64,000 nt of DNA from Prauserella alba. Its GTDB lineage: Bacteria > Actinomycetota > Actinomycetes > Mycobacteriales > Pseudonocardiaceae. Under the pieces are notes generated by a model that saw only the letters and a program-made list of their open reading frames with translations, made no database searches and was not told the origin of the DNA. The position numbers and the translations under genes were made by a program. Shown here one piece after another: positions 1-64,000 of this stretch. The DNA lies in contig NZ_JAMTCH010000004.1 in NCBI RefSeq assembly GCF_024171735.1, positions 558,001-622,000 on the forward strand, read 5' to 3'. The stretch's first letter is position 1. Each line of letters begins with the position of its first letter.

Positions 1-444
1 CGCGCGGTGGGTGCGCTCGACGGCGTCGCCGCGCTGCCCGACGGATTCGCCCAGCAGGTCGGCGAACGCGGGCGCGCGCTGTCGGCGGGCCAGCGGCAGC
101 TCGTCGCGCTCGCCAGGGCCGAACTCGTCGACCCCGACGTGCTGCTCCTCGACGAGGCGACCGCCGCACTCGACCCCGCCACCGAGGACGCCGTGCTGCG
201 GGCCACCGACCGGCTCGCGGCCACCCGCACGACGTTCGTCGTGGCCCACCGGCTCGCGACGGCCGCGCGCGCCGACCGGATCGTCGTGCTCGACCACGGG
301 CGGGTCGTCGAGGAGGGATCCCACGCCGAGCTGCTCACCGCCGACGGGGCGTACGCCCGGCTGTGGCGCCTCGGTGACGGGGCCGCGGCGGCGCGACCTC
401 CCGCAGCCGGACCCCCACTGGCCGGTGCGCCCGCCACCGAGTGA
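1..444 (+). CDS. ABC exporter, C-terminal part of ATPase domain (partial)
   Basis: The reading frame is open from the first base, so the gene starts upstream of the window. What remains is the second half of an ABC nucleotide-binding domain: the signature LSAGQRQ, Walker B with LLLDEATAALD, and the switch histidine in VVAHRLAT, followed by DHGRVVEEGSHAELL. This tail is typical of exporter half-transporters in which membrane and ATPase domains are fused on one chain. The last 25 residues are Ala/Pro-rich and probably disordered. The substrate cannot be told from this fragment. The family call is secure; whether the membrane domain is fused is inferred from the sequence type. Confidence 0.85.
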   Translation, partial: RAVGALDGVAALPDGFAQQVGERGRALSAGQRQLVALARAELVDPDVLLLDEATAALDPATEDAVLRATDRLAATRTTFVVAHRLATAARADRIVVLDHGRVVEEGSHAELLTADGAYARLWRLGDGAAAARPPAAGPPLAGAPATE

Positions 445-480
445 TCGCCCCGCCGGAGCCGGCACGCCCGGAGCCGACAT

Positions 481-518
481 GACTCCGGTCACGAAGACCG
501 GCGGCTGCCTCCGGAGTC
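481..518 (+). terminator. possible hairpin downstream of ABC gene
   Basis: An 8-bp inverted repeat (481-488 and 511-518) encloses a second small stem (ggtc/gacc near 487-499). It begins 37 bases after the ABC gene stop. There is no T tract, so a terminator role is only plausible. Confidence 0.2.
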
Positions 519-694
519 GACGAGTCTCGGGTGTACGCCCAGCGACCGGTATCGATTCAGTGAGAAATCCGGGTTGCCCCGAGCCTGCGGATCCGGTCAC
601 CAAGTGCGAGTTCGGTGACCGTCCCGGCGGCACGGGGGTTAGCCTGGTACGCGCGTAATTGGCACATCGAGACAGATAGAGGCGAGTCCCAGCC

Positions 695-3600
695 GTGTCC
701 AGCAGCAGCCCTGCGTCACAGTTCGGCCCCAACGAATGGCTCGTCGAGGAAATGTACGACCAGTTCCTCGCCGACCCTTCTTCCGTCGACTCCGCGTGGC
801 ATGAGTTCTTCGCAGACTTCTCCCCCACGCAAGAGCGAAAGCCGGACACCACGGCGGCCGACCCGTCGGCCAACGGCCGGGCGCAGGCTCCGGCGCAGGC
901 ACAGGGCAACGGCAGGCCCACCCCGTCGCAGGCCCCGAAGTCCGCGACTTCTTCGCAGCCCACTCCGGCGCAATCCACCGAGGCCCAATCCACCTCGGCC
1001 CAGTCCACGTCGGCCCAAGCCACCCCGGCCCGGTCCGACTCCGCCAAGCAGGCCCCCGCGGCTCAGGCTCCGGCGACCGGCGAGAAGAAGGCCGCCGCCG
1101 ACGGGACGAAGAGCGACAAGGCCGCGACCAAGGCGGACAAGCCCGAGAAGAGCGAGCCCGAGTCGAAGGTCCTCCGTGGTCCGGCCGCGGCGATCGCGAA
1201 GAACATGGACGCCTCGTTGAGCGTCCCGACGGCGACCAGTGTGCGTGCGGTGCCGGCGAAGCTGATGGCCGACAACCGCATCGTCATCAACAACCACCTG
1301 AAGCGTTCGCGCGGCGGGAAGATCTCGTTCACGCACCTCATCGGCTACGCGATGATCCGCGGGCTGCACGAGTACCCGAACATGAACCGGCACTACAAGG
1401 TCGTCGACGGCAAGCCGCACGCCGTCACGCCGGAGCACGTCAACATCGGCCTGGCGATCGACATGCCGGGCAAGGACGGTGCCCGCAACCTCGTCGTGGC
1501 GTCCATCAAGAACTGCGAGAACATGACGTTCCTGCAGTTCTGGCAGGCCTACGAGGACATCGTCCGCAAGGCGCGCAACAACAAGCTCACCGCCGACGAC
1601 TTCGCGGGCACCACGATCTCGCTGACGAACCCGGGCGGCATCGGCACGAACCACTCGGTGCCGCGGCTGCAGTCGGGCCAGGGCACGATCATCGGCGTGG
1701 GTGCGATGCAGTACCCGGCGCACTTCGAGGGCACCAGCGAGAAGACCCTCATCGACCTGGGCGTCAGCAAGATCATGACGCTCACGTCGACCTACGACCA
1801 CCGCATCATCCAGGGTGCCGAATCGGGCGAGTACCTCAAGCGCATCCATGAGCTGCTGCTCGGCGCAGACGGGTTCTACGACGACATCTTCACGTCGCTG
1901 CGGATCCCGTACGAGCCGGTGCGCTGGGTCTCGGACATCCCCGAGGGCGAGATCGACAAGACCGCCCGGGTGCTCGAGCTCATCGAGAGCTACCGCATGC
2001 GCGGTCACCTGATGGCCGACACCGACCCGCTGAACTACCGCCAGCGCCGCCACGAGGACCTCGACGTCCTCTCGCACGGCCTGACGCTGTGGGACCTGGA
2101 CCGCGAGTTCGCCGTCGGCGGGTTCGCGGGCCAGGAGAAGATGAAGCTGCGTGACGTCCTCGGCGTGCTGCGCGACTCGTACTGCCGCACGGTCGGCGTC
2201 GAGTACACCCACATCCTCGACCCCGACGAGCGCCGCTGGATCCAGGACCGCGTCGAGATCCCGCACGACAAGCCCGAGCCCACGGTGCAGAAGTACGTGC
2301 TCAGCAAGCTCAACGCGGCCGAGGCGTTCGAGACGTTCCTGCAGACCAAGTACGTCGGCCAGAAGCGGTTCTCGCTCGAAGGCGGCGAGACGGTCATCCC
2401 GATGCTGGACACGCTGCTGGACAAGGCCGCAGAGCACAGTCTCGACGAGGTCGTCGTCGGCATGCCGCACCGCGGCAGGCTGAACGTGCTGGCCAACATC
2501 GTCGGCAAGCCGATCTCGCAGATCTTCCGCGAGTTCGAGGGCAACCTCGATCCGGGCCAGGCACACGGCTCCGGCGACGTGAAGTACCACCTCGGCGCCG
2601 AGGGCAAGTACTTCCGCATGTTCGGTGACGGCGAGACCCGCGTGTCGCTCACGGCGAACCCGTCGCACCTGGAGACGGTCGACCCGGTCCTCGAGGGCAT
2701 CGTCCGCGCCAAGCAGGACATCCTCGACAAGGGCGGCGACGTCGACGGTTTCACCGTGCTTCCCGTCCTGCTGCACGGCGACGCCGCGTTCGCAGGCCAG
2801 GGTGTGGTCGCCGAGACGCTGAACCTGTCGCTGCTGCGCGGCTACCGCACCGGCGGCACCGTGCACGTGATCATCAACAACCAGGTCGGCTTCACGACCG
2901 CGCCCGAGCACGCGCGCTCGTCGAAGTACGCCACCGATGTCGCCAAGATGATCGGCGCGCCGATCATCCACGTGAACGGCGACGACCCGGAGGCCGCCTA
3001 CTGGGTCGCGCGACTGGCTGTGGACTACCGCCAGGCGTTCAACAAGGACATCGTCATCGACATGATCTGCTACCGGCGACGCGGTCACAACGAGGGCGAC
3101 GATCCCTCGATGACGCAGCCGGGCATGTACGACATCATCGACAAGAAGCGCAGCGTCCGGAAGACCTACACCGAGGCGCTCATCGGCCGCGGCGACATCT
3201 CGATGGAAGAGGCCGAGGCCGCGCTGCGGGACTTCTCCAGCCAGCTCGAACACGTCTTCAACGAGGTGCGCGAACTGGAGAAGCACCCGGTCACGCCGAG
3301 CCCGTCGGTCGAGGGGGAACAGCAGGTCCCCGCGAACCTGCCGACCGCCGTGTCCCGCGAGACCGTCCAGCACATCGGCGACGCGTTCGTCAACGTGCCC
3401 GAGGGCTTCAACCCGCACCCGCGCGTCAAGCCGGTCATGGACCGGCGCGCCAAGATGGCCCGCGAGGGCGGCATCGACTGGGCGTTCGGTGAGATGCTGG
3501 CATTCGGCTCGCTCGCCCTGGAACAGCGGCTCGTGCGGCTGTCGGGCCAGGACTCGCGCCGCGGCACGTTCACCCAGCGCCACTCGGTGCTGATCGACCG

Positions 3601-4501
3601 TGACAGCGGCAAGGAGTACTCGCCGCTGCAGCACCTCGCCGACGAGCAGGGCCGCGTGATGATCTACGACTCGGCGCTGTCCGAGTACGCGGCCGTCGGC
3701 TTCGAGTACGGCTACTCGGTGGCCAACTCGGACGCGCTGGTGATGTGGGAGGCGCAGTTCGGCGACTTCGTCAACGGCGCCCAGTCGGTCATCGACGAGT
3801 ACATCTCATCCGGTGAGGCCAAGTGGGGCCAGCTCTCCGACGTCGTGCTGCTGCTGCCGCACGGCCACGAGGGCCAGGGCCCCGACCACACCTCCGGCCG
3901 CATCGAACGATTCCTGGCGCTGTGCGCCGAGGGGTCGATGACGGTGGCCGTGCCGTCGACGCCCGCGAACTACTTCCACCTGCTGCGGCGTCACGCGCTC
4001 GACGGTGTGAAGCGGCCGCTGATCGTCTTCACCCCGAAGCGCCTGCTGAGGGATAAGAACGTGAAATCGTCGGTCGAGGACTTCACCGGCGAGTCGAAGT
4101 TCCTGTCGGTCATCGACGACGCCGACGTCGATCCGGCGAAGGCCCGCAAGGTGCTGCTCACCTCCGGCAAGATGTACTGGGAGCTCCTCGTCGAGCGCGA
4201 GAAGCAGGAGATCGACGACATCGCGATCGTGCGAGTCGAGCAGTACTACCCGCTGCCGAAGAAGAAGCTGGCCGAGACACTGGGCCGGTTCACGAACGCC
4301 CAGCAGGTCGTGTGGGTGCAGGAGGAGCCGGAGAATCAGGGCGCCTGGCCGTACTTCGGCCTGAACCTGCCACGCAAGCTGCCGGACGTGCTGGCGAACC
4401 TCGACGTGGTGGCGCGCAGGCCGATGGCGGCCCCGTCGGCCGGCTCGTCGAAGGTGCACGAGGTCGAGCAGAAGGCGCTCATCACGAAGGCCTTCGAGTA
4501 A
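695..4501 (+). CDS. kgd: multifunctional 2-oxoglutarate decarboxylase/dehydrogenase E1-E2 (Kgd)
   Basis: This is the actinobacterial fusion enzyme that takes 2-oxoglutarate through the TCA cycle, either as E1o of the dehydrogenase complex or as a ThDP-dependent decarboxylase/carboligase. Its 1268 residues match the family. Residues 1-42 are the E1 N-terminal helix region ([15 protein letters not shown]). Residues about 43-145 are a disordered Ala/Gln/Thr/Pro linker with AQST repeats. Residues about 150-400 are an E2-like acyltransferase domain with the catalytic His near residue 369 in YDHRIIQGA. The ThDP-binding E1 core follows ([18 protein letters not shown], and MWEAQFGDF near 1017). In this family succinyl transfer is fused to E1, and FHA proteins (GarA/OdhI) inhibit the enzyme. 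GTG start; a strong terminator follows. Confidence 0.96.
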
Positions 4502-4524
4502 GCAGCAACCCCACGGCAACGAGG

Positions 4525-4561
4525 AACCGGCCCGGCGGAGTTCGACTCCGCCGGGCCGGTT
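4525..4561 (+). terminator. Rho-independent terminator of kgd
   Basis: A perfect 17-bp stem (4525-4541 paired with 4545-4561) with a 3-base loop starts 24 bases after the kgd stop and is followed by ttctc. It precedes the separate palindromic repeat at 4626, so kgd has two stacked hairpins downstream. Confidence 0.85.
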
Positions 4562-4625
4562 TCTCATGTCCACCGGAGACCCACCCGGGTGACATGTGGG
4601 CGGTACTCCGTGTAGCAGGCACGAG

Positions 4626-4676
4626 CCCCCAGGGGCACCTTGGTGGCGTTGAACGCCACCAAGGTGCCCCTGGGGG
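4626..4676. repeat. dispersed intergenic palindrome, copy 1 (perfect)
   Basis: The arms are 25 bp and perfectly complementary (4626-4650 and 4652-4676) around one central base. The arm begins CCCCCAGGGGCACCTTGGTG. It is followed by tttt on the plus strand. It sits in the convergent gap between kgd and the protease gene. Related copies lie at 11766, 14020-14140 and 23959, all also between convergent genes. A two-sided terminator is the simplest reading; a REP-like mobile repeat is the alternative. Confidence 0.85.
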
Positions 4677-4732
4677 TTTTCACCTGATCACCCGGCCGGG
4701 GGTTGCACCGGGTGAGGTGTGTCAGGCCGGTC

Positions 4733-6292
4733 TCACAGGGTGAGGGTCCAGCTGTTGAGCGTGCCGGTGTCCCACGAGTAGGCATCGGTCACCTTCAACG
4801 TCCACTCGCCGTTCGGCTCGGAGACACCCGACAGGTCGACCGTGTAGGTCTCGTTGACGTTGTCGCGGGAGTCGTACCCGGACGTCTTCAGGTTGTAGTC
4901 CGAACCGTCCGGGGCGACCAGGTCGAGCGCGATGTCGCCGCGGTAGGAGTGGGTGATGTCGACGTCGACCGTGGCATCGGCCGAGGCTGCCTCACAGCCG
5001 GAGATTGTGACCGTGCTGGTCATCGAACCTGCGTCCGGGATGGCGGTCGTGTCGTTGTTCGTGACGGCCTCACAGTCGCCAGGCTCGGGGTCCGGCTCGT
5101 CCGGCGGCGTCGACCCGTCGGTGACCACGTTCAGGAGCACGTTCGGCGAGTCGGTGCCCGGGTTGGACACGACGCCCTCGGAACCGCCTGCGACCAGCGC
5201 GTCACCGACCTGCTGCGGCGTGGCGCCCTGGTTGGCGGACAGGTACACCGCGGCCGCACCCACGACGTGCGGGGTGGCCATCGACGTGCCGGAGATCGTG
5301 TTCTCGGACGTGTCGCTGTCGATCCATGCGGACGTGATGTCGCTGCCCGGAGCGAAGATGTCCACGCAGGAGCCGATGTTCGAGAAGCTCGACCGGGCGT
5401 CGGTGTCGGTCGTGGAACCGACCGTGATGCCCTCCGGAGTGCGGGCCGGCGACGTGTTGCACGCGTCGGCGCCGTAGTCGTTGCCCGCGGCCAGACCGTA
5501 GGTCACGCCGGAGGCGATGGAGTTCTGCACGGCCTCGTCGATCGCGGTCGAGGCGCCGCCACCGAGGCTCATGTTGGCGACCGACGGGCCGGAGGCGTTC
5601 TCGGTGACCCAGTCGATACCGGCGATGACGCCCGCGTTGGTGCCGCTGCCCTGACAGTTGAGCACCCGGACGCCGACGAGGTCCACGTTCTTGGCAACGC
5701 CGTAGTCGGAACCACCAACGGTGCCGGCGACGTGCGTGCCGTGGCCGTTGCAGTCCGTGGCGTCGTTGTCGCCGTCGACGGTGTCGGTGCCGTGCGTGGC
5801 CCGGCCGCCGAAGTCCTCGTGCGAGGTCAGGATGCCGGTGTCGATGATGTAGGCCGTGACACCGTCGCCGTCGTTCGGCGACGAGTAGTTGTCGTCGAGC
5901 GGCAGGTCCGGCTGGTCGATGCGGTCCAGCCCCCACGACGGCGGGTTCGCCTGGTCCGCGGCGGTGTGCATGGTCTGCACCTGCTCGACGTAGTCGACGG
6001 CCGGGTTTGCCGCGATGCGCTTGGCCAGCGCCTCGGACATCTCGGCCGAGTAGCCGTTCAGTGCGCTGGAGAACCTGTGCTCGACCTTGCCGCCCAGGTC
6101 GGCGGCCGTGGTCTGCACACCGTCCTTCAGCTTGACGATGTAGTTGCCGGCGACCGCGGTGTCCGCGTTGGCACCGATGATGGCGCCTTCCTGCGGTACG
6201 GCGCCTGCGGTGCCTGCCATGCCCAGCACGAGGGCCGCGGCGGCTGTGCCCACCCCGACGGCCGTGCCGACCTTTCGCTTATCGGTACGCAC
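4733..6292 (-). CDS. secreted subtilisin-like (S8) serine protease with C-terminal P-domain
   Basis: 519 residues. A Sec-type signal peptide (residues 1-31, ending AGTAGA) is followed by an I9-type propeptide (about 48-108, NYIVKLKDG...YVEQVQTM). The S8 catalytic domain has Asp151 (AYIIDTG), His184 (NGHGTHVAGT), oxyanion Asn271 (AAGND) and Ser337 (GTSMATPH). A Pro/Glu/Asp linker near 395-405 leads to a proprotein-convertase P-domain (about 415-519, SYRGDIALDLVAPDG to NSWTLTL). This is the aqualysin/proteinase K-like layout of secreted actinobacterial proteases that mature by propeptide removal. The GTG start at 6292 has GGAAGGG just upstream. It is transcribed alone, convergent with kgd. Likely role: extracellular protein degradation. 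Confidence 0.93.
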   Translation of the reverse strand: MRTDKRKVGTAVGVGTAAAALVLGMAGTAGAVPQEGAIIGANADTAVAGNYIVKLKDGVQTTAADLGGKVEHRFSSALNGYSAEMSEALAKRIAANPAVDYVEQVQTMHTAADQANPPSWGLDRIDQPDLPLDDNYSSPNDGDGVTAYIIDTGILTSHEDFGGRATHGTDTVDGDNDATDCNGHGTHVAGTVGGSDYGVAKNVDLVGVRVLNCQGSGTNAGVIAGIDWVTENASGPSVANMSLGGGASTAIDEAVQNSIASGVTYGLAAGNDYGADACNTSPARTPEGITVGSTTDTDARSSFSNIGSCVDIFAPGSDITSAWIDSDTSENTISGTSMATPHVVGAAAVYLSANQGATPQQVGDALVAGGSEGVVSNPGTDSPNVLLNVVTDGSTPPDEPDPEPGDCEAVTNNDTTAIPDAGSMTSTVTISGCEAASADATVDVDITHSYRGDIALDLVAPDGSDYNLKTSGYDSRDNVNETYTVDLSGVSEPNGEWTLKVTDAYSWDTGTLNSWTLTL

Positions 6293-6384
6293 GCTTTTCC
6301 CTTCCGTTCGAGCTTTGTCCGGAATGCGCCGAACAGTAAGCGAGAACGCGGCGAGATCACATCAAGGAGAATTTTTCCAAAATT

Positions 6385-6422
6385 GCGACGAAAGTAGTGT
6401 TCCTACTCTGTTCGTCGCAATC
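6385..6422 (-). terminator. hairpin between proX and the protease gene
   Basis: A 10-bp perfect outer stem (6385-6394 / 6413-6422) continues into a 5-bp inner stem (6395-6399 / 6405-6409) with a 5-base loop and a 3-base bulge. Read on the minus strand it is followed by attttgg and aaaaattc. It lies about 160 bases after the proX stop and about 95 bases before the protease start. A terminator of the osmoprotectant operon is most likely; a leader structure of the protease mRNA is possible. Confidence 0.5.
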
Positions 6423-6583
6423 ACGACGGCGTAATGGTCCACACCGGCAGGGAAAATGCGTTCAAACCGTGACCGGCAGGTGCAATTCGCGTTGCACCGC
6501 CGCGGCAAGACCCATCGTTCAGCCCCCAACGAAGGTCTGCTACCAAGGTAGCGCTCCGGCCCCCGCGTGCGGCGGGGACGAAA

Positions 6584-7504
6584 TCAGCGACCCCCGGCCT
6601 GCGCCAGGAACTCGTCGGCGATGTCGGCCGGATTGCGTTTCCGCTCCGAGAACTCGACGTTCAAATCGGTCAGCTTCTCGGTCGTGAGGGCTGCGGACAC
6701 CCGGTCGAGCGCCGCGCGTTCCCGTGCCGACAGCGCCCCTTCGGCAGCGAGCGGAACGATGTTCTGCGCGGGGAACATGTCGCGATCGTCGTCCAACGGG
6801 ACGAACCCGTTGCTGTACACGGACGCCGAGGTGCTGAACATGTTCGCCACCTGCACCTCGCCCGACCGCAACGCCTCCACCGTCACCGGTCCACCCGTGT
6901 CCGTCGTGCGGATCTCCTTGAACTCGCAGCCGTACAGCTCACGGATCTCCGCACGCCAACGTTCGCCCCACTGGCCCGGACCGCCGAAGACGAGCCGGTC
7001 GCAACGCGGAGCGAGGTCCGAGATCGTGCGCACACCCTGTGCGGCCAGATCACCCCGCACGACGAGCATGTCGGTGTTCTCCGCCGGGGACTGGTCCAGC
7101 ACCTCGAGGCCCTCCGGCAGCGCACCGGGCAGTTCCCGGTAGACCTCGGCCGAGGTCGTCGCCGAGGTGTCCTGGTCGAAGTGCCGCAGCAGGTTGCCGC
7201 TGTAGTCGGGCGCCAGCGTCAGCGACCGATCCCGCAATGCCTGGACCAGCACCTCACGACCACCGACCGGCGGCCGCACCGTGACGTCGTCCGCGCCCGC
7301 GCCACGCAACGCACCGGCGTAGATCTCCGCGAGCAGCAGACTCTCCCCGACATCGGAGGCGCCGATGACGATGCGCCCGTCGTCGCCTCCCTCGGCGCCT
7401 CCGCGCAACGGGTTGCCGCACGCGGCCGCCAGCGCCAGTACCGCGCACAACGAGACGATGTGTCGCCATCGGCGGCTGACCCCGTGGCTCGGCGTCGCGG
7501 TCAT
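6584..7504 (-). CDS. proX: osmoprotectant ABC transporter substrate-binding lipoprotein
   Basis: 306 residues. An N-terminal lipoprotein signal ends at Cys29 (LAAAC), after which the mature protein would be lipid-anchored outside the membrane. The body matches the glycine betaine/choline/proline binding-protein family of the OpuBC/ProX/OsmF type (GASDVGESLLLAEIYAGAL near the start, then APDYSGNLL, DLAPRCDRLVFGGP and MFSTSASVYSNGFVPLDDD). It captures the osmolyte and delivers it to the two permeases encoded upstream. Its ATG overlaps the preceding permease stop by four bases (ATGA), so it is the last gene of the operon. The exact ligand is not readable from the sequence. Confidence 0.88.
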   Translation of the reverse strand: MTATPSHGVSRRWRHIVSLCAVLALAAACGNPLRGGAEGGDDGRIVIGASDVGESLLLAEIYAGALRGAGADDVTVRPPVGGREVLVQALRDRSLTLAPDYSGNLLRHFDQDTSATTSAEVYRELPGALPEGLEVLDQSPAENTDMLVVRGDLAAQGVRTISDLAPRCDRLVFGGPGQWGERWRAEIRELYGCEFKEIRTTDTGGPVTVEALRSGEVQVANMFSTSASVYSNGFVPLDDDRDMFPAQNIVPLAAEGALSARERAALDRVSAALTTEKLTDLNVEFSERKRNPADIADEFLAQAGGR

Positions 7505-8187
7505 GCGGCCCCCTTCGACGTCGCGAGTTCGGCCAAGCGCACGCCGCGCGGCACCACGGTCCGCTGCAGCCCCGCCAACAGCAGGTCCAGCACCACGGCC
7601 AGTGCCGCTGTGAACAGCGCCCCGGCCACGACCTCGGCATAGTCGAGGATGGCCAGTCCGTCCATGAGGTAGCGGCCGAGTCCGCCGAGCCCGACGTATG
7701 CCGCGACCGCGGCGGTCGCCACGAGCTGCAGCACCGCGTTGCGCACGCCGCCGAGCACCATGGGCAGGGCGATGGGCACCTCGACCTGCCACAGCCGTTG
7801 CATCCCGCGCATGCCGACCCCGCTCGCCGCATCGACGACGTGCGGATCGACCGCCTGCACGCCCGCGTACGTGCCCGCCATGATGGGTGGCACGGCCAGC
7901 ACCACCAGGCCGACGACCGCCGCGGGTGTGCTTTCTGCCAGCAACAGGAAGAACAGCGTGACCACGCCGAGCGTCGGCAACGCGCGCACGATGTTGCCCG
8001 CGCCGACCAGCAGCACCGCACCCTTGCCCGTGTGCCCCACCAGCAATCCGACGGGTACGGCGATGACGAGGGCGATGGCCAGTGCCAGGGCGACGTAGCC
8101 CACGTGTTCGAGCACGCGGGCCGGCACTCCCCCGGGGCCGCTCCAGTTCGCCGGGTCGCCCAACCACGCGAGAGTCTCGGCGATCAT
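7501..8187 (-). CDS. proZ: osmoprotectant ABC transporter permease
   Basis: 228 residues, a binding-protein-dependent permease of the OpuBB/ProW class with about six hydrophobic segments. The EAA-loop region is recognisable (DAASGVGMRGMQRLWQVEVPIALP). With its partner permease it forms the membrane channel of the uptake system. The ATG at 8187 overlaps the stop of the upstream permease gene by four bases, and its own stop overlaps proX. The tight coupling implies translation of the whole operon from one message. Naming it proZ versus proW is arbitrary. Confidence 0.87.
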   Translation of the reverse strand: MIAETLAWLGDPANWSGPGGVPARVLEHVGYVALALAIALVIAVPVGLLVGHTGKGAVLLVGAGNIVRALPTLGVVTLFFLLLAESTPAAVVGLVVLAVPPIMAGTYAGVQAVDPHVVDAASGVGMRGMQRLWQVEVPIALPMVLGGVRNAVLQLVATAAVAAYVGLGGLGRYLMDGLAILDYAEVVAGALFTAALAVVLDLLLAGLQRTVVPRGVRLAELATSKGAA

Positions 8188-8882
8188 GCGGCCTCCCCCG
8201 CTGCGACGGGCCGGTTCGGTGACGCCGGCCGCTGCCACGGCGTGAGCACGCGGCGCAGCAACACCAGGAGGAGATCCACCACGAGTGCGAGCAGGAGGGT
8301 CAGTACCACTCCGACGACGATGGGTGCGTAGTACTCGCGTTGGAAGCCGTCGGTGAACAGCCTGCCGAGGCCGCCGACCCCGATCAGCGCGCCGACGCTG
8401 ACCAGACTGATGTTGCTCACCGCCGCGACCCTGACGCCCGCGGCGAGTACCGGCACGGCGAGTGGGAGTTCGACGCCGAAGAACCGGCGTGCCGGCCGGT
8501 ATCCCATGGCCGTGGCGGACGCCGTCACGGCCTGCGGCACGGCGTCGAGAGCGTCGAGCATCGGGCGAACCAGCAGTGCGGCCGTGTACAGGGACAGCGC
8601 GATGACGACGTTGACACTGTCGAGGATCGTCGTGCCGATGACGCCGGGAATGACGACGAACAACGCCAGCGACGGGATCGTGTAGACGAGGTTCGCCGCG
8701 ACGGCGAGCGTTCCTCGAACCGGAGGCCACGTGCGCCCCAGCCACCCCGCGCCGACCGCCAGTACGACACCGAGCAGGATCGGGAGCAGAGCCAGGTAGC
8801 AGTGCTCGGCCAGCGCCGCCCACAACTGGGCACGGGTGTTCGCGCTGCCGAGGTAGGTGGCGAGCTCGTCGGTGATACTCAC
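8184..8882 (-). CDS. proW: osmoprotectant ABC transporter permease
   Basis: 232 residues with hydrophobic segments throughout. The EAA-like loop is ATAMGYRPARRFFGVELPLAVP, and it has the GVGGLGRLFTDGF stretch common to this permease class. It is the second half of the transmembrane pathway with the following gene. The GTG start at 8882 lies 7 bases after the ATPase gene stop, and the stop overlaps the next gene (ATGA). Some related systems use a single permease; two separate ones are typical of the mycobacterial ProXVWZ and OpuC types. Confidence 0.87.
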   Translation of the reverse strand: MSITDELATYLGSANTRAQLWAALAEHCYLALLPILLGVVLAVGAGWLGRTWPPVRGTLAVAANLVYTIPSLALFVVIPGVIGTTILDSVNVVIALSLYTAALLVRPMLDALDAVPQAVTASATAMGYRPARRFFGVELPLAVPVLAAGVRVAAVSNISLVSVGALIGVGGLGRLFTDGFQREYYAPIVVGVVLTLLLALVVDLLLVLLRRVLTPWQRPASPNRPVAAGEAA

Positions 8883-8889
8883 GTCGCGG

Positions 8890-10056
8890 TCACGCTCTCG
8901 GGGTTCGGCTTGTCGCGGTGGGGTTCGCGGTTCGGCTTGTCGCGGTCGTGTTGGCGGTGCCGCTCGTCGCGGTGACGCTGGCAGGGTGCCGCTCGATCAC
9001 GTCGAGCACGTGGCGCGCGGTGACGACCCCGACGGTGGCGCCGTCGTCGTCCACCACGACGCCGAGGCTCGCGGGTGAGGACAACGCGGCGTCGAGCGCG
9101 CCGCGCAGGGACGTGCCCCGCCGGTACAGCGAACCGCCGGCCACGAGGTCGACCTCGGCCAGTCGGCCGTCCACTGTGGAACCGGGCGCGAGCCAACCGC
9201 GTGGTCTGCGCTCGGCGTCTATCGCCAGCCGCCATTCGTCGGAATCTTCGGGCACGGAACCGATCGCCGCGGTGGCGACGTCGTCGACCTCCAGATCACC
9301 CGCCGACAGGAACGACAGCCCCCGGTAGCCGCGATCCTTGCCGACGAACTCCGCGACGAAGTCGTCGACGGGATGGCGCAGTACGTCGGCGGGTGTGCCG
9401 TACTGCGCCAACCGGCCGCCCACGCGGAGAACGGCGACCCGGTCGCCGAGCCGGACCGCCTCGTCGATGTCGTGCGTGACGAACACGATCGTTTTGCCGA
9501 GCCGTCGTTGCAGGTCGAGCAGTTCGTCCTGCAACCCTTCCCGCACGACCGGGTCCACGGCCGAGAACGGTTCGTCCATGAGCAGCACCGGTGGATCCGC
9601 GGCGAGTGCACGTGCGACCCCAACCCGCTGTTGCTGGCCCCCGGAGAGTTGGGCCGGATACCGCGAACCCAGCTCGGCGGGCAGGCCGACCGTGTCGAGC
9701 AGCTCACCGGCCCGGCGTCGAGCCGACCGCCGGCTCCACCCGGACAGCATCGGCACGGTCGCGATGTTGCCCAACACTGTCCGATGTGGAAACAGACCCG
9801 CGTGCTGGATGACGTAGCCGATTCCCCGTCGCAGCTCGGCCGGATCGGCGTCGCGCACGTTACGCCCGTCCAGCAGTACTTCCCCGCCGGTGGGCTCCAC
9901 CATGCGGTTCACCATGCGCAGCGACGTCGTCTTGCCGCATCCGGAGGGACCGACGAACACGGTCATGCTGCCGTCCGGCACGGTCAGCGACAGCTCGTCC
10001 ACCGCGAGGGCCCCGTCCTCGTAACGCTTGGTGACGCCGCGGAACTCGATCGTCAT
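8890..10056 (-). CDS. proV: osmoprotectant ABC transporter ATPase with C-terminal CBS domain
   Basis: 388 residues. The ATPase domain has Walker A GPSGCGKT (36-43), signature LSGGQQQ (137-143) and Walker B LLMDEP (158-163). A region after about residue 240 carries one recognisable CBS-like repeat (about 310-375, SLGVVVDDDGATVGVVTARHVLDVI), as in OpuA/ProV proteins where CBS domains sense ionic strength. The last 27 residues are three 9-residue repeats (TATSGTANT, TATSRTANP, TATSRTPRA), which look like a recent tandem expansion. The ATG at 10056 follows AGGAGAC on the minus strand. First gene of the four-gene operon. The upstream region holds a C-run array and an inverted repeat. Confidence 0.92.
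   Translation of the reverse strand: MTIEFRGVTKRYEDGALAVDELSLTVPDGSMTVFVGPSGCGKTTSLRMVNRMVEPTGGEVLLDGRNVRDADPAELRRGIGYVIQHAGLFPHRTVLGNIATVPMLSGWSRRSARRRAGELLDTVGLPAELGSRYPAQLSGGQQQRVGVARALAADPPVLLMDEPFSAVDPVVREGLQDELLDLQRRLGKTIVFVTHDIDEAVRLGDRVAVLRVGGRLAQYGTPADVLRHPVDDFVAEFVGKDRGYRGLSFLSAGDLEVDDVATAAIGSVPEDSDEWRLAIDAERRPRGWLAPGSTVDGRLAEVDLVAGGSLYRRGTSLRGALDAALSSPASLGVVVDDDGATVGVVTARHVLDVIERHPASVTATSGTANTTATSRTANPTATSRTPRA
8893..8973 (-). repeat. 27-bp tandem repeat at the 3' end of proV, three copies
   Basis: Three in-frame 27-bp units encode the C-terminal TATSGTANT / TATSRTANP / TATSRTPRA of ProV. The two distal units are nearly identical in DNA. Only 7 bases separate the proV stop from the next gene, so the repeat runs up to the gene end. 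Confidence 0.75.
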
Positions 10057-10105
10057 GGTCGTCTCCTGCTTCCTCGGCACTCGGACACTGTGCACCAGAC
10101 CTTCG

Positions 10106-10177
10106 CCCCAGACCGCCGCCCCCAGATTTCCGCCCCCATGCGTCCGCCCCCATGTCTTTACCCCCGAGGCCTGCCCC
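10106..10177. repeat. periodic C-run array upstream of proV
   Basis: Six runs of four or five C start at 10106, 10119, 10133, 10147, 10161 and 10174, a period of 13-14 bases. Read as the proV-sense strand these are G4-G5 runs with 8-10 base spacers. They lie 50-120 bases upstream of the proV start, in its promoter or leader region. The spacers keep a partial ccatg/ccag motif, so the array looks like a degenerate tandem repeat. Confidence 0.7.
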
Positions 10178-10194
10178 TGAGGTCGCTGCCCCGC

Positions 10195-10228
10195 ACCTGT
10201 CACGCGGCCTGTGACCCGCGTGACAGGT
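10195..10228. promoter_or_regulatory. 13-bp perfect inverted repeat in the proV / bpsA-like divergent region
   Basis: The arms (10195-10207 and 10216-10228, acctgtcacgcgg and its complement) flank an 8-base spacer. The element lies 139 bases upstream of proV and 94 bases upstream of the divergent gene. This is typical of a dimeric repressor site; no regulator gene adjoins it. It could also form a hairpin in RNA. Confidence 0.45.
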
Positions 10229-10321
10229 CCGCCCGACGGTAACCGAGACGGCCGACAGAACCGCACCTTCGGAGTCGGCCGGGCGTCCGCGCCGCTGCTC
10301 AGGGCATCTAGGGTAGGCGCC

Positions 10322-11749
10322 ATGAATTCGGTGCGTCAGGTGTTCGGCGTGGACGCGAAGTCGCTGCGGCATGCCATCGCGTTGCTGACCGAGCGCAGCT
10401 GGCTGTTCGACGACCTCGTGCGCGAACTGGCCGCTCCCCGGCGCACGGTCGAGGAACTGCTGCAGGCCCTTGGCGACGACCTCGAACGGGACGGCGACCG
10501 CCTACGCCTGCGTCCCGACGTCGTCGACGCCCACCGGCAGCAAGCCGGCAGTCCGCACACCACGGACGGCCTCGAGGCGGAAGTCGCACGCCACATCGCG
10601 CACGTGCCGCCGCCGCTTCCCGCGCTCGACCACGTGCAGGCGACCGCCGACACCGTGGTGCGCCGCGCGCGCTGGCTCGACGAGCACTACGACCTGCGCA
10701 GCACCCGGCTGACGTTTCTCGGCGACCACGACCTGACCTCACTGGCGGTGCGTGCGCTGCGTCCCGAGGCCGAGCTGACGGTCATCGACGTCGACGACCG
10801 CATCCTCGACTACGTCGACCGGCAGAGCTCCCGGACGATCCGCACCGTCCACGCCGATCTGCGGTTCGGCCTCCCGCTGTCGGTGATGGGCAAGGCCGAC
10901 ATCGTGTTCAGCGACCCGCCGTACACCCCGGAGGGCATGGGGCTGTTCGCCACCAGGGGGCTCGAATGCCTCGCCGACCCGCCCGCGGGGCGCCTGGTGC
11001 TCGCCTACGGCTACAGCCCCCGGCATCCCGCACTCGGCCACCGCACCCAGCGCGCACTCGTCGGCCTGGGCCTTGCGTTCGAATCGATCGTGCCCGGGTT
11101 CCACCGATACAGCGGTGCGCAGGCGATCGGCAGCGCGGCCGACCTGTACGTCTGCCAGCCCACGACGAAGGCACGCAAGGGTGGCAGGAAGAGCAGCAAG
11201 CAGACCATCTACACGCGCGGGGCACAGTCACTCGAAGCAGGAGAGACCACGGACGAGCTGTTGACGGCGCTGCGGACCATCGCGGGCCAGAACGGACTCG
11301 ACGTCGAGGAACGCGGCGCCGACTGGACGAAGCCGGTCACGACGAAGCCCGGCACGGCCGTGGCCGTGGACCTCGGGGCCGACCCGGGGCCGTGGCTGCT
11401 GCGCACCCTGCTGGCCGTGAACGCCGATCGCGTGGCGGTGTTGCTGCCGAACTCACATCCGGACCTCGTCGACGCGGCGTCGCAGCGCGGGCTGACCGAA
11501 CTGATCGGCCCGAAGTACCGGCTCCGGCTGCTGCGCAGCACTCCGGACAACACGCACGCGGTCGTCGTCGCCGAACCGCCCGCCAGCGCCACCGGTCACA
11601 CCGACGCGGCGGCCCGCGCCCTGCTCACGCGGGCGCACGGCCGACTGGGCAACATCTGGCCCGACGCCCCCGAGGACGTCTCCGACGACCGGCTCATCGA
11701 CCTGCCGCGTCACCGCGTGGCCGAGGTCCGCACCGAGCTGGGCGACTGA
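10322..11749 (+). CDS. BpsA-like N4-bis(aminopropyl)spermidine synthase family protein (PF01861/DUF43)
   Basis: 475 residues. The N-terminal winged-helix-like region (about 1-70) and the methyltransferase-like core match the family that transfers aminopropyl groups from decarboxylated SAM to make branched polyamines. Key motifs are GDHDLTS (134-140, GDDD-like) and DPPYTPEGMG (198-207). The family name comes from a thermophilic archaeal/bacterial enzyme; the substrate in this organism is not known. A Lys-rich stretch (KARKGGRKSSKQ) leads into an extra C-terminal part of about 170 residues. ATG at 10322 is preceded by TAGGGT (10309-10314) with 7 bases between, the pattern of a leaderless transcript. 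ATG 10313 would add three residues. Confidence 0.75.
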   Translation: MNSVRQVFGVDAKSLRHAIALLTERSWLFDDLVRELAAPRRTVEELLQALGDDLERDGDRLRLRPDVVDAHRQQAGSPHTTDGLEAEVARHIAHVPPPLPALDHVQATADTVVRRARWLDEHYDLRSTRLTFLGDHDLTSLAVRALRPEAELTVIDVDDRILDYVDRQSSRTIRTVHADLRFGLPLSVMGKADIVFSDPPYTPEGMGLFATRGLECLADPPAGRLVLAYGYSPRHPALGHRTQRALVGLGLAFESIVPGFHRYSGAQAIGSAADLYVCQPTTKARKGGRKSSKQTIYTRGAQSLEAGETTDELLTALRTIAGQNGLDVEERGADWTKPVTTKPGTAVAVDLGADPGPWLLRTLLAVNADRVAVLLPNSHPDLVDAASQRGLTELIGPKYRLRLLRSTPDNTHAVVVAEPPASATGHTDAAARALLTRAHGRLGNIWPDAPEDVSDDRLIDLPRHRVAEVRTELGD

Positions 11750-11765
11750 CCCTGCCTACGAGAAG

Positions 11766-11816
11766 CCCCCAGGGGCACTTTGGTTGCATCGAGTGCAACC
11801 AAAGTGCCCCTGGGGG
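11766..11816. repeat. dispersed intergenic palindrome, copy 2
   Basis: Perfect 23-bp arms (11766-11788 and 11794-11816) flank a 5-base loop. The outer part is the same as copy 1 (CCCCCAGGGGCAC); the inner part differs in both arms together (tttggttgca instead of cttggtggcg), so pairing is preserved. It lies 16 bases after the BpsA-like stop and 27 bases before the malic-enzyme stop on the other strand. Confidence 0.85.
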
Positions 11817-11843
11817 CAGTTGGTAGCTGTCGGCGATCCGCCG

Positions 11844-13010
11844 TCAGCCGACGACGCCGTCGGCTTCCGCGGCCTTCGCGACCGCGGTCGCCACCTCCTC
11901 GGCGACCCTCGGATCGAGCGGGCTCGGCACGATGCGGTCGGCCGCGAGTTCGTCGGCCGCCACGGACACGATCGCCTCAGCCGCCGCGAGCTTCATGTTC
12001 TCCGTGATCGCCCGAGCACCGGCATCGAGCGCACCGCGGAACACCCCGGGGAACGCCAGCACGTTGTTGATCTGGTTCGGGAAGTCGCTGCGGCCGGTGG
12101 CCACCACTGACGCGTACTTCGCCGCGACGTCCGGGTGAACCTCGGGGTCCGGGTTGGACAGTGCGAACACGATCGGTTCGGGCGCCATCGTCGCGAGGAG
12201 GTTCTCGTCGATCGTCGCGCTCGACAGGCCGATGAACACGTCCGCGCCGGCCATCGCCTCGTCGATGCCGCCGCGCAGGCCCGCCTTGTTGGTCGTTTCG
12301 GCCAGCTCGGTCTTGATCGCGTTGAGGTTGTCCCGGCCCGTGTGGATGATCCCCCGCGAGTCGAGGACCGTGACGTCACCGACACCCGCGGCCTGCAGGA
12401 TCTTCGCGCACGCCACGCCCGCGGCGCCCGCGCCGGAGATCACGACCCGCTGGTCGGCGATGTCACGACCGGCCACCAGGTTCGCGCCCCGCAGCGCCGC
12501 TAGCACGACGATGGCCGTGCCGTGTTGGTCGTCGTGCATGACCGGGCAGTCCAACGCGTCCTTGAGCTTGTCCTCGAGCTCGAAGCACCGGGGCGCCGAC
12601 ACGTCCTCCAGGTTCACCGCGCCGAACGACGGACGCAGCCGCACCAGCGTTTCGACGATCTCGTCGACGTCGCTGGTGTCGAGCACGAGCGGAATCGAGT
12701 CCAACCCGGCGAACGTCTTGAACAGGACCGACTTACCTTCCATGACCGGCAGCGAAGCGCTCGCGCCGATGTCACCGAGCCCGAGTACCGCCGTGCCGTC
12801 GCTGACCACTGCCACCAACCGGTCCGCCCACGTGTAGCGCTTCGCGAGCTCCGGCTGGTCCTCGATGGCGCGGCTGACCTTCGCCACCCCGGGGGTGTAG
12901 GCGATGGACAGGTCGCGCGCCTGCGTGATGGGTCGGGTGGCCGACACGGAGAGCTTGCCGCCCTCGTGTCCGCCGAAGATGTCGTCGTCACTCACCTGAG
13001 CTTGGGACAC
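11844..13010 (-). CDS. NAD(P)-dependent malic enzyme
   Basis: 388 residues from the preferred GTG at 13010, which has GGAG about eight bases upstream; an in-frame start near 13100 would add 30 residues unlike the family. It decarboxylates malate to pyruvate with reduction of NAD(P). Seen: the N-terminal malic domain (SIAYTPGVAKV with the catalytic Tyr, SDGTAVLGLGDIG, ALDCPVMHDDQHGTAIV with metal-binding Asp residues) and a Rossmann NAD-binding domain (ISGAGAAGVACA). This is the short prokaryotic form without a phosphotransacetylase extension. Single gene, convergent with the BpsA-like gene and divergent from rmlC. Cofactor preference is not readable with confidence. Confidence 0.93.
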   Translation of the reverse strand: MSQAQVSDDDIFGGHEGGKLSVSATRPITQARDLSIAYTPGVAKVSRAIEDQPELAKRYTWADRLVAVVSDGTAVLGLGDIGASASLPVMEGKSVLFKTFAGLDSIPLVLDTSDVDEIVETLVRLRPSFGAVNLEDVSAPRCFELEDKLKDALDCPVMHDDQHGTAIVVLAALRGANLVAGRDIADQRVVISGAGAAGVACAKILQAAGVGDVTVLDSRGIIHTGRDNLNAIKTELAETTNKAGLRGGIDEAMAGADVFIGLSSATIDENLLATMAPEPIVFALSNPDPEVHPDVAAKYASVVATGRSDFPNQINNVLAFPGVFRGALDAGARAITENMKLAAAEAIVSVAADELAADRIVPSPLDPRVAEEVATAVAKAAEADGVVG

Positions 13011-13399
13011 GTCTATCTCCAGGGCTGAAAAGGAAAACTGCCAGCGGGCACTCCGCTGGCTCGTGGGCTCCTCGGTCCCGGCGACTCGGCGCGGTAGCAC
13101 CGTCTGCCGGCAAGGTGTCCGTCATAAGGCCCTTGGTTCAGGCGTAGCCGCGGACGCGGCGGTCCGTCCAGTGTGACATCTCCACGCGCTGTCAGCCGTG
13201 CCAGTGCGGCCCGGATCACAGAACCACCCCCGTTTCCGCAGGTCACGCCGCCGCTAGCAAGACGGACGTCCGACTTGGGTGGATCTTGCCACTCCCATCA
13301 TCGCCCAGCCGGAGGCGCTGCGCGTGACCGCCTAGGGCCCACCCGTCACCCTCCGCCGCCCAGCCGGAGGCGCTTCGCGCCGCTGCATAGGATTTCAGC
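13011..13399. other. intergenic region between malic enzyme and rmlC-like gene
   Basis: 389 bases between divergent genes, holding both promoters. On the rmlC side TAGGAT (13388-13393) sits 6 bases before the ATG. The right half contains a 23-bp direct repeat described separately. No credible coding frame or RNA gene was seen. Confidence 0.6.
13302..13379 (+). repeat. 23-bp direct repeat, related to a copy near tmk
   Basis: Units 13302-13324 and 13357-13379 match at 22 of 23 positions and share gcccagccggaggcgct. The second unit continues into an 18-base string (13366-13383, ggaggcgcttcgcgccgc) that recurs inverted at 48041-48058. The core ggcgc-ttc-gcgcc is itself a small hairpin. Short dispersed intergenic element of unknown role. 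Confidence 0.6.
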
Positions 13400-14011
13400 A
13401 TGGAAGCCCGCACGCTGGCCGTCCCGCACGCCGTGGAGTTCACCCCGCCCGTCTTCGGTGACCAGCGCGGTCTGTTCACCGCCCCGTTCCAGGAGCCGGC
13501 CTTCCTCGATACGGTCGGGCATCCGCTGACCGTGGCGCAGACCAACCACAGCGTGTCCCGCCGCGGCACGATCCGCGGCATCCACTTCGCCGACGTGCCA
13601 CCGGGGCAGGGCAAGTACGTCTACTGCCCGAATGGCTCCCTGCTGGACATCGTCGTCGACCTGCGCACCGGCTCTCCCACGTTCGGCACGTGGGACATGG
13701 TGACACTCGACAGCCGGACCTTCCGCGGCGTGTACATCGCGGAGGGACTGGGGCACGGTTTCATCGCCCTCGAGGACGACACGGTCATGACGTACCTGTG
13801 CTCGACGTCGTACAACCCGCCGGCCGAACACGGCATCGACCCCCTCGATCCGGACCTCGGCCTGCCGTGGCCCGGCGACGTCGAGTACGTCCTCTCCGAC
13901 AAGGACCGCGCCGCCCCGTCGCTCACCGAGGCCCGCGACTCCGGCCTGCTACCCCGCTACGAGGACTGCCTCGCCCGTTACGCAGAGCTACGCGCGAACG
14001 CACCCGCCTGA
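13400..14011 (+). CDS. rmlC: RmlC-like dTDP-sugar epimerase
   Basis: 203 residues of the dTDP-4-dehydrorhamnose 3,5-epimerase cupin family. Motifs: FGDQRGLFTAPF (substrate region), RRGTIRGIHFADVP with the catalytic His, GQGKYVYCPNGSLLDIVVDLR, and GLGHGFIALEDDTVMTYL. It would epimerise C3 and/or C5 of a dTDP-4-keto-6-deoxyhexose. No rmlA/B/D genes are nearby, so a role in a different deoxysugar cannot be excluded. The start fits a leaderless message (TAGGAT, 6 bases, ATG). Convergent with the cholesterol oxidase, with palindrome relics in the gap. Confidence 0.82.
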   Translation: MEARTLAVPHAVEFTPPVFGDQRGLFTAPFQEPAFLDTVGHPLTVAQTNHSVSRRGTIRGIHFADVPPGQGKYVYCPNGSLLDIVVDLRTGSPTFGTWDMVTLDSRTFRGVYIAEGLGHGFIALEDDTVMTYLCSTSYNPPAEHGIDPLDPDLGLPWPGDVEYVLSDKDRAAPSLTEARDSGLLPRYEDCLARYAELRANAPA

Positions 14012-14019
14012 GGTCCGGC

Positions 14020-14140
14020 GTTGCCCTCAAGGACACCTTGGGGGCAACGGACACAGTCATGCGCCGGCGGGCCTGATGCGGCGCTGGGCTTGATCAAGGG
14101 AAGATTCGGTGCGTTCAACGCCACCATGGTGCCCTTGGGA
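14020..14140. repeat. dispersed intergenic palindrome, copy 3 (degenerate, split)
   Basis: Two pieces. 14020-14032 pairs with 14036-14048 (13 bp, one mismatch; gttgccctcaagg / ccttgggggcaac). About 45 bases on, 14093-14140 keeps the right half of the family element (cgttcaacgccaccatggtg, then cccttggg) with a decayed left arm. The region lies between the convergent rmlC-like and cholesterol oxidase genes. It looks like a decayed copy of the 4626 element next to a shorter hairpin. Confidence 0.6.
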
Positions 14141-14155
14141 GCGAGACCCCGATGG

Positions 14156-15832
<1,677 letters not shown>

Positions 15833-15912
15833 TCACATTGTCCCGGAAGTTCACTCGGTTGACTTAACAGCAAGCGCAACGTGCCGGGAACCGCACACGA
15901 CCGGCGAACGGC

Positions 15913-16416
15913 TCACTTCCGCGGGGTCACCCAGATCGTGATGTCGGCGGTGACGACCGTCCGGCCGGACCGGTCCCGGATGTCGACCGGCACGAGCACC
16001 TCGACCCCGTCGCCGCCGTCCTCCGGGAGTTGTGGCAGCTCCGGCAGTTCGGCGACGGCCGTCAGCGACGTGCCTGCCTTCGCGACGTACGACACCGACA
16101 TCCCCTTCGGGATCCACCGGTGCGTCGCCGGGATCGTCGCCTCCGCGAGCATGCCCATCGCGATCTCGGCCAGGTTGCAGGCGGCGATGGCGTGGAACGT
16201 CTTGATGTGGTTGTGCACACCGATCCACTTGGGCGCCGCCACCTCGCAACGCCCTGGCCGCATGTCCCGCACTCTCGGCAGCACCGAACCGAAGTACGGC
16301 ACGCGCAGGCACAGTGCGGCGGAGAACACGCCTTTGCCGATCGCCGAGCCGGACAACTTCCGCCACATCGCGTATGTCGGGTTCGTCGCCGGGCTCGCCA
16401 CATCCTGAGAGGTCAT
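15913..16416 (-). CDS. DUF4442 hotdog-fold thioesterase-like protein
   Basis: 167 residues, matching the DUF4442 group of hotdog-fold proteins (SGSAIGKGVFSAALCLRVPYF; then IKTFHAIAACNLAEIAMGM, the region holding the usual catalytic or binding helix; then PKGMSVSYVAKAGTSL). Proteins of this type are thought to act on acyl thioesters, but no substrate is established. The ATG at 16416 lies 6 bases after TAATAT on the minus strand (plus positions 16423-16428), so the transcript is probably leaderless. That -10 element overlaps a TTACC-N4-GGTAA palindrome. Confidence 0.75.
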   Translation of the reverse strand: MTSQDVASPATNPTYAMWRKLSGSAIGKGVFSAALCLRVPYFGSVLPRVRDMRPGRCEVAAPKWIGVHNHIKTFHAIAACNLAEIAMGMLAEATIPATHRWIPKGMSVSYVAKAGTSLTAVAELPELPQLPEDGGDGVEVLVPVDIRDRSGRTVVTADITIWVTPRK

Positions 16417-16425
16417 GACCACATA

Positions 16426-16439
16426 TTACCCGCCGGTAA
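16426..16439. promoter_or_regulatory. TTACC-N4-GGTAA operator candidate
   Basis: A nearly perfect 14-bp palindrome (TTACC CGCC GGTAA) sits in the divergent region between the DUF4442 and histidine-phosphatase genes. It overlaps the likely -10 element of the former. TTACC-type palindromes are common TetR-family operators in actinobacteria, including fatty-acid regulators. No TetR gene adjoins, so an unlinked regulator is implied. Confidence 0.45.
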
Positions 16440-16476
16440 CCAACCGGTGGGCATGGTGCCGGGATACGGTGCCCTC

Positions 16477-17067
16477 GTGTCCGAACACGCGATCCTGATC
16501 CTCCGGCACGGCCAGACCGAATGGTCCGCCGCGGGCAAGCACACGAGCCACACCGACGTCCCGCTGACCGGCGTCGGCGAGCGCCAGGCCCACGCCGCGG
16601 GCCGCACCTACGCCGTGCTGCACGGCGGCACCGACCCCGCCCTGGTGCTGTGCAGCCCGCGGGCACGCGCACGGGACACGGCACGACTGGCGGGCATCGA
16701 CGTCGACGAGACCTGCGACGAACTCGCCGAGTGGGACTACGGCGAGTACGAGGGCATCACCACCGAACAGATCCGCCGCACCGTCCCCGACTGGACACTG
16801 TGGACCGACGGTGCACCCGAGGGCGAAGCGCCCGCCCAGGTCGCCGCACGGGCCGATCGCGTACTCGAGCGCGCCCGGACAGCACTGAACGGCGGCGACG
16901 TCGTGCTCATCGGGCACGGCCACTTCAGCCGGGTACTGATCGCCCGCTGGCTCGGCCTCGATGCCGCACTCGGGGAGGGCTTCCGCGTCGACCCGGCGAG
17001 CATCTCCGTCCTCGGCCACGACCGCGGCGCGCCGCAGCTCCGCCACCTCAACGTTCCGCCCACCTGA
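16477..17067 (+). CDS. histidine phosphatase superfamily (phosphoglycerate mutase-like) protein
   Basis: 196 residues. The catalytic RHG motif is at residues 10-12 (LILRHGQTEW). The partner Glu is in ELAEWDYGEYEG, and the second His is in VLIGHGHFSRVL. It belongs to the broad-specificity phosphatase branch; the substrate is unknown. GTG 16477 is chosen because TACGGT (16465-16470) ends six bases before it, giving a leaderless transcript. ATG 16453 would add eight residues. It is followed at 17138 by an acetyltransferase gene on the same strand. Confidence 0.82.
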   Translation: MSEHAILILRHGQTEWSAAGKHTSHTDVPLTGVGERQAHAAGRTYAVLHGGTDPALVLCSPRARARDTARLAGIDVDETCDELAEWDYGEYEGITTEQIRRTVPDWTLWTDGAPEGEAPAQVAARADRVLERARTALNGGDVVLIGHGHFSRVLIARWLGLDAALGEGFRVDPASISVLGHDRGAPQLRHLNVPPT

Positions 17068-17137
17068 GGCGGCGCCGCCCCTCGCGTCCTCGCCCCTCGC
17101 GTCCTCGCCCCACACCGGCGGTGCGAAGCTCGGAGCC

Positions 17138-17614
17138 ATGACGATCCGCCGCATCCGCACCGACGACGTCGACGCCGTCGTCGACCTGGTCCACGCGCTC
17201 GCCGAGTACGAGAAGGCTCCCGACGAGTGCCACCTGACCTCCGATCAGCTGCACGCCGCGCTGTTCGCCGACAAGCCCGCGCTCTACGGCCACGTCGCCG
17301 AGGCCGACGGCGAGGTCGTGGGCTTCGCGCTGTGGTTCCTGAACTTCTCCACCTGGCGCGGGGTGCACGGCATCTACCTGGAGGACCTGTTCGTCCGTCC
17401 CGAACACCGCGGTTCGGGGCTCGGCAAGGCGCTGCTGGCCGGCCTGGCCGCCGAATGCGTCGAACGCGGTTACGCGCGCCTGGAATGGTGGGTGCTGAAC
17501 TGGAACCCCGCGAGGGCGTTCTACGAATCGCTGGAGGCCGTCGCCATGGACGAATGGACGGTCTACCGCCTCACCGACACCCCGCTGCGGGAGCTCGCCG
17601 AGCAGGCGAGCTGA
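17138..17614 (+). CDS. GNAT family N-acetyltransferase
   Basis: 158 residues. The acetyl-CoA binding stretch is intact (YLEDLFVRPEHRGSGLGKAL with the R/Q-x-x-G-x-G/A loop). The flanking sequence (ADGEVVGFALWFLNFSTW, LEWWVLNWNPARAFYESL) resembles diamine/spermidine acetyltransferases of the SSAT type. A polyamine or small-amine substrate is therefore plausible but not shown. A 15-bp sequence (ctcgcgtcctcgccc) is duplicated in the short gap upstream. Convergent with the next gene, 38 bases away. Confidence 0.8.
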   Translation: MTIRRIRTDDVDAVVDLVHALAEYEKAPDECHLTSDQLHAALFADKPALYGHVAEADGEVVGFALWFLNFSTWRGVHGIYLEDLFVRPEHRGSGLGKALLAGLAAECVERGYARLEWWVLNWNPARAFYESLEAVAMDEWTVYRLTDTPLRELAEQAS

Positions 17615-17652
17615 CCGGCTCGTGCGCCACGCCCGGCGACCCCTGGAGCAGC

Positions 17653-18117
17653 TCAGCCGTCCCCGGGCTCGTCGCGTTCGGCGGCCCTGCCGGACACGCC
17701 GCCGCGCCTGGCGGCCTCCTCCTCCGTTTCGTCGGGCCGCTGGCCGAGCACCCACGCGCGCGAGTCCCTGCGGAAGAGCAGCACGATCACGGTGACACCG
17801 GCGATCATGATCGGCACCCCGAACGCCGACTGGTCCGAAGGGCCGGCCGCGTACCAGCCGACTCCCACGAGAATCAGCGCGACGACCAGGGACGGCGATC
17901 GCGCCCAGGTCTTGCCCAGCAGCAGCCCCGCCGCACAGGCCAGCACGGCGACACCGAGCACGACGTAGTAGCTCACCTCGGCGGCCAGATCGGGACTCCT
18001 GCCGGTGACCGCGAGCGCGATACCGATCGCGATGAGCGCGAAGCCCGGCAGTGCCGTCAGCAGCCCCGCGTACCGGACTTCGCGGGGCGCGGGCGAGATC
18101 TTGTCGGCGAGCGCCAC
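17653..18117 (-). CDS. four-TM membrane protein, unknown function
   Basis: 154 residues with four predicted membrane segments (GLLTALPGFALIAIGIAL, YYVVLGVAVLACAAGLLL, SPSLVVALILVGVGWYA, VPIMIAGVTVIVLLF) and a charged Glu/Arg-rich C-terminal tail. The GTG at 18117 has a strong GGGAAGG Shine-Dalgarno. I do not recognise a named family. Similar small membrane proteins are common in actinobacteria. Its neighbours give no functional clue. Confidence 0.7.
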   Translation of the reverse strand: MALADKISPAPREVRYAGLLTALPGFALIAIGIALAVTGRSPDLAAEVSYYVVLGVAVLACAAGLLLGKTWARSPSLVVALILVGVGWYAAGPSDQSAFGVPIMIAGVTVIVLLFRRDSRAWVLGQRPDETEEEAARRGGVSGRAAERDEPGDG

Positions 18118-18343
18118 GAGCGGGCCTTCCCTCGGATGTGACCGTGCGTGAACGCTTTCGATGGTATGCCACCCGGACGGCCGTTTTCCGGCGCCCACCA
18201 TCGCGACAAGGATTCGAGGTGTCGTCGATGAGCCGGCGGTCGTCCGGGGTGCACTCGTCACGGCGGAAGTCGACACGTTCGCCGACCACGGCAGGAGGCA
18301 GCAGGCCAGGAGAACGGGCTGGCGATTCACCTACGCTGGACGA

Positions 18344-19414
18344 GTGCGCGCAGTTCTCGTCGTGAATCCACAGGCCACCGCCACCTCACCGGGAGGGCGT
18401 GACGTACTGGCACACGCCCTCGCCAGTCAGGTGAAGCTCGAGGTGGTCGAGACCGAGCACCGTGGTCACGCGATGACGGTCGCCCGCGCGGCCGCGCGTG
18501 GCGAACTCGGCGACGTCGGCCTCGTCGTCGCGCACGGCGGGGACGGCACGGTCAACGAGGTCGTCAACGGCCTCATGGACGGTGCCGGTCGCGCTGCGCG
18601 GCACGGGCCAGGGAGCCTGCGCGACGTCCGCGACCACGAGACCGGGCGAGTGCTGCCGGGCTCGCCGGCGGACCCCGGTTCACTGCCGCCGGTGCCCGCG
18701 CCGATGCTGGGGGTCGTCCCCGGCGGTTCCGCGAACGTCTTCGCGCGCGCCCTCGGCCTGCCCCGCGATCCTGTCGAAGCGACCCACCGCCTGTTGCATG
18801 CCGTGGACACGGGTTCCACGCGGCGGGTCGGGCTCGGCATCGCCGACGGCGGACGCGCCGCAGCGCGCGCGGACGACACCTCAAGCGCGGTGGCGAGCGG
18901 GGCGCGCTGGTTCACGTTCAACGCCGGCCTTGGCTGGGACGCGGACGTCGTGGCAGGCGTCGACGCGAAGCGCGGCAAGCGCACGAGCCCGGCGCTGTAC
19001 GCCCGCACGGCCGTTTCCGCCTATCTGAGGCCGCCGCACGGCAGGCCCGCGATGAGCCTCGAGCTGCCCGGCGAGGAACCGGCGGACGTGCGGACCGTGT
19101 TCGTCTCCAACACCGACCCGTGGAGCTACCTCGGCTCCCGGCCGGTGCACCTGAACACCAGCAGTTCGTTCGACACCGGCCTGGGGCTCTTCGCACTGCG
19201 CAAGATGGGCACGGCGACGGTGCTGCGCCACCTCAGGCAGGCCTTGCATCAGGGCAAACACCGAGGTCGACGGCTGATTCGCGAAGACGATGTGTCGTCC
19301 GTCTGCGTGAAAGCCGAAAAACCCGTAAACTTTCAGGTCGACGGAGACCTGGTCGGAACGCGCACCAGGGTGGAGTTCCGGAGCGTCCCACGGGCGCTCA
19401 CCGTCGCGGTATGA
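18344..19414 (+). CDS. diacylglycerol kinase-family lipid kinase
   Basis: 356 residues of the DAGK catalytic/YegS/BmrU type. Signature GGDGTVNEVVNGL is at 65-77. The nucleotide-binding GVVPGGSANVFARALGLP and the C-terminal beta-sandwich (VNFQVDGDLVG) are also recognisable. It phosphorylates a lipid or sphingosine-like alcohol; mycobacterial homologues make PIM-related or undecaprenyl-type products, and the substrate here is unknown. A family-unusual insertion of about 30 residues (GRAARHGPGSLRDVRDHETG) separates the two nucleotide-binding motifs. GTG 18344 follows TACGCT (18332-18337) by six bases, so it is probably leaderless. Confidence 0.87.
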   Translation: MRAVLVVNPQATATSPGGRDVLAHALASQVKLEVVETEHRGHAMTVARAAARGELGDVGLVVAHGGDGTVNEVVNGLMDGAGRAARHGPGSLRDVRDHETGRVLPGSPADPGSLPPVPAPMLGVVPGGSANVFARALGLPRDPVEATHRLLHAVDTGSTRRVGLGIADGGRAAARADDTSSAVASGARWFTFNAGLGWDADVVAGVDAKRGKRTSPALYARTAVSAYLRPPHGRPAMSLELPGEEPADVRTVFVSNTDPWSYLGSRPVHLNTSSSFDTGLGLFALRKMGTATVLRHLRQALHQGKHRGRRLIREDDVSSVCVKAEKPVNFQVDGDLVGTRTRVEFRSVPRALTVAV

Positions 19415-19567
19415 CTGGTCGCAGCCGGTGAACAGCAACCAGCTGATCACCTCCGGCAAACCCCGGTTGCCGCTCATCGACGCTGAGGCTCCACTCGCCG
19501 CAAAGTTCGATCGACGGGCGGCGTTGCTGAGAGGTAAAGCCGCAGGTCAGATCGGCGTTTTGCTGCC

Positions 19568-19581
19568 GTGACCTGACTCAC
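19568..19581. promoter_or_regulatory. CRP-like site GTGA-N6-TCAC upstream of whiB1
   Basis: The sequence reads cGTGAcctgacTCACc, a perfect inverted GTGA/TCAC pair with 6-base spacing, centred 127 bases before the whiB1 ATG. It matches the general CRP/FNR-family half-sites. From recollection, whiB1 of M. tuberculosis is controlled by the cAMP receptor protein through such sites. Function here is inferred. Confidence 0.55.
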
Positions 19582-19701
19582 CGATCCGCCGAAAACACTT
19601 GTCGAAGCCCGGGACTCGTGAAAGCATTCACAAGCACCCCGAAAACGACCGCCAAGACGACGTTGGCGCGGCACCCCCGCGTCTTGAGAAGGAGCTCAAG
19701 A

Positions 19702-19956
19702 ATGGACTGGCGCAACCGCGCGGCCTGCCGAGACGAGGACCCGGAACTCTTCTTCCCCGTGGGAACGAGTGGCCCCGCCCTCTCGCAGGTAGCTGCCGCG
19801 AAGGCAGTATGCCACCGCTGCACCGTCGCTTCCGACTGCCTCGCCTGGGCCCTGGCCAGCGGCCAGGACGCCGGCGTGTGGGGCGGCATGGACGAGGACG
19901 AGCGTCGTGCGCTCAAGCGTCGCCGCGCACAGGTCGGTCAGCACAGCAACGCCTGA
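19702..19956 (+). CDS. whiB1: WhiB-family [4Fe-4S] transcription factor WhiB1
   Basis: 84 residues, the length of mycobacterial WhiB1 and very similar to it in my recollection (MDWRNRAACRDEDPELFFPV; GVWGGMDEDERRALKRR). The four cluster-ligand cysteines are C9, C37, C40 and C46. The GVWGG turn is at 58-62, followed by the basic C-terminal DNA-binding tail. WhiB1 is a nitric-oxide-sensitive regulator that binds region 4 of the principal sigma factor. The Shine-Dalgarno is gaaggag (19687-19693). Downstream and convergent lies pdtaS, as in M. tuberculosis. A CRP-like site sits upstream. Confidence 0.96.
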   Translation: MDWRNRAACRDEDPELFFPVGTSGPALSQVAAAKAVCHRCTVASDCLAWALASGQDAGVWGGMDEDERRALKRRRAQVGQHSNA

Positions 19957-20035
19957 GCAGACCGCCGCAGGTAATACGACCTGCCTTTTGCCCGGATTGA
20001 CGTAAATACTTTTTACTGGGGCCGAGGCAAAAGGT

Positions 20036-20073
20036 TTGAGGGCCGGCATCCCTATTCGGGTGCCGGCCCTCAA
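20036..20073. terminator. hairpin between convergent whiB1 and pdtaS
   Basis: A 13-bp perfect stem (20036-20048 / 20061-20073), with a further ccc/ggg inside the loop, starts 80 bases after whiB1. The right arm runs directly into the 18-bp tandem repeat at 20069. Probably a two-way terminator; no long T tract on either side. Confidence 0.6.
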
Positions 20074-20104
20074 GCGTGTCCGGGGCCTCAAGCGTGTCCG
20101 GGGC
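20069..20104 (+). repeat. 18-bp perfect tandem duplication
   Basis: Units 20069-20086 and 20087-20104 are identical (ctcaagcgtgtccggggc). The duplication overlaps the right arm of the preceding hairpin, so it probably arose by slippage at that structure. Confidence 0.8.
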
Positions 20105-20107
20105 AGC

Positions 20108-20125
20108 GTGCGAATGCATTCGCAC
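20108..20125. promoter_or_regulatory. 18-bp perfect palindrome GTGCGAATGCATTCGCAC
   Basis: A perfect palindrome without spacer in the whiB1-pdtaS convergent gap, followed to about 20245 by a stretch of imperfect ttccgggagcgg-like repeats. The position, downstream of both genes, argues against a promoter operator. It could be a protein-binding site for chromosome organisation, or a structural repeat. Confidence 0.5.
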
Positions 20126-20245
20126 AGCCGGGGTTACCGCGAATGTTCGCTGTCTCGGAGAAACGGGACTCCGCGTGCACGGGTTTTCCGGGAGCGGGGT
20201 TTCGGGAAGCGCCGTTTCCGCGAGCGGAGTGTTCCGGAATCCGAT

Positions 20246-21730
20246 TCAGCCGCGACGATTGAGCGGCACCCGGAGGTTCGCCTCGGTGCCGCCGTGACTG
20301 CCGCCGCGCAGCGACAGCGACCCGCGCAACTCGGATTCGGCCAGTGTCCGGGCGATCTGCAAACCGAGCCCGTCGGCGCGTTCCAACGAGAACCCTGAAG
20401 GCAGGCCGCGTCCGTCGTCGCGGATGACGATGTCGAGCCGGCCGGCCGACCGGTCGACCGCGATCTCCACCTCGCCGGCTTGTCCCGGTTCGAACGCGTG
20501 CTCCACCGCGTTCTGGACCAACTCGGCGACCACCATCACCAACGGCGTGGCGATGTCGGCCGCGACGATGCCGAACGAACCGCTGCGCGACAGCTTCACG
20601 TGTGCTTCGGCGGTGGCGACCTCGCCGACCATCGGCAGCACGTTGTCGAACAGCTTGTCCAGGTCGACCTTCTCGTCCACCGACATCGACAGCGCTTCGT
20701 GGACCATGGCGATCGACGACACGCGGCGCACCGACTCGGTCAGGGCCTCCCGCGCCTCGCCGCTGGGCGTCCGGCGTGACTGCAACCGCAACAGGGCGGC
20801 AACAGTTTGGAGGTTGTTCTTCACGCGGTGGTGAATCTCGCGGATCGTCGCGTCCTTCGACATCAGCGCCCGGTCACGGCGTTTGACCTCGGTGACGTCG
20901 CGGGCGAGCACCAGCGCGCCCGCGGGTCTGCCCGCCGGGCGCAGCGGCAGCGCACGGAACAACGCGACGGCACCCCGCCGCGACTCCGCCTCCGCGCGGG
21001 TGCTCGGTTTGCCCGCCACGGCGTCGAGGATGCGATGCGAGATCTCCGTCGCGTCGAACGGATCACGGATCAACGACCGCGTCAGCGGCGCCAGCCGCGC
21101 GCCGATCAGATCCGATTCGTAACCCATGCGGTGATACGCGGACTGGCCGTTGGGGCTGGCGAACACGACCGTGCCGTGCTGGTCGACGCGGATCAGCCCG
21201 TCGCCGACCCGCGGGCTCGTGTGCACGTCGGTACCGCCGTCCGGGCTGGGATACGTACCGTCGGCGAGCATCTGGCACAAGTCGGCCGCGCTGCCCAGAT
21301 AGGCGATCTCGAGTGGACTCGGCACCCGCGGCGACGCCAGGTTCGTGTCGCGGCTCAGCACGGCGACCGCCCGGTCCCCGAACCGCACCGGGATCGCCTC
21401 TCTGCGCATCGGCAGGTCGTTGTACCAGTGCGGCTCCTCTTCGCGGCACAACCGCAGTTCCCGTGCGGCACGCGACAGCTGCGGGTGTTCCTCCGCCGTG
21501 AACCGCGTGCCCACGACGTCCTCGACGTGCGCCGTCGGGCCCGTCGTCGGCCGCACCTGCGCGACGCACACGAAGTCACCGTCACTGCCGGCGACGGGAA
21601 CCCACATGAGGAAGTCCGCGAACGACAGGTCCGCGAGCAGCTGCCATTCGGCAACCACGAGTTGCAGATGGTCGACCGCCTCGCCCGGCAGGCCGGTGTT
21701 GTCGGCGAGCAGTTCCGCAAGTGTGGACAT
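20246..21730 (-). CDS. pdtaS: two-component sensor histidine kinase PdtaS
   Basis: 494 residues, with GAF-like (about 1-150) and PAS-like (about 170-285) sensor domains. A HisKA_2-type phosphoacceptor helix follows (IREIHHRVKNNLQTVAALL, His at about 300) and then an HATPase domain (ELVQNAVEHAF N-box near 404, DDGRGLP, DGLGLQIARTL). This is the layout of the soluble PdtaS/Rv3220c kinase, which pairs with the ANTAR-domain regulator PdtaR to control translation or antitermination. The response regulator gene is not in the window. ATG start. Its place next to whiB1 is conserved with M. tuberculosis. Confidence 0.93.
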   Translation of the reverse strand: MSTLAELLADNTGLPGEAVDHLQLVVAEWQLLADLSFADFLMWVPVAGSDGDFVCVAQVRPTTGPTAHVEDVVGTRFTAEEHPQLSRAARELRLCREEEPHWYNDLPMRREAIPVRFGDRAVAVLSRDTNLASPRVPSPLEIAYLGSAADLCQMLADGTYPSPDGGTDVHTSPRVGDGLIRVDQHGTVVFASPNGQSAYHRMGYESDLIGARLAPLTRSLIRDPFDATEISHRILDAVAGKPSTRAEAESRRGAVALFRALPLRPAGRPAGALVLARDVTEVKRRDRALMSKDATIREIHHRVKNNLQTVAALLRLQSRRTPSGEAREALTESVRRVSSIAMVHEALSMSVDEKVDLDKLFDNVLPMVGEVATAEAHVKLSRSGSFGIVAADIATPLVMVVAELVQNAVEHAFEPGQAGEVEIAVDRSAGRLDIVIRDDGRGLPSGFSLERADGLGLQIARTLAESELRGSLSLRGGSHGGTEANLRVPLNRRG

Positions 21731-21934
21731 CGATTATCGACCACCGCACATCGTCACGATTCGTACGCGGACCGGTCGTGATCCGCTCTGCAATACTCCC
21801 ACCCGCCTCGTCCGAGTCCCACCACCAGCAGCAGGCGTCACAACCGGTGGCGGCTCCGGGAGCTCCCCGCCCAGCCGAAGAGAGCGGGGAACGCACATGC
21901 CACACTGGGGCCAGCAAGTCATGGAGGAATGAAC

Positions 21935-22009
21935 ATGTCGAAGCGTGCACGTAAGCGCCGCGATCGCAAGAAGAACAAAGCGAATCACGGCAAGAAGCCC
22001 AACACCTGA
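21935..22009 (+). CDS. ribosomal protein bL37 (24 residues)
   Basis: A very short gene encoding MSKRARKRRDRKKNKANHGK followed by KPNT. It is basic throughout and closely resembles the actinobacterial 50S protein bL37 known from mycobacterial ribosome structures (…RDRK.SKANHGKRPN). A good Shine-Dalgarno (ggagg, 21923-21927) lies 7 bases before the ATG, and a strong terminator begins 32 bases after the stop. It would be missed by usual length cut-offs. The identity rests on remembered family sequence, but the match is distinctive. Confidence 0.88.
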   Translation: MSKRARKRRDRKKNKANHGKKPNT

Positions 22010-22041
22010 TCCGCCGCCCCGAGCGGCCGTCAGAAACGGCG

Positions 22042-22079
22042 AAGACCCCGGCGACTTCTGCGGAAGTCGCCGGGGTCTT
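22042..22079. terminator. hairpin terminator between bL37 and rshA
   Basis: A perfect 16-bp stem (22042-22057 / 22064-22079) with a 6-base loop, in the convergent gap between the bL37 gene and rshA. Flanking t/a bases on both strands suit termination in both directions. Confidence 0.8.
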
Positions 22080-22144
22080 GCTCTGTCACGGATGTCGTTG
22101 TGGAGTGCCGTGCCGCGGTGACAGGACGTCCGACGCGGCTGCGG

Positions 22145-22495
22145 TCAGGTGCCGTCGGAGCCTTCGCGGACCTGCTCGATCGTCAGCTCGGTCTCGCTGA
22201 AGCGCACGCCACCGCGTTCCTCGACGGTCCTGCGGATCGACGCCCGCAGCCGCTCCTTGAGGTCCACCGGCGCCTGATCTCCGCCGCACTTACGGTGCAG
22301 CAGCTGTTTGATCTGGTCGTCGATGCCGTACTCCTCGAGGCACGGCGGGCAGTCCTCGATGTGCTTGCGCAGCTGCGCGTCGCGGTCGGCGCTGCACTCA
22401 CGGTCGAGCAGCAGATAGATCTCCGCGAGCGCCTCGTCGCAACACACGTCACGGTCCTGCTCGGGCTTGTGGTCCGGCTGTTCCAGCGTGCTCAT
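22145..22495 (-). CDS. rshA: redox-sensing anti-sigma factor RshA/RsrA
   Basis: 116 residues of the zinc-binding anti-sigma (ZAS) family. The motif HIEDCPPC gives His45, Cys49 and Cys52 as zinc ligands, with further cysteines at 18, 19, 34 and 70. In this family disulfide formation under thiol stress expels zinc and frees the sigma factor. The ATG overlaps the sigH stop by four bases (ATGA), so the pair is translationally coupled. This matches the mycothiol-system RsrA/RshA of Streptomyces and Mycobacterium. Confidence 0.94.
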
Positions 22496-23361
22496 CGGCC
22501 AGCCACCTCCGGGGTCGCGTTCGCGGGCCGGATGAAACCACGGTCGGTGGCGACGTCGGCGAGCATGTTCCGCAGCTGGCTGCGCCCACGGTGCAACCGC
22601 GACATCACGGTGCCGATCGGCGTGTCCATGATCTCGGCGATCTCCTTGTACGCGAAGCCCTCGACGTCGGCCAGGTACACGGCCAGCCGGAACTCCTCGG
22701 GCAGCTGCTGCAGCGCCGCCTTCACGTCCGTGTCGGGCAGCTTGTCCATGGCCTCGACCTCGGCCGACCGCAGCCCGGTGGAGGTGTGGCTCTCCGCCTG
22801 GGCGATCTGCCAGTCGGTGATCTCCTCGGTCGGCTGCTGCAGCGGCTGCCGCTGACGTTTGCGGTAGCCGTTGATGAACGTGTTGGTCAGGATGCGGTAC
22901 ATCCAGGCCTTCAGGTTCGTGCCCTTCTTGAACGAAGAGAACGCCGAGTACGCCTTGAGGTAGGCCTCCTGGACGAGGTCCTCGGCGTCGGCGGGGTTGC
23001 GGGTCATGCGCAGCGCAGCCGAGTACAACTGGTCGATGAGCGGCATCGCGTCCCGCTCGAACCGCGCGATGCGGTCCTGCTCGCCCTCGGGGCTCTCGGC
23101 CTCCGCGGTGCGGTCGGGGGCGTCGGACGGTGTCGCAGTCTCGGCGCTCGGTCGCTCGGCTGTTTCAGCGGTTGCGGGCTCGGCAGAGTTCTGCGTGCTC
23201 GGCAAACCGTTCCCTTCCAGATCGGTGGCCGGGTCAGCGATGATCTCGGCGCTCGTGCTGTGCCTCTCGCGCCGGCTTCGGTTACCCGCCACCGACGGCA
23301 CATATGTCTCGACCGAGGATACGCCCCTGGCGCTCTCGGGTCTGGTCAGAATCGTCGGCAC
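22492..23361 (-). CDS. sigH: ECF sigma factor SigH/SigR, long isoform
   Basis: 289 residues from GTG 23361. The core is unmistakable SigR/SigH: region 2 ([51 protein letters not shown]) and region 4 ([35 protein letters not shown]-like). It directs the disulfide-stress regulon. The long isoform adds about 95 low-complexity Ala/Glu/Ser/Thr residues before region 2. A short isoform could start at TTG 23205, which has GGAAGGGA five bases upstream. The long start lies about 10 bases after an exact SigR-type promoter, so the induced message is nearly leaderless. The arrangement parallels Streptomyces, where a longer unstable sigma form comes from the autoregulated promoter. Coupled to rshA. Confidence 0.93.
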
Positions 23362-23370
23362 ACCCCCTGC

Positions 23371-23396
23371 AACGACGACCCTCGATCGGGTATTCC
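23371..23396 (-). promoter_or_regulatory. SigR/SigH-type promoter GGAAT-N18-GTT of sigH
   Basis: On the minus strand the -35 GGAAT (plus 23392-23396) and -10 GTT (plus 23371-23373) are separated by exactly 18 bases, the consensus of SigR/SigH promoters. It lies directly upstream of the sigH long start, implying positive autoregulation. The expected transcript start (about 7 bases after GTT) leaves a leader of only about 3 bases. Confidence 0.85.
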
Positions 23397-23440
23397 CACC
23401 CCCGGCGGCGGCATTTCACGAGTCGCCTAGCCTGCACGTC

Positions 23441-23917
23441 ATGGCGGGTAAGGGGACACCGGCGACGGCACTGTTGGCCAAGCGCGGCGTCGAGCACACA
23501 CTCCACACCTACGAGCACGACCCGCGTCACGAGTCGTACGGACTGGAGGCCGCCGAAGCGCTGGGAGTCGCACCGGAGCGGGTACTGAAGACGCTCGTCG
23601 CGACCGTCGACGGCGTGTCGACCGTCGGGGTCTTGCCGGTCACGGGGCAACTCGATCTCAAGGCGCTCGCCGCAGCCGCGGGTGGCAAGAAGGCGAGGAT
23701 GGCCGACCCGGCCGCGGCGCAGCGGGCGACGGGTTACGTCGTCGGCGGGATCTCACCGCTCGGCCACCGTTCGCGCCTGCCGCTCGTCGTCGACGCCTCG
23801 GCCGAGACATTCGCCACGGTGCTGATCTCGGGTGGCCGGCGGGGCCTGGAGATCGAACTCGCCCCGGCCGACCTCATCACGCTGACAGCAGCCACCGTGT
23901 CAGCTATCACAGCCTGA
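23441..23917 (+). CDS. ybaK: YbaK/EbsC-type Cys-tRNA(Pro) deacylase
   Basis: 158 residues of the YbaK/prolyl-tRNA-associated editing domain family. Motifs: GTPATALLAKRGVEHTLHTY, YGLEAAEALGVAPERVLKTL with the conserved Lys, GKKARMADPAAAQRATGYVV, and GISPLGHRSRLP. It hydrolyses Cys mischarged on tRNA(Pro). ATG 23441 follows TAGCCT (23428-23433) by seven bases, so the transcript is probably leaderless. Divergent from sigH; convergent with the hydrolase gene across a palindromic repeat. Confidence 0.9.
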   Translation: MAGKGTPATALLAKRGVEHTLHTYEHDPRHESYGLEAAEALGVAPERVLKTLVATVDGVSTVGVLPVTGQLDLKALAAAAGGKKARMADPAAAQRATGYVVGGISPLGHRSRLPLVVDASAETFATVLISGGRRGLEIELAPADLITLTAATVSAITA

Positions 23918-23958
23918 CTCACCCGAACGGGCGATCTCCGACCGGAGTGTCGATACCT

Positions 23959-24009
23959 CCCCCAAGGGCACCTTGGTGGCACTCAACGCAACCAGGGTGC
24001 CCTTGGGGG
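23959..24009. repeat. dispersed intergenic palindrome, copy 4
   Basis: 19-bp arms (23959-23977 and 23991-24009) with one mismatch and a 13-base centre. The arm reads CCCCCAAGGGCACCTTGGT. It is followed at 24010 by a short partial third piece (cactcaacgcgagtaag), as if two copies had recombined. It lies between the convergent ybaK and hydrolase genes. Confidence 0.8.
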
Positions 24010-24042
24010 CACTCAACGCGAGTAAGGCGGCCACGTTGCGTG

Positions 24043-24657
24043 TCAGGAAACGAGTGGCCGGGTCACCCGCGCGAGCCACTCCGAGGCGGCACGCGCGACA
24101 CCGTCGAGGTCGGCCTTCAGGCTGTGATCGCCCCGGACCATGACGATCTCCCGGTGCGGTCCCGCCACCGGCCTGCCGAACGAGTCCGACTCCCCCTGGA
24201 CCACGAGCGTGGGCACCCGCACGCCGTCGAGCTCGGCCTGCCGCGACTTCTCCGGCTTGCCCGGCGGGTGCTCAGGGAATGCGAGGCACAGCACCGCGTC
24301 GGCCTGTCCCTGCTCCGCGGTCCGGCACGCCACCCGCGCTCCCGACGACCGCCCGCCGAACACCAGCGGCAGCCCTTCGAACCAGCGGCCGGACAGCTCC
24401 TCCACGACCGCCAGCCACGCCGCGTCCAGCTGTTTCGCCGGCGCGGGCGCTTTCCTGCCCGCCACGCGGTACGGCTGTTCCACAAGCGCCACGTGCACGC
24501 CCTGCTTGCGTGCCGCTCCGGCGACGGCAACCAGGTCCGGCGCGCCGATCCCGCCTCCTGCTCCGTGTCCGAGCAACAGGCCCGCGCCTGCCTCCTCGGC
24601 GAGGTGCAGTTCGACCCGGGCCGGGCCGTGCGGCGTGTCCACCTGCGCCGTGGTCAT
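24043..24657 (-). CDS. alpha/beta-hydrolase of the dienelactone hydrolase / TEX30-KANL3-like group
   Basis: 204 residues. GHGAGGGIGAPDL supplies the oxyanion loop. The nucleophile elbow is GGRSSGARVA (Ser in G-R-S-S-G), the acid lies in VVQGESDSFGRP, and the His in RGDHSLK. The compact form matches small cytoplasmic hydrolases of unknown substrate. The ATG at 24657 overlaps the stop of the SRAP gene by four bases, so the two are co-translated. Whether it takes part in DNA repair with its partner is unknown. Confidence 0.8.
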   Translation of the reverse strand: MTTAQVDTPHGPARVELHLAEEAGAGLLLGHGAGGGIGAPDLVAVAGAARKQGVHVALVEQPYRVAGRKAPAPAKQLDAAWLAVVEELSGRWFEGLPLVFGGRSSGARVACRTAEQGQADAVLCLAFPEHPPGKPEKSRQAELDGVRVPTLVVQGESDSFGRPVAGPHREIVMVRGDHSLKADLDGVARAASEWLARVTRPLVS

Positions 24658-25514
24658 CGCGCACCCGGCACGTCGAACAGGGCGCCCTCCGAGGATTCCG
24701 CAGTCGACGGGGCCGCCGAGTCCGCCGGCGCCGCCGCGCCGTCGGTGTCGAGCTCGACCGCCTCGTCGACGCGGTCGAGAAGCTGAGGTCCGTTGTTGCG
24801 CACGTTGTTCACCAGCGTGGACACCGGGCGCAGCTCGAGCGTGTCGACGACGTCGAGCCCCGGCGGTTCGAGCAACGACGTCACGTCCGTGCGGTCGGGG
24901 TCGAGCCAATCGTGCCATCGGTCCGGCGGCATCAGCAGCGGCATCCGGTCGTGGATGTCGGTGAGCTGGCCGCGCGCCTCCGTGGTGATGATCGAGCACG
25001 TCACCAGCGGCGGAGCGTCCGGCTCGCCCTTCGGGTCGCGCCACGTCTCCCAGATGCCCGCGAACGCCAGCGACGAGCCGTCCCGGCCGGTCATGAAGAA
25101 CGGCTCCTTCGGCGCCTTCTTCTTCGGCTGCCCTTCCGGAACGGGCCCGACCTTCCACTCGAACCAGCCGTCGGCGGGGATCAGGCAGCGGCGCCGCGAC
25201 AGTGCCTTGCGGAAGGCGGGCTTCTCCGCCGCCGTCTCCGCGCGGGTGTTGATCATGCGGTTGCCGATGGCGGCGTCCTTCGCCCAGAACGGCACCAGTC
25301 CCCAGCGCAACACCCGCAGGGCACGCTCGGCTGGCGCATCGGGGTCCACGTTGCCCTCGGCGTCACGAGGATGCCGTTCGACGACGCCGACCACGTTCTT
25401 GGTCGGTGCGACGTTGTAGTTCTCCCCGGGTGCGTGCCCCTCCGTGCCGTCGGCCGCCTCGAACTCCTGCATCAACGCGGCCGGGCTCTTCGTGGCGGCG
25501 TAACGGCCGCACAT
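24654..25514 (-). CDS. SRAP (HMCES/YedK) abasic-site processing protein
   Basis: 286 residues. Cys2 (MCGRY) is the residue that crosslinks to abasic sites in single-stranded DNA. RWGLVPFWAK, the Asn/Arg of MINTRAET, the Glu in GWFEWK and the His in IHDRMP complete the conserved SRAP set. It protects abasic sites in ssDNA by a covalent thiazolidine link and works autonomously. The C-terminal 35 residues are Ala/Asp/Glu-rich and non-conserved. In M. tuberculosis the homologue (Rv3226c, from memory) neighbours aroA and the RsgA gene; here aroA is absent. Confidence 0.92.
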   Translation of the reverse strand: MCGRYAATKSPAALMQEFEAADGTEGHAPGENYNVAPTKNVVGVVERHPRDAEGNVDPDAPAERALRVLRWGLVPFWAKDAAIGNRMINTRAETAAEKPAFRKALSRRRCLIPADGWFEWKVGPVPEGQPKKKAPKEPFFMTGRDGSSLAFAGIWETWRDPKGEPDAPPLVTCSIITTEARGQLTDIHDRMPLLMPPDRWHDWLDPDRTDVTSLLEPPGLDVVDTLELRPVSTLVNNVRNNGPQLLDRVDEAVELDTDGAAAPADSAAPSTAESSEGALFDVPGAR

Positions 25515-25686
25515 GGCGTCTCCCTGTGTTCGTCGACGGACTCCTCACCCAGCGTGGCACGCCTGCCGACCCCGGGCGAGGCCGATGAGGGATCATTACC
25601 CCACCGACGAGCCGGCGGCAACGTCGTGCGCCGCGGCGGCGCGGGCTCGATCATCGGTAGGTGAACCGGCAGGAAGGTGAACGTCC

Positions 25687-26685
25687 GTGGCCCGTGGCGA
25701 CTGGCGCAGGCTCGACGAGAGCGACGTGCGCGTGCGCCCCGGCAAGAGCACCCGTCCGCGCAGCAAACGCCGTCCCAGCCACGCCGAGGCGGTGCCGGCG
25801 ATGGTCACGTCGGTCGATCGCGGCCGCTGGCGGTGCGCGGTGGAGTCCGATCCGGACCGCGCCGTCACCGCGATGCGCGCCCGCGAACTGGGCAGGACGC
25901 CGATCGTCGTCGGCGACCGGGTGCACCTCGTCGGCGACGTCAGCGGCAAACCCGACACCCTCGCGCGAATCGTGCGCGTCGAGCAGCGCTCCAGCGTGCT
26001 CCGGCGCACCGCCGACGACACCGATCCGTACGAGCGCGTCGTCGTCGCCAACGCCGAACAACTGCTCATCGTCACGGCACTCGCCGACCCACCGCCGCGC
26101 ACCGGGTTCATCGACCGGTGTCTCGTCGCCTGCTACACGGGTGGGCTCGACCCGGTGCTGTGCCTGACCAAGGCGGACCTCGCCGATCCCGGCGAACTGT
26201 TGGCCGAGTACGCCGACCTGGCCGTACCCGCCGTCGTGACCAGCCGTGACGGCGACATCGACGAGCTCGTCGACCGGCTGGAGGGGCGGGTGTCCGCGTT
26301 CGTCGGGCATTCCGGTGTCGGCAAGTCCACGCTGGTCAACCGGCTCGTGCCGGAGGCGGATCTCGCGACCGGTGAGGTCAGCGCGGTCGGCAAGGGCAGG
26401 CACACGTCGGTGAGCGCGATCGCACTGCCGCTGCCCGGCGACGAGGCGGGCTGGGTCGTCGACACCCCCGGCGTGCGCTCGTTCGGGCTCGCGCACGTCA
26501 CGGCCGACGACATCGTGGGCACGTTCAGCGGATTCGCGGAAGCCGCGGAGGAATGCCCTTCGGGCTGCGGGCACCTCGGCCCGCCCGCCGACCCGGACTG
26601 CGCACTCGACGCCGTCGAAGGAGGCGGCGCGCGACTGGCTTCGCTGCGACGGCTCCTGGCCTCGCGCGCGGGCCTCGACGCGTGA
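25687..26685 (+). CDS. rsgA: ribosome small-subunit maturation GTPase RsgA
   Basis: 332 residues. An OB-fold (about 35-95) is followed by a circularly permuted GTPase: G4 LTKAD comes before G1 (GHSGVGKSTLVNRL) and G3 (DTPGVRSF). The C-terminal zinc site has CPSGCGH and a further Cys in DPDCAL. RsgA checks late 30S maturation and is released by GTP hydrolysis. The GTG at 25687 has AGGAAGG upstream. The first 25 residues are basic. It is divergent from the SRAP gene with a 172-base gap that has no room for aroA. Confidence 0.93.
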   Translation: MARGDWRRLDESDVRVRPGKSTRPRSKRRPSHAEAVPAMVTSVDRGRWRCAVESDPDRAVTAMRARELGRTPIVVGDRVHLVGDVSGKPDTLARIVRVEQRSSVLRRTADDTDPYERVVVANAEQLLIVTALADPPPRTGFIDRCLVACYTGGLDPVLCLTKADLADPGELLAEYADLAVPAVVTSRDGDIDELVDRLEGRVSAFVGHSGVGKSTLVNRLVPEADLATGEVSAVGKGRHTSVSAIALPLPGDEAGWVVDTPGVRSFGLAHVTADDIVGTFSGFAEAAEECPSGCGHLGPPADPDCALDAVEGGGARLASLRRLLASRAGLDA

Positions 26686-26850
26686 CGGATCGCGGCGGCC
26701 GCGTCACGGCGGGTGGCACCGACGAAAGTCGCCCCGCAGTGAGGGCCCCGTGAAGCGTGGCGCAGCCCACGGAACCGCTACCGTAAGCGGCACATCGCAG
26801 TGGAAAGCAGGCGCAGCAGCGGCTGCATCGACGATTTTTGGGGATCTCAC

Positions 26851-27693
26851 ATGCGCAAGACCTCACTGGTGGCCGGGGTTGCAGCCCTGGTGCTCACCCT
26901 GTCCGCCTGTGGTGGCGGCGACGACAACGCGGCCGGCAATGGCGGCTCGGGCGACGGCAACGGCGGTAACGGCGGCGCCTCGGTCGGCAACCTGTTCAAG
27001 GACGCAGGCACGCTGGCCGACGCGGCGTCGCAGAGCACGTCCGCGAAGAAGACCGCCAAGTTCGACGGCACGATGTCGTTCGCCGGCCAGGACATGTCCT
27101 ACAAGGGCGAAGGCGAGTTCGGCGGCGAGCCGAAGGTCAGCATGACCATGTCGATGCCCGGCTCCGGCCAGGAGGTCGAGACCCGCATGATCGGCCAGAC
27201 CATGTACATGAACATGGGCGGCACGTGGATGAAGGGCGACATGGCCGAGCTCGGTCAGGCGCAGAGCGCCGAGATGAACGACCCGACCAAGATGCTCGAG
27301 TTCGCGCAGAAGGCCGGCGAGATCACCGACAGCGAAGAGACCACGCTGGACGGCGAGCAGACCACGCACTACACCCTCGACCTCGACTTCGCGAAGCTCG
27401 CCGAAGAGGTCGGCCAGATGACCGGCGCCAACAAGGCCATGTTCGACGGCGTCGAAGCCACGATCCCGATGGAGATCTGGCTCAACAGCGACGACCTGCC
27501 GGTCAAGGTCACGATGGACATGAGCGAAATGATGAAGCAGGTCGCCGAGAAGGCCGGGGGCAACGCCTCGCAGATGGCCCAGGGCGGCATGACCATGGAG
27601 ATGAACTACTCCGACTGGGGCGCTCCGGTGAACGTCGAGGAGCCTCCGGCCGACCAGGTCCAGGACATGCCGTCGGGCGGTCTGCCGAACTGA
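26851..27693 (+). CDS. secreted lipoprotein, LppX/LprG- or DUF6612-like
   Basis: 280 residues. A lipoprotein signal with LSAC puts Cys20 at the lipidation site, followed by a Gly/Asn/Asp spacer (about 21-45). The remainder is a beta-rich domain of repeating strands (KFDGTMSFAGQDMSYKGEG, ETRMIGQTMYMNMGG, TTHYTLDLDFAKLAE), very Met-rich (MTMSMPGSG, MSEMMKQ, GGMTMEMNYSDWG). This resembles LolA/LppX-like carriers and the Streptomyces DUF6612 group. A hydrophobic-ligand carrier is possible but not shown. The transcript ends at a strong terminator. Confidence 0.78.
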   Translation: MRKTSLVAGVAALVLTLSACGGGDDNAAGNGGSGDGNGGNGGASVGNLFKDAGTLADAASQSTSAKKTAKFDGTMSFAGQDMSYKGEGEFGGEPKVSMTMSMPGSGQEVETRMIGQTMYMNMGGTWMKGDMAELGQAQSAEMNDPTKMLEFAQKAGEITDSEETTLDGEQTTHYTLDLDFAKLAEEVGQMTGANKAMFDGVEATIPMEIWLNSDDLPVKVTMDMSEMMKQVAEKAGGNASQMAQGGMTMEMNYSDWGAPVNVEEPPADQVQDMPSGGLPN

Positions 27694-27727
27694 CGCGCAC
27701 CCCGCCGGTTTTCCGGCATTCGACGAG

Positions 27728-27759
27728 CCCCGGGCTCCGCCTTCACGCGGAGCCCGGGG
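27728..27759. terminator. bidirectional hairpin between lipoprotein gene and pruA
   Basis: A 13-bp perfect stem (27728-27740 / 27747-27759) with a 6-base loop, extended outside by gacga/tcgtc. It is followed by tttt on the plus strand. It lies 34 bases after the lipoprotein stop. Confidence 0.85.
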
Positions 27760-27831
27760 TTTTCGTCTGCGGCCCCCGCCCTGACCGGCAATCCGGTGGG
27801 ACGCGCTCGATTGGTGACCCCGGGCGACGGT

Positions 27832-27872
27832 CCCGAATGCAGGACACGCGGTGCCGAGTGCAGAACACGCGC
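27832..27872 (+). repeat. two-copy ~20-bp repeat downstream of pruA
   Basis: ccgaatgcaggacacgcg (from 27833) and ccgagtgcagaacacgcg (from 27854) are 21 bases apart. They share the gca-aacacg core of the 21-bp array on the other side of pruA. They end 11 bases before the pruA stop. Confidence 0.5.
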
Positions 27873-27882
27873 GAGGAGGCCG

Positions 27883-29520
27883 TCAGCCCATGTGGGGGTA
27901 GCCGATCGACGTCGGCGCGTCGAACGCCTCCTTCACCGAGCGCGGGCTGACCCAGCGGAGCAGGTTGAACATCGACCCGGCCTTGTCGTTCGTGCCCGAA
28001 CCGCGGCTGCCGCCGAACGGCTGTTGCCCGACGATCGACCCCGTGGGCTTGTCGTTGACGTAGAAGTTGCCCGCGGCGTGGCGGAGCGCGCGGTGCGCCT
28101 GGCCGATCGCCGCGCGGTCGTCGGCGAACACCGCGCCCGTCAGCCCGTATCCCGCCGTCGTGTCGCACAGTTCGAGCGCCCGCTCGTACTCGGCGTCGTC
28201 GTAGACGTACACCGCCACGATCGGGCCGAAGTACTCGGTCGACATCACCGGGTGCTGCGGATCCGTCGTCACCAGCACGGTCGGGTCGACGAAGTAGCCC
28301 ACCGAGTCGTCACACCCGCCGCCGACGAGGACCTCGAGCGCGGCGTCGCCGTCCACACTCGACAACAGCTCCCGGTGCTTGGCGAACGCGCGCGCGTCGA
28401 TGACCGCTCCGCCGAAGTTCGACAGGTCGGTGACGTCGCCGTAGGTGACATCGCGGGTCAGGTCCGCGATGCGGTCGCGCAGCCCGCCTTCCCACAGCGA
28501 GCGTGGCAGGTAGGCCCGGGAGGCCGCGGAACACTTCTGCCCCTGGTACTCGAACGCACCGCGCACGAGCGCGGCCGCCACCTTGTCGGAGTCCGCGCTC
28601 GGGTGAGCGACGATGAAGTCCTTGCCACCGGTCTCCCCGACGATCCGCGGGTAGCAGCCGTACGAGTCGAGGTTGTCGCCGATCGCGCGCCACAGCTTCT
28701 TGAACGTAGCGGTCGAGCCGGTGAAGTGCAGGCCCCCGAACCCGGGGTCGGCCAGCGCGACCTCGCTGACGGCCTGCCCGTCGCCGGTGACGAGGTTGAT
28801 CACGCCCGGCGGCAGCCCCGCCTCCTCGAACGCCCGCATCGTGTAGTGAGCCGCGAGCTGCTGGGTCGGCGTCGGCTTCCACACGACAGTGTTGCCCATG
28901 AGGGCCGGTGCGCTCGGCAGGTTGCCCGCGATCGCGGTGAAGTTGAACGGCGTGATCGCGGTGACGAACCCGTCCAGCGGCCGGTACTCCATGCGGTTCC
29001 ACACGCCGCGCACCGAGTTCGGCTGCTCGGCGAGGATTCGGCGGGCGTAATGGACGTTGAACCGCAGGAAGTCGATCAGTTCGCACGCCGCGTCGATCTC
29101 GGCCTGCTGGATCGACTTCGACTGGCCCAGCATCGTGGCGGCGTTGATCGTGTCCCGGTACGGTCCCGCGAGCAGGTCGGCGGCGCGCAGGAAGACGGCG
29201 GCACGCTCGTCGAACGGCAGCTCGCTCCACGCGCTGGCCGCGTCCTTCGCCGCCGTCACGGCATGGCCCACGTCCTCGCGGGTGGCCTGCGCACTCACGC
29301 CGAGTACGTGACCGTGGTCGTGCGGCTGGACGACGTCGAACCGGTCCCCGCCTGCCATGCGGCGCTCACCGGCGATCGTCTGGGTCAGCTCGGCCTTCTC
29401 CCCTTCGAGTTCGGCCAGCCTGCGCTGCAGACTCTCCCGTTCGGCGCTGCCGGGTGCATATGCGTACACGGGCTCGTTCACCGGCACCGGTACGGATGTC
29501 ACGGCGTCCATGGTGGTCAT
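27883..29520 (-). CDS. pruA: L-glutamate gamma-semialdehyde (1-pyrroline-5-carboxylate) dehydrogenase
   Basis: 545 residues, the length of the group-1 P5C dehydrogenases (RocA/PruA). The catalytic Cys is in GQKCSAASRA, and the general-base Glu and substrate loop are in IVGETGGKDFIVAHPSA. The NAD site includes LHFTGSTATF and AITPFNFTAIAGNLP; the C-terminal signature is GQQPFGGSRGSGTNDKAG. It oxidises glutamate semialdehyde to glutamate, the second step of proline breakdown. No proline dehydrogenase gene is adjacent, although the pair is often linked. ATG 29520 is chosen for its GAGGAGA Shine-Dalgarno. Flanked on both sides by short repeats. Confidence 0.95.
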   Translation of the reverse strand: MTTMDAVTSVPVPVNEPVYAYAPGSAERESLQRRLAELEGEKAELTQTIAGERRMAGGDRFDVVQPHDHGHVLGVSAQATREDVGHAVTAAKDAASAWSELPFDERAAVFLRAADLLAGPYRDTINAATMLGQSKSIQQAEIDAACELIDFLRFNVHYARRILAEQPNSVRGVWNRMEYRPLDGFVTAITPFNFTAIAGNLPSAPALMGNTVVWKPTPTQQLAAHYTMRAFEEAGLPPGVINLVTGDGQAVSEVALADPGFGGLHFTGSTATFKKLWRAIGDNLDSYGCYPRIVGETGGKDFIVAHPSADSDKVAAALVRGAFEYQGQKCSAASRAYLPRSLWEGGLRDRIADLTRDVTYGDVTDLSNFGGAVIDARAFAKHRELLSSVDGDAALEVLVGGGCDDSVGYFVDPTVLVTTDPQHPVMSTEYFGPIVAVYVYDDAEYERALELCDTTAGYGLTGAVFADDRAAIGQAHRALRHAAGNFYVNDKPTGSIVGQQPFGGSRGSGTNDKAGSMFNLLRWVSPRSVKEAFDAPTSIGYPHMG

Positions 29521-29675
29521 GACGCTCTCCTCTGCTGCCTTGTGGGCGGTTCTCCTGGTGCCGATTCTCCCCGCCACACCGGGCCTGCGGGGAGAACAAC
29601 CGCGACATCCGTTCCGGTGCCGATCCGCGCGCCCCGGTGACCGATCGCCCCGACCACCACCGGAGCGTGTCCATG

Positions 29676-29757
29676 GGCACAACACGGGGTCCGCAAGGCG
29701 CAACACGATCCCCGCGGGGCGCAACACGGGCCCCGGAATCCGCAACACGGCTCACCG
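29676..29757. repeat. 21-bp tandem repeat, four copies, upstream of pruA
   Basis: The core aacacg recurs at 29681, 29702, 29723 and 29744, exactly 21 bases apart, within units like gcgcaacacgggccccggaat. A 21-bp unit keeps frame, and the minus strand reads as 7-residue Cys-Cys repeats (CCGFRGP, CCAPRGS). There is no start or domain to support a gene. It lies between the pruA promoter region and the DUF6912-like gene stop. Confidence 0.75.
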
Positions 29758-29773
29758 GGCGGGGCGCCCGCGG

Positions 29774-30310
29774 TCACAGCAGTTCGAGGAAGAACGGCAC
29801 CTCCTGCGGCGCGTACCAGGCGAGCTCGTGGTCCTCGGCCTCGCCCAGCACGAAATCCGCGTCCAGATCGCCCAGGTCGGCACGGTCGATCACATCGGCG
29901 GCGGCCACCACGGCCTGCTCGGCCTCCACCGCGTCGACGTGCACCGCGGCGATGTCGTCCATCGTCACCGACCCCGCCATGCGCACCACGGCACTGTCCA
30001 GGTCGGGCCGCGGCGTGACGTCGTTGTCCTCGATCTCCGCGGCGATCACCACCCGGCGCGGCGGCTCCTTCTCGTCTATGCCCGATCCCGAGTCCTGCTC
30101 GGCGTCCTCGTGCGAGGCCAGCAACCGCAGCGACGCCCTCGCGGCGTCGAGCAGCGCGGCGTACTCGAGCTCCTCGGTCGACCCGCTCACGTACGCCTCG
30201 CGCAGCGCAGGGGTCAGCGAGAACGCCGTCCCCCGCACGGGGGTCAGTTGTCCCTCGGAGACGAGATGCCGCAGCATGCCGATCGTCGCGGGCACGTACA
30301 CCCTCACCAT
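29774..30310 (-). CDS. conserved hypothetical protein, DUF6912-like
   Basis: 178 residues, acidic, with no signal or membrane segment. The start MVRVYVPATIGMLRHLVSEG, a middle AEYA..LL.ASRASLRLLA-like helical part and the end DHELAWYAPQEVPFFLELL are characteristic of a small actinobacterial family I associate with DUF6912. Function unknown. The ATG lies inside the last codons of the WS/DGAT gene (7-base overlap), so the two are co-translated. That suggests, but does not prove, a link to neutral-lipid metabolism. Confidence 0.7.
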   Translation of the reverse strand: MVRVYVPATIGMLRHLVSEGQLTPVRGTAFSLTPALREAYVSGSTEELEYAALLDAARASLRLLASHEDAEQDSGSGIDEKEPPRRVVIAAEIEDNDVTPRPDLDSAVVRMAGSVTMDDIAAVHVDAVEAEQAVVAAADVIDRADLGDLDADFVLGEAEDHELAWYAPQEVPFFLELL

Positions 30311-31716
30311 TTGTTACCCCTCAGCTCTTCCAGCGACTCCTCGATCATGTCCGCGAGGACGTCGACGTCGTGCATGGCCTTCCGGTCACCGTTCAATCCG
30401 AAGTAGACATCACCCTGGTACGAGGTGACACCCACCGCGAGCGATTGATCCCGCCCGAGTGGCAGCACCGGGTAGATCGCCGACAACCGTCCCGGACCCG
30501 CGTACAGCGATTCCTGCGGTCCCGGCGTGTTGGCGATGAGCACGTTGAACCCACGCCGCGGCAGCGAACCGGCGACCCGGGCGGCGAGCGCGTTCATCGT
30601 CGCGGGTGCGAATCCTCCCATCTTCACCATCGTCCTGGCCGTCACCGGCCGGTCCGAGCCGAACTGTTCGGCCATCTCGTGGGCCACGTGCTGCAGCCGC
30701 AGTATCGGGTCGGGCTCGCCGACGGGGAGGTCGATCAGGTACGGAACGAGCCTGCTGGTGGTCAGTTCCGCCGGGGAGAACTCGGCGTCCTCGTGCTGCA
30801 CCGCCGTGGGCACCAGCGCCCGCACCGAGGCCGAGGGCGGCACGTGCTGGCCCCGCGATTCCAGCCAGTTGCGCAGCGCACCGGTCAGCACCGTGAAGAT
30901 GACGTCGTTGACCGTGCAGTCGCGGGCGGACCGGATGCGGCTGAAGGTGTTCAGGTCGGTGCGGACACCCGCGAACACACGCCCGCCCGAGACCCGCGAG
31001 TTGAGCCGCCGTGCGGGCCCGGTGCGGGCCGGCGCCGTGGCCGATCGCGCCGCCGCGGCGAACGAACCAGCCGTCCGTGCGCTCCTGCCGAGGCCCGACA
31101 CGACGTCCCGTGCCAGGAATCGCACGTTCCTGACCAGCTCAGCGGGCTTCGTCGCGGCGTCGGTGAGCGCGTCGGTGACGAGCCGGGGCCACCCCGGCAT
31201 GCGCCGCGGCGTCCACTCGCCCGCAACCTGTGCCCGGTCCGCGGTGCCCTCGTCGAGCAGCACCTGGGCGAGATCGACCGTGCGTGCACCGTCGACGAGC
31301 ACCTGGTGCGCCTTCGTCACCAGCGCGACCCTGTCCCCTTCGAGCCCCTCGATGTAGTACGCCTCCCACAGCGGCCGTTCCCGGTCCAGCGGGCGCTGCA
31401 TCAGCCGGGCGACCAGGTCGAACAACTGGTCGTCACTGCCAGGGGCGGGGAGGGCCGACCGGCGCACGTGATAGCCCAGGTCGAAGTCGACGTCGTCGGC
31501 CCACACCGGCGGCGCCAGATGCCCCGGAACCGGCAGCAACCGTGTGCGGTAGCGCGGCAGATAGTCGAGTCGCTGAGCGATGACCTGCATCGCCGTGTCG
31601 AAGTCGAAGCCGTCGCTGCGGCGCTCGAACACGGCGACGCTGCCGACGTGCATCGGCGTCGAGGGCTGTTCGCCGTACAGCTGGGCGGCGTCCAGCGCGG
31701 GCAGACGGTCGGGCAT
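30304..31716 (-). CDS. WS/DGAT-family O-acyltransferase with altered active-site motif
   Basis: 470 residues, full length for wax ester synthase/diacylglycerol acyltransferases. Recognisable blocks: DAAQLYGEQPSTPMHVGSVA at the N-terminus, DRERPLWEAYYIEGLEGDR, the active-site loop, CTVNDVIFTVLTGALRNWL (usual NDVVLA block) and FNVLIANTPGPQESLYAGP. The catalytic HHxxxDG motif reads H137-Q138-VLV-D142-G143, so the second His is Gln. In characterised enzymes this motif is the catalytic base for acyl transfer from CoA to an alcohol or diacylglycerol. Activity here is therefore uncertain. In M. tuberculosis related genes (Rv3233c/Rv3234c, from memory) sit at the same place. Confidence 0.88.
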   Translation of the reverse strand: MPDRLPALDAAQLYGEQPSTPMHVGSVAVFERRSDGFDFDTAMQVIAQRLDYLPRYRTRLLPVPGHLAPPVWADDVDFDLGYHVRRSALPAPGSDDQLFDLVARLMQRPLDRERPLWEAYYIEGLEGDRVALVTKAHQVLVDGARTVDLAQVLLDEGTADRAQVAGEWTPRRMPGWPRLVTDALTDAATKPAELVRNVRFLARDVVSGLGRSARTAGSFAAAARSATAPARTGPARRLNSRVSGGRVFAGVRTDLNTFSRIRSARDCTVNDVIFTVLTGALRNWLESRGQHVPPSASVRALVPTAVQHEDAEFSPAELTTSRLVPYLIDLPVGEPDPILRLQHVAHEMAEQFGSDRPVTARTMVKMGGFAPATMNALAARVAGSLPRRGFNVLIANTPGPQESLYAGPGRLSAIYPVLPLGRDQSLAVGVTSYQGDVYFGLNGDRKAMHDVDVLADMIEESLEELRGNKW

Positions 31717-31767
31717 GCCCCGATCCTGGCACAGAGGGCGGGCCCGGCACGTGGAACACTCACGAGC

Positions 31768-32565
31768 GTGACCGACCCGAACGCCGTATCGCCGAAGGAC
31801 CGGTTCTTTACCGTCTACGGCCGCAAGCCCGTCCTCGAAGCACTCGCCGACCCCGAGCTCGAGGTCGACAAAGTGATTCTCGCCGACACGGCACGGGGCC
31901 CGGCCGCCTCGGAGATCCGCGGCGCCGCCGCCGACGCGGGGGTGGCGGTGCAACACGCCAGTGCGCACCGGGTGAAGGTGCTCGCCGGCAACGGCAAGCA
32001 GGACCAGGGCGTGCTCGCCGACGTCGTCGCCCCGCGGATGCGGCCCCTCGCACAGGCGCTGGCCGACCGCACCCCGCCTGCGCCGGTGCTCGTGCTCGAC
32101 GGTGTCACGACTCCCGCCAACGTCGGCATGATCCTGCGAACGGCCACGGCGGCGGGCCTCGGCGGCATCGTCGTCCCGCGCAAGGGTGTCGCCGCGCTGG
32201 ACCCGCTCGTGGTCAAGGCGTCGGCCGGGGTCGCGTTCCGAGCTCCCGTGCTGCGCACCGGCACCGCACTCGACGCGGCCGAGCAGCTCACCGATGCGGG
32301 CTTCGCCGTGTACGCACTCGGTTCGACGGATTCGACGTCGACCGACGCGGTGCACGACGCGGCCGAACCGCTCTTCGACGCGGAACTGCCCGCACGGTCG
32401 GCGTTCGTGCTGGGAGGCGAGACCGAGGGCGTGGACCCGGAGGTGGCCGGGTACGTCGCGAGCTGGCTGTCCATCCCGATGCCCGGCGACGTCGAATCAC
32501 TGAACGTGTCGGCCGCCGCGGCGGTGCTGTGCTTCGAACTGGTGCGCCGCGGCCACGCGGGTTGA
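31768..32565 (+). CDS. TrmH/SpoU-family RNA 2'-O-methyltransferase
   Basis: 265 residues. An N-terminal substrate-binding domain (FTVYGRKPVLEAL) is followed by the SPOUT knot. The three motifs are DGVTTPANVGMILRTA (motif 1 with the catalytic Arg), FVLGGETEGVDPEV (motif 2) and IPMPGDVESLNVSAAAAV (motif 3). It methylates a ribose 2'-OH in rRNA or tRNA, most like RlmB; the target nucleotide cannot be read. GTG start at 31768; divergent from the WS/DGAT gene with a 51-base gap. Confidence 0.9.
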   Translation: MTDPNAVSPKDRFFTVYGRKPVLEALADPELEVDKVILADTARGPAASEIRGAAADAGVAVQHASAHRVKVLAGNGKQDQGVLADVVAPRMRPLAQALADRTPPAPVLVLDGVTTPANVGMILRTATAAGLGGIVVPRKGVAALDPLVVKASAGVAFRAPVLRTGTALDAAEQLTDAGFAVYALGSTDSTSTDAVHDAAEPLFDAELPARSAFVLGGETEGVDPEVAGYVASWLSIPMPGDVESLNVSAAAAVLCFELVRRGHAG

Positions 32566-32684
32566 GCACCTCGCTCCGGGTGCGCGACAGCACCAGGGCG
32601 GAGTGTCCCGGAGCAGGGCCGCCCGAGAGCAGGCGTCCAAGAGCAGGGCGTCCGGAAGCAGCTCCCGGGGCCAGGCTCCCGACG

Positions 32685-33143
32685 TCAGAAGGGCACGTCG
32701 GTCGACGGCGGCTCACGGGACATGTCCGACGGCAGGTCCGGGAACAGCGCCAACAGCTCCGTGATCGTCTCCGACACGGAGGTGTGACGGACGCCGACCA
32801 TCCCCGCCGCGACGGCTCCCCACACGTTGCCAGGGGCGTCGTCGACGAACACGCACGCCTCCGGCGGCAGCCCAAGCCGCTCGGCCGTGAGCAGGAAGAC
32901 CTCGGGCTCCGGTTTCATGACGGCGACCTCACCGGAGAAGACGAGGTCGTCGAACCGTCCGTGCAGTCGCCGCCGGACGGATCCGCCGCCCGCCGCGTTG
33001 GACAGCAGCGCTGTGCGCACCCCGTGCTCTCGCGCGATGTCGACGAGTTCCAGCAGGTTCTCGCCGCCGCTGTCGGTGAGCACGCCCGCGTAGTCGAGCA
33101 CGATCCCGTTCAGCGTGCGGCCGTCGGTATCCGATCCGGTCAC
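32685..33143 (-). CDS. HAD-superfamily hydrolase (HAD-IA type)
   Basis: 152 residues, a short HAD. Motif I is VLDYAGVLTD, in which the second Asp of DxD is Ala. Motif II is ALLSNA, the Lys is in VMKPEPEVF, and motif IV is CVFVDDAPGNV. The cap is minimal. DxAGV variants occur in the HAD-IA branch related to epoxide-hydrolase N-domains, and phosphatase activity is uncertain when the second Asp is lost. GTG 33143 follows TACGCT (plus 33151-33156) by seven bases, so it is probably leaderless. Confidence 0.82.
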   Translation of the reverse strand: MTGSDTDGRTLNGIVLDYAGVLTDSGGENLLELVDIAREHGVRTALLSNAAGGGSVRRRLHGRFDDLVFSGEVAVMKPEPEVFLLTAERLGLPPEACVFVDDAPGNVWGAVAAGMVGVRHTSVSETITELLALFPDLPSDMSREPPSTDVPF

Positions 33144-33323
33144 GCACCCGAGCGTAACCCGACGGTGTCCTAGCGGATCATTGCGACGTTCGTGGACATT
33201 TTCTTCAAATACATCAAACCGGGCGTCTTCGGAATCCGTGCCGGCGTAATTCACCTCTATTCCATAGCGGGCCACGAAGAGTTCGCGGGAATTGCGAAGA
33301 ATTACCCAGAGGGGGAAATGAGT

Positions 33324-33803
33324 ATGACTACTCAGGCCGACCGGCCGCGCATTCAGGCGCTCGACGACCACGAGTGCCGCGACACCCGAACGGCCGGCCG
33401 TGACGGGTCGCGCGCACTGCCGGACGTCGATATCACGGCCCTGTTGAGCGGAATCCCGGACCAGCGAACCGGAAGCCGACCTCGCAGGGATCTCTCGAAG
33501 AATCAGGTGGAGCGCATACTCGGCGCACTGCTGGAGGTACACAGTGGACTGCGGCCCGTGGCGCAGCTGACCCCGTGGCTGTCGCCCGAACTGTCCACCA
33601 GAATGCGCGACGAAACGCCGCGGAACCGGCCACGGTACCAGCTGCATTCGACGCATCTGTGCCGGTCCGCCGACGATTCCCTCGAAGTCGCCGCGACCAC
33701 GCGGGCGCAGGCGCGGACGGTGGCGGTGACGGCGCGTTTCGAACGCCGCGCTCGTCACTGGTGCTGCACTCAGTTCGCCGTGCTCGACCCGCGAACGGCG
33801 TGA
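33324..33803 (+). CDS. Rv3235-like conserved protein
   Basis: 159 residues, Arg/Ala-rich. It matches in position and type the Ala/Arg/Pro-rich protein that lies near secA in M. tuberculosis (Rv3235). The conserved-looking core is VERILGALLEVHSGLRPVAQLTPWLS, followed by VAVTARFERRARHWCCTQFAVLDP. Function unknown; members sit next to secA in many actinobacteria. ATG 33324 is preferred over ATG 33318 because the gaggggg Shine-Dalgarno (33309-33315) is 8 bases away. The 180 bases upstream are unusually AT-rich for this window. Convergent with secA. Confidence 0.72.
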   Translation: MTTQADRPRIQALDDHECRDTRTAGRDGSRALPDVDITALLSGIPDQRTGSRPRRDLSKNQVERILGALLEVHSGLRPVAQLTPWLSPELSTRMRDETPRNRPRYQLHSTHLCRSADDSLEVAATTRAQARTVAVTARFERRARHWCCTQFAVLDPRTA

Positions 33804-33849
33804 CGGCGCCACTCCGGCAAGGCTGAGAACCACGTCCCGCCGAAACGAC

Positions 33850-33888
33850 AGCGGGGCCTGTCGGGAACAGTTCCCGACAGGCCCCGCT
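33850..33888. terminator. hairpin between Rv3235-like gene and secA
   Basis: A perfect 18-bp stem (33850-33867 / 33871-33888) with a 3-base loop, in the convergent gap. Probable terminator for both genes, although T tracts are weak. Confidence 0.8.
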
Positions 33889-33975
33889 CGTGGCACATCG
33901 ATACCCCGCGGTCAGACGAGCGGACGGCCGCCGCAGGTTCTCAGCGGGCACCGCCACGCAGGGTGAGTACGATTT

Positions 33976-36840
<2,865 letters not shown>

Positions 36841-37195
36841 CCGGGTCGACCTCGCTAGTTGGTTCGGTTTCTCGTGCGCCACCCCGGCCCGCGCCTGGGC
36901 AGCCGAGTCCGCCGCGCGGCAGCCGGCGCCAAAGCACACCCGCGCCCACGCAGCACTGCCCATCGTAGGGAATGCGCAGGCCCGTGCGCACACGGCTCGG
37001 CGTGCCGGGTACGCGGTGCAACGAAAGTGCCCTCCCGGCCTCACACCGATTGAACACCGCCCGGCCCACACCGGATACCGCTGCGGCGGCGGCACCACCT
37101 CGGCCGGTCGTCCGGCGGCCCGGCGCCGGACACGGCGGTGGCCCGCGCACACGTGGTGTACGCGGGCCACCCTGAGACGAAATGCCCGAGCGGGG
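36841..37195. other. intergenic region upstream of secA
   Basis: 355 GC-rich bases between hpf and secA (both minus strand), expected to hold the secA promoter. A fragment at 37017-37034 (tgcaacgaaagtgccct) resembles one arm of the dispersed palindrome family without its partner. The hpf-side hairpin is listed separately. No coding frame was accepted. Confidence 0.5.
37138..37170 (-). terminator. hairpin downstream of hpf
   Basis: A 10-bp perfect stem (37138-37147 / 37161-37170) with a 13-base loop, 26 bases beyond the hpf stop. No T tract follows, so an intrinsic terminator is likely but not certain. Confidence 0.5.
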
Positions 37196-37927
37196 TCAGC
37201 CCAGCCGGATCACGCCGTAGTCGAATCCTTTCCTGCGGTAGACGACGCTCGGCTTGCCCGCGTCGGCGTCGTTGAACAGATAGAAGTCGTGCCCGACGAG
37301 TTCCATCTCGGAGAGGGCCTCGTCCACCGTGATCGGTTTGGCCGAGTGCTGCTTCTCCCGCACGATGCGACCGGGTTCGTGGTCGTCACCGATGTCGCCG
37401 CGGTCGGCGATCGCCAGATCGTCGAAACCGTCGTCCAAGCGCTGGGACGGCAGCCGGATGGCGCCGTCCGCGCTGACGGTGTCCGCTGCCGACGACATGA
37501 CCGCGCCGTCCATGTCCTCGGTTTCGGCGGGGGCCTCCATGACGGCGGTCGTACCACCGCCGGACCGGCTGTCGGCCCCGCCTGCGGTGGCCTCCGCAAC
37601 GGATTCCGGAACGCGCCGTCCGTAATGCACCTTTCTACGGTCGTGTGCCCGGCGCATCCGGTTTTCGAGCTTACTCACAGCGGCGTCGAGCGCGGCGTAG
37701 AAATCGCCCGCACTCGCTTCCGCACGCATGGCAGGTCCTTTGCCCCTACCCGTGATTTCCACACGCTGGCAGTTCTTGGATTGGCGTCGATTGCGCTCGT
37801 GGAAAAGCTCCACCTCGTAGCGGATGACTTTGCGGTCGTATCGTTCGAGCCGGTCCAGCTTCTCACTCACGTGCTGCCGGTAGTGCTCCGGGACCTCCAC
37901 GTTGCGGCCCTTGACGACGATATCCAT
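37196..37927 (-). CDS. hpf: ribosome hibernation-promoting factor, long form
   Basis: 243 residues. The N-terminal HPF/RaiA domain (1-105, [20 protein letters not shown] to KVHYGRR) binds the 30S mRNA channel. A flexible Gly/Asp/Ala linker (about 110-180) leads to the C-terminal dimerisation domain (about 185-243, [34 protein letters not shown]), which mediates 100S formation in long HPFs. Resembles Rv3241c at the same place in M. tuberculosis. The ATG has a strong GGGAGGT Shine-Dalgarno. Expected induction in stationary phase or hypoxia; no known site was recognised upstream. Confidence 0.94.
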
Positions 37928-38426
37928 ACGCGACCTCCCTCGCGGAAAGCGAGTCCATTGCAGCGAACACCGGCACCGGGGAGAAGAAATCGATCATGCG
38001 TCATTCATGCGGCACGCTGATCAATTTCCGGGATTTCAGCTTTCCGCCGGCGCCAGGGACATTTACTGGCCACCTCCCTGTTGCCGGGAATTGCTGTTAG
38101 CGGTGCACATTAGCCCGGTTCCGGCTCGGAGAACAGCCCCCGGTGCGGGGGACGTCGGACGGTGAACCGTGGTCACGTTCCGGAGCCGGAAACCGGCATG
38201 CAAGCCCTCGTCCGGACTCGATCGGAGCAACATCGGGGTGAACGGCACCCGGCTGCCGCACGACGAGCGCGTAAGCGCCTGGCGGACGGTGACGAGGCGG
38301 TTGCTCATACCCGGACAACGAACAGCCTCCCGCCGTGGTTCCGACTCACCCGATCGCGGGTCCGGTGCGGTCAACAGCCGCCGTGGGCGCATCCCCCGGT
38401 GCTCTGGACCATCCGAGCCATACCGA
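37928..38426 (-). other. intergenic region between comF and hpf
   Basis: 499 bases, the longest gap in the window. It holds the hpf promoter; a small hairpin (ctcgc-ggaaa-gcgag) lies within about 30 bases upstream of hpf. A minus-strand frame of 81 codons (about 38063-38310) was considered but lacks a Shine-Dalgarno, domain and clear codon bias. No tRNA or riboswitch pattern was recognised. Confidence 0.5.
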
Positions 38427-39143
38427 TCAGGCCGCTGTCAGGGTGAGCGCCACACACGGCTCGATGCCGGACCGCCGCAGCGCCGCACGGCACGCACCGA
38501 GGGTCGCCCCGGTGGTGACGACGTCGTCGAGCAGCACCACCGGAACACCGGGCGGCGGCGCTCCCGCGGCCGCGACCCGGAGCCGGCCCGCGAGGTTCGC
38601 GGTGCGCTCGCTGCGGTCGAGCCCGACGGCGTCGCGCGCGCCCGCGGCGAGCCGCAGTGCCGGTGCGACCGCAGCGGGCAGACCCGCCTCGCTCAGCGCC
38701 GCGGCACCGGCCCTGGCGAGCGCCAGCACGTGCGAACCGCCGCGCGCGCGAGCCGCACTCCGCCGGGACGGCACCGGAACCAGCCACCACGAGCCCGCCG
38801 CGTCGGGCCTCGCCTCCGGCAGCCGCGGCAGGGCGGCCGCGAGAGCCCTGCCCAGCGGCCGCGTCAGGCCTCGCCTGCCGCGCTCCTTGTGCGCCACGAC
38901 GAGCGCCCTGGCGACGTCGGCGTGACGCGCGAGCGCATACGTGGGCCCGCCCGGCGCACCTGCGCCGTGCACCGCGGCCGGCCGCGCTGCCCCGAAGGCG
39001 GACAGGCACGACGGGCAGCACGCCCCTCCCGGTGCGTCACAGCCTGCGCAGTTCTCCGGCAGCACCAGGTCCAGCAACGCCGCCGCACCCGCGGCCATCC
39101 CCTGTTTCGTCACGCCGGGCAGCATGCCGCCCGGCCCCGACAT
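38427..39143 (-). CDS. comF: ComF-family phosphoribosyltransferase-like protein
   Basis: 238 residues. An N-terminal zinc-finger-like cluster (ENCAGCDAPGGACCPSC, about 31-47) is followed by a type I phosphoribosyltransferase domain. The PRPP motif is VVLLDDVVTTGATLG, and LVPVPSRRSAARARGG lies upstream. ComF proteins act in DNA uptake in competent bacteria, but in actinobacteria (Rv3242c-like) the role is unknown. Very Ala/Gly/Arg-rich. It lies 47 bases after lpqB, so it is probably the last gene of the mtrA-mtrB-lpqB-comF transcript. Confidence 0.88.
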   Translation of the reverse strand: MSGPGGMLPGVTKQGMAAGAAALLDLVLPENCAGCDAPGGACCPSCLSAFGAARPAAVHGAGAPGGPTYALARHADVARALVVAHKERGRRGLTRPLGRALAAALPRLPEARPDAAGSWWLVPVPSRRSAARARGGSHVLALARAGAAALSEAGLPAAVAPALRLAAGARDAVGLDRSERTANLAGRLRVAAAGAPPPGVPVVLLDDVVTTGATLGACRAALRRSGIEPCVALTLTAA

Positions 39144-39190
39144 TTCCGGCGAGGATCAGGCGCCACGACGCGCGTGCGACGGGGTGAACG

Positions 39191-41170
39191 TCACCCGGGG
39201 TAGAACGGCACCGCCGAGGACGAACGCCGGTCGTGGGGACGCCACACGTCGCCGAGGTCGCTGGCCGTCCACAGTCCCGTCGCGTCGGCGACGACCGTGG
39301 GCCGCCCCGGGGCGGCGGTGATGCCACGCATCGGCGCGATGAGGTTCGAACTGTTGAACTGGTCGATCCGCAGCCCGTCGACCGGCACGCGCACCACCGG
39401 GCTCGATTCCGACTGGGTGGCGACCGCGAGGGCGTCCTGACCCGTCCAGTCCAGTGCGACCGCGTCGTCGAGTTCGTCGCCCTGGAGCACACGCGGGGAG
39501 CGCAGCGCAGCCGACGTCCGGCTGTCGTTGTCCCGCACGACCGCCGCGACGACCACCTTCCCGCCGATGACCATCGCCGCGCGCGTGCCGTCGCGCGAGA
39601 GCCGTAGCTCGTCAATGTCACCGATCGGGTTGATCTCGGCCGAGTTGACCGACTGCGTGACCCACCGGCCCTCGGCGTCGGTGACGGCCTGCACCACCCG
39701 CTCACCGCCGGTGACGGTCCACACCTCACGAGACTGTTCGCTGCGCGTGGTCGCCGGCACCCACGTCGGCCGGGTCATCGTCCGCGCATCGAGTTCGACG
39801 GCCTGTCCCCGCGAACCGTACGGCCCGATCCGCAACCGCACGCCGCGATCGGCCCGTTCGACGACCGCCAGCTGGTCCCCGCCGAGCGACTGGGCCGCGC
39901 TCTGCACCTCGATGTCGCCCGACCCCGCGGGTCCCGGGATCGGAGCCCCGTTGCCCAGCGAGTGGACCTTGCCGTCCGCTGTCATGAGACCGGGCAGGTC
40001 GGAGCTCGGCGTCGCAGCCGCCTGGTAGGACGGCAGTTCGCCGGGGCGCCAGTCGCGGTGATCCTGCACGAGCGCACTGCCGTTGGACAACAGCCGCACG
40101 CGACTCGTCGTGACCGTCTGCAGCGACCGCACGAGCTGCGCCACGATGAGTTCCCTGTCGTGGTCGCTCTTGTCCTCGACCCCGGTGAGGGGCACGGCCA
40201 GCGCGCCGTCCCGCGTCGTCGTCACGTTGGTCTTGAGCGAGGCATTGTCGCCGAGCGGATTGCGGACCGCCCCGGTCAGCCCGTCCGACGGACCGGCCAG
40301 CAACAGGTCCACCACTCGTGCCGGCAGCCCCGACTGCGGGCTGGCGACGACGTAGCGCAGATCGGGCACCAGCACGTTCGACTCGGGGGCGAAGAAGTAC
40401 ACCGGCACGCGGAAGTAGGTCTCGTCGAAGTCGGAGACGGTGATCAGCACGCTCTGCGGCGGGTCGACGATCCGCCACTCCCCGTTCTCCTTGCGCAGGC
40501 GCACGTTCTGTTCGACGGCGTCGTCCGCAGGGATGAACGAGCTGTCGGCCGCGAGCCTGCCGACGTGCCCGCCGCGGACGGTGACGATCTGTTCGTCCGG
40601 GGCCGACGAGGCCGTGGACCCGCCAGGGGGCGACGTCCCGGTCGCCGGGGCCTGCCTCGTGGGCGGCGCCGACCCGGGCGTACTGCGCGGCTGGTCGCCC
40701 TCGGCCCCTGCCTGGCCGTCCCCCGCCGGGGCCTCGCCGGTCTCGTCACCTGCGCGGTCGTCACGACGCTCACCGGGTTCGGCGTCGGGCCTGGTGGTGA
40801 CAGGTCCGCTCCGCTCGTCGTCGGAGCCGAAGACGGTGCTGAACTCGTCCTCGATCACGGCGACGGACGAATCGGGTTGCCACTGCTTGCGCGCCCGCTG
40901 CGACAGATAGGCACGGGCCGCCGCGTAGTCACTGGCAGGTTCCGCGCTCGCCTCGACGAACTCCCGCACGAGCGACAACGGGTCCAGCCCGGGGGCGGGC
41001 TCCGGTACGGCCTCGGTCTGCTGCCCGCGCTGCTGCTGCGGCAGGGCCTCGGGCTGCGATTCGGCCGGGATCGCGGCGCAGCCGCTCACCAGCAGTGCGG
41101 CCAAGCCCAGCGCCGCCCACGGGCGCAGCCTGCGTGAACGGGCCAGGGCGCGCGATTCCTGTGTCGTCAC
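39191..41170 (-). CDS. lpqB: lipoprotein LpqB, MtrAB accessory
   Basis: 659 residues. A lipoprotein signal ends LLVSGC (Cys31). A GerMN-like region (about 260-385, VPVYFFAPESNVLVPDLRYV) and a C-terminal beta-propeller (about 400-659) follow. An inserted Asp/Glu/Gly/Pro-rich stretch (about 125-195) is not shared widely. In mycobacteria and Streptomyces LpqB interacts with the MtrB sensor and modulates MtrA phosphorylation and cell-envelope homeostasis. The GTG at 41170 overlaps the mtrB stop (GTGA), so translation is coupled. Confidence 0.94.
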   Translation of the reverse strand: MTTQESRALARSRRLRPWAALGLAALLVSGCAAIPAESQPEALPQQQRGQQTEAVPEPAPGLDPLSLVREFVEASAEPASDYAAARAYLSQRARKQWQPDSSVAVIEDEFSTVFGSDDERSGPVTTRPDAEPGERRDDRAGDETGEAPAGDGQAGAEGDQPRSTPGSAPPTRQAPATGTSPPGGSTASSAPDEQIVTVRGGHVGRLAADSSFIPADDAVEQNVRLRKENGEWRIVDPPQSVLITVSDFDETYFRVPVYFFAPESNVLVPDLRYVVASPQSGLPARVVDLLLAGPSDGLTGAVRNPLGDNASLKTNVTTTRDGALAVPLTGVEDKSDHDRELIVAQLVRSLQTVTTSRVRLLSNGSALVQDHRDWRPGELPSYQAAATPSSDLPGLMTADGKVHSLGNGAPIPGPAGSGDIEVQSAAQSLGGDQLAVVERADRGVRLRIGPYGSRGQAVELDARTMTRPTWVPATTRSEQSREVWTVTGGERVVQAVTDAEGRWVTQSVNSAEINPIGDIDELRLSRDGTRAAMVIGGKVVVAAVVRDNDSRTSAALRSPRVLQGDELDDAVALDWTGQDALAVATQSESSPVVRVPVDGLRIDQFNSSNLIAPMRGITAAPGRPTVVADATGLWTASDLGDVWRPHDRRSSSAVPFYPG

Positions 41171-42936
41171 ACCGTCTCCCCTGGTTGCAGGTCGGTCCGG
41201 ACGTCGCGGGCCCCGTCGGCGCCGGCGGCAGGACGCGCGTCCTCAGGTGGCAGGGGCAGCGGGTTCGCCGTGTACGCGCCGCCGACCCTGCGCGGCAGGG
41301 TGAGGCGGAAGCACGACCCGCGGTCGGGCTCGCCCCACGCATCGAGTGTGCCACCGTGCAGGCGCGCGTCCTCCTGGCTGATGGCCAGGCCGAGCCCGGT
41401 GCCCCCGGTACGCCGGTTCCGGGACGGATCCGCACGCCAGAACCGGTTGAACACCAGCTCCGACTCGCCCGGACGCAGCCCGATGCCCTGGTCGCGGATC
41501 GTGATGGCCACGGCGCCGGGCCATTCGGCCGTGCTGCCGGATCCGCCCTCGGCCCCGGCCTCGTCCGTGGTGCCGTCGCCGGGTTCGGCCGTGGCGGGGG
41601 TTTCGGGTTCCGTCGCCGCGAGGCGCAATCGGACCGGCCTGCCTTCGCCGTGGTCGACGGCGTTGGCCAGCAGGTTCCGCAGGATCCGCTCGATGCGCCG
41701 GGCATCGACCTCGGCCTCGACCGGTTCGTCCGGCAGGTCGACCTCGATCGGGCTGCCCATCGACTCGGCGAGCCCGCTCACCTGCTCGGCCGCGCGCTGC
41801 GCGATCGGCCGGACGTCGGTGACCTCCGACGACAGCTCCTCCACACCGGCGTCCAGCCGGGAGATCTCCAGCAGGTCGGCCAGCAGCTGCTCGAACCGGT
41901 CGAGCTCGTCGGTCAGCAGTTCGGTCGACCGCGCCAGCCCGGCGGGGAACTGTTCCCGTGAGGCGTGCAGCACGTCGGCGGCCATCCGCACCGTGGTCAG
42001 TGGGGTACGCAGCTCGTGCGAGACGTCCGAGGTGAACCGCCGTTGCAGTTCGCCGAACTCCTCGAGCTGGCGGATCTGCCGCTGGATGCTCGCCGCCATC
42101 TCGTTGTAGGCGACGGCCAGCTTCGACAGATCGTCCTCGCCGATGACCTCGAGCCTGCGGTCCAGCTCCCCGTGTGCGAACTGTTCGGCCGCACCGGCCG
42201 CCCTGCGCACGGGCTGGACGACCTGCCGCACCACGATGTTGGTGATACCGGCCAACAGGGCGAGCAGTGCGAAACTGCCTACGACCAGCGTGTTCTGCAC
42301 GGTCGCGACCGTGTTCTGTTCCGAGGTGAGCGGGAACAACAGGTAGACCTGCAGCGGGCGGGTGGTCGTGGTGATCGGCGCGCCGATCGCCAGGTACGTC
42401 GTGCCGCCCGCGGTGTGGAACTCCTTGGCGGGCGTGTTGTTCTCGACGAACCCGCGCAGCCTGCCGGAGACCTTGTCGTACGGACCCGCGGAGATCGTGC
42501 GGCTCGCGGGCCGCTCCGGGTCGCCCGCGGCGAGTACGGGCTCGAACGTGCCGGCGGCCGAGCTGGAGGCGTCCTGCGCCGCGACCGAGCTGGTCGTGAT
42601 GCGGTTGACCGCGTTGGTGAGCCGTTCGCGCAGGGCGTCGTCCTGGCCCGCGTCCCCGACGAGCTCGCTCTCGACCGTGCGCACCACCGCGTCGAGCTGG
42701 GCGGTCGCCGCGTCCTCCTTGGTCGTCATGAGCCGGTCGGTGATCTGGTTCTGCAGCACCATACCGAGCACGAACACGACCGCGGCCGACATCGCCAGCG
42801 TCGACACCGTGACCCGGAACTGCAGCGAATGCCGCCACAGCTCATTGAACGCGGTGCTCTTACGCCGCCCGAACGCCGCGACGCGGCGGGCCAGCCCCAG
42901 CAGCAGCCCGCCGAGTCCGGTCAGGCGATCTCTCAT
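41167..42936 (-). CDS. mtrB: two-component sensor histidine kinase MtrB
   Basis: 589 residues. Two membrane helices (about 40-60, TLAMSAAVVFVLGMVL; about 230-250, VVGSFALLALLAGITNIVV) flank an extracellular sensor. A HAMP domain follows (QPVRRAAGAAEQFAHGELDRRL), then HisKA with SDVSHELRTPLTTVRMAADV and HATPase (NLLANAVDHGEG, RDQGIGLRPGE, GGTGLGLAISQ). An insertion in the HATPase lid (EPGDGTTDEAGAEGGSGSTA) is lineage-specific. It phosphorylates MtrA and localises to septa in mycobacteria. The start is 7 bases after the mtrA stop. Confidence 0.96.
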   Translation of the reverse strand: MRDRLTGLGGLLLGLARRVAAFGRRKSTAFNELWRHSLQFRVTVSTLAMSAAVVFVLGMVLQNQITDRLMTTKEDAATAQLDAVVRTVESELVGDAGQDDALRERLTNAVNRITTSSVAAQDASSSAAGTFEPVLAAGDPERPASRTISAGPYDKVSGRLRGFVENNTPAKEFHTAGGTTYLAIGAPITTTTRPLQVYLLFPLTSEQNTVATVQNTLVVGSFALLALLAGITNIVVRQVVQPVRRAAGAAEQFAHGELDRRLEVIGEDDLSKLAVAYNEMAASIQRQIRQLEEFGELQRRFTSDVSHELRTPLTTVRMAADVLHASREQFPAGLARSTELLTDELDRFEQLLADLLEISRLDAGVEELSSEVTDVRPIAQRAAEQVSGLAESMGSPIEVDLPDEPVEAEVDARRIERILRNLLANAVDHGEGRPVRLRLAATEPETPATAEPGDGTTDEAGAEGGSGSTAEWPGAVAITIRDQGIGLRPGESELVFNRFWRADPSRNRRTGGTGLGLAISQEDARLHGGTLDAWGEPDRGSCFRLTLPRRVGGAYTANPLPLPPEDARPAAGADGARDVRTDLQPGETV

Positions 42937-42943
42937 GAGCCGA

Positions 42944-43630
42944 TTATGGTGGGCCCGCCTTGTAGCCCACACCGCGCACGGTCAGCACGACCTCGGGGTG
43001 TTCCGGGTCGCGCTCCACCTTCGACCGCAACCGCTGCACGTGGACGTTGACCAGCCGGGTGTCCGCCGCGTGCCGATAGCCCCACACCTGCTCGAGCAGC
43101 ACCTCACGGGTGAACACCTGCCGCGGCTTGCGCGCGAGCGCGACGAGCAGGTCGAACTCCAGTGGCGTGAGCGAGATGGGTTCGCCCTCCCTGGTCACCT
43201 GGTGACCGGGGACGTCGATGGTGAGATCACCGATGACGAGCGATTCGGCCGGCTCGCCGTCGTTGTGGCGCAGCCGGGCGCGCACGCGCGCGACGAGTTC
43301 CTTCGGCTTGAACGGCTTGACGACGTAGTCGTCCGCCCCGGATTCGAGACCCAGCACGATGTCCACCGTGTCGCTCTTGGCCGTGAGCATGACGACCGGG
43401 ACGCCCGATTCGGCGCGGATGGCCTTGCAGACGTCGATGCCGTTCATCCCGGGCAACATGAGGTCGAGCAGCACCAGGTCGGGCTTCATCTCGCGGAACG
43501 CCGACAACGCGCGGGACCCGTCGGACACCACCGCGGTCTCGAAGCCCTCACCGCGCAGCACGATGGTCAGCATCTCCGCGAGAGCGGGGTCGTCGTCGAC
43601 GACCAGCACACGTGCCTTCATGCCGCCCAT
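42944..43630 (-). CDS. mtrA: response regulator MtrA
   Basis: 228 residues. The receiver domain has the acidic pocket VVDDD, phospho-acceptor Asp in LVLLDLMLPGMNG, the Thr in MLTAKSD and Lys in VVKPFKP. An OmpR/PhoB winged helix follows (ISLTPLEFDLLVALARKPRQ, RLVNVHVQRLRSKVE, TVRGVGYKAGPP). It is nearly identical to mycobacterial MtrA, which controls cell division, wall hydrolases and replication timing. ATG 43630 (MGGMKARV) matches the M. tuberculosis start pattern; ATG 43621 is the alternative. Confidence 0.97.
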   Translation of the reverse strand: MGGMKARVLVVDDDPALAEMLTIVLRGEGFETAVVSDGSRALSAFREMKPDLVLLDLMLPGMNGIDVCKAIRAESGVPVVMLTAKSDTVDIVLGLESGADDYVVKPFKPKELVARVRARLRHNDGEPAESLVIGDLTIDVPGHQVTREGEPISLTPLEFDLLVALARKPRQVFTREVLLEQVWGYRHAADTRLVNVHVQRLRSKVERDPEHPEVVLTVRGVGYKAGPP

Positions 43631-43832
43631 ATTCGCACTGTGGTCACCCGCGACTGCGGGAGACCCTGGTTCGGCGTGTCCCCACCACTCGACGACTGCT
43701 CCGGGTGGCGTAACGTCATGACCCGCAGGGGTGCCGTATGGTTACTCGCGCGAGCGGCTGCGGCACGCTCGGCAAAGGTCATAGCTCACATCTACCGCTG
43801 AAGGGGCGATTCTCGCCGCTGTAGGAGTTACT

Positions 43833-43849
43833 GTTGCGTTATGCGGAAC
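43833..43849. promoter_or_regulatory. candidate IclR-type operator GTTGCG-N5-CGGAAC
   Basis: The half-sites are inverted with one mismatch and straddle the ATG at 43841, just downstream of the -10 TACTGT (43829-43834). The position would block a leaderless message, suggesting autoregulation of the adjacent IclR gene. IclR-family sites often contain GTTCCG/CGGAAC-like halves. Confidence 0.35.
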
Positions 43850-44725
43850 TCCGACGCTGCCTCTCCCGCCGCCCGGAACTCCGATGACTCTCCGTTGGGC
43901 GCGGCCGAACCGGTCCGGACCGGCCTCGGCCCCGAACCCGTCGCGGAACCGGACCCGCCCGACGAGCCGAAGAGCCCGGTGCAGTCCGTCGACCGCGCCG
44001 TGAGCATCCTCGAACATCTCGCGAAGGACGGCGAGGCGGGCATCACCGAGATCGCCGACGAACTGGGCGTGCACAAGTCGACCGCGTCGCGGCTCGTGTC
44101 CGCGCTGGAGATGCGCAACCTCGTCGAGCAGGTCAGTGACCGCGGCAAGTACCAGATCGGGCTCGGGATCGTCCGGCTCGCGGGCGCCGCGACCAGCCGG
44201 ATGGACCTGGCCAAGCTGGGCAACCAGACCTGCCAGGGCCTCGCGGACTCACTCGGCGAGACGGTCAACATCGCCGTGGCCGACGGCGGGATCGCGATCA
44301 ACATCAGCCAGGCCGTCGGGTCGGCGTCGATCACTGCGCAGAACTGGACCGGCAGGCGCACCCCGCTGCACGCGACCTCCAGCGGCAAGGTCCTGCTGGC
44401 CTACATGCCACCAGCTCGCCGCCGCGACATGCTGCGCGACCGGCTCGAGGAGTTCACGCCCCGCACCACGACAGCCCCCGACGAGTTGACGGCCGAACTC
44501 GGCCGGATCGCCGACGACGGGTTCGCGGCCTGCTTCGAGGAGTTCGAACTCGGGCTCCACGCCGTGGCCGTGCCGATCTACGGGGACGGCGGATCGGTGA
44601 TCGCGGCGATGAGCGCCTCCGGGCCGTCGTACCGCCTGTCCCGGCAGCGCATCCGGCAGATCATCGGCCCGATGCGGGAGGCCGCGATGGAGCTGTCCGC
44701 ACAGCTCGGCCACTTCCCGGTCTGA
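43841..44725 (+). CDS. IclR-family transcriptional regulator
   Basis: 294 residues. A non-conserved, Pro/Glu/Ser-rich leader (1-45, with RNSD repeated) precedes the winged helix (SVDRAVSILEHLAKDGEAGI, ELGVHKSTASRLVSALEMRN). The effector-binding domain follows (LGETVNIAVADGGIAINISQ, TPLHATSSGKVLLAYMPPA, GLHAVAVPIYGDGGSVIAAM). It probably controls a catabolic operon elsewhere, since none adjoins. TACTGT lies six bases before the ATG, so it is probably leaderless. It lies at the edge of the three-gene block between mtrA and tmk. Confidence 0.9.
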   Translation: MRNSDAASPAARNSDDSPLGAAEPVRTGLGPEPVAEPDPPDEPKSPVQSVDRAVSILEHLAKDGEAGITEIADELGVHKSTASRLVSALEMRNLVEQVSDRGKYQIGLGIVRLAGAATSRMDLAKLGNQTCQGLADSLGETVNIAVADGGIAINISQAVGSASITAQNWTGRRTPLHATSSGKVLLAYMPPARRRDMLRDRLEEFTPRTTTAPDELTAELGRIADDGFAACFEEFELGLHAVAVPIYGDGGSVIAAMSASGPSYRLSRQRIRQIIGPMREAAMELSAQLGHFPV

Positions 44726-44783
44726 GCCTCGGTCGACGGCAGTCGAGCATTGGCGCTCGGTGCCGCTGCGTGCGTGTGACACG

Positions 44784-45821
44784 TCACGGGGTGGCGCTCA
44801 GCGTCGCGCCCAGGCTGCGGAGCGGTTCGGCGACGGCGGCCTCGGCGTCGACGGTGACGGCGGCACCTCGAGCTGCGGCCACGGCGGTGAGCATCGCCGT
44901 GTACTGCACGACGAGTCGGGCCGAGTCGGCCGAGACACGGGCCCTGCACCGGTCGGGCCCTTCGGCCTCCAGCGCGCCCGGCAGGGCGGGCACCCAGCGA
45001 CGGACCTCCGATTCGGACAGCCCGATCGTCACGTGCGCGGTGTTCCGGTACGTCGCCGCCGCGAAGGACGCCCGCAGCTGCGCAACGGGGTCCTCGGACT
45101 GTGGCCGCGGCACGAAGCGGCGTCCCGTGGTGGTGACGTCGCGCATGCGGTCGAGCCGGAAGATCCTCGCGGCGTCGCGGCGGAGGTCGTGGGCCGACAG
45201 GTACCAGCGTCCTTCGGCGAGGACGAGCCGGTGCGGTTCGACGCGACGGTCGGTTCCGCGGCCCCTGCTCACGTAGCGCAGCGACACGACCTCGGCGTCC
45301 CGGCACGCGCCCGCGAGCAGCGCGAGCCGGTCGGGGTCGACCCCGGGGTGCCCGACCCCTGCGTCGCGAGCAGGTCCGTCCGCGTGGACCCCGTCGGGCA
45401 GATCATCGACGGGAACGCCGCGCGGCGGTGCCACCGCGACGGAACCGGCGGCGGCCAGCCGCGGCCGCAGGCGCGCGGGCAGCACCTGCCCGAGCTTGGC
45501 CAGCGCCCCCGTCGCGCTCTCACCGAGATCCGGGTTCACGGACGCGGCCGCCGCGAGCGCCACGCCGACGGCGACCGCCTCGTCGTCGTCCAGGACCAGC
45601 GGCGGGAGCCTGCCGCCCCGGCCGAGCCGGTAGCCACCACCGGTGCCGCCCGTGCTCTCCACGGGATAGTCCAGTGCGCGCAGCCGGTCGATGTCGCGGC
45701 GTAGCGTCCGCGTGGTCACGCCGACGCGCTCGGCGAGTTCCCCTCCCGGCCATTCTCGTCTGCTCTGCAACAGGGACAGCAGCCGCAGCAGCCTGCCGGG
45801 CATCTCCTGACGAACCGACAT
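44784..45821 (-). CDS. HTH/WYL-domain transcriptional regulator (YafY type)
   Basis: 345 residues. An N-terminal HTH of the DeoR/YafY type (MPGRLLRLLSLLQSRREWPG, RVGVTTRTLRRDIDRLR, STGGTGGGYRLG) is followed by a WYL ligand-binding domain (LAEGRWYLSAHDLRRDAARIF) and a WCX-like C-terminus (ADSARLVVQYTAML). It diverges from the FAD oxidoreductase gene, with a perfect palindrome in the 63-base gap; regulation of that gene and of itself is the obvious inference. WYL regulators respond to small ligands or nucleic acids; the ligand is unknown. Confidence 0.9.
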   Translation of the reverse strand: MSVRQEMPGRLLRLLSLLQSRREWPGGELAERVGVTTRTLRRDIDRLRALDYPVESTGGTGGGYRLGRGGRLPPLVLDDDEAVAVGVALAAAASVNPDLGESATGALAKLGQVLPARLRPRLAAAGSVAVAPPRGVPVDDLPDGVHADGPARDAGVGHPGVDPDRLALLAGACRDAEVVSLRYVSRGRGTDRRVEPHRLVLAEGRWYLSAHDLRRDAARIFRLDRMRDVTTTGRRFVPRPQSEDPVAQLRASFAAATYRNTAHVTIGLSESEVRRWVPALPGALEAEGPDRCRARVSADSARLVVQYTAMLTAVAAARGAAVTVDAEAAVAEPLRSLGATLSATP

Positions 45822-45838
45822 GGAGGCAACTCTGCCAT

Positions 45839-45867
45839 GACTCGAGGACATGATGCGTCCTCGAGTC
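45839..45867. promoter_or_regulatory. operator palindrome between WYL regulator and FAD oxidoreductase
   Basis: Perfect 11-bp arms (45839-45849 gactcgaggac; 45857-45867 gtcctcgagtc) with a 7-base spacer lie midway between the two divergent start codons. It is followed by TACGGT and 7 bases before the oxidoreductase ATG. Likely binding site of the adjacent WYL-domain regulator. Confidence 0.75.
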
Positions 45868-45884
45868 TCCTTACGGTCGCCGTC

Positions 45885-47303
45885 ATGGCGAACACAACCG
45901 GATCGACCAGTTCTTCCCCCGACAGCTCCCTGGCAACGGCGCTGCCCGACCTCGACGGCACCCTCCGGCTGCCCGGCGACGACGGGTTCGACGCCGCGTG
46001 CACCGGCTATCAGCGCGCGACCGCGCATCGGCCCGATTGCGTCGTGTCGGCGCGAACGGCCCGGGACGTGCGCACCGCCGTGGCCTACGCAGCACACCGC
46101 GGCCTGCGCGTATCCGCGCAGGTCAGCGGACACGGACTGACGGCGGCGCTCAACGGCGGCGTGCTCGTAGACCTGCGCGGACTGACGCGCGTCGAGGTCG
46201 ACCCCGTACGGCGCACCGCGAGGGTCGAAGGCGGCGCGACGTGGCAGCACGTGCTCGACGTGGTGACCCCGCACGGCCTGGCACCGTTGTCGGGCAGTTC
46301 CCCGCACGTGGGCGCCGTCCCGTACACGCTCGGCGGCGGCATGGGGCTGCTGGGACGCCGCTACGGCTACGCCGCCGACCACGTGCGCGCACTGGAAGTC
46401 GTGACCGCCGACGGCACGCTCCGCCGGGTGACGTCGACGTCGGAAGATGCGCTCGAACGCGAGCTGTTCTGGGCGTTGCGCGGCGGCGGAGCCGGTGGCG
46501 GCATCGTCACTGCGATGGAGATCGATCTCGTGGCGGTCCCCGAGGTCTACGGCGGCAGTCTCTACGTCGACGTGGCCGAGGCTGGAGACGTCCTCGAACG
46601 CTGGCGCCGGTGGACCACGTCGGTTCCGGACGAGGTCACGTCCGGTGTCGCCATGCTCGTCTTCCCCGACGCACCCGGAGTACCGGAGGCCCTCCGCGGC
46701 CGCCATGTCGCGCAGCTGCAGGTGTGCGTGGCGCCGGCCGACGACGTGCACGGTGGCGCTGGGCTGCGCAGCGCCGAACGGCTGCGGGAGGCGCTGCCGG
46801 TGTTGCAGGACACGCTGCGAACCCGGCCGTTCTCGGATTGCGGTGCGATCTTCGACGAACCCGATCGGCCCCACGCCTATCGGTCGCGGACGGCGATGCT
46901 GCAGTCGCTGGACCCCCGGGCGCTCGCACGCTTCCCGGCAGCGGCAGGGCCCGGGGCGCCCGTCATGTGCGTGGCCGGGCTGCGGCACCTCGGCGGCGCG
47001 TTCGCGCGGACGTCGGGCGCCATCGGGCACCGCGAGGCGGACTACCTCGTGTCCGTGCTTTCCCCGGTGACGCCGACGTCGGAGGCCACCGACGCCGAGG
47101 TGGCTTCACTGCATGCCGAGGTACTGGCGCCATTCGCACCGGAGACGCTCGGCGCGAACCTGTCGTTCTCCTTCGGCCCGTCGACTCCGGACGAGGTGCG
47201 CTCGGCCTTCACCCCCGAGACCGCCCACCGGTTGCGACACCTCCGCGACCGCATCGATCCCGGCGGCACGATCCTGGCGAACCATCCGCTCCCGGCGCAG
47301 TGA
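45885..47303 (+). CDS. FAD-linked oxidoreductase, BBE/PCMH type
   Basis: 472 residues. An FAD-binding PCMH domain (RPDCVVSARTARDVRTAV, VSAQVSGHGLTAALNGGVLV, GLAPLSGSSPHVGAVPYTLG, GGMGLLGRRYG, ALEVVTADGTLR) is followed by a substrate domain and a berberine-bridge-type C-terminus (GANLSFSFGPSTPDEVRSAF, RIDPGGTI). The His in SGHG could carry covalent FAD; no second flavin-linking Cys is evident. The substrate is unknown; relatives oxidise sugars, alkaloids or drugs. It is probably leaderless (TACGGT plus 7 bases before ATG) and controlled by the divergent WYL regulator. Confidence 0.88.
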   Translation: MANTTGSTSSSPDSSLATALPDLDGTLRLPGDDGFDAACTGYQRATAHRPDCVVSARTARDVRTAVAYAAHRGLRVSAQVSGHGLTAALNGGVLVDLRGLTRVEVDPVRRTARVEGGATWQHVLDVVTPHGLAPLSGSSPHVGAVPYTLGGGMGLLGRRYGYAADHVRALEVVTADGTLRRVTSTSEDALERELFWALRGGGAGGGIVTAMEIDLVAVPEVYGGSLYVDVAEAGDVLERWRRWTTSVPDEVTSGVAMLVFPDAPGVPEALRGRHVAQLQVCVAPADDVHGGAGLRSAERLREALPVLQDTLRTRPFSDCGAIFDEPDRPHAYRSRTAMLQSLDPRALARFPAAAGPGAPVMCVAGLRHLGGAFARTSGAIGHREADYLVSVLSPVTPTSEATDAEVASLHAEVLAPFAPETLGANLSFSFGPSTPDEVRSAFTPETAHRLRHLRDRIDPGGTILANHPLPAQ

Positions 47304-47383
47304 GCGCCCCCACGGGAACCTCGGGGCATGACAGCGCAACCGCCCACCTGGCAGGGCGGCTGCCCGCAGCGCCGGGAAGCCGA

Positions 47384-48025
47384 TCAGGCGAGGAGGCGTT
47401 TCGCCAGGTCGGCGGCGTCGACACGGTCGGCGCCGTCGACCACGTGCCACGGTGAGAGCCAGCTCGCGGCGGCCAGCTCGTCGTAGACGGCCGAGCAGCG
47501 CGACTGGAGGTCGTCGTCGGATTCGAACGCGTCGCGGGCTCTCGCCGTGTCGGCCTCGGCCCGGCCGCGCGCACGGGAGGCCGCGACGTCGGGCGTCACC
47601 CGCAGCAGCAGGTGCGCATCGGGCACGGGCAGGCCGAACCGGTCGATCTCCAGCGCGCGGACCCAGCGCACGACGTCGCTGTCGACTCCTTCGCCCAGTC
47701 GTGCGGCCTGGTATGCGGCGTTGGATGCGACGTACCGGTCGAGCAGTACGACGTCGTGGCGGGCGAGCAGGTCGCGGATGTCGTCGGCGGCCCCGCGACG
47801 ATCGAGCGCGTACAGCAGGCCCATGCCGTAGACGGACTCGCCCAGGTCGCCGTGGTCGCCGTGCAGTGCTTCGCGGACGAGGTCGGCGTGCACGCTGACG
47901 CCGTACCGGGGAAAGGCCGTCGCGGCCACGCTCGCACCCGCATCGCGCAGTGCCGCCGTCAACGCGTCGGTCAGCGTGCGCTTGCCCGCCCCGTCCAGCC
48001 CTTCGATGACCACCAATCGACCCAC
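47384..48025 (-). CDS. tmk: thymidylate kinase
   Basis: 213 residues. It phosphorylates dTMP to dTDP. The P-loop GLDGAGKRT (9-17), the FPRYGVSVHADLV substrate loop with the DR motif in LLDRYVASNAAYQAARL, and the lid region are close to M. tuberculosis TMPK as remembered, including the Arg-containing P-loop and the ASNAAY segment. GTG 48025 follows TACTCT (plus AGAGTA, 48032-48037) by six bases, so it is probably leaderless. In mycobacteria tmk directly precedes mtrA; here three genes intervene. Confidence 0.94.
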   Translation of the reverse strand: MGRLVVIEGLDGAGKRTLTDALTAALRDAGASVAATAFPRYGVSVHADLVREALHGDHGDLGESVYGMGLLYALDRRGAADDIRDLLARHDVVLLDRYVASNAAYQAARLGEGVDSDVVRWVRALEIDRFGLPVPDAHLLLRVTPDVAASRARGRAEADTARARDAFESDDDLQSRCSAVYDELAAASWLSPWHVVDGADRVDAADLAKRLLA

Positions 48026-48040
48026 GCCTGCAGAGTAGCC

Positions 48041-48058
48041 GCGGCGCGAAGCGCCTCC
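48041..48058 (-). repeat. dispersed 18-bp element, inverted copy
   Basis: The reverse complement of 48041-48058 is identical to 13366-13383 upstream of the rmlC-like gene. It lies immediately upstream of the tmk promoter. See the direct repeat at 13302. Confidence 0.6.
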
Positions 48059-48177
48059 TTGAGGGGCGGTGGTCGGGCGACGGGCGGGCCTGGACAGGGG
48101 CCATCGAGGGGAGGTCGCCGGATCTCAGCACTGGCGCGGTGCGTTTCGCCGGAGTGGCGGCCGAGGACGAACCCGAC

Positions 48178-48621
48178 TCAGGCCAGCTCGAAGCCGTGGG
48201 CTTTCGCCGCTTCGGCCTGTCGGTTGTCGCGGGTGACGAAGACCGGACCGTCGTCGACGAGGCGACGCGCGTCCGAGATCGCGATCGCGAGGTGCAACGC
48301 GTCCAACGTGCGCAGTCCGACGTGTTCCAACACCAGGCCGTGTGCGGTGCGCAGCACGGTCCCGCCGTCGAAACTCAGCACCTTGAACGGGCGTCCGGGG
48401 CCATTGTCGGCGTCGAACCGTGCGACGAGCAGCCTCGCGTCCTCGAGGCGCCGTCCGCGCATCGCGGCTGCCGTCGCGCTGGCGAACTCGACTCGGGTGA
48501 GCTCACTGGTGAGTACACGGGACTCCGATTGCAACAGCAGGTCGCGGATCTCTGCGTGGCCCGGCTCGCCGGGCAGGTATGCCCCGACGACCGCGCTCGT
48601 GTCGGCGTAGAACGTCGTCAC
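48178..48621 (-). CDS. PIN-domain ribonuclease toxin (VapC family)
   Basis: 147 residues. The acidic active-site set is present: Asp7 (FYADTSAVVGAYLPGE), Glu in TRVEFASA, Asp in LRTLDALHLAIAI and Asp in VFVTRDNRQ. VapC toxins cleave tRNA or rRNA at specific sites; the target is unknown. The GTG start overlaps the antitoxin stop by four bases, the standard antitoxin-first operon. Its 3' neighbour is tmk on the same strand. Confidence 0.92.
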   Translation of the reverse strand: MTTFYADTSAVVGAYLPGEPGHAEIRDLLLQSESRVLTSELTRVEFASATAAAMRGRRLEDARLLVARFDADNGPGRPFKVLSFDGGTVLRTAHGLVLEHVGLRTLDALHLAIAISDARRLVDDGPVFVTRDNRQAEAAKAHGFELA

Positions 48622-48905
48622 CAGCGCCCCCGCGTCTGGTCGAGGGCCTCGCCGACCGCCGTACCGAGTCCGACCAACCGCGCTTCCAGCTCCTCGTGAC
48701 TCGGTACCGGACCGGCCGGGGTGAACTCGACGAGTGTGCCGTCGGCGATCAGTCGCCGGTGCCATGCCTCGTCGGTTTCGGAGTCCTCGACGGCGGCTTC
48801 GAGCAGGCCGGACACGAGGTCGTTCACGCTGCGCCCCTCGGCCTCGGCCTTCGCCTTGACCTTCGCGTGCAGCGAGTCGTCGATGCGGGTGATGAGCTGC
48901 TTCAC
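48618..48905 (-). CDS. ribbon-helix-helix antitoxin (VapB/FitA-like)
   Basis: 95 residues. The N-terminal RHH DNA-binding domain (MKQLITRIDDSLHAKVKAKA, EGRSVNDLVSGLLEAAVED) is followed by a C-terminal tail that would wrap and inhibit the toxin (EEAWHRRLI...SHEELEARLVGLG-like). The GTG at 48905 is the first RHH residue. A perfect 10-bp inverted repeat upstream is the probable autorepression site. First gene of the toxin-antitoxin operon. Confidence 0.88.
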   Translation of the reverse strand: MKQLITRIDDSLHAKVKAKAEAEGRSVNDLVSGLLEAAVEDSETDEAWHRRLIADGTLVEFTPAGPVPSHEELEARLVGLGTAVGEALDQTRGRW

Positions 48906-48910
48906 CCTGG

Positions 48911-48945
48911 TAGTGATAGCACATATCCCCGAAGCGCTATCACTA
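48911..48945. promoter_or_regulatory. operator of the toxin-antitoxin operon
   Basis: Perfect 10-bp arms tagtgatagc (48911-48920) and gctatcacta (48936-48945) with a 15-base spacer start 6 bases upstream of the antitoxin GTG. This is typical of an autoregulated TA promoter; each arm could bind one RHH dimer. Confidence 0.7.
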
Positions 48946-49084
48946 CGACGAAGCCCAGGCTCGCACCACCCGTGTGGGCTAACCGGCGGACGCGCTGGAG
49001 AGTCGGGACTCCCGCGTTCGCGTTCGGCGTTTACCGTGGCAGTTCGGCCAACAGGAAGCGTCAACCCAGCTAGGAGGCGTCCAC

Positions 49085-51397
49085 GTGCCTCTCCCCGGCC
49101 CCGACACCCGGGTCGTCGAACTTCGCGTGCCCGGGCTGGTCGGCACGACCGGCGAGTCGCTGCTCGATTCCGTCGGCACCGTCGATGTGGACGGCGACGG
49201 CACGGGGCGGATCGTCCGCCCGTCCGACCGGCTCCGCAGGCCGGCTCCCGGTCCGGTGCTGCAGGCGCTCGGCCGATCGATGCCGCGCACGCTGGAGGGC
49301 TACCTGTGGAACCGGATGACCTCCGGTAGTGCGGCGAAGGCGACCTGGGCGCTGCTGTTCCCGTTCTCGCTGGCCAACGTGGCGCACTGGATGCTGCCGC
49401 CGGTTCCGGAGGGCTCACGGGCGTCGGCGGCGCTGAACCGCGTGTGCCGCGGCCTGCTGCGAGTGGCGGCGGTGCTGCTGACGATGCTGCTGGTGGCGCA
49501 GCTCGGCGTGGTGACTCTGGACCTGTTCGCCGCGCAGTGCCTCACTCCGGGCTCGGGCTGCCTGGACTCGGCGCCGTCGTGGCTGGGCGACGTGCCGGGG
49601 CTGCGCACGGCGGCCGGGCTGCTGCCGCTGCTGGCCGTGGCCGCGGTGCTGTTCGGGGTGTCCCGCACCAGCTGGCGGCCGAGCGACCACGTCGAACCGC
49701 TGCGCGATCATCTGGGCGGCGGGCTTTCCGACGTCGCCGACACGGCCGCGTTGCGGTGCGTGCACGTCGTCGCCGCGCTCGGCGTCACGGCGTTGTTGCT
49801 GCTCGGCGGGCCGTCGACGATGCCTGCCGAGACGCCCGCGGCTGCGCTGTGGGTCACCACGCTGGTGCTGCTGGGGTCGGTGCTGCTGGTGAGCGTGACC
49901 CCGGCGCGACGGCTGTTGCCCGCGCCGACGCGGGCGACGCTGTTCGGCGTGGCGATCGCCCTGACCGTGGCGGCCGCAGTCGTCGCCGCACCCCTTCCAG
50001 CCACGCTGCCGGGCACGAACCCCACGGTGGAGCTCGTCGGCGCCGCGCTGCTGGCCGCGTGCGCGGTGTTCGCGCTGGTGCTGGTCCCGACGGCGTTGCT
50101 GGCGCGCCGTGAGTGGGCGCACCTGCCGCACCGGCTCCGGCCGTGGGCCGGCGGCTGGGCGGCGGCACCGGCGCTGGCGCTCGCAGGTCTGCTCGGCGGC
50201 GGGTTCGGTGCCGGGCTCGCGGTGGCGCTGCGCCAGCTGCTCGGCGCGGACGGGCTGCGACTGCCCGAGGGGTACGACCTGATCACGATGCTGTGGGGCG
50301 GCGGACTCGTCGTTGCGGGACTGCTCGCGACCTGGGCCGTCGTCGGATCGTCGCTGCGCCGCGTCCGCCGCGGCGTTCCCGACATCGTCACGCTGCTACA
50401 GGGCGAAGAGGCCCCCGCTGCCGACGACGAGGCCGCTTCGTCCGCATGGGCACGCGCGGGCTGGGACCGCAAATACCTGCACCGGCTGGTGTTGACGTTC
50501 GCCTGTGCGCTCGGCGCCGGCGCGGTCGCGCTCGTGGGGCTGCGGGCCACGATGGGGCCCGTGCCGGACTGGCTCGCGCCGTTGTCGGCGGTCGGCGTGC
50601 TCGCGCTGGGGGCGCTCGCGGCAGGTCTGCTCCGCGCGGTCTACACCGCCGCGACGGGGGATCAGCGCAGCAGGCACCTCGGCGCGTTCACGGACCTGGC
50701 GTGCTTCTGGCCGCGTGCCGCCCACCCCGTGGTTCCGCCGTCCTACGCGCTGAAGGTCGTGCCGGAACTGGCCGAACGGGCGCGCACACACCTGGAGGAG
50801 CCGAACACGCGGGTGGTCCTCGCCGGGTACCACGTGGGTGGCCTGCTGACGGTGCTGGCTGCCGCACGCCTGGCCGACGAGCTGCCGGACGAGGACCGCG
50901 AACGCCTCGGGCTGCTGACCGCGGGCGCCCCGTTGCAGTGGGGCTATCAGCGGGCGTTCCCGGCGATGTTCCCGTCGGCATCACTCGCACGGCTCAACGG
51001 CCGACTGGACGGCCGGTGGCGCGGGTTGTGCCGCGGTACCGACGCGTTCGGCGGCGGCGCCACCACATGGCGGCACCAGGTGGCGGGCGGCATGCTGCTC
51101 GGGGTCGGCTACTGCGGCGACGGCAGTATCGGCGCGGTCGAGCCGGCCGTGCAGGGGCCGACCGGTGTGCTCGTCCTCGGCGGCGACCACTGGCTGCCGG
51201 ATCCGATGCGGGAACCGGTGAGCGGCAGGCGCTGGGCCGCGGGCGTCCGCAAACACGCCGACTACGTGGGCGACCCGGAGTGGGATCGCGCCGTCGTCAT
51301 GGCCGCGGGCCTCGAGGACGCCGACCTGTCGGCCGGACTGGCCGAACAGGTGTCGTTGTTCGGCGACATCCTCGGCAAATCACGCTGCACCACGTAG
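49085..51397 (+). CDS. large polytopic membrane protein with degenerate alpha/beta-hydrolase fold
   Basis: 770 residues. The N-terminus (VVELRVPGLVGTTGESLLDS) resembles the opening strand of the actinobacterial family beginning ELRVHGVGGT, with the His replaced by Pro. Next come WNRMTSGSAAKATWALLFPF and about 9-11 membrane helices (about 120-520). The C-terminal soluble domain (about 540-770) looks like a lipase/alpha-beta-hydrolase half, but where a GxSxG elbow is expected the sequence is VVLAGYHVGGLLTVLAAARL, so the nucleophile Ser is absent. Function unknown; a pseudoenzyme or binding role is inferred. GTG 49085 has AGGAGG six bases upstream. Confidence 0.75.
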   Translation: MPLPGPDTRVVELRVPGLVGTTGESLLDSVGTVDVDGDGTGRIVRPSDRLRRPAPGPVLQALGRSMPRTLEGYLWNRMTSGSAAKATWALLFPFSLANVAHWMLPPVPEGSRASAALNRVCRGLLRVAAVLLTMLLVAQLGVVTLDLFAAQCLTPGSGCLDSAPSWLGDVPGLRTAAGLLPLLAVAAVLFGVSRTSWRPSDHVEPLRDHLGGGLSDVADTAALRCVHVVAALGVTALLLLGGPSTMPAETPAAALWVTTLVLLGSVLLVSVTPARRLLPAPTRATLFGVAIALTVAAAVVAAPLPATLPGTNPTVELVGAALLAACAVFALVLVPTALLARREWAHLPHRLRPWAGGWAAAPALALAGLLGGGFGAGLAVALRQLLGADGLRLPEGYDLITMLWGGGLVVAGLLATWAVVGSSLRRVRRGVPDIVTLLQGEEAPAADDEAASSAWARAGWDRKYLHRLVLTFACALGAGAVALVGLRATMGPVPDWLAPLSAVGVLALGALAAGLLRAVYTAATGDQRSRHLGAFTDLACFWPRAAHPVVPPSYALKVVPELAERARTHLEEPNTRVVLAGYHVGGLLTVLAAARLADELPDEDRERLGLLTAGAPLQWGYQRAFPAMFPSASLARLNGRLDGRWRGLCRGTDAFGGGATTWRHQVAGGMLLGVGYCGDGSIGAVEPAVQGPTGVLVLGGDHWLPDPMREPVSGRRWAAGVRKHADYVGDPEWDRAVVMAAGLEDADLSAGLAEQVSLFGDILGKSRCTT

Positions 51398-51442
51398 GAG
51401 CACCCGCCCGGAGGCGGCGGCACCTGCGCGAGAATCGGCCGC

Positions 51443-52354
51443 ATGCCGACCATCACGCCGGTCCTCGGCGACATCGCGCAACAGGACGTCGACGCCGTCG
51501 TCAACGCCGCCAACAACGGCATGCGCGGCGGAGGCGGCGTCGACGGTGCCATCCACGGCGCGGGCGGACGTGCCGTACTGGACGACTGCGTGCGGCGCTT
51601 CCCCGACGGGCTCGCGACCGGTGACGCCGGCTGGACCACCGCCGGCGAACTGGCCGCGCGGTGGGTGATCCACACGGTCGGACCGAATCTCCGCGCGGGT
51701 GAGCGCGACCGCGGCCTGCTCGAACCCTGTTACCGCCGCGCTCTCGAGGTCGCCGACGAACTCGGCGCCCGCACCGTCGCCTTCCCACTGATCAGCGCGG
51801 GTGCTTACGGCTGGCCTCAGCGCGAGGCCGCGCTCACGGCGGCCTACACGATCGCCACCACCCGCACGGACGTGACCGACGTCCGGCTCGTCGCCTTCGA
51901 CGACGGCGCCCTGCAGTCCCTGCGCCACGCCACCCTGCAGCTGATCCCACTGCGGATCCTGCAGGGTGTGCGTGTCCTGCACCGGCGCGGACAACAGCAC
52001 GCACGGATCACGGCCGGCGTGGCCCCGACCGGACTGCACCTGCGGATCCAGGTATGGGCGCAGGGATCCGGTACACCGGCCGTCAAGTACACGACCGGCT
52101 CCGAGACCTCCTTCCTCGACGCCGAGGTCACCGCGGCCACGGCACCGGCCGATATCGCCGACCTCCTCGAGAACGCGGAGCCCGCGCTGACCCGCCGGGT
52201 GTCCGACCCGGACTACGCACGGTGGTACGAAGGCATGCTCACCACCGTCGAACGCAACCTCGCACTGCCCGTCGCCTCCGGCGAGTACTTCGACAGCGGG
52301 CCAGGCTGGCAGATCGGCGACCAGCGGTACCCGCACCCGCCGGATCCCGCCTGA
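51443..52354 (+). CDS. macro-domain protein with unassigned C-terminal domain
   Basis: 303 residues. Residues 1-170 are a macro domain of the O-acetyl-ADP-ribose deacetylase type: LGDIAQQDVDAVVNAANNGM, GGGGVDGAIHGAGG, RWVIHTVGPNL and FPLISAGAYGWP, all typical of active MacroD/YmdB members. Residues about 175-303 form a second domain I do not recognise (ILQGVRVLHRRGQQHARITAG, YTTGSETSFLDAEV, DPDYARWYEGMLTTVERNLA, YFDSGPGWQIGDQRYPHP). It would remove ADP-ribose or acetyl-ADP-ribose; the added domain may set the target. It lies 45 bases after the membrane protein gene, perhaps in one transcript. Confidence 0.87.
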   Translation: MPTITPVLGDIAQQDVDAVVNAANNGMRGGGGVDGAIHGAGGRAVLDDCVRRFPDGLATGDAGWTTAGELAARWVIHTVGPNLRAGERDRGLLEPCYRRALEVADELGARTVAFPLISAGAYGWPQREAALTAAYTIATTRTDVTDVRLVAFDDGALQSLRHATLQLIPLRILQGVRVLHRRGQQHARITAGVAPTGLHLRIQVWAQGSGTPAVKYTTGSETSFLDAEVTAATAPADIADLLENAEPALTRRVSDPDYARWYEGMLTTVERNLALPVASGEYFDSGPGWQIGDQRYPHPPDPA

Positions 52355-52378
52355 CCCGCCCGCCTGTCCGCGGGCGGG
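52355..52378. terminator. hairpin between macro-domain gene and lacZ
   Basis: A 9-bp all-GC stem (52355-52363 / 52370-52378) with a 6-base loop begins directly after the macro gene stop codon. It lies in a convergent gap; there is no T tract. Confidence 0.55.
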
Positions 52379-52456
52379 CGGGAACGACGACCGCCGTCTC
52401 CCTGGCCGGCCCCACCTCACACCGGGTCCTCGCCACCGACCGTGCGCGAGCCACGG

Positions 52457-55819
<3,363 letters not shown>

Positions 55820-55830
55820 TCACCCAAAAG

Positions 55831-55876
55831 TCAACACAGTCACACAAGTGCAGCAATCGAAAGTGTGTGATGTTGA
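55831..55876. promoter_or_regulatory. imperfect inverted repeat upstream of lacZ
   Basis: tcaaca (55831-55836) and tcacaca (55840-55846) are mirrored by tgtgtga (55864-55870) and tgttga (55871-55876). This makes a 13-bp interrupted inverted repeat with a 3-base bulge, 57-102 bases before the lacZ ATG. Candidate operator or CRP-like site; the regulator is unknown. Confidence 0.4.
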
Positions 55877-55926
55877 TTGATACGTGTGCGATCCGCGCAG
55901 GACGCCGACGGATGCCCGGGTACGAG

Positions 55927-56811
55927 TCAGGCGCGGCGGGTGCGGGCAGCGAGGAGCGTCGCCGCGGCGGCTGCCAGCAGACCACCGCCGCCGATCAGCA
56001 GCAGGGCGCCACCTAAGCCCATTTCGCCGTCGTCGGATCCCGAAGCGGCTGCGGCGGCGCCGTCGTCGTCGGGGCCCGCATCGGCCCGCTGCATCGAGGG
56101 CGCGGGTGCCGCGGACGACGCATCGTGGTTCACCGAGTGCCCACCCGCCGGATCCTGCGGATGCCGATCGGCGGTCGCGTCCCGCGTCGGTTCCGCGGGC
56201 GCACCGTCCACGTGCGACTCGGGCCGCTCGGTGCGTTCGACCTCGGGCCCGGAATCGGTGTCCGAGTCGGATCCGGACTCGGACTCGGAACCGTCGTCCC
56301 CACCGTCGTCGTCGGGGCCTGCGTGCACGTCGGCATCGGGTTCGGATTTCGGCGGCTGCCCGGGATTGTCCGGAGCGGGTGGGGTTTCGACACAGTGCGT
56401 CCAGTGGCTGAACCATCCCTGCTTGCCGCCGAGGCGGCCGTCGCCGAGGTCCCAGTCCGCCTCGTCCCAGCCGGACGCCCCGCGGGCCCGATCGGGGTCG
56501 ATCGCCAGCTCGCCGCGGTGCATCCGGTCGTCCTCGCACAGCGGCCGGTCGCTGTCGCCGCCGCGTCGTTCGTGGCCTCCGTCGCCGCGGCCACGCCGGT
56601 CGTCACCGCCGCCCAAGCCGTCCTCGCCGCCTGCGGGTTCACCCGGATCCTCACCGCGATCGACCGGATCACGGTCGTCCTTCCCCTGCACGACCACACC
56701 GCCGTCACCGTGCGGAATCCCGGAATCCTGGCCGGCACTCGCGATGCCCGCGGAACCGAACACGACCGCACCGGTCACGACGGCCACGGCCAACGAACGG
56801 GTCACGCGCAT
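55927..56811 (-). CDS. secreted acidic low-complexity surface protein, C-terminal membrane anchor
   Basis: 294 residues. A signal peptide (1-26, ending AGIASA) precedes a long Asp/Gly/Arg/Glu-rich region with a small conserved-looking patch (WDLGDGRLGGKQGWFSHWTH, then CVET) holding one of two Cys. Then come Ser/Asp repeats (SESESGSDSDTDSG) and a C-terminal hydrophobic helix (GALLLIGGGGLLAAAAATLL) with RTRR at the end. The layout is that of sortase substrates, but no LPxTG or LAxTG is present before the helix. I do not recognise a family. ATG 56811 has GGAGTG upstream. Similar in architecture to the protein at 58741. Confidence 0.75.
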   Translation of the reverse strand: MRVTRSLAVAVVTGAVVFGSAGIASAGQDSGIPHGDGGVVVQGKDDRDPVDRGEDPGEPAGGEDGLGGGDDRRGRGDGGHERRGGDSDRPLCEDDRMHRGELAIDPDRARGASGWDEADWDLGDGRLGGKQGWFSHWTHCVETPPAPDNPGQPPKSEPDADVHAGPDDDGGDDGSESESGSDSDTDSGPEVERTERPESHVDGAPAEPTRDATADRHPQDPAGGHSVNHDASSAAPAPSMQRADAGPDDDGAAAAASGSDDGEMGLGGALLLIGGGGLLAAAAATLLAARTRRA

Positions 56812-56953
56812 GAGGCACTCCGTACAGATCCGGCGGCAGGTCGATCCACCCCACCCGCAGTGACGGGCAGTGATGTGCCGCGCGGAACTTTACTCGCACA
56901 CGAGTGGCGCCGGGACCATCTTTCGTACGTCGCGCCTACACCGGGTGATGCAG

Positions 56954-56987
56954 CCCGTCGCATTGGGAAGCCCGTCGCATTGGGAAG
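56954..56987 (+). repeat. 17-bp perfect tandem duplication
   Basis: cccgtcgcattgggaag is repeated exactly at 56954-56970 and 56971-56987, ending 6 bases before the permease stop. Probable recent slippage; flanked by gcag/ctgc. Confidence 0.8.
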
Positions 56988-56992
56988 CTGCC

Positions 56993-58507
56993 TCAATCGG
57001 AGGAGTCGGTCGAGACCTCCTTCTGCTCTCGCGCGAGGACCGAACTCCGCCGGCCGTAGGCGAAATAGATCGCCACGCCCAGCGCCATCCACAGCACGAA
57101 CCGCAGCCACGTCAGCACGGTCAGGTTCAGCATCAACCACAGGCAGACGCCGATCGCCAGGATCGGGATGACCGGCACCCACGGCACCCGGAAGCCGCGT
57201 GGCAACTCCGGCCGCTTCTTGCGCATCACGATCACACCGGCCGACACCAGTATGAACGCGAACAGCGTGCCGACGTTGACCATCTCTTCGAGCTGGCTCG
57301 CGTCGAAGAACGTCGCCGCGACCCCGACCACGACGGTCACGAGCACGTTCACCCGCACCGGCGTGCCGCGCTGCCCGGTCTTGGCCAGTCCGCGCGGCAA
57401 CAACCCGTCGCGCGACATCGCGAACAGCACCCGCTGCTGGCCGAGCAGCAGCACCATCACCACGGTGATCAGGCCGACGACGGCACCGATCGACACGATG
57501 TGGGCGGCCCAGTCCACGCCGTGATACGTGAACGCCGTCGCGAGCGTCTTGCGCCCCTCGGGTTCGGCGGCGGTCGAGAGCTCGCCGTACGGCACCATCC
57601 CGGCGATCACCAGCGAGGTCGCCACGTACAGCACCGTGACGATCGCGAGCGAGCCGAGGATGCCGCGGGGCACGTCCCGCTGCGGGTTGCGCGTCTCCTC
57701 GGCGGTCGTGGCAACGATGTCGAACCCGAGGAACGCGAAGAACACCAGTGACGCACCGGCGAGCAGGCCGAAGCCGCCGTAGACGCTGCCGGAACCACCC
57801 GCCAGCACCGAGAACAGCGACTGTTCGATGCCGCCGCCCGCGTCCTCGCCCGCCGCCGCGGGCGGGATGAACGGGGTGTAGTTGTCCGGGGTGATGTAAG
57901 CGATGCCCAGCGCGATCACGAACAGGATGATCAGCACCTTGATCGTGGTGACCACCATGCTGAACCGCGACGACAACTTCGTCCCCAGCGTCAGCAGTAC
58001 CGCCAGCGTCACCACGAGCAGCAGCGAACCCCAGTCGGCGCTGATCCCGCCGAACTCGATGGTCGTGGCGACGTTCGCACCGAAGATCGAGGCCAGCAGT
58101 TCTTCGAGGTAGACCGACCAGCCCTTGGACACCGCGGCCGCGGCGACCGAGAACTCGAGCACGAGGTCCCAGCCGATGATCCACGCGAGGAACTCGCCGA
58201 ACGTGGCGTACGAGAACGTGTAGGCACTGCCGGCCACCGGCACCGTCGAGGCGAACTCCGCGTAGCACAGAGCCGACAGACCACATGCGATGCCGGCCAG
58301 TACGAACGCGACGGCGACCGACGGCCCGGCCAGGTCACCCGCCGTGCGGGCGGTGAGCGTGAAGATGCCGGCACCGACCATGACCGTGATGCCGAATACC
58401 GTCAGGTCCCACGCGCTGAGGTTGCGGCGCAGCCGGGTCCCCGGCTCGTCGGTGTCCGCAATGGACCGCTCTACGGATTTGGTGCGCCAGATCCCGTTAC
58501 CGGCCAC
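56993..58507 (-). CDS. APC-superfamily amino-acid permease (cationic type)
   Basis: 504 residues from GTG 58507, chosen because the family begins with WRTKSVExSIxDTDEP and a GGAGG lies about 10 bases upstream; a longer frame upstream lacks similarity. Twelve or more membrane helices. Motifs: LTVFGITVMVGAGIFTLTA, PVAGSAYTFSYATFGEFLAW, FFAFLGFDIVATTAEETRNP and LFAMSRDGLLPRGLAKT, all typical of cationic amino-acid transporters (CAT/YfnA-like). It resembles the transporter near manA in M. tuberculosis (Rv3253c, from memory). Substrate assignment is by family only. Confidence 0.9.
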   Translation of the reverse strand: MAGNGIWRTKSVERSIADTDEPGTRLRRNLSAWDLTVFGITVMVGAGIFTLTARTAGDLAGPSVAVAFVLAGIACGLSALCYAEFASTVPVAGSAYTFSYATFGEFLAWIIGWDLVLEFSVAAAAVSKGWSVYLEELLASIFGANVATTIEFGGISADWGSLLLVVTLAVLLTLGTKLSSRFSMVVTTIKVLIILFVIALGIAYITPDNYTPFIPPAAAGEDAGGGIEQSLFSVLAGGSGSVYGGFGLLAGASLVFFAFLGFDIVATTAEETRNPQRDVPRGILGSLAIVTVLYVATSLVIAGMVPYGELSTAAEPEGRKTLATAFTYHGVDWAAHIVSIGAVVGLITVVMVLLLGQQRVLFAMSRDGLLPRGLAKTGQRGTPVRVNVLVTVVVGVAATFFDASQLEEMVNVGTLFAFILVSAGVIVMRKKRPELPRGFRVPWVPVIPILAIGVCLWLMLNLTVLTWLRFVLWMALGVAIYFAYGRRSSVLAREQKEVSTDSSD

Positions 58508-58740
58508 GATGCCACTGCCTCCCTGCCTCGCCTGGGCCGCAGGCTGATCGGCCACCCACTCGCCGCCGCGTCCACTCCGGCGAGCAGCACTCCGGCAAGT
58601 CGTCACCTCACAGCAACCAACCCGGTGAGGATATCCCCACGGCGTCGGCTCAGGGGGAACCGTCGCCTCCCGGTAACCGCGCACCACCGCCCGGACCGTG
58701 CTGAGCAGCACGACCCGGGCGGGTCAGGGTGACAGGTCCG

Positions 58741-59538
58741 TCAGGAGGTCGTGCGCCGCTTACGCGTGAGCGCCAACAGGGCCCCTCCCCCGGCGAGCAG
58801 CAGGGCGCCCAGGCCGAGCAACCAGCCTGCGCCGAAGCCGGTCGAGGCGAGGTCGTCGGTGTCGCCCGCCGGCGCGACGGCAGGCTGTGAGGTCGTGGTC
58901 GGCGCGCCCGCGTTCGACGTCGTGGACGACGGGCCGCTCGATGCCGTCGTGGACGACGTCGTGTCGGTACCGGTCGTGGTCGTTTCCGGCGGAGTGGTCG
59001 ATTCGGAAGGCGTCGTCGTCTTCGGAGGCGGGGTCGTCTCCGGCGGGGTCGTCGTCTCCGGCGGGGTCGTCGTCTCGGGCGGAGTCGTCGTCTCCGTCGG
59101 GCCGCTCGTTCCACAGAGGAACCAGTGGCTGATGGCCGGGAGCTGCCCGCCGTTGTTCAGCGGGGACCGCAGCTTCACCCACGCCGGTTCCTGCGGCAGC
59201 CCTCGCTCGCCCGGCTCGTACCGGTTGTAGCGCGGGCCGCCCTTCACGAGGATTCCGGTGATCTCGACGTCGGCGGGCACGTCGGTGATGGTCAGGAACC
59301 GCTCGTTCTGCCCGCCGGTGAAGGCGACGTCGGCCTTGTCGATCGGCTCGCCGTCGAATCCGGCCTTCTCGCAGGCGCCCTTCATACCCGCGTCGACGTT
59401 GCCTTCGACGACCACGGCTCGGGAATCCTCGTTCGGCTCGTCGGTCGCCGCGGCGAGGGGCATCGAACCGGCCAGCAAGCCCAGCGCCATCGTCGATGTG
59501 ACGAGCGCGCGCAGGCGGAGACGCGGACCAACAGACAT
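58741..59538 (-). CDS. sortase-anchored surface protein, LAxTG signal
   Basis: 265 residues. Signal peptide (1-31, ending PLAAAT), then a folded region (about 35-145) with a Cys pair (KGACEKAGFDG, HWFLCGTSG). A Thr/Pro stalk with ETTTPP repeats (about 148-215, 18-bp DNA repeats near 59030-59100) follows. The C-terminal sorting signal is LASTG, then the hydrophobic helix GWLLGLGALLLAGGGALLAL and KRR. LAxTG is the class E sortase motif of high-GC actinobacteria. No sortase gene is in the window. A good -35/-10 pair lies upstream. Function unknown. Confidence 0.85.
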   Translation of the reverse strand: MSVGPRLRLRALVTSTMALGLLAGSMPLAAATDEPNEDSRAVVVEGNVDAGMKGACEKAGFDGEPIDKADVAFTGGQNERFLTITDVPADVEITGILVKGGPRYNRYEPGERGLPQEPAWVKLRSPLNNGGQLPAISHWFLCGTSGPTETTTPPETTTPPETTTPPETTPPPKTTTPSESTTPPETTTTGTDTTSSTTASSGPSSTTSNAGAPTTTSQPAVAPAGDTDDLASTGFGAGWLLGLGALLLAGGGALLALTRKRRTTS

Positions 59539-59878
59539 CAGGAGACTCCTGGGGATCGGACGCGGGGGACATCGGGGACGAACGTCTGCAACGAGGCAAA
59601 CGGGCCGTCCGAACCCTAGACCCGACCGGGTGATACTCCCTAGTCGATCACGGTCAAAGTGATCACTTCGGGCCGAATCAGTAACCTGATCGAGTCACAA
59701 CGTCCTCGCGGTGGAGCACAGTCGTGACGACTGAACGTGACCGATCTGCTGATCGCCGGTCGATCACACCCGGCAACGTCCGTCCGCGCCGTCCGTCCGC
59801 GCCCTCGCGATCCCGAACCCGGCGCGCCTCGGCCTGCAGTACCGGAGGGTGTGGCCGGGGTGCGGCGTACCCCGGCGC
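59539..59878. other. intergenic region upstream of the LAxTG protein gene
   Basis: 340 bases between two minus-strand genes. Contents: a sigma-70-like promoter (59630-59657), an overlapping 12-bp palindrome AAGTGATCACTT (59657-59668), and no accepted coding frame in the part next to the CDF gene. Confidence 0.5.
59630..59657 (-). promoter_or_regulatory. sigma-70-type promoter of the LAxTG protein gene
   Basis: On the minus strand TTGACC (plus 59652-59657) and TATCAC (plus 59630-59635) are 16 bases apart, about 95 bases upstream of the ATG. A 12-bp palindrome abuts the -35, suggesting control. The match to consensus is fair. Confidence 0.4.
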
Positions 59879-60793
59879 CTACGCGGGTGTGCGGTCCAGA
59901 TCCGGCTCCAGATAGATCAGCCGCGCCGTGGGGACGGCCTCGCGGACGCGGCGTTCGGCGTCGTCGATCGCCGCTGCCACCTCGGTCAGCGCCATCCCCC
60001 GCCGCATCGCGAGCTTGGCCGCGATCAACAGCTCGTCCGGGCCGATGTACTGGGTACGGATGTGAATGACCCGCTCGACCTCACCCGCGGTCAGCTCGCC
60101 GACGATCGTGTCCAGCTCCTTCTCGCCGGATCCCTCGCCGATGAGCAGGCTCTTCATCTCGATGATCAGCGTGATCGCGATGATGCCGAGCAGCACCCCG
60201 ATCATCAGCGTGCCGACGCCGTCCCACACCGGATCACCGGTCACGACCGCCAGCCCGACGCCGATCAGCGCGAACACCAGGCCGAACAGCGCCCCCGCAT
60301 CCTCCAGCAGCACCACCGGCAGTTCGGGCGTCTTCGACTGCCGGACGAACCCCCACCAACTGCGGTTCCCCTTGATCGCCTTCGACTCCTTGACCGCCGT
60401 GGCGAAGCTGTAGCTCTCGAGCGCGATGGCGAGGACGAGGATCACGACGGCGACGAGCGGCGAGCTCAGCTCCTCCGGATGCTGCACCTTGTGCACCCCC
60501 TCGTACAGCGCGAACGCCGACCCGAGCGTGAACAGCAGCAACGCGACGATGAACGAGTAGAAGTACCGGTCACGTCCGTAACCGAAGGGGTGTTCGCTGG
60601 TCGCCTTCCGCTTGGCCGTCTTCTGGCCGAGCAACAGCAGGCCCTGGTTGGAGGTGTCGGCCACCGAGTGCACCGACTCGGCGAGCATCGACGAGGAACC
60701 CGTGATCACGAAGCCCACGAACTTCGCCACCGCGATACCCGCGTTCGCGGCCAGCGCCGCCAGGATCGCCTTCGTTCCTCCGGTTGCCGCCAC
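59879..60793 (-). CDS. cation diffusion facilitator family transporter
   Basis: 304 residues, six membrane helices and a cytoplasmic C-terminal domain. TM2 carries the SVHSVADTSNQGLLLLG block with the metal-site His and Asp. The TM5 equivalent reads LPVVLLEDAGALFGL, i.e. Glu-Asp where classical zinc/cadmium CDFs have His-Asp, as in the SLC30A9-like branch. Export of divalent metal (Zn, Mn or Fe) for proton is the family role; the metal is uncertain. GTG start. No metal regulator adjoins; manA is next upstream on the same strand, 104 bases away. Confidence 0.88.
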   Translation of the reverse strand: MAATGGTKAILAALAANAGIAVAKFVGFVITGSSSMLAESVHSVADTSNQGLLLLGQKTAKRKATSEHPFGYGRDRYFYSFIVALLLFTLGSAFALYEGVHKVQHPEELSSPLVAVVILVLAIALESYSFATAVKESKAIKGNRSWWGFVRQSKTPELPVVLLEDAGALFGLVFALIGVGLAVVTGDPVWDGVGTLMIGVLLGIIAITLIIEMKSLLIGEGSGEKELDTIVGELTAGEVERVIHIRTQYIGPDELLIAAKLAMRRGMALTEVAAAIDDAERRVREAVPTARLIYLEPDLDRTPA

Positions 60794-60897
60794 AGTTCAA
60801 CCCTCCGGTCTCCTCGACGTGACGGCCGAAGCCTAGAGCCCGCGAGCGATCCGGAACCCGCCAGGGTGACCGGTCGAGCACGGTGAGTAAAGGAAGG

Positions 60898-62133
60898 TTA
60901 ATGCCCGCGCAATGAGGTGCCCGCGGTGGCGCGGAAGAGCTGTGCGACGTGCTCGCCGACGGCCCTGACCCGCACCGCCGGATCCGAAGCCGGCCGCCAC
61001 ACGGACTCGCCCCGGCGCAGCTCCACCTTCGTACCCTCGTCGTCGTAGAGCAGCACCTCGCCGGCAGTGCAGAGCAGGATCTCCGGGCCCGGACCGTCGA
61101 GTTCGACCTCGCGCCGGTCCACGGCCTCCCAGTCGACCCGGGACAGCTGGAACTCCGGCGTGCCGGTGCGGTACACCGCGGCCGGTCCGTCCGGCTCCCC
61201 GGTCAGCACCGGCGGGTCACCGCACCGGAAATCGACCACCCGCAGCAGTTCGGGCACATCGACGTGTTTCGGGGTCAACCCGCAGCGCAGGATGTTGTCG
61301 GAGTTGGCGAGGATCTCGATCGCCGTGCCGTAGAGGTACAGGTGCAGGTTCCCCGCGGGCAGGTACAGCGCCTCGCCCGAATGCAGCGTGACGCGGTTGA
61401 GCAGCAACGCGGCCAGCACACCCGCGTCGCGCGGATGCGCCTCGCCGAGCTGCAGCACCGTGCGGCATTCCTCGGCGAACTCTCCCCCGCCCTCGACGTG
61501 CCGCACGCAGGCATCGAGCACCTCGGGAAGCAGTTCGTCGAGCGCCGACTGCGGCAGCGTGATCCACGTCGTGAACAGCGCGCGCAACCCGTCCGGGTCG
61601 GGCTGCCCCGCCAGCAGTCCGACGTAGTGGGCCAACCCGGGCGTCTCGATCTCGCGCAGCAACCGCACGGTCCGATGCGGATCGCGGAACCCGGCGAGCG
61701 CGTGGAACTCGGTCAGCGCGCACACCAGCTCCGGCTTCGCCGTCGGGTCGGGATAGTTGCGGTTCGCCGCGTCGCGCGCGATGCCCGCGGCCTCCTCGCG
61801 TGCGTACCCCTCGGCCGCCTGCTCCGCCGACGGGTGTGCCTGCATCGACAGCGGCTCCTCCGCCGCGAGGATCTTCAGCAGGAACGGCAACCGCCCGTCC
61901 CACCGGTCGGCGCACCGGGTGCCGAGCTGACCGTGCGGATCGGCGTCGACGATCTCAAGCAGGCTGACTTCGGAGCCGTCCGCCCGCCGCACCCGCGCCG
62001 GATCGCCGGGATGCGCCCCGTACCACAGTTCCGCCTCCGGATGCGGCGACGGGACAGGGCGGCCCAGCAGCTCCGGAATCGTCGTGCGGGACCCCCACGC
62101 ATATGCCCGCACCGCGCCCTGCAGCAGCTCCAC
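60898..62133 (-). CDS. manA: mannose-6-phosphate isomerase, class I
   Basis: 411 residues from GTG 62133, matching the M. tuberculosis start MELLRGALRTYAWGSR type and having GGAG seven bases upstream; GTG 62145 is the alternative. It interconverts fructose-6-P and mannose-6-P, feeding GDP-mannose for PIMs, lipomannan and glycoproteins. Zinc ligands are in PLSMQAHPS (Gln, His), the Glu in TAKPELVCAL and the His in ALYLPAGNLHLYLYG. A cupin-type C-terminus ends the chain. Part of the manB-trm112-tobH-manA cluster. Confidence 0.94.
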   Translation of the reverse strand: MELLQGAVRAYAWGSRTTIPELLGRPVPSPHPEAELWYGAHPGDPARVRRADGSEVSLLEIVDADPHGQLGTRCADRWDGRLPFLLKILAAEEPLSMQAHPSAEQAAEGYAREEAAGIARDAANRNYPDPTAKPELVCALTEFHALAGFRDPHRTVRLLREIETPGLAHYVGLLAGQPDPDGLRALFTTWITLPQSALDELLPEVLDACVRHVEGGGEFAEECRTVLQLGEAHPRDAGVLAALLLNRVTLHSGEALYLPAGNLHLYLYGTAIEILANSDNILRCGLTPKHVDVPELLRVVDFRCGDPPVLTGEPDGPAAVYRTGTPEFQLSRVDWEAVDRREVELDGPGPEILLCTAGEVLLYDDEGTKVELRRGESVWRPASDPAVRVRAVGEHVAQLFRATAGTSLRGH

Positions 62134-62176
62134 GGTCAACTCCACTCCTCGCCGGCCTCGCCCGGCCGTGCCACCG

Positions 62177-63271
62177 TCACAGTGACAGCGGCGCGACGCG
62201 GCCGGCTCCCCCGATGGTTCCAGCCGCGAGCCCCAGGTACACCGCAGCGAACTCGAATCGCAACGCCAGCACGGCGGCGCACGCGACGTCATCGGCGTCG
62301 GCCAGCTCTTCCGCCGGGGCGAGGACGTCGGCCGTGGGCAGGGTCTCACCCACCCGGAGCCGCGCTTCGTCGGTCGCCGGGCCACTGCGCACCGACAACA
62401 GCAGTGCGCGCGGGGGCGCGGCACCACTCACCTCGTCGAAATCCGGGTCGGCGAAGATGTCCCGCTCGTCACCCCCGCGGGCGGCCATCGCGTGCAGCGC
62501 AGGACGGGCCAGCGCCTGGCGGTAATCGGACACGTCCGCGACGACCGCCGCGTGCGCCCCGAGCGCGTACGCCGCATGCTGCCCGACGGCCACGCCCGCA
62601 TGGTCGAGCCCCCACAGCAGCGGCGTCCGGTCCGCGATCCGCAGCGCCAGCGACTTCGCCGGGTTGACGAACGCCTCGTGTTCGAGATGCCCGCGGGCCG
62701 CCTCGTTGTCCAGCCGGTCCGCCAGGCCGTCGACGTCGGACACCAGCAGGCCGAGCGCACCCGCGGTGAGCAGACCCGTGGTCAGCGCACGCGGGAACGC
62801 CAGCTCGGGCGGGCCGACCACCCGCGGCGACAGCACCAGGCCGCGGCCGGCCACGGCGGACGCAACAGGGCCGTCCGGTGGCGCCGACAGCACGACCGTC
62901 GCGCCGTAGCGGGCCGCGCGTTCGAGCGACACCGCGAGGTCACGGTCGTACGGGTCGTCGGTGTGTGCCAGCACGACGTCGAGCGCCCCGATCCACGGCG
63001 GCACCGTGTCTGTCACCACCGCCGGCACCGGGCAGGCGGGCGCGAGCAGGGCCGTCAACAGTTGGGCCGCGCCGTGCCCTGCACCCGGCCGCACGATGAT
63101 CACCAGCGATCGGGGCCGCCCGATGTCCAGCCGTTCGGCCAGCTCCAGCTCCGTCGCGGCCTCGATCGTCGACCGCACCTGCGCACCGGCCATCGCGGCC
63201 GCGCGCAACACGCCACCCGTGTCGGCGTCGTCGAGCCGGCGCGGGTCGTCGAGCAGCGTGTCGTCAAGCAC
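62177..63271 (-). CDS. SIS-domain TobH-like protein (Rv3256c-type)
   Basis: 364 residues, Ala-rich, with a phosphosugar-isomerase (SIS) fold. Stretches: LDDPRRLDDADTGGVLRAAA, SLVIIVRPGAGHGAAQLLTA, WIGALDVVLAHTDDPYDRDL and AFVNPAKSLALRIADRTPLL. It resembles the C-terminal part of bifunctional phosphoglucose/phosphomannose isomerases and the conserved protein between manB and manA in mycobacteria, often named TobH. A role in mannose metabolism is inferred from position; catalysis is unproven. GTG start overlapping the Trm112-like gene by 8 bases. Confidence 0.84.
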   Translation of the reverse strand: MLDDTLLDDPRRLDDADTGGVLRAAAMAGAQVRSTIEAATELELAERLDIGRPRSLVIIVRPGAGHGAAQLLTALLAPACPVPAVVTDTVPPWIGALDVVLAHTDDPYDRDLAVSLERAARYGATVVLSAPPDGPVASAVAGRGLVLSPRVVGPPELAFPRALTTGLLTAGALGLLVSDVDGLADRLDNEAARGHLEHEAFVNPAKSLALRIADRTPLLWGLDHAGVAVGQHAAYALGAHAAVVADVSDYRQALARPALHAMAARGGDERDIFADPDFDEVSGAAPPRALLLSVRSGPATDEARLRVGETLPTADVLAPAEELADADDVACAAVLALRFEFAAVYLGLAAGTIGGAGRVAPLSL

Positions 63272-63521
63272 TGCCGGCCCCGGAATCGCCGCCGGCCGGC
63301 GAATCGCCCGTGCCTGCGGTGTCGGCGGCCGGATCGCCGCCGTCGGCCTCGTCGAGCAACAGCACCGGAATGCCGTCCCGCACGGGGTACTGCCTGCCGC
63401 AGGACGTGCAGGTCAGCACGTCGGCGGCAGGGTCATCCGGCGAGCCGGCCGTCAGCGGGGCGTGGTCCGCCGACGGGCACGCGAGAATGTCGAGCAGTTG
63501 CGGATCGAGAGTGACGGCCAT
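63264..63521 (-). CDS. Trm112-family zinc-ribbon protein
   Basis: 85 residues. LDPQLLDILACPSADHAPL and VLTCTSCGRQYPVRDGIPVL are the Trm112/UPF0434 signature. Only three of the usual four cysteines are present (C15, C38, C41): the first pair reads CPSAD. The last 25 residues are Gly/Asp/Ala-rich. Trm112 proteins activate methyltransferases in eukaryotes and archaea; the bacterial role is unclear. Overlaps the next gene by 8 bases in the mannose cluster. Confidence 0.88.
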   Translation of the reverse strand: MAVTLDPQLLDILACPSADHAPLTAGSPDDPAADVLTCTSCGRQYPVRDGIPVLLLDEADGGDPAADTAGTGDSPAGGDSGAGSA

Positions 63522-63609
63522 TTTTCCTATTTACCACGGTTGGCCCTCCTCCCGGAGGGCAGTCGAAAACTGTTCGTCCGCGGCCGGTCCGGTTTCCGCC
63601 GCGGACCGG

Positions 63610-64000
63610 TCAGGCACGGACGATGGCCAGCACCTCGTCGGTCAACGCCGCCACGGCCGCCTCGTCGGGCGCCTCGACGTTCAACCGAAGCAGCGGCTCG
63701 GTGTTCGACGCACGGAGGTTGAACCACCGGTCGCCGAAGTCGACGGTCAGCCCGTCCAGCTCGTCGACCGAGGCACCGTTGCGGCCCTGGTAGGCGTCCT
63801 TCACCGCGGCGACGCGGCCCGCCTGGTCCGCCACCGTCGAGTTGATCTCTCCGGACGCGGCGTAGCGCGAGTACCGCGCGGTCAGCTCAGACAGCGTGCC
63901 CGGCTGTTCGCCCAGCGCGGCGAGGACGTGCAGCGCAGCCAGCATGCCCGTGTCGGCGCGCCAGAAGTCGCGGAAGTAGTAGTGCGCAGAGTGCTCACCA
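63610..64000 (-). CDS. manB: phosphomannomutase/phosphoglucomutase, C-terminal part (partial)
   Basis: The frame runs off the right end of the window; 129 residues are visible. It starts within GEHSAHYYFRDFWRADTGM (the substrate-specificity loop with GEHSAH) and ends with domain 4, which has the phosphate-binding RASNTEPLLRLNVEAP loop. This identifies an alpha-phosphohexomutase of the ManB/PmmA type, converting mannose-6-P to mannose-1-P. The position next to trm112, tobH and manA supports phosphomannomutase. Confidence 0.92.
   Translation of the reverse strand, partial: GEHSAHYYFRDFWRADTGMLAALHVLAALGEQPGTLSELTARYSRYAASGEINSTVADQAGRVAAVKDAYQGRNGASVDELDGLTVDFGDRWFNLRASNTEPLLRLNVEAPDEAAVAALTDEVLAIVRA

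Follow-up and report, generated by a model that had tools for sequence, protein, structure and literature searches.

The window analysed here is a stretch of 64,000 nucleotides from the soil actinobacterium Prauserella alba (Pseudonocardiaceae; C2:558001-622000) with a G+C content of 70%, part of a genome of 5.6 Mb in 11 contigs. In the following, G000 denotes this genome, G000-G006 the seven genomes of the genus and C1, C2 and C3 contigs. Four copies of one hairpin element, entered without strand, were located in the window, and each of the four lies between genes that point at each other. The compact form of 53 bp is termed type A. Copy 1 occupies 4625-4677, with perfect 25-bp arms at 4626-4676, between genes for a 2-oxoglutarate dehydrogenase (695-4501, +) and a subtilase (4733-6292, -). 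Copy 2 (11765-11817; 53 bp, 24-bp arms) is flanked by a gene at 10211-11749 (+) and the malic enzyme gene (11844-13010, -), while copy 4, an imperfect type A copy at 23958-24010 (53 bp; inverted repeat 23959-24009), has a YbaK-like gene (23441-23917, +) on its left and a gene for an alpha/beta hydrolase (24043-24657, -) on its right. The remaining copy, at 14023-14142 (120 bp), is a long form split into two arms by an unrelated centre; its neighbours are encoded at 13400-14011 (+) and 14156-15775 (-).

The palindromes noticed in a preliminary description of this DNA are real: the inverted repeats at 4626-4676, 11765-11817 and 23959-24009 belong to the compact copies 1, 2 and 4, which had fold z scores of -10.2, -10.4 and -8.2 (minus strand -6.4) and hairpin energies of -58 to -42 kcal/mol. 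One copy had been described as decayed, and this was confirmed for the split copy at 14023-14142. It does not stand out, with a fold z of -1.7, but its left arm folds by itself. The partial third piece reported for another copy proved to be a second GCACTCAACGC at 24009-24019 (no strand), immediately after copy 4, which is the same palindrome as the element centre. A half-copy relic had also been proposed near 37017. This sequence has five mismatches to the 23-base arm and is about at chance level, since reversed-sequence controls reach six. A separate hairpin of another family at 4525-4561 (no strand), between the gene at 695-4501 and copy 1, is a candidate for an ordinary terminator. An Rfam search of the window returned no family.

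The element is dispersed over the chromosome. A 20-base pattern of one arm, with three mismatches allowed, matched the whole 5.6 Mb genome at 122 forward and 124 reverse positions, while its reversed version matched at 5 and 6; the copy number of the hairpin is of the order of a hundred. Individual copies were read over the full length of C2 (1.46 Mb), in 190 kb of C3 and at 13 C1 places, and 48 type A copies were collected in the window genome. Type A is a near-perfect palindrome about one centre base, built of two inverted P2 units (CCCCAAGG-TGC-CCTTGGGG) around an 11-bp palindrome, P1 (GCRYTSARYGC); its flanks show a weak mirrored preference resembling the edge of a further P1. Type B has arms that extend into CTTCCCCTCGCG...CGCGAGGGGAAG and enclose a variable centre, and type C, found in several species, has the same arms with a different centre. 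These long forms measure about 100-190 bp and share their arms with type A. On C2, where types were counted with the first of two gene callers, we found 33 doublets, of which 22 were type A and 11 long, versus 8 single arms (up to two mismatches). The single arms look like remnants, and one of the eight is part of a more diverged long copy. Some single arms, as at C2:1335748, had turned into long hairpins around P2.

Within 12 bases on either side of 92 type A copies no tetranucleotide is conserved, and no GTAG or CGTC tag was seen. No consistent target-site duplication was detected among 119 copies, all values being near expectation (largest excess 3 versus 0.6 expected, for a length of 4 bases and a boundary shifted outwards by one). 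Phages and plasmids gave no blastn match at E 0.01 with the low-complexity filter on. In other bacteria, terminators can consist of a DNA uptake or protein-binding signal present as an inverted pair (PMC2267715). For the present element such an origin is already disfavoured and hardly credible, as single arms are rare compared with doublets and the 17-mer matches within genes on C2 all carry three mismatches, as in the reversed control.

The preliminary description held that base pairing rather than sequence is kept in the arms. This was examined in 47 distinct copies with a 23-pair helix and 500 shuffles. The helix was paired in 95.4% of cells. Some covariation is present: its score was above that of all 500 shuffles, as was the count of 25 two-sided cells. 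However, five pairs showed a two-sided change, a number reached by 35 of the 500 shuffles, and when partners were slid by +1 the covariation score hardly changed (0.076 versus 0.081), though with only three two-sided cells. The clearest case is pair 15, with nine two-sided changes and two unpaired copies. On the other hand, 11 of the 23 pairs never vary, and among the 47 copies pairing is broken at pair 8 in 11 and at pair 21 in 17. Within the genome the sequence itself is conserved, and most of this conservation is explained by common descent. Between lineages both arms differ jointly, and the arms are lineage-specific. With the one-arm pattern, genomes G088 and G109 contained mostly CCCAAGGCCACCTTTGTTGC on both strands with the 7-base spacing unchanged. 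In genus g16, searched with a symmetric pattern, arms such as AAGGCCCCCTTCCTTGCGCTAGACGCAAGGAAGGGGGCCTT were found; because of this pattern their complementarity is partly built in. The claim on pairing is correct only in part.

Covariation of this kind might also be mutational rather than selected, if fold-back copying by template switching rewrote one arm from the other. Single arms that became long hairpins around the other palindrome (C2:1335748, and G005 at junction #1135) would be expected from such a process, as would the arms at #1132 in G005, which extend into flank-like sequence. However, pairing past the 53 bp of 92 type A copies amounted to 0.26 bp, below the 0.50 bp of shuffled flanks, and pairs 8 and 21 remain unpaired in many copies. 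We give this mechanism little credence. It concerns the upkeep of the arms and is compatible with a REPIN-like origin of the element.

For the final placement counts we used the second gene caller, with genes from our own scripts and not from a curated annotation. The first caller had missed the YbaK-like gene at 23441-23917, thereby misfiling the copy at 23959; it underlies the 17-mer matches above as well as the turnover comparison, the hairpin-substitution and U/A-tract tests and the survey of other C2 hairpins given below. In the genus, 107 copies were classified as 50 convergent, 41 tandem, 12 divergent and 4 genic, so that 103 are intergenic as called; these counts are non-independent, because orthologous copies were counted once per species. 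On C2, 18 of 33 copies lie between convergent genes versus 6.5 expected for random intergenic placement, an excess as high in about 1 of 10,000 random trials, while 11 are tandem (17.1 expected) and 4 divergent (9.4 expected). The convergent excess taken alone was not significant in G001 (C3, n = 11: 4 convergent, 5 tandem, 2 divergent; P 0.13) or in G005 (C3, n = 7: 3 convergent, 4 tandem, none divergent; P 0.19). The other samples comprised C1 (n = 13: 7 convergent, 4 tandem, 1 divergent, 1 genic), C3 (n = 17: 4 convergent, 8 tandem, 3 divergent, 2 genic) and 26 other Prauserella loci, without 12 loci on two contigs already counted (14 convergent, 9 tandem, 2 divergent, 1 genic). In G204, which belongs to a distant genus, 7 of 10 places among the matches listed were convergent and 2 tandem as called, with 1 left unassigned.

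Clearly, the original statement that the family is restricted to convergent junctions is true of the four window copies and reflects a real enrichment, but the restriction itself does not hold, since across the genus only 50 of the 107 copies are convergent. Tandem and divergent gaps are not used equally either: copies are rarer there, yet they occur. Among tandem copies, 38 of 41 are closer to the upstream stop. As 57 of 112 other strong intergenic hairpins on C2 are also convergent (first caller), the bias of the element corresponds to a general bias of hairpins towards 3' ends, and "3' ends" is a better placement rule than convergent junctions. Two of the four genic copies represent one ketosynthase-like gene, in G000 and G001, and a third, L003, is a spurious call adjoining a run of N.

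A preference for 3' ends, together with a hairpin that is very stable on both strands (type A mean -48 kcal/mol), raises the question whether the element is a bidirectional terminator selected by the host, which spread because it is functional and whose shared sequence is a by-product. By eye, alignments showed that some congeners have a hairpin of unrelated sequence in the corresponding gap, at window position 11765 (G002, G003 and G005) and at C2:1031085 (G002 and G003), as such a function would predict. Several observations argue against it. Another hairpin was present in 5 of 17 element-containing versus 48 of 167 convergent gaps, which shows no association (first caller). Several copies adjoin a separate, conserved hairpin: the element at C2:1246702 forms an indel of roughly 55 bp next to a hairpin kept in three species, and separate hairpins are likewise retained at junctions #864, #883 and #893. 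Some copies reside in divergent gaps or within genes, and the element is missing altogether from sister genomes in one genus. Moreover, U/A-tracts appear no richer than those of other hairpins: on the better side, T or A accounted for 3.3 of 8 bases at convergent copies (n = 11) and 2.9 at other convergent hairpins (n = 58; P 0.22), with 1.7 at tandem copies (n = 9). We therefore regard selection as a terminator as an improbable origin of the family. Of the two interpretations offered in the preliminary description, the shared bidirectional terminator is thus unsupported as the cause, while the other, a REP/BIME-like element settling in harmless places, agrees well with the data. Transcription termination at the predicted hairpins is plausible, and bidirectional termination is possible as a consequence of the element. 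Both hairpins at convergent junctions and covariation of their arms can stem from mobile DNA, and alone they are no evidence for a conserved terminator.

Turnover was followed at 312 junctions alignable in G000, G001 and G005, three species represented by one genome each (first caller), of which 23 carry a family copy in at least one species. Eleven sites are type A in G000. Their orthologous positions in G001 hold type A in four cases, a half copy in one and none in six; one of these six, #943, aligns to a truncated copy. In G005 the same 11 sites comprise three type A, two long, three half and three empty ones, and #881 is the sole site with type A throughout the three species. Cleanly empty sites are scarce, as other changes accompany most absences. 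All seven species possess a hairpin at C2:1005125, be it short, long or variant. Among seven pairs of shared type A copies, six have an orthologue that is more similar than G000 paralogues are on average, and from this we infer that shared copies are probably for the most part inherited and not newly inserted. Copies within genes also differ between species. In nuoG (NF005895), type A is in frame in G000 and G001, G002 contains a distinct version together with a longer relic, and in G003-G006 the gene is 33 nt shorter at the element site. The ketosynthase-like gene contains type A in frame in G000 and G001, a short hairpin in G002 and none in G005; for G003, G004 and G006 no gene match was among the matches listed.

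Such variation is compatible with a classical MITE, in which the long types B and C would be the original form, recognized at their terminal inverted repeats by a transposase, and type A an internal-deletion product that is now commonest. The long forms keep their ends while their centres are variable or different, one site holds type A, long or half forms in different species, and the longer nuoG relic of G002 occupies the place where G000 and G001 have type A. Against this, no transposon with the element arms as ends and no target duplication were found in the stretches of sequence read, and on C2 long copies are fewer than type A (11 versus 22). Overall, a MITE of this type is unlikely, albeit a serious contender.

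REP-associated tyrosine transposases (RAYTs) are generally linked to the dispersal of REPs and REPINs. With the RAYT model NF047646, none of 22 genomes scored above the cut-off and there were three weak hits; among the controls 1 of 14 was above the cut-off, and E. coli has hits. PF01797 hits occurred in 4 of 21 genomes. The PF01797 genes of G000 and G004 adjoin, by eye, a tnpB-like gene as in IS605, and no element was seen within the approximately 3.3 kb read around them. A RAYT/Y1 transposase was thus rejected as the common mobiliser in these genomes, given the NF047646 and PF01797 results, the IS605-like context and the lack of adjoining elements. According to a survey of this enzyme superfamily, the Actinobacteridae sampled there have genes of subclass 1.1 only (PMC6006769).

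The element resembles several known systems and coincides with none of them. By the criteria for REPINs (PMC3116915), it is like REPIN/REP doublets and BIMEs in that an inverted doublet of a short palindrome is the main form and single units are rarer, and in its dozens to hundreds of copies, strain-specific families and ability to form hairpins. It differs by the absence of a RAYT above cut-off in 22 genomes, by 23-bp arms that are nearly spacer-less and by long forms with unrelated centres. With GTAG- or CGTC-tagged REPs, including rickettsial ones, it shares a position mainly between convergent genes or shortly after the upstream tandem gene and some in-frame intragenic copies (PMC3733652); unlike these REPs it is untagged at the hairpin foot and has longer arms. 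The term actinobacteria is absent from PMC3733652. The R0, R2 and other intergenic repeats of P. fluorescens are likewise inverted repeats around a variable core with strain-specific abundance, and their Tail-repeat-Tail bias is explained as a least-worst location; the ends of R0 and R2 match insertion sequences, whereas none was found to match the element (PMC2718517). Finally, I-shaped terminators of actinobacteria, which lack a U-tract, also are stable hairpins close behind stop codons, but ordinary terminators are not one repeated family and the element is also divergent or intragenic. The review PMC12288462 describes such terminators in mycobacteria and cites a paper which states in its title that a U-tract is required. 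REP-like sequences as such are already known in Actinomycetota, with thousands in three species according to a 2025 tool paper (PMC12306157). Among the matches listed in a search of open-access papers, none described the present hairpin family.

On balance, we lean towards a small, non-autonomous, REPIN-like mobile hairpin that is retained where its likely effect as a terminator is harmless. A REP-like reading fits because of the dispersal of the element, its presence or absence at orthologous sites, the in-frame copies, the doublet anatomy and the bias towards 3' ends. Its patchiness between genomes of a single genus, the lineage-specific arms and the published parallels for its placement point the same way. 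The element cannot be filed as a REPIN, since none of the 22 genomes has a RAYT above cut-off and no GTAG/CGTC tag was found. In this scheme, the type A hairpin would spread and turn over via a trans-acting enzyme, probably acting on the extruded hairpin. As its RNA hairpin is strong, copies in operons or promoters would probably be harmful and purged, which would leave copies behind stop codons, chiefly between convergent genes; some convergent copies may act as extra or replacement terminators. Movement is inferred only from the differences between species. Points against this explanation are that no mobiliser was found, RAYT included, the lack of target duplications, the scarcity of clean empty sites, the six of seven shared pairs that look inherited and the lack of a significant convergent excess in G001 and G005 when each is taken by itself.

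The distribution of the element extends beyond the species. In the GTDB collection, searched with records very near the window genome possibly excluded, the exact symmetric element occurred in 38 stretches, from P. aidingensis, P. salsuginis or P. isguenensis. The one-arm pattern (two mismatches) was run on 249 genomes of the bacterial family and matched all seven genomes of the genus (11-117 per strand); outside the genus it was frequent in few, namely G088 and G109, and lower in G026, G054, G046, G034 and G155. The symmetric pattern matched 23 of 397 genomes of the order, in 8 of 85 genera, and no match of its reversed version was seen in these 397 genomes. At least ten copies were present in G000, G002, G005, nine g16 genomes, G015, G026 and G030, and outside the bacterial family only G252 matched (7/5). 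Related families with lineage-specific arms are thus patchy within the same bacterial family. A mobile-hairpin system independent of RAYT may conceivably exist throughout this bacterial family, in which the geometry (long arms, centre GC-N-YT-N-RA-N-GC) would be inherited and the arm sequence replaced per lineage on both sides simultaneously, through an enzyme that reads shape over sequence or through fold-back copying; we put this forward as a tentative proposal. In genus g15, two genomes gave 76/75 and 95/107 matches to the one-arm pattern and two gave 0/0. The occurrence of element-rich and element-free genomes within one genus makes the mobiliser searchable by a comparison of gene presence.

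Long copies of the hairpin family, which carry the arms of the 53-bp type A palindrome around other centres, repeatedly contained the type C centre (GCCACGCGCCAGCGTGCCCTTGAGGGGCGGTGG... and variants) in several species. Examples are located at C2:740729-740914, on the contig of the window, and at L108:8500-8606, one of the stretches read for copies, with orthologues in two other Prauserella genomes (G005 and G002). The type C centre may be a separate element in its own right. At L101:4727-4962 and L145:2953-3063, at least three arms are clustered, some of them as direct repeats, as if P1 and P2 units, the 11-bp unit and its flanking small palindromes, were able to form chains.

The half-copy relic proposed in the preliminary description, at window 37018-37040, differs from the 23-base arm by five mismatches compared with six in the best reversed-sequence control and is thus approximately at chance level. 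At L003:1498-1560 (contig C1 of the window's genome, G000, approximately 112723), a type A copy is followed by a G run and, after it, an N-filled gap, so that an assembly break adjoins this copy.

The Y1 transposase gene of G000 (C1:682685-683032, L223), which adjoins a tnpB-like gene in an IS605-type arrangement and has a relative in G004, showed no association with the hairpins and was rejected as a shared mobiliser.

Two further repeated stretches were noted. For a stretch of approximately 78 bp at L078:15835-15912 (C2:1015835-1015912), numerous matches of 83-97% occur genus-wide; ARAGORN detected no tRNA in it. The second, of approximately 110 bp (window 13292-13402), lies upstream of a dTDP-sugar isomerase gene. 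This repeat has matches of 78-85% at other places in G000, G001, G004, G005 and G006, but few matches to its 18-base core occur on C2 (2 and 3 with at most two mismatches).
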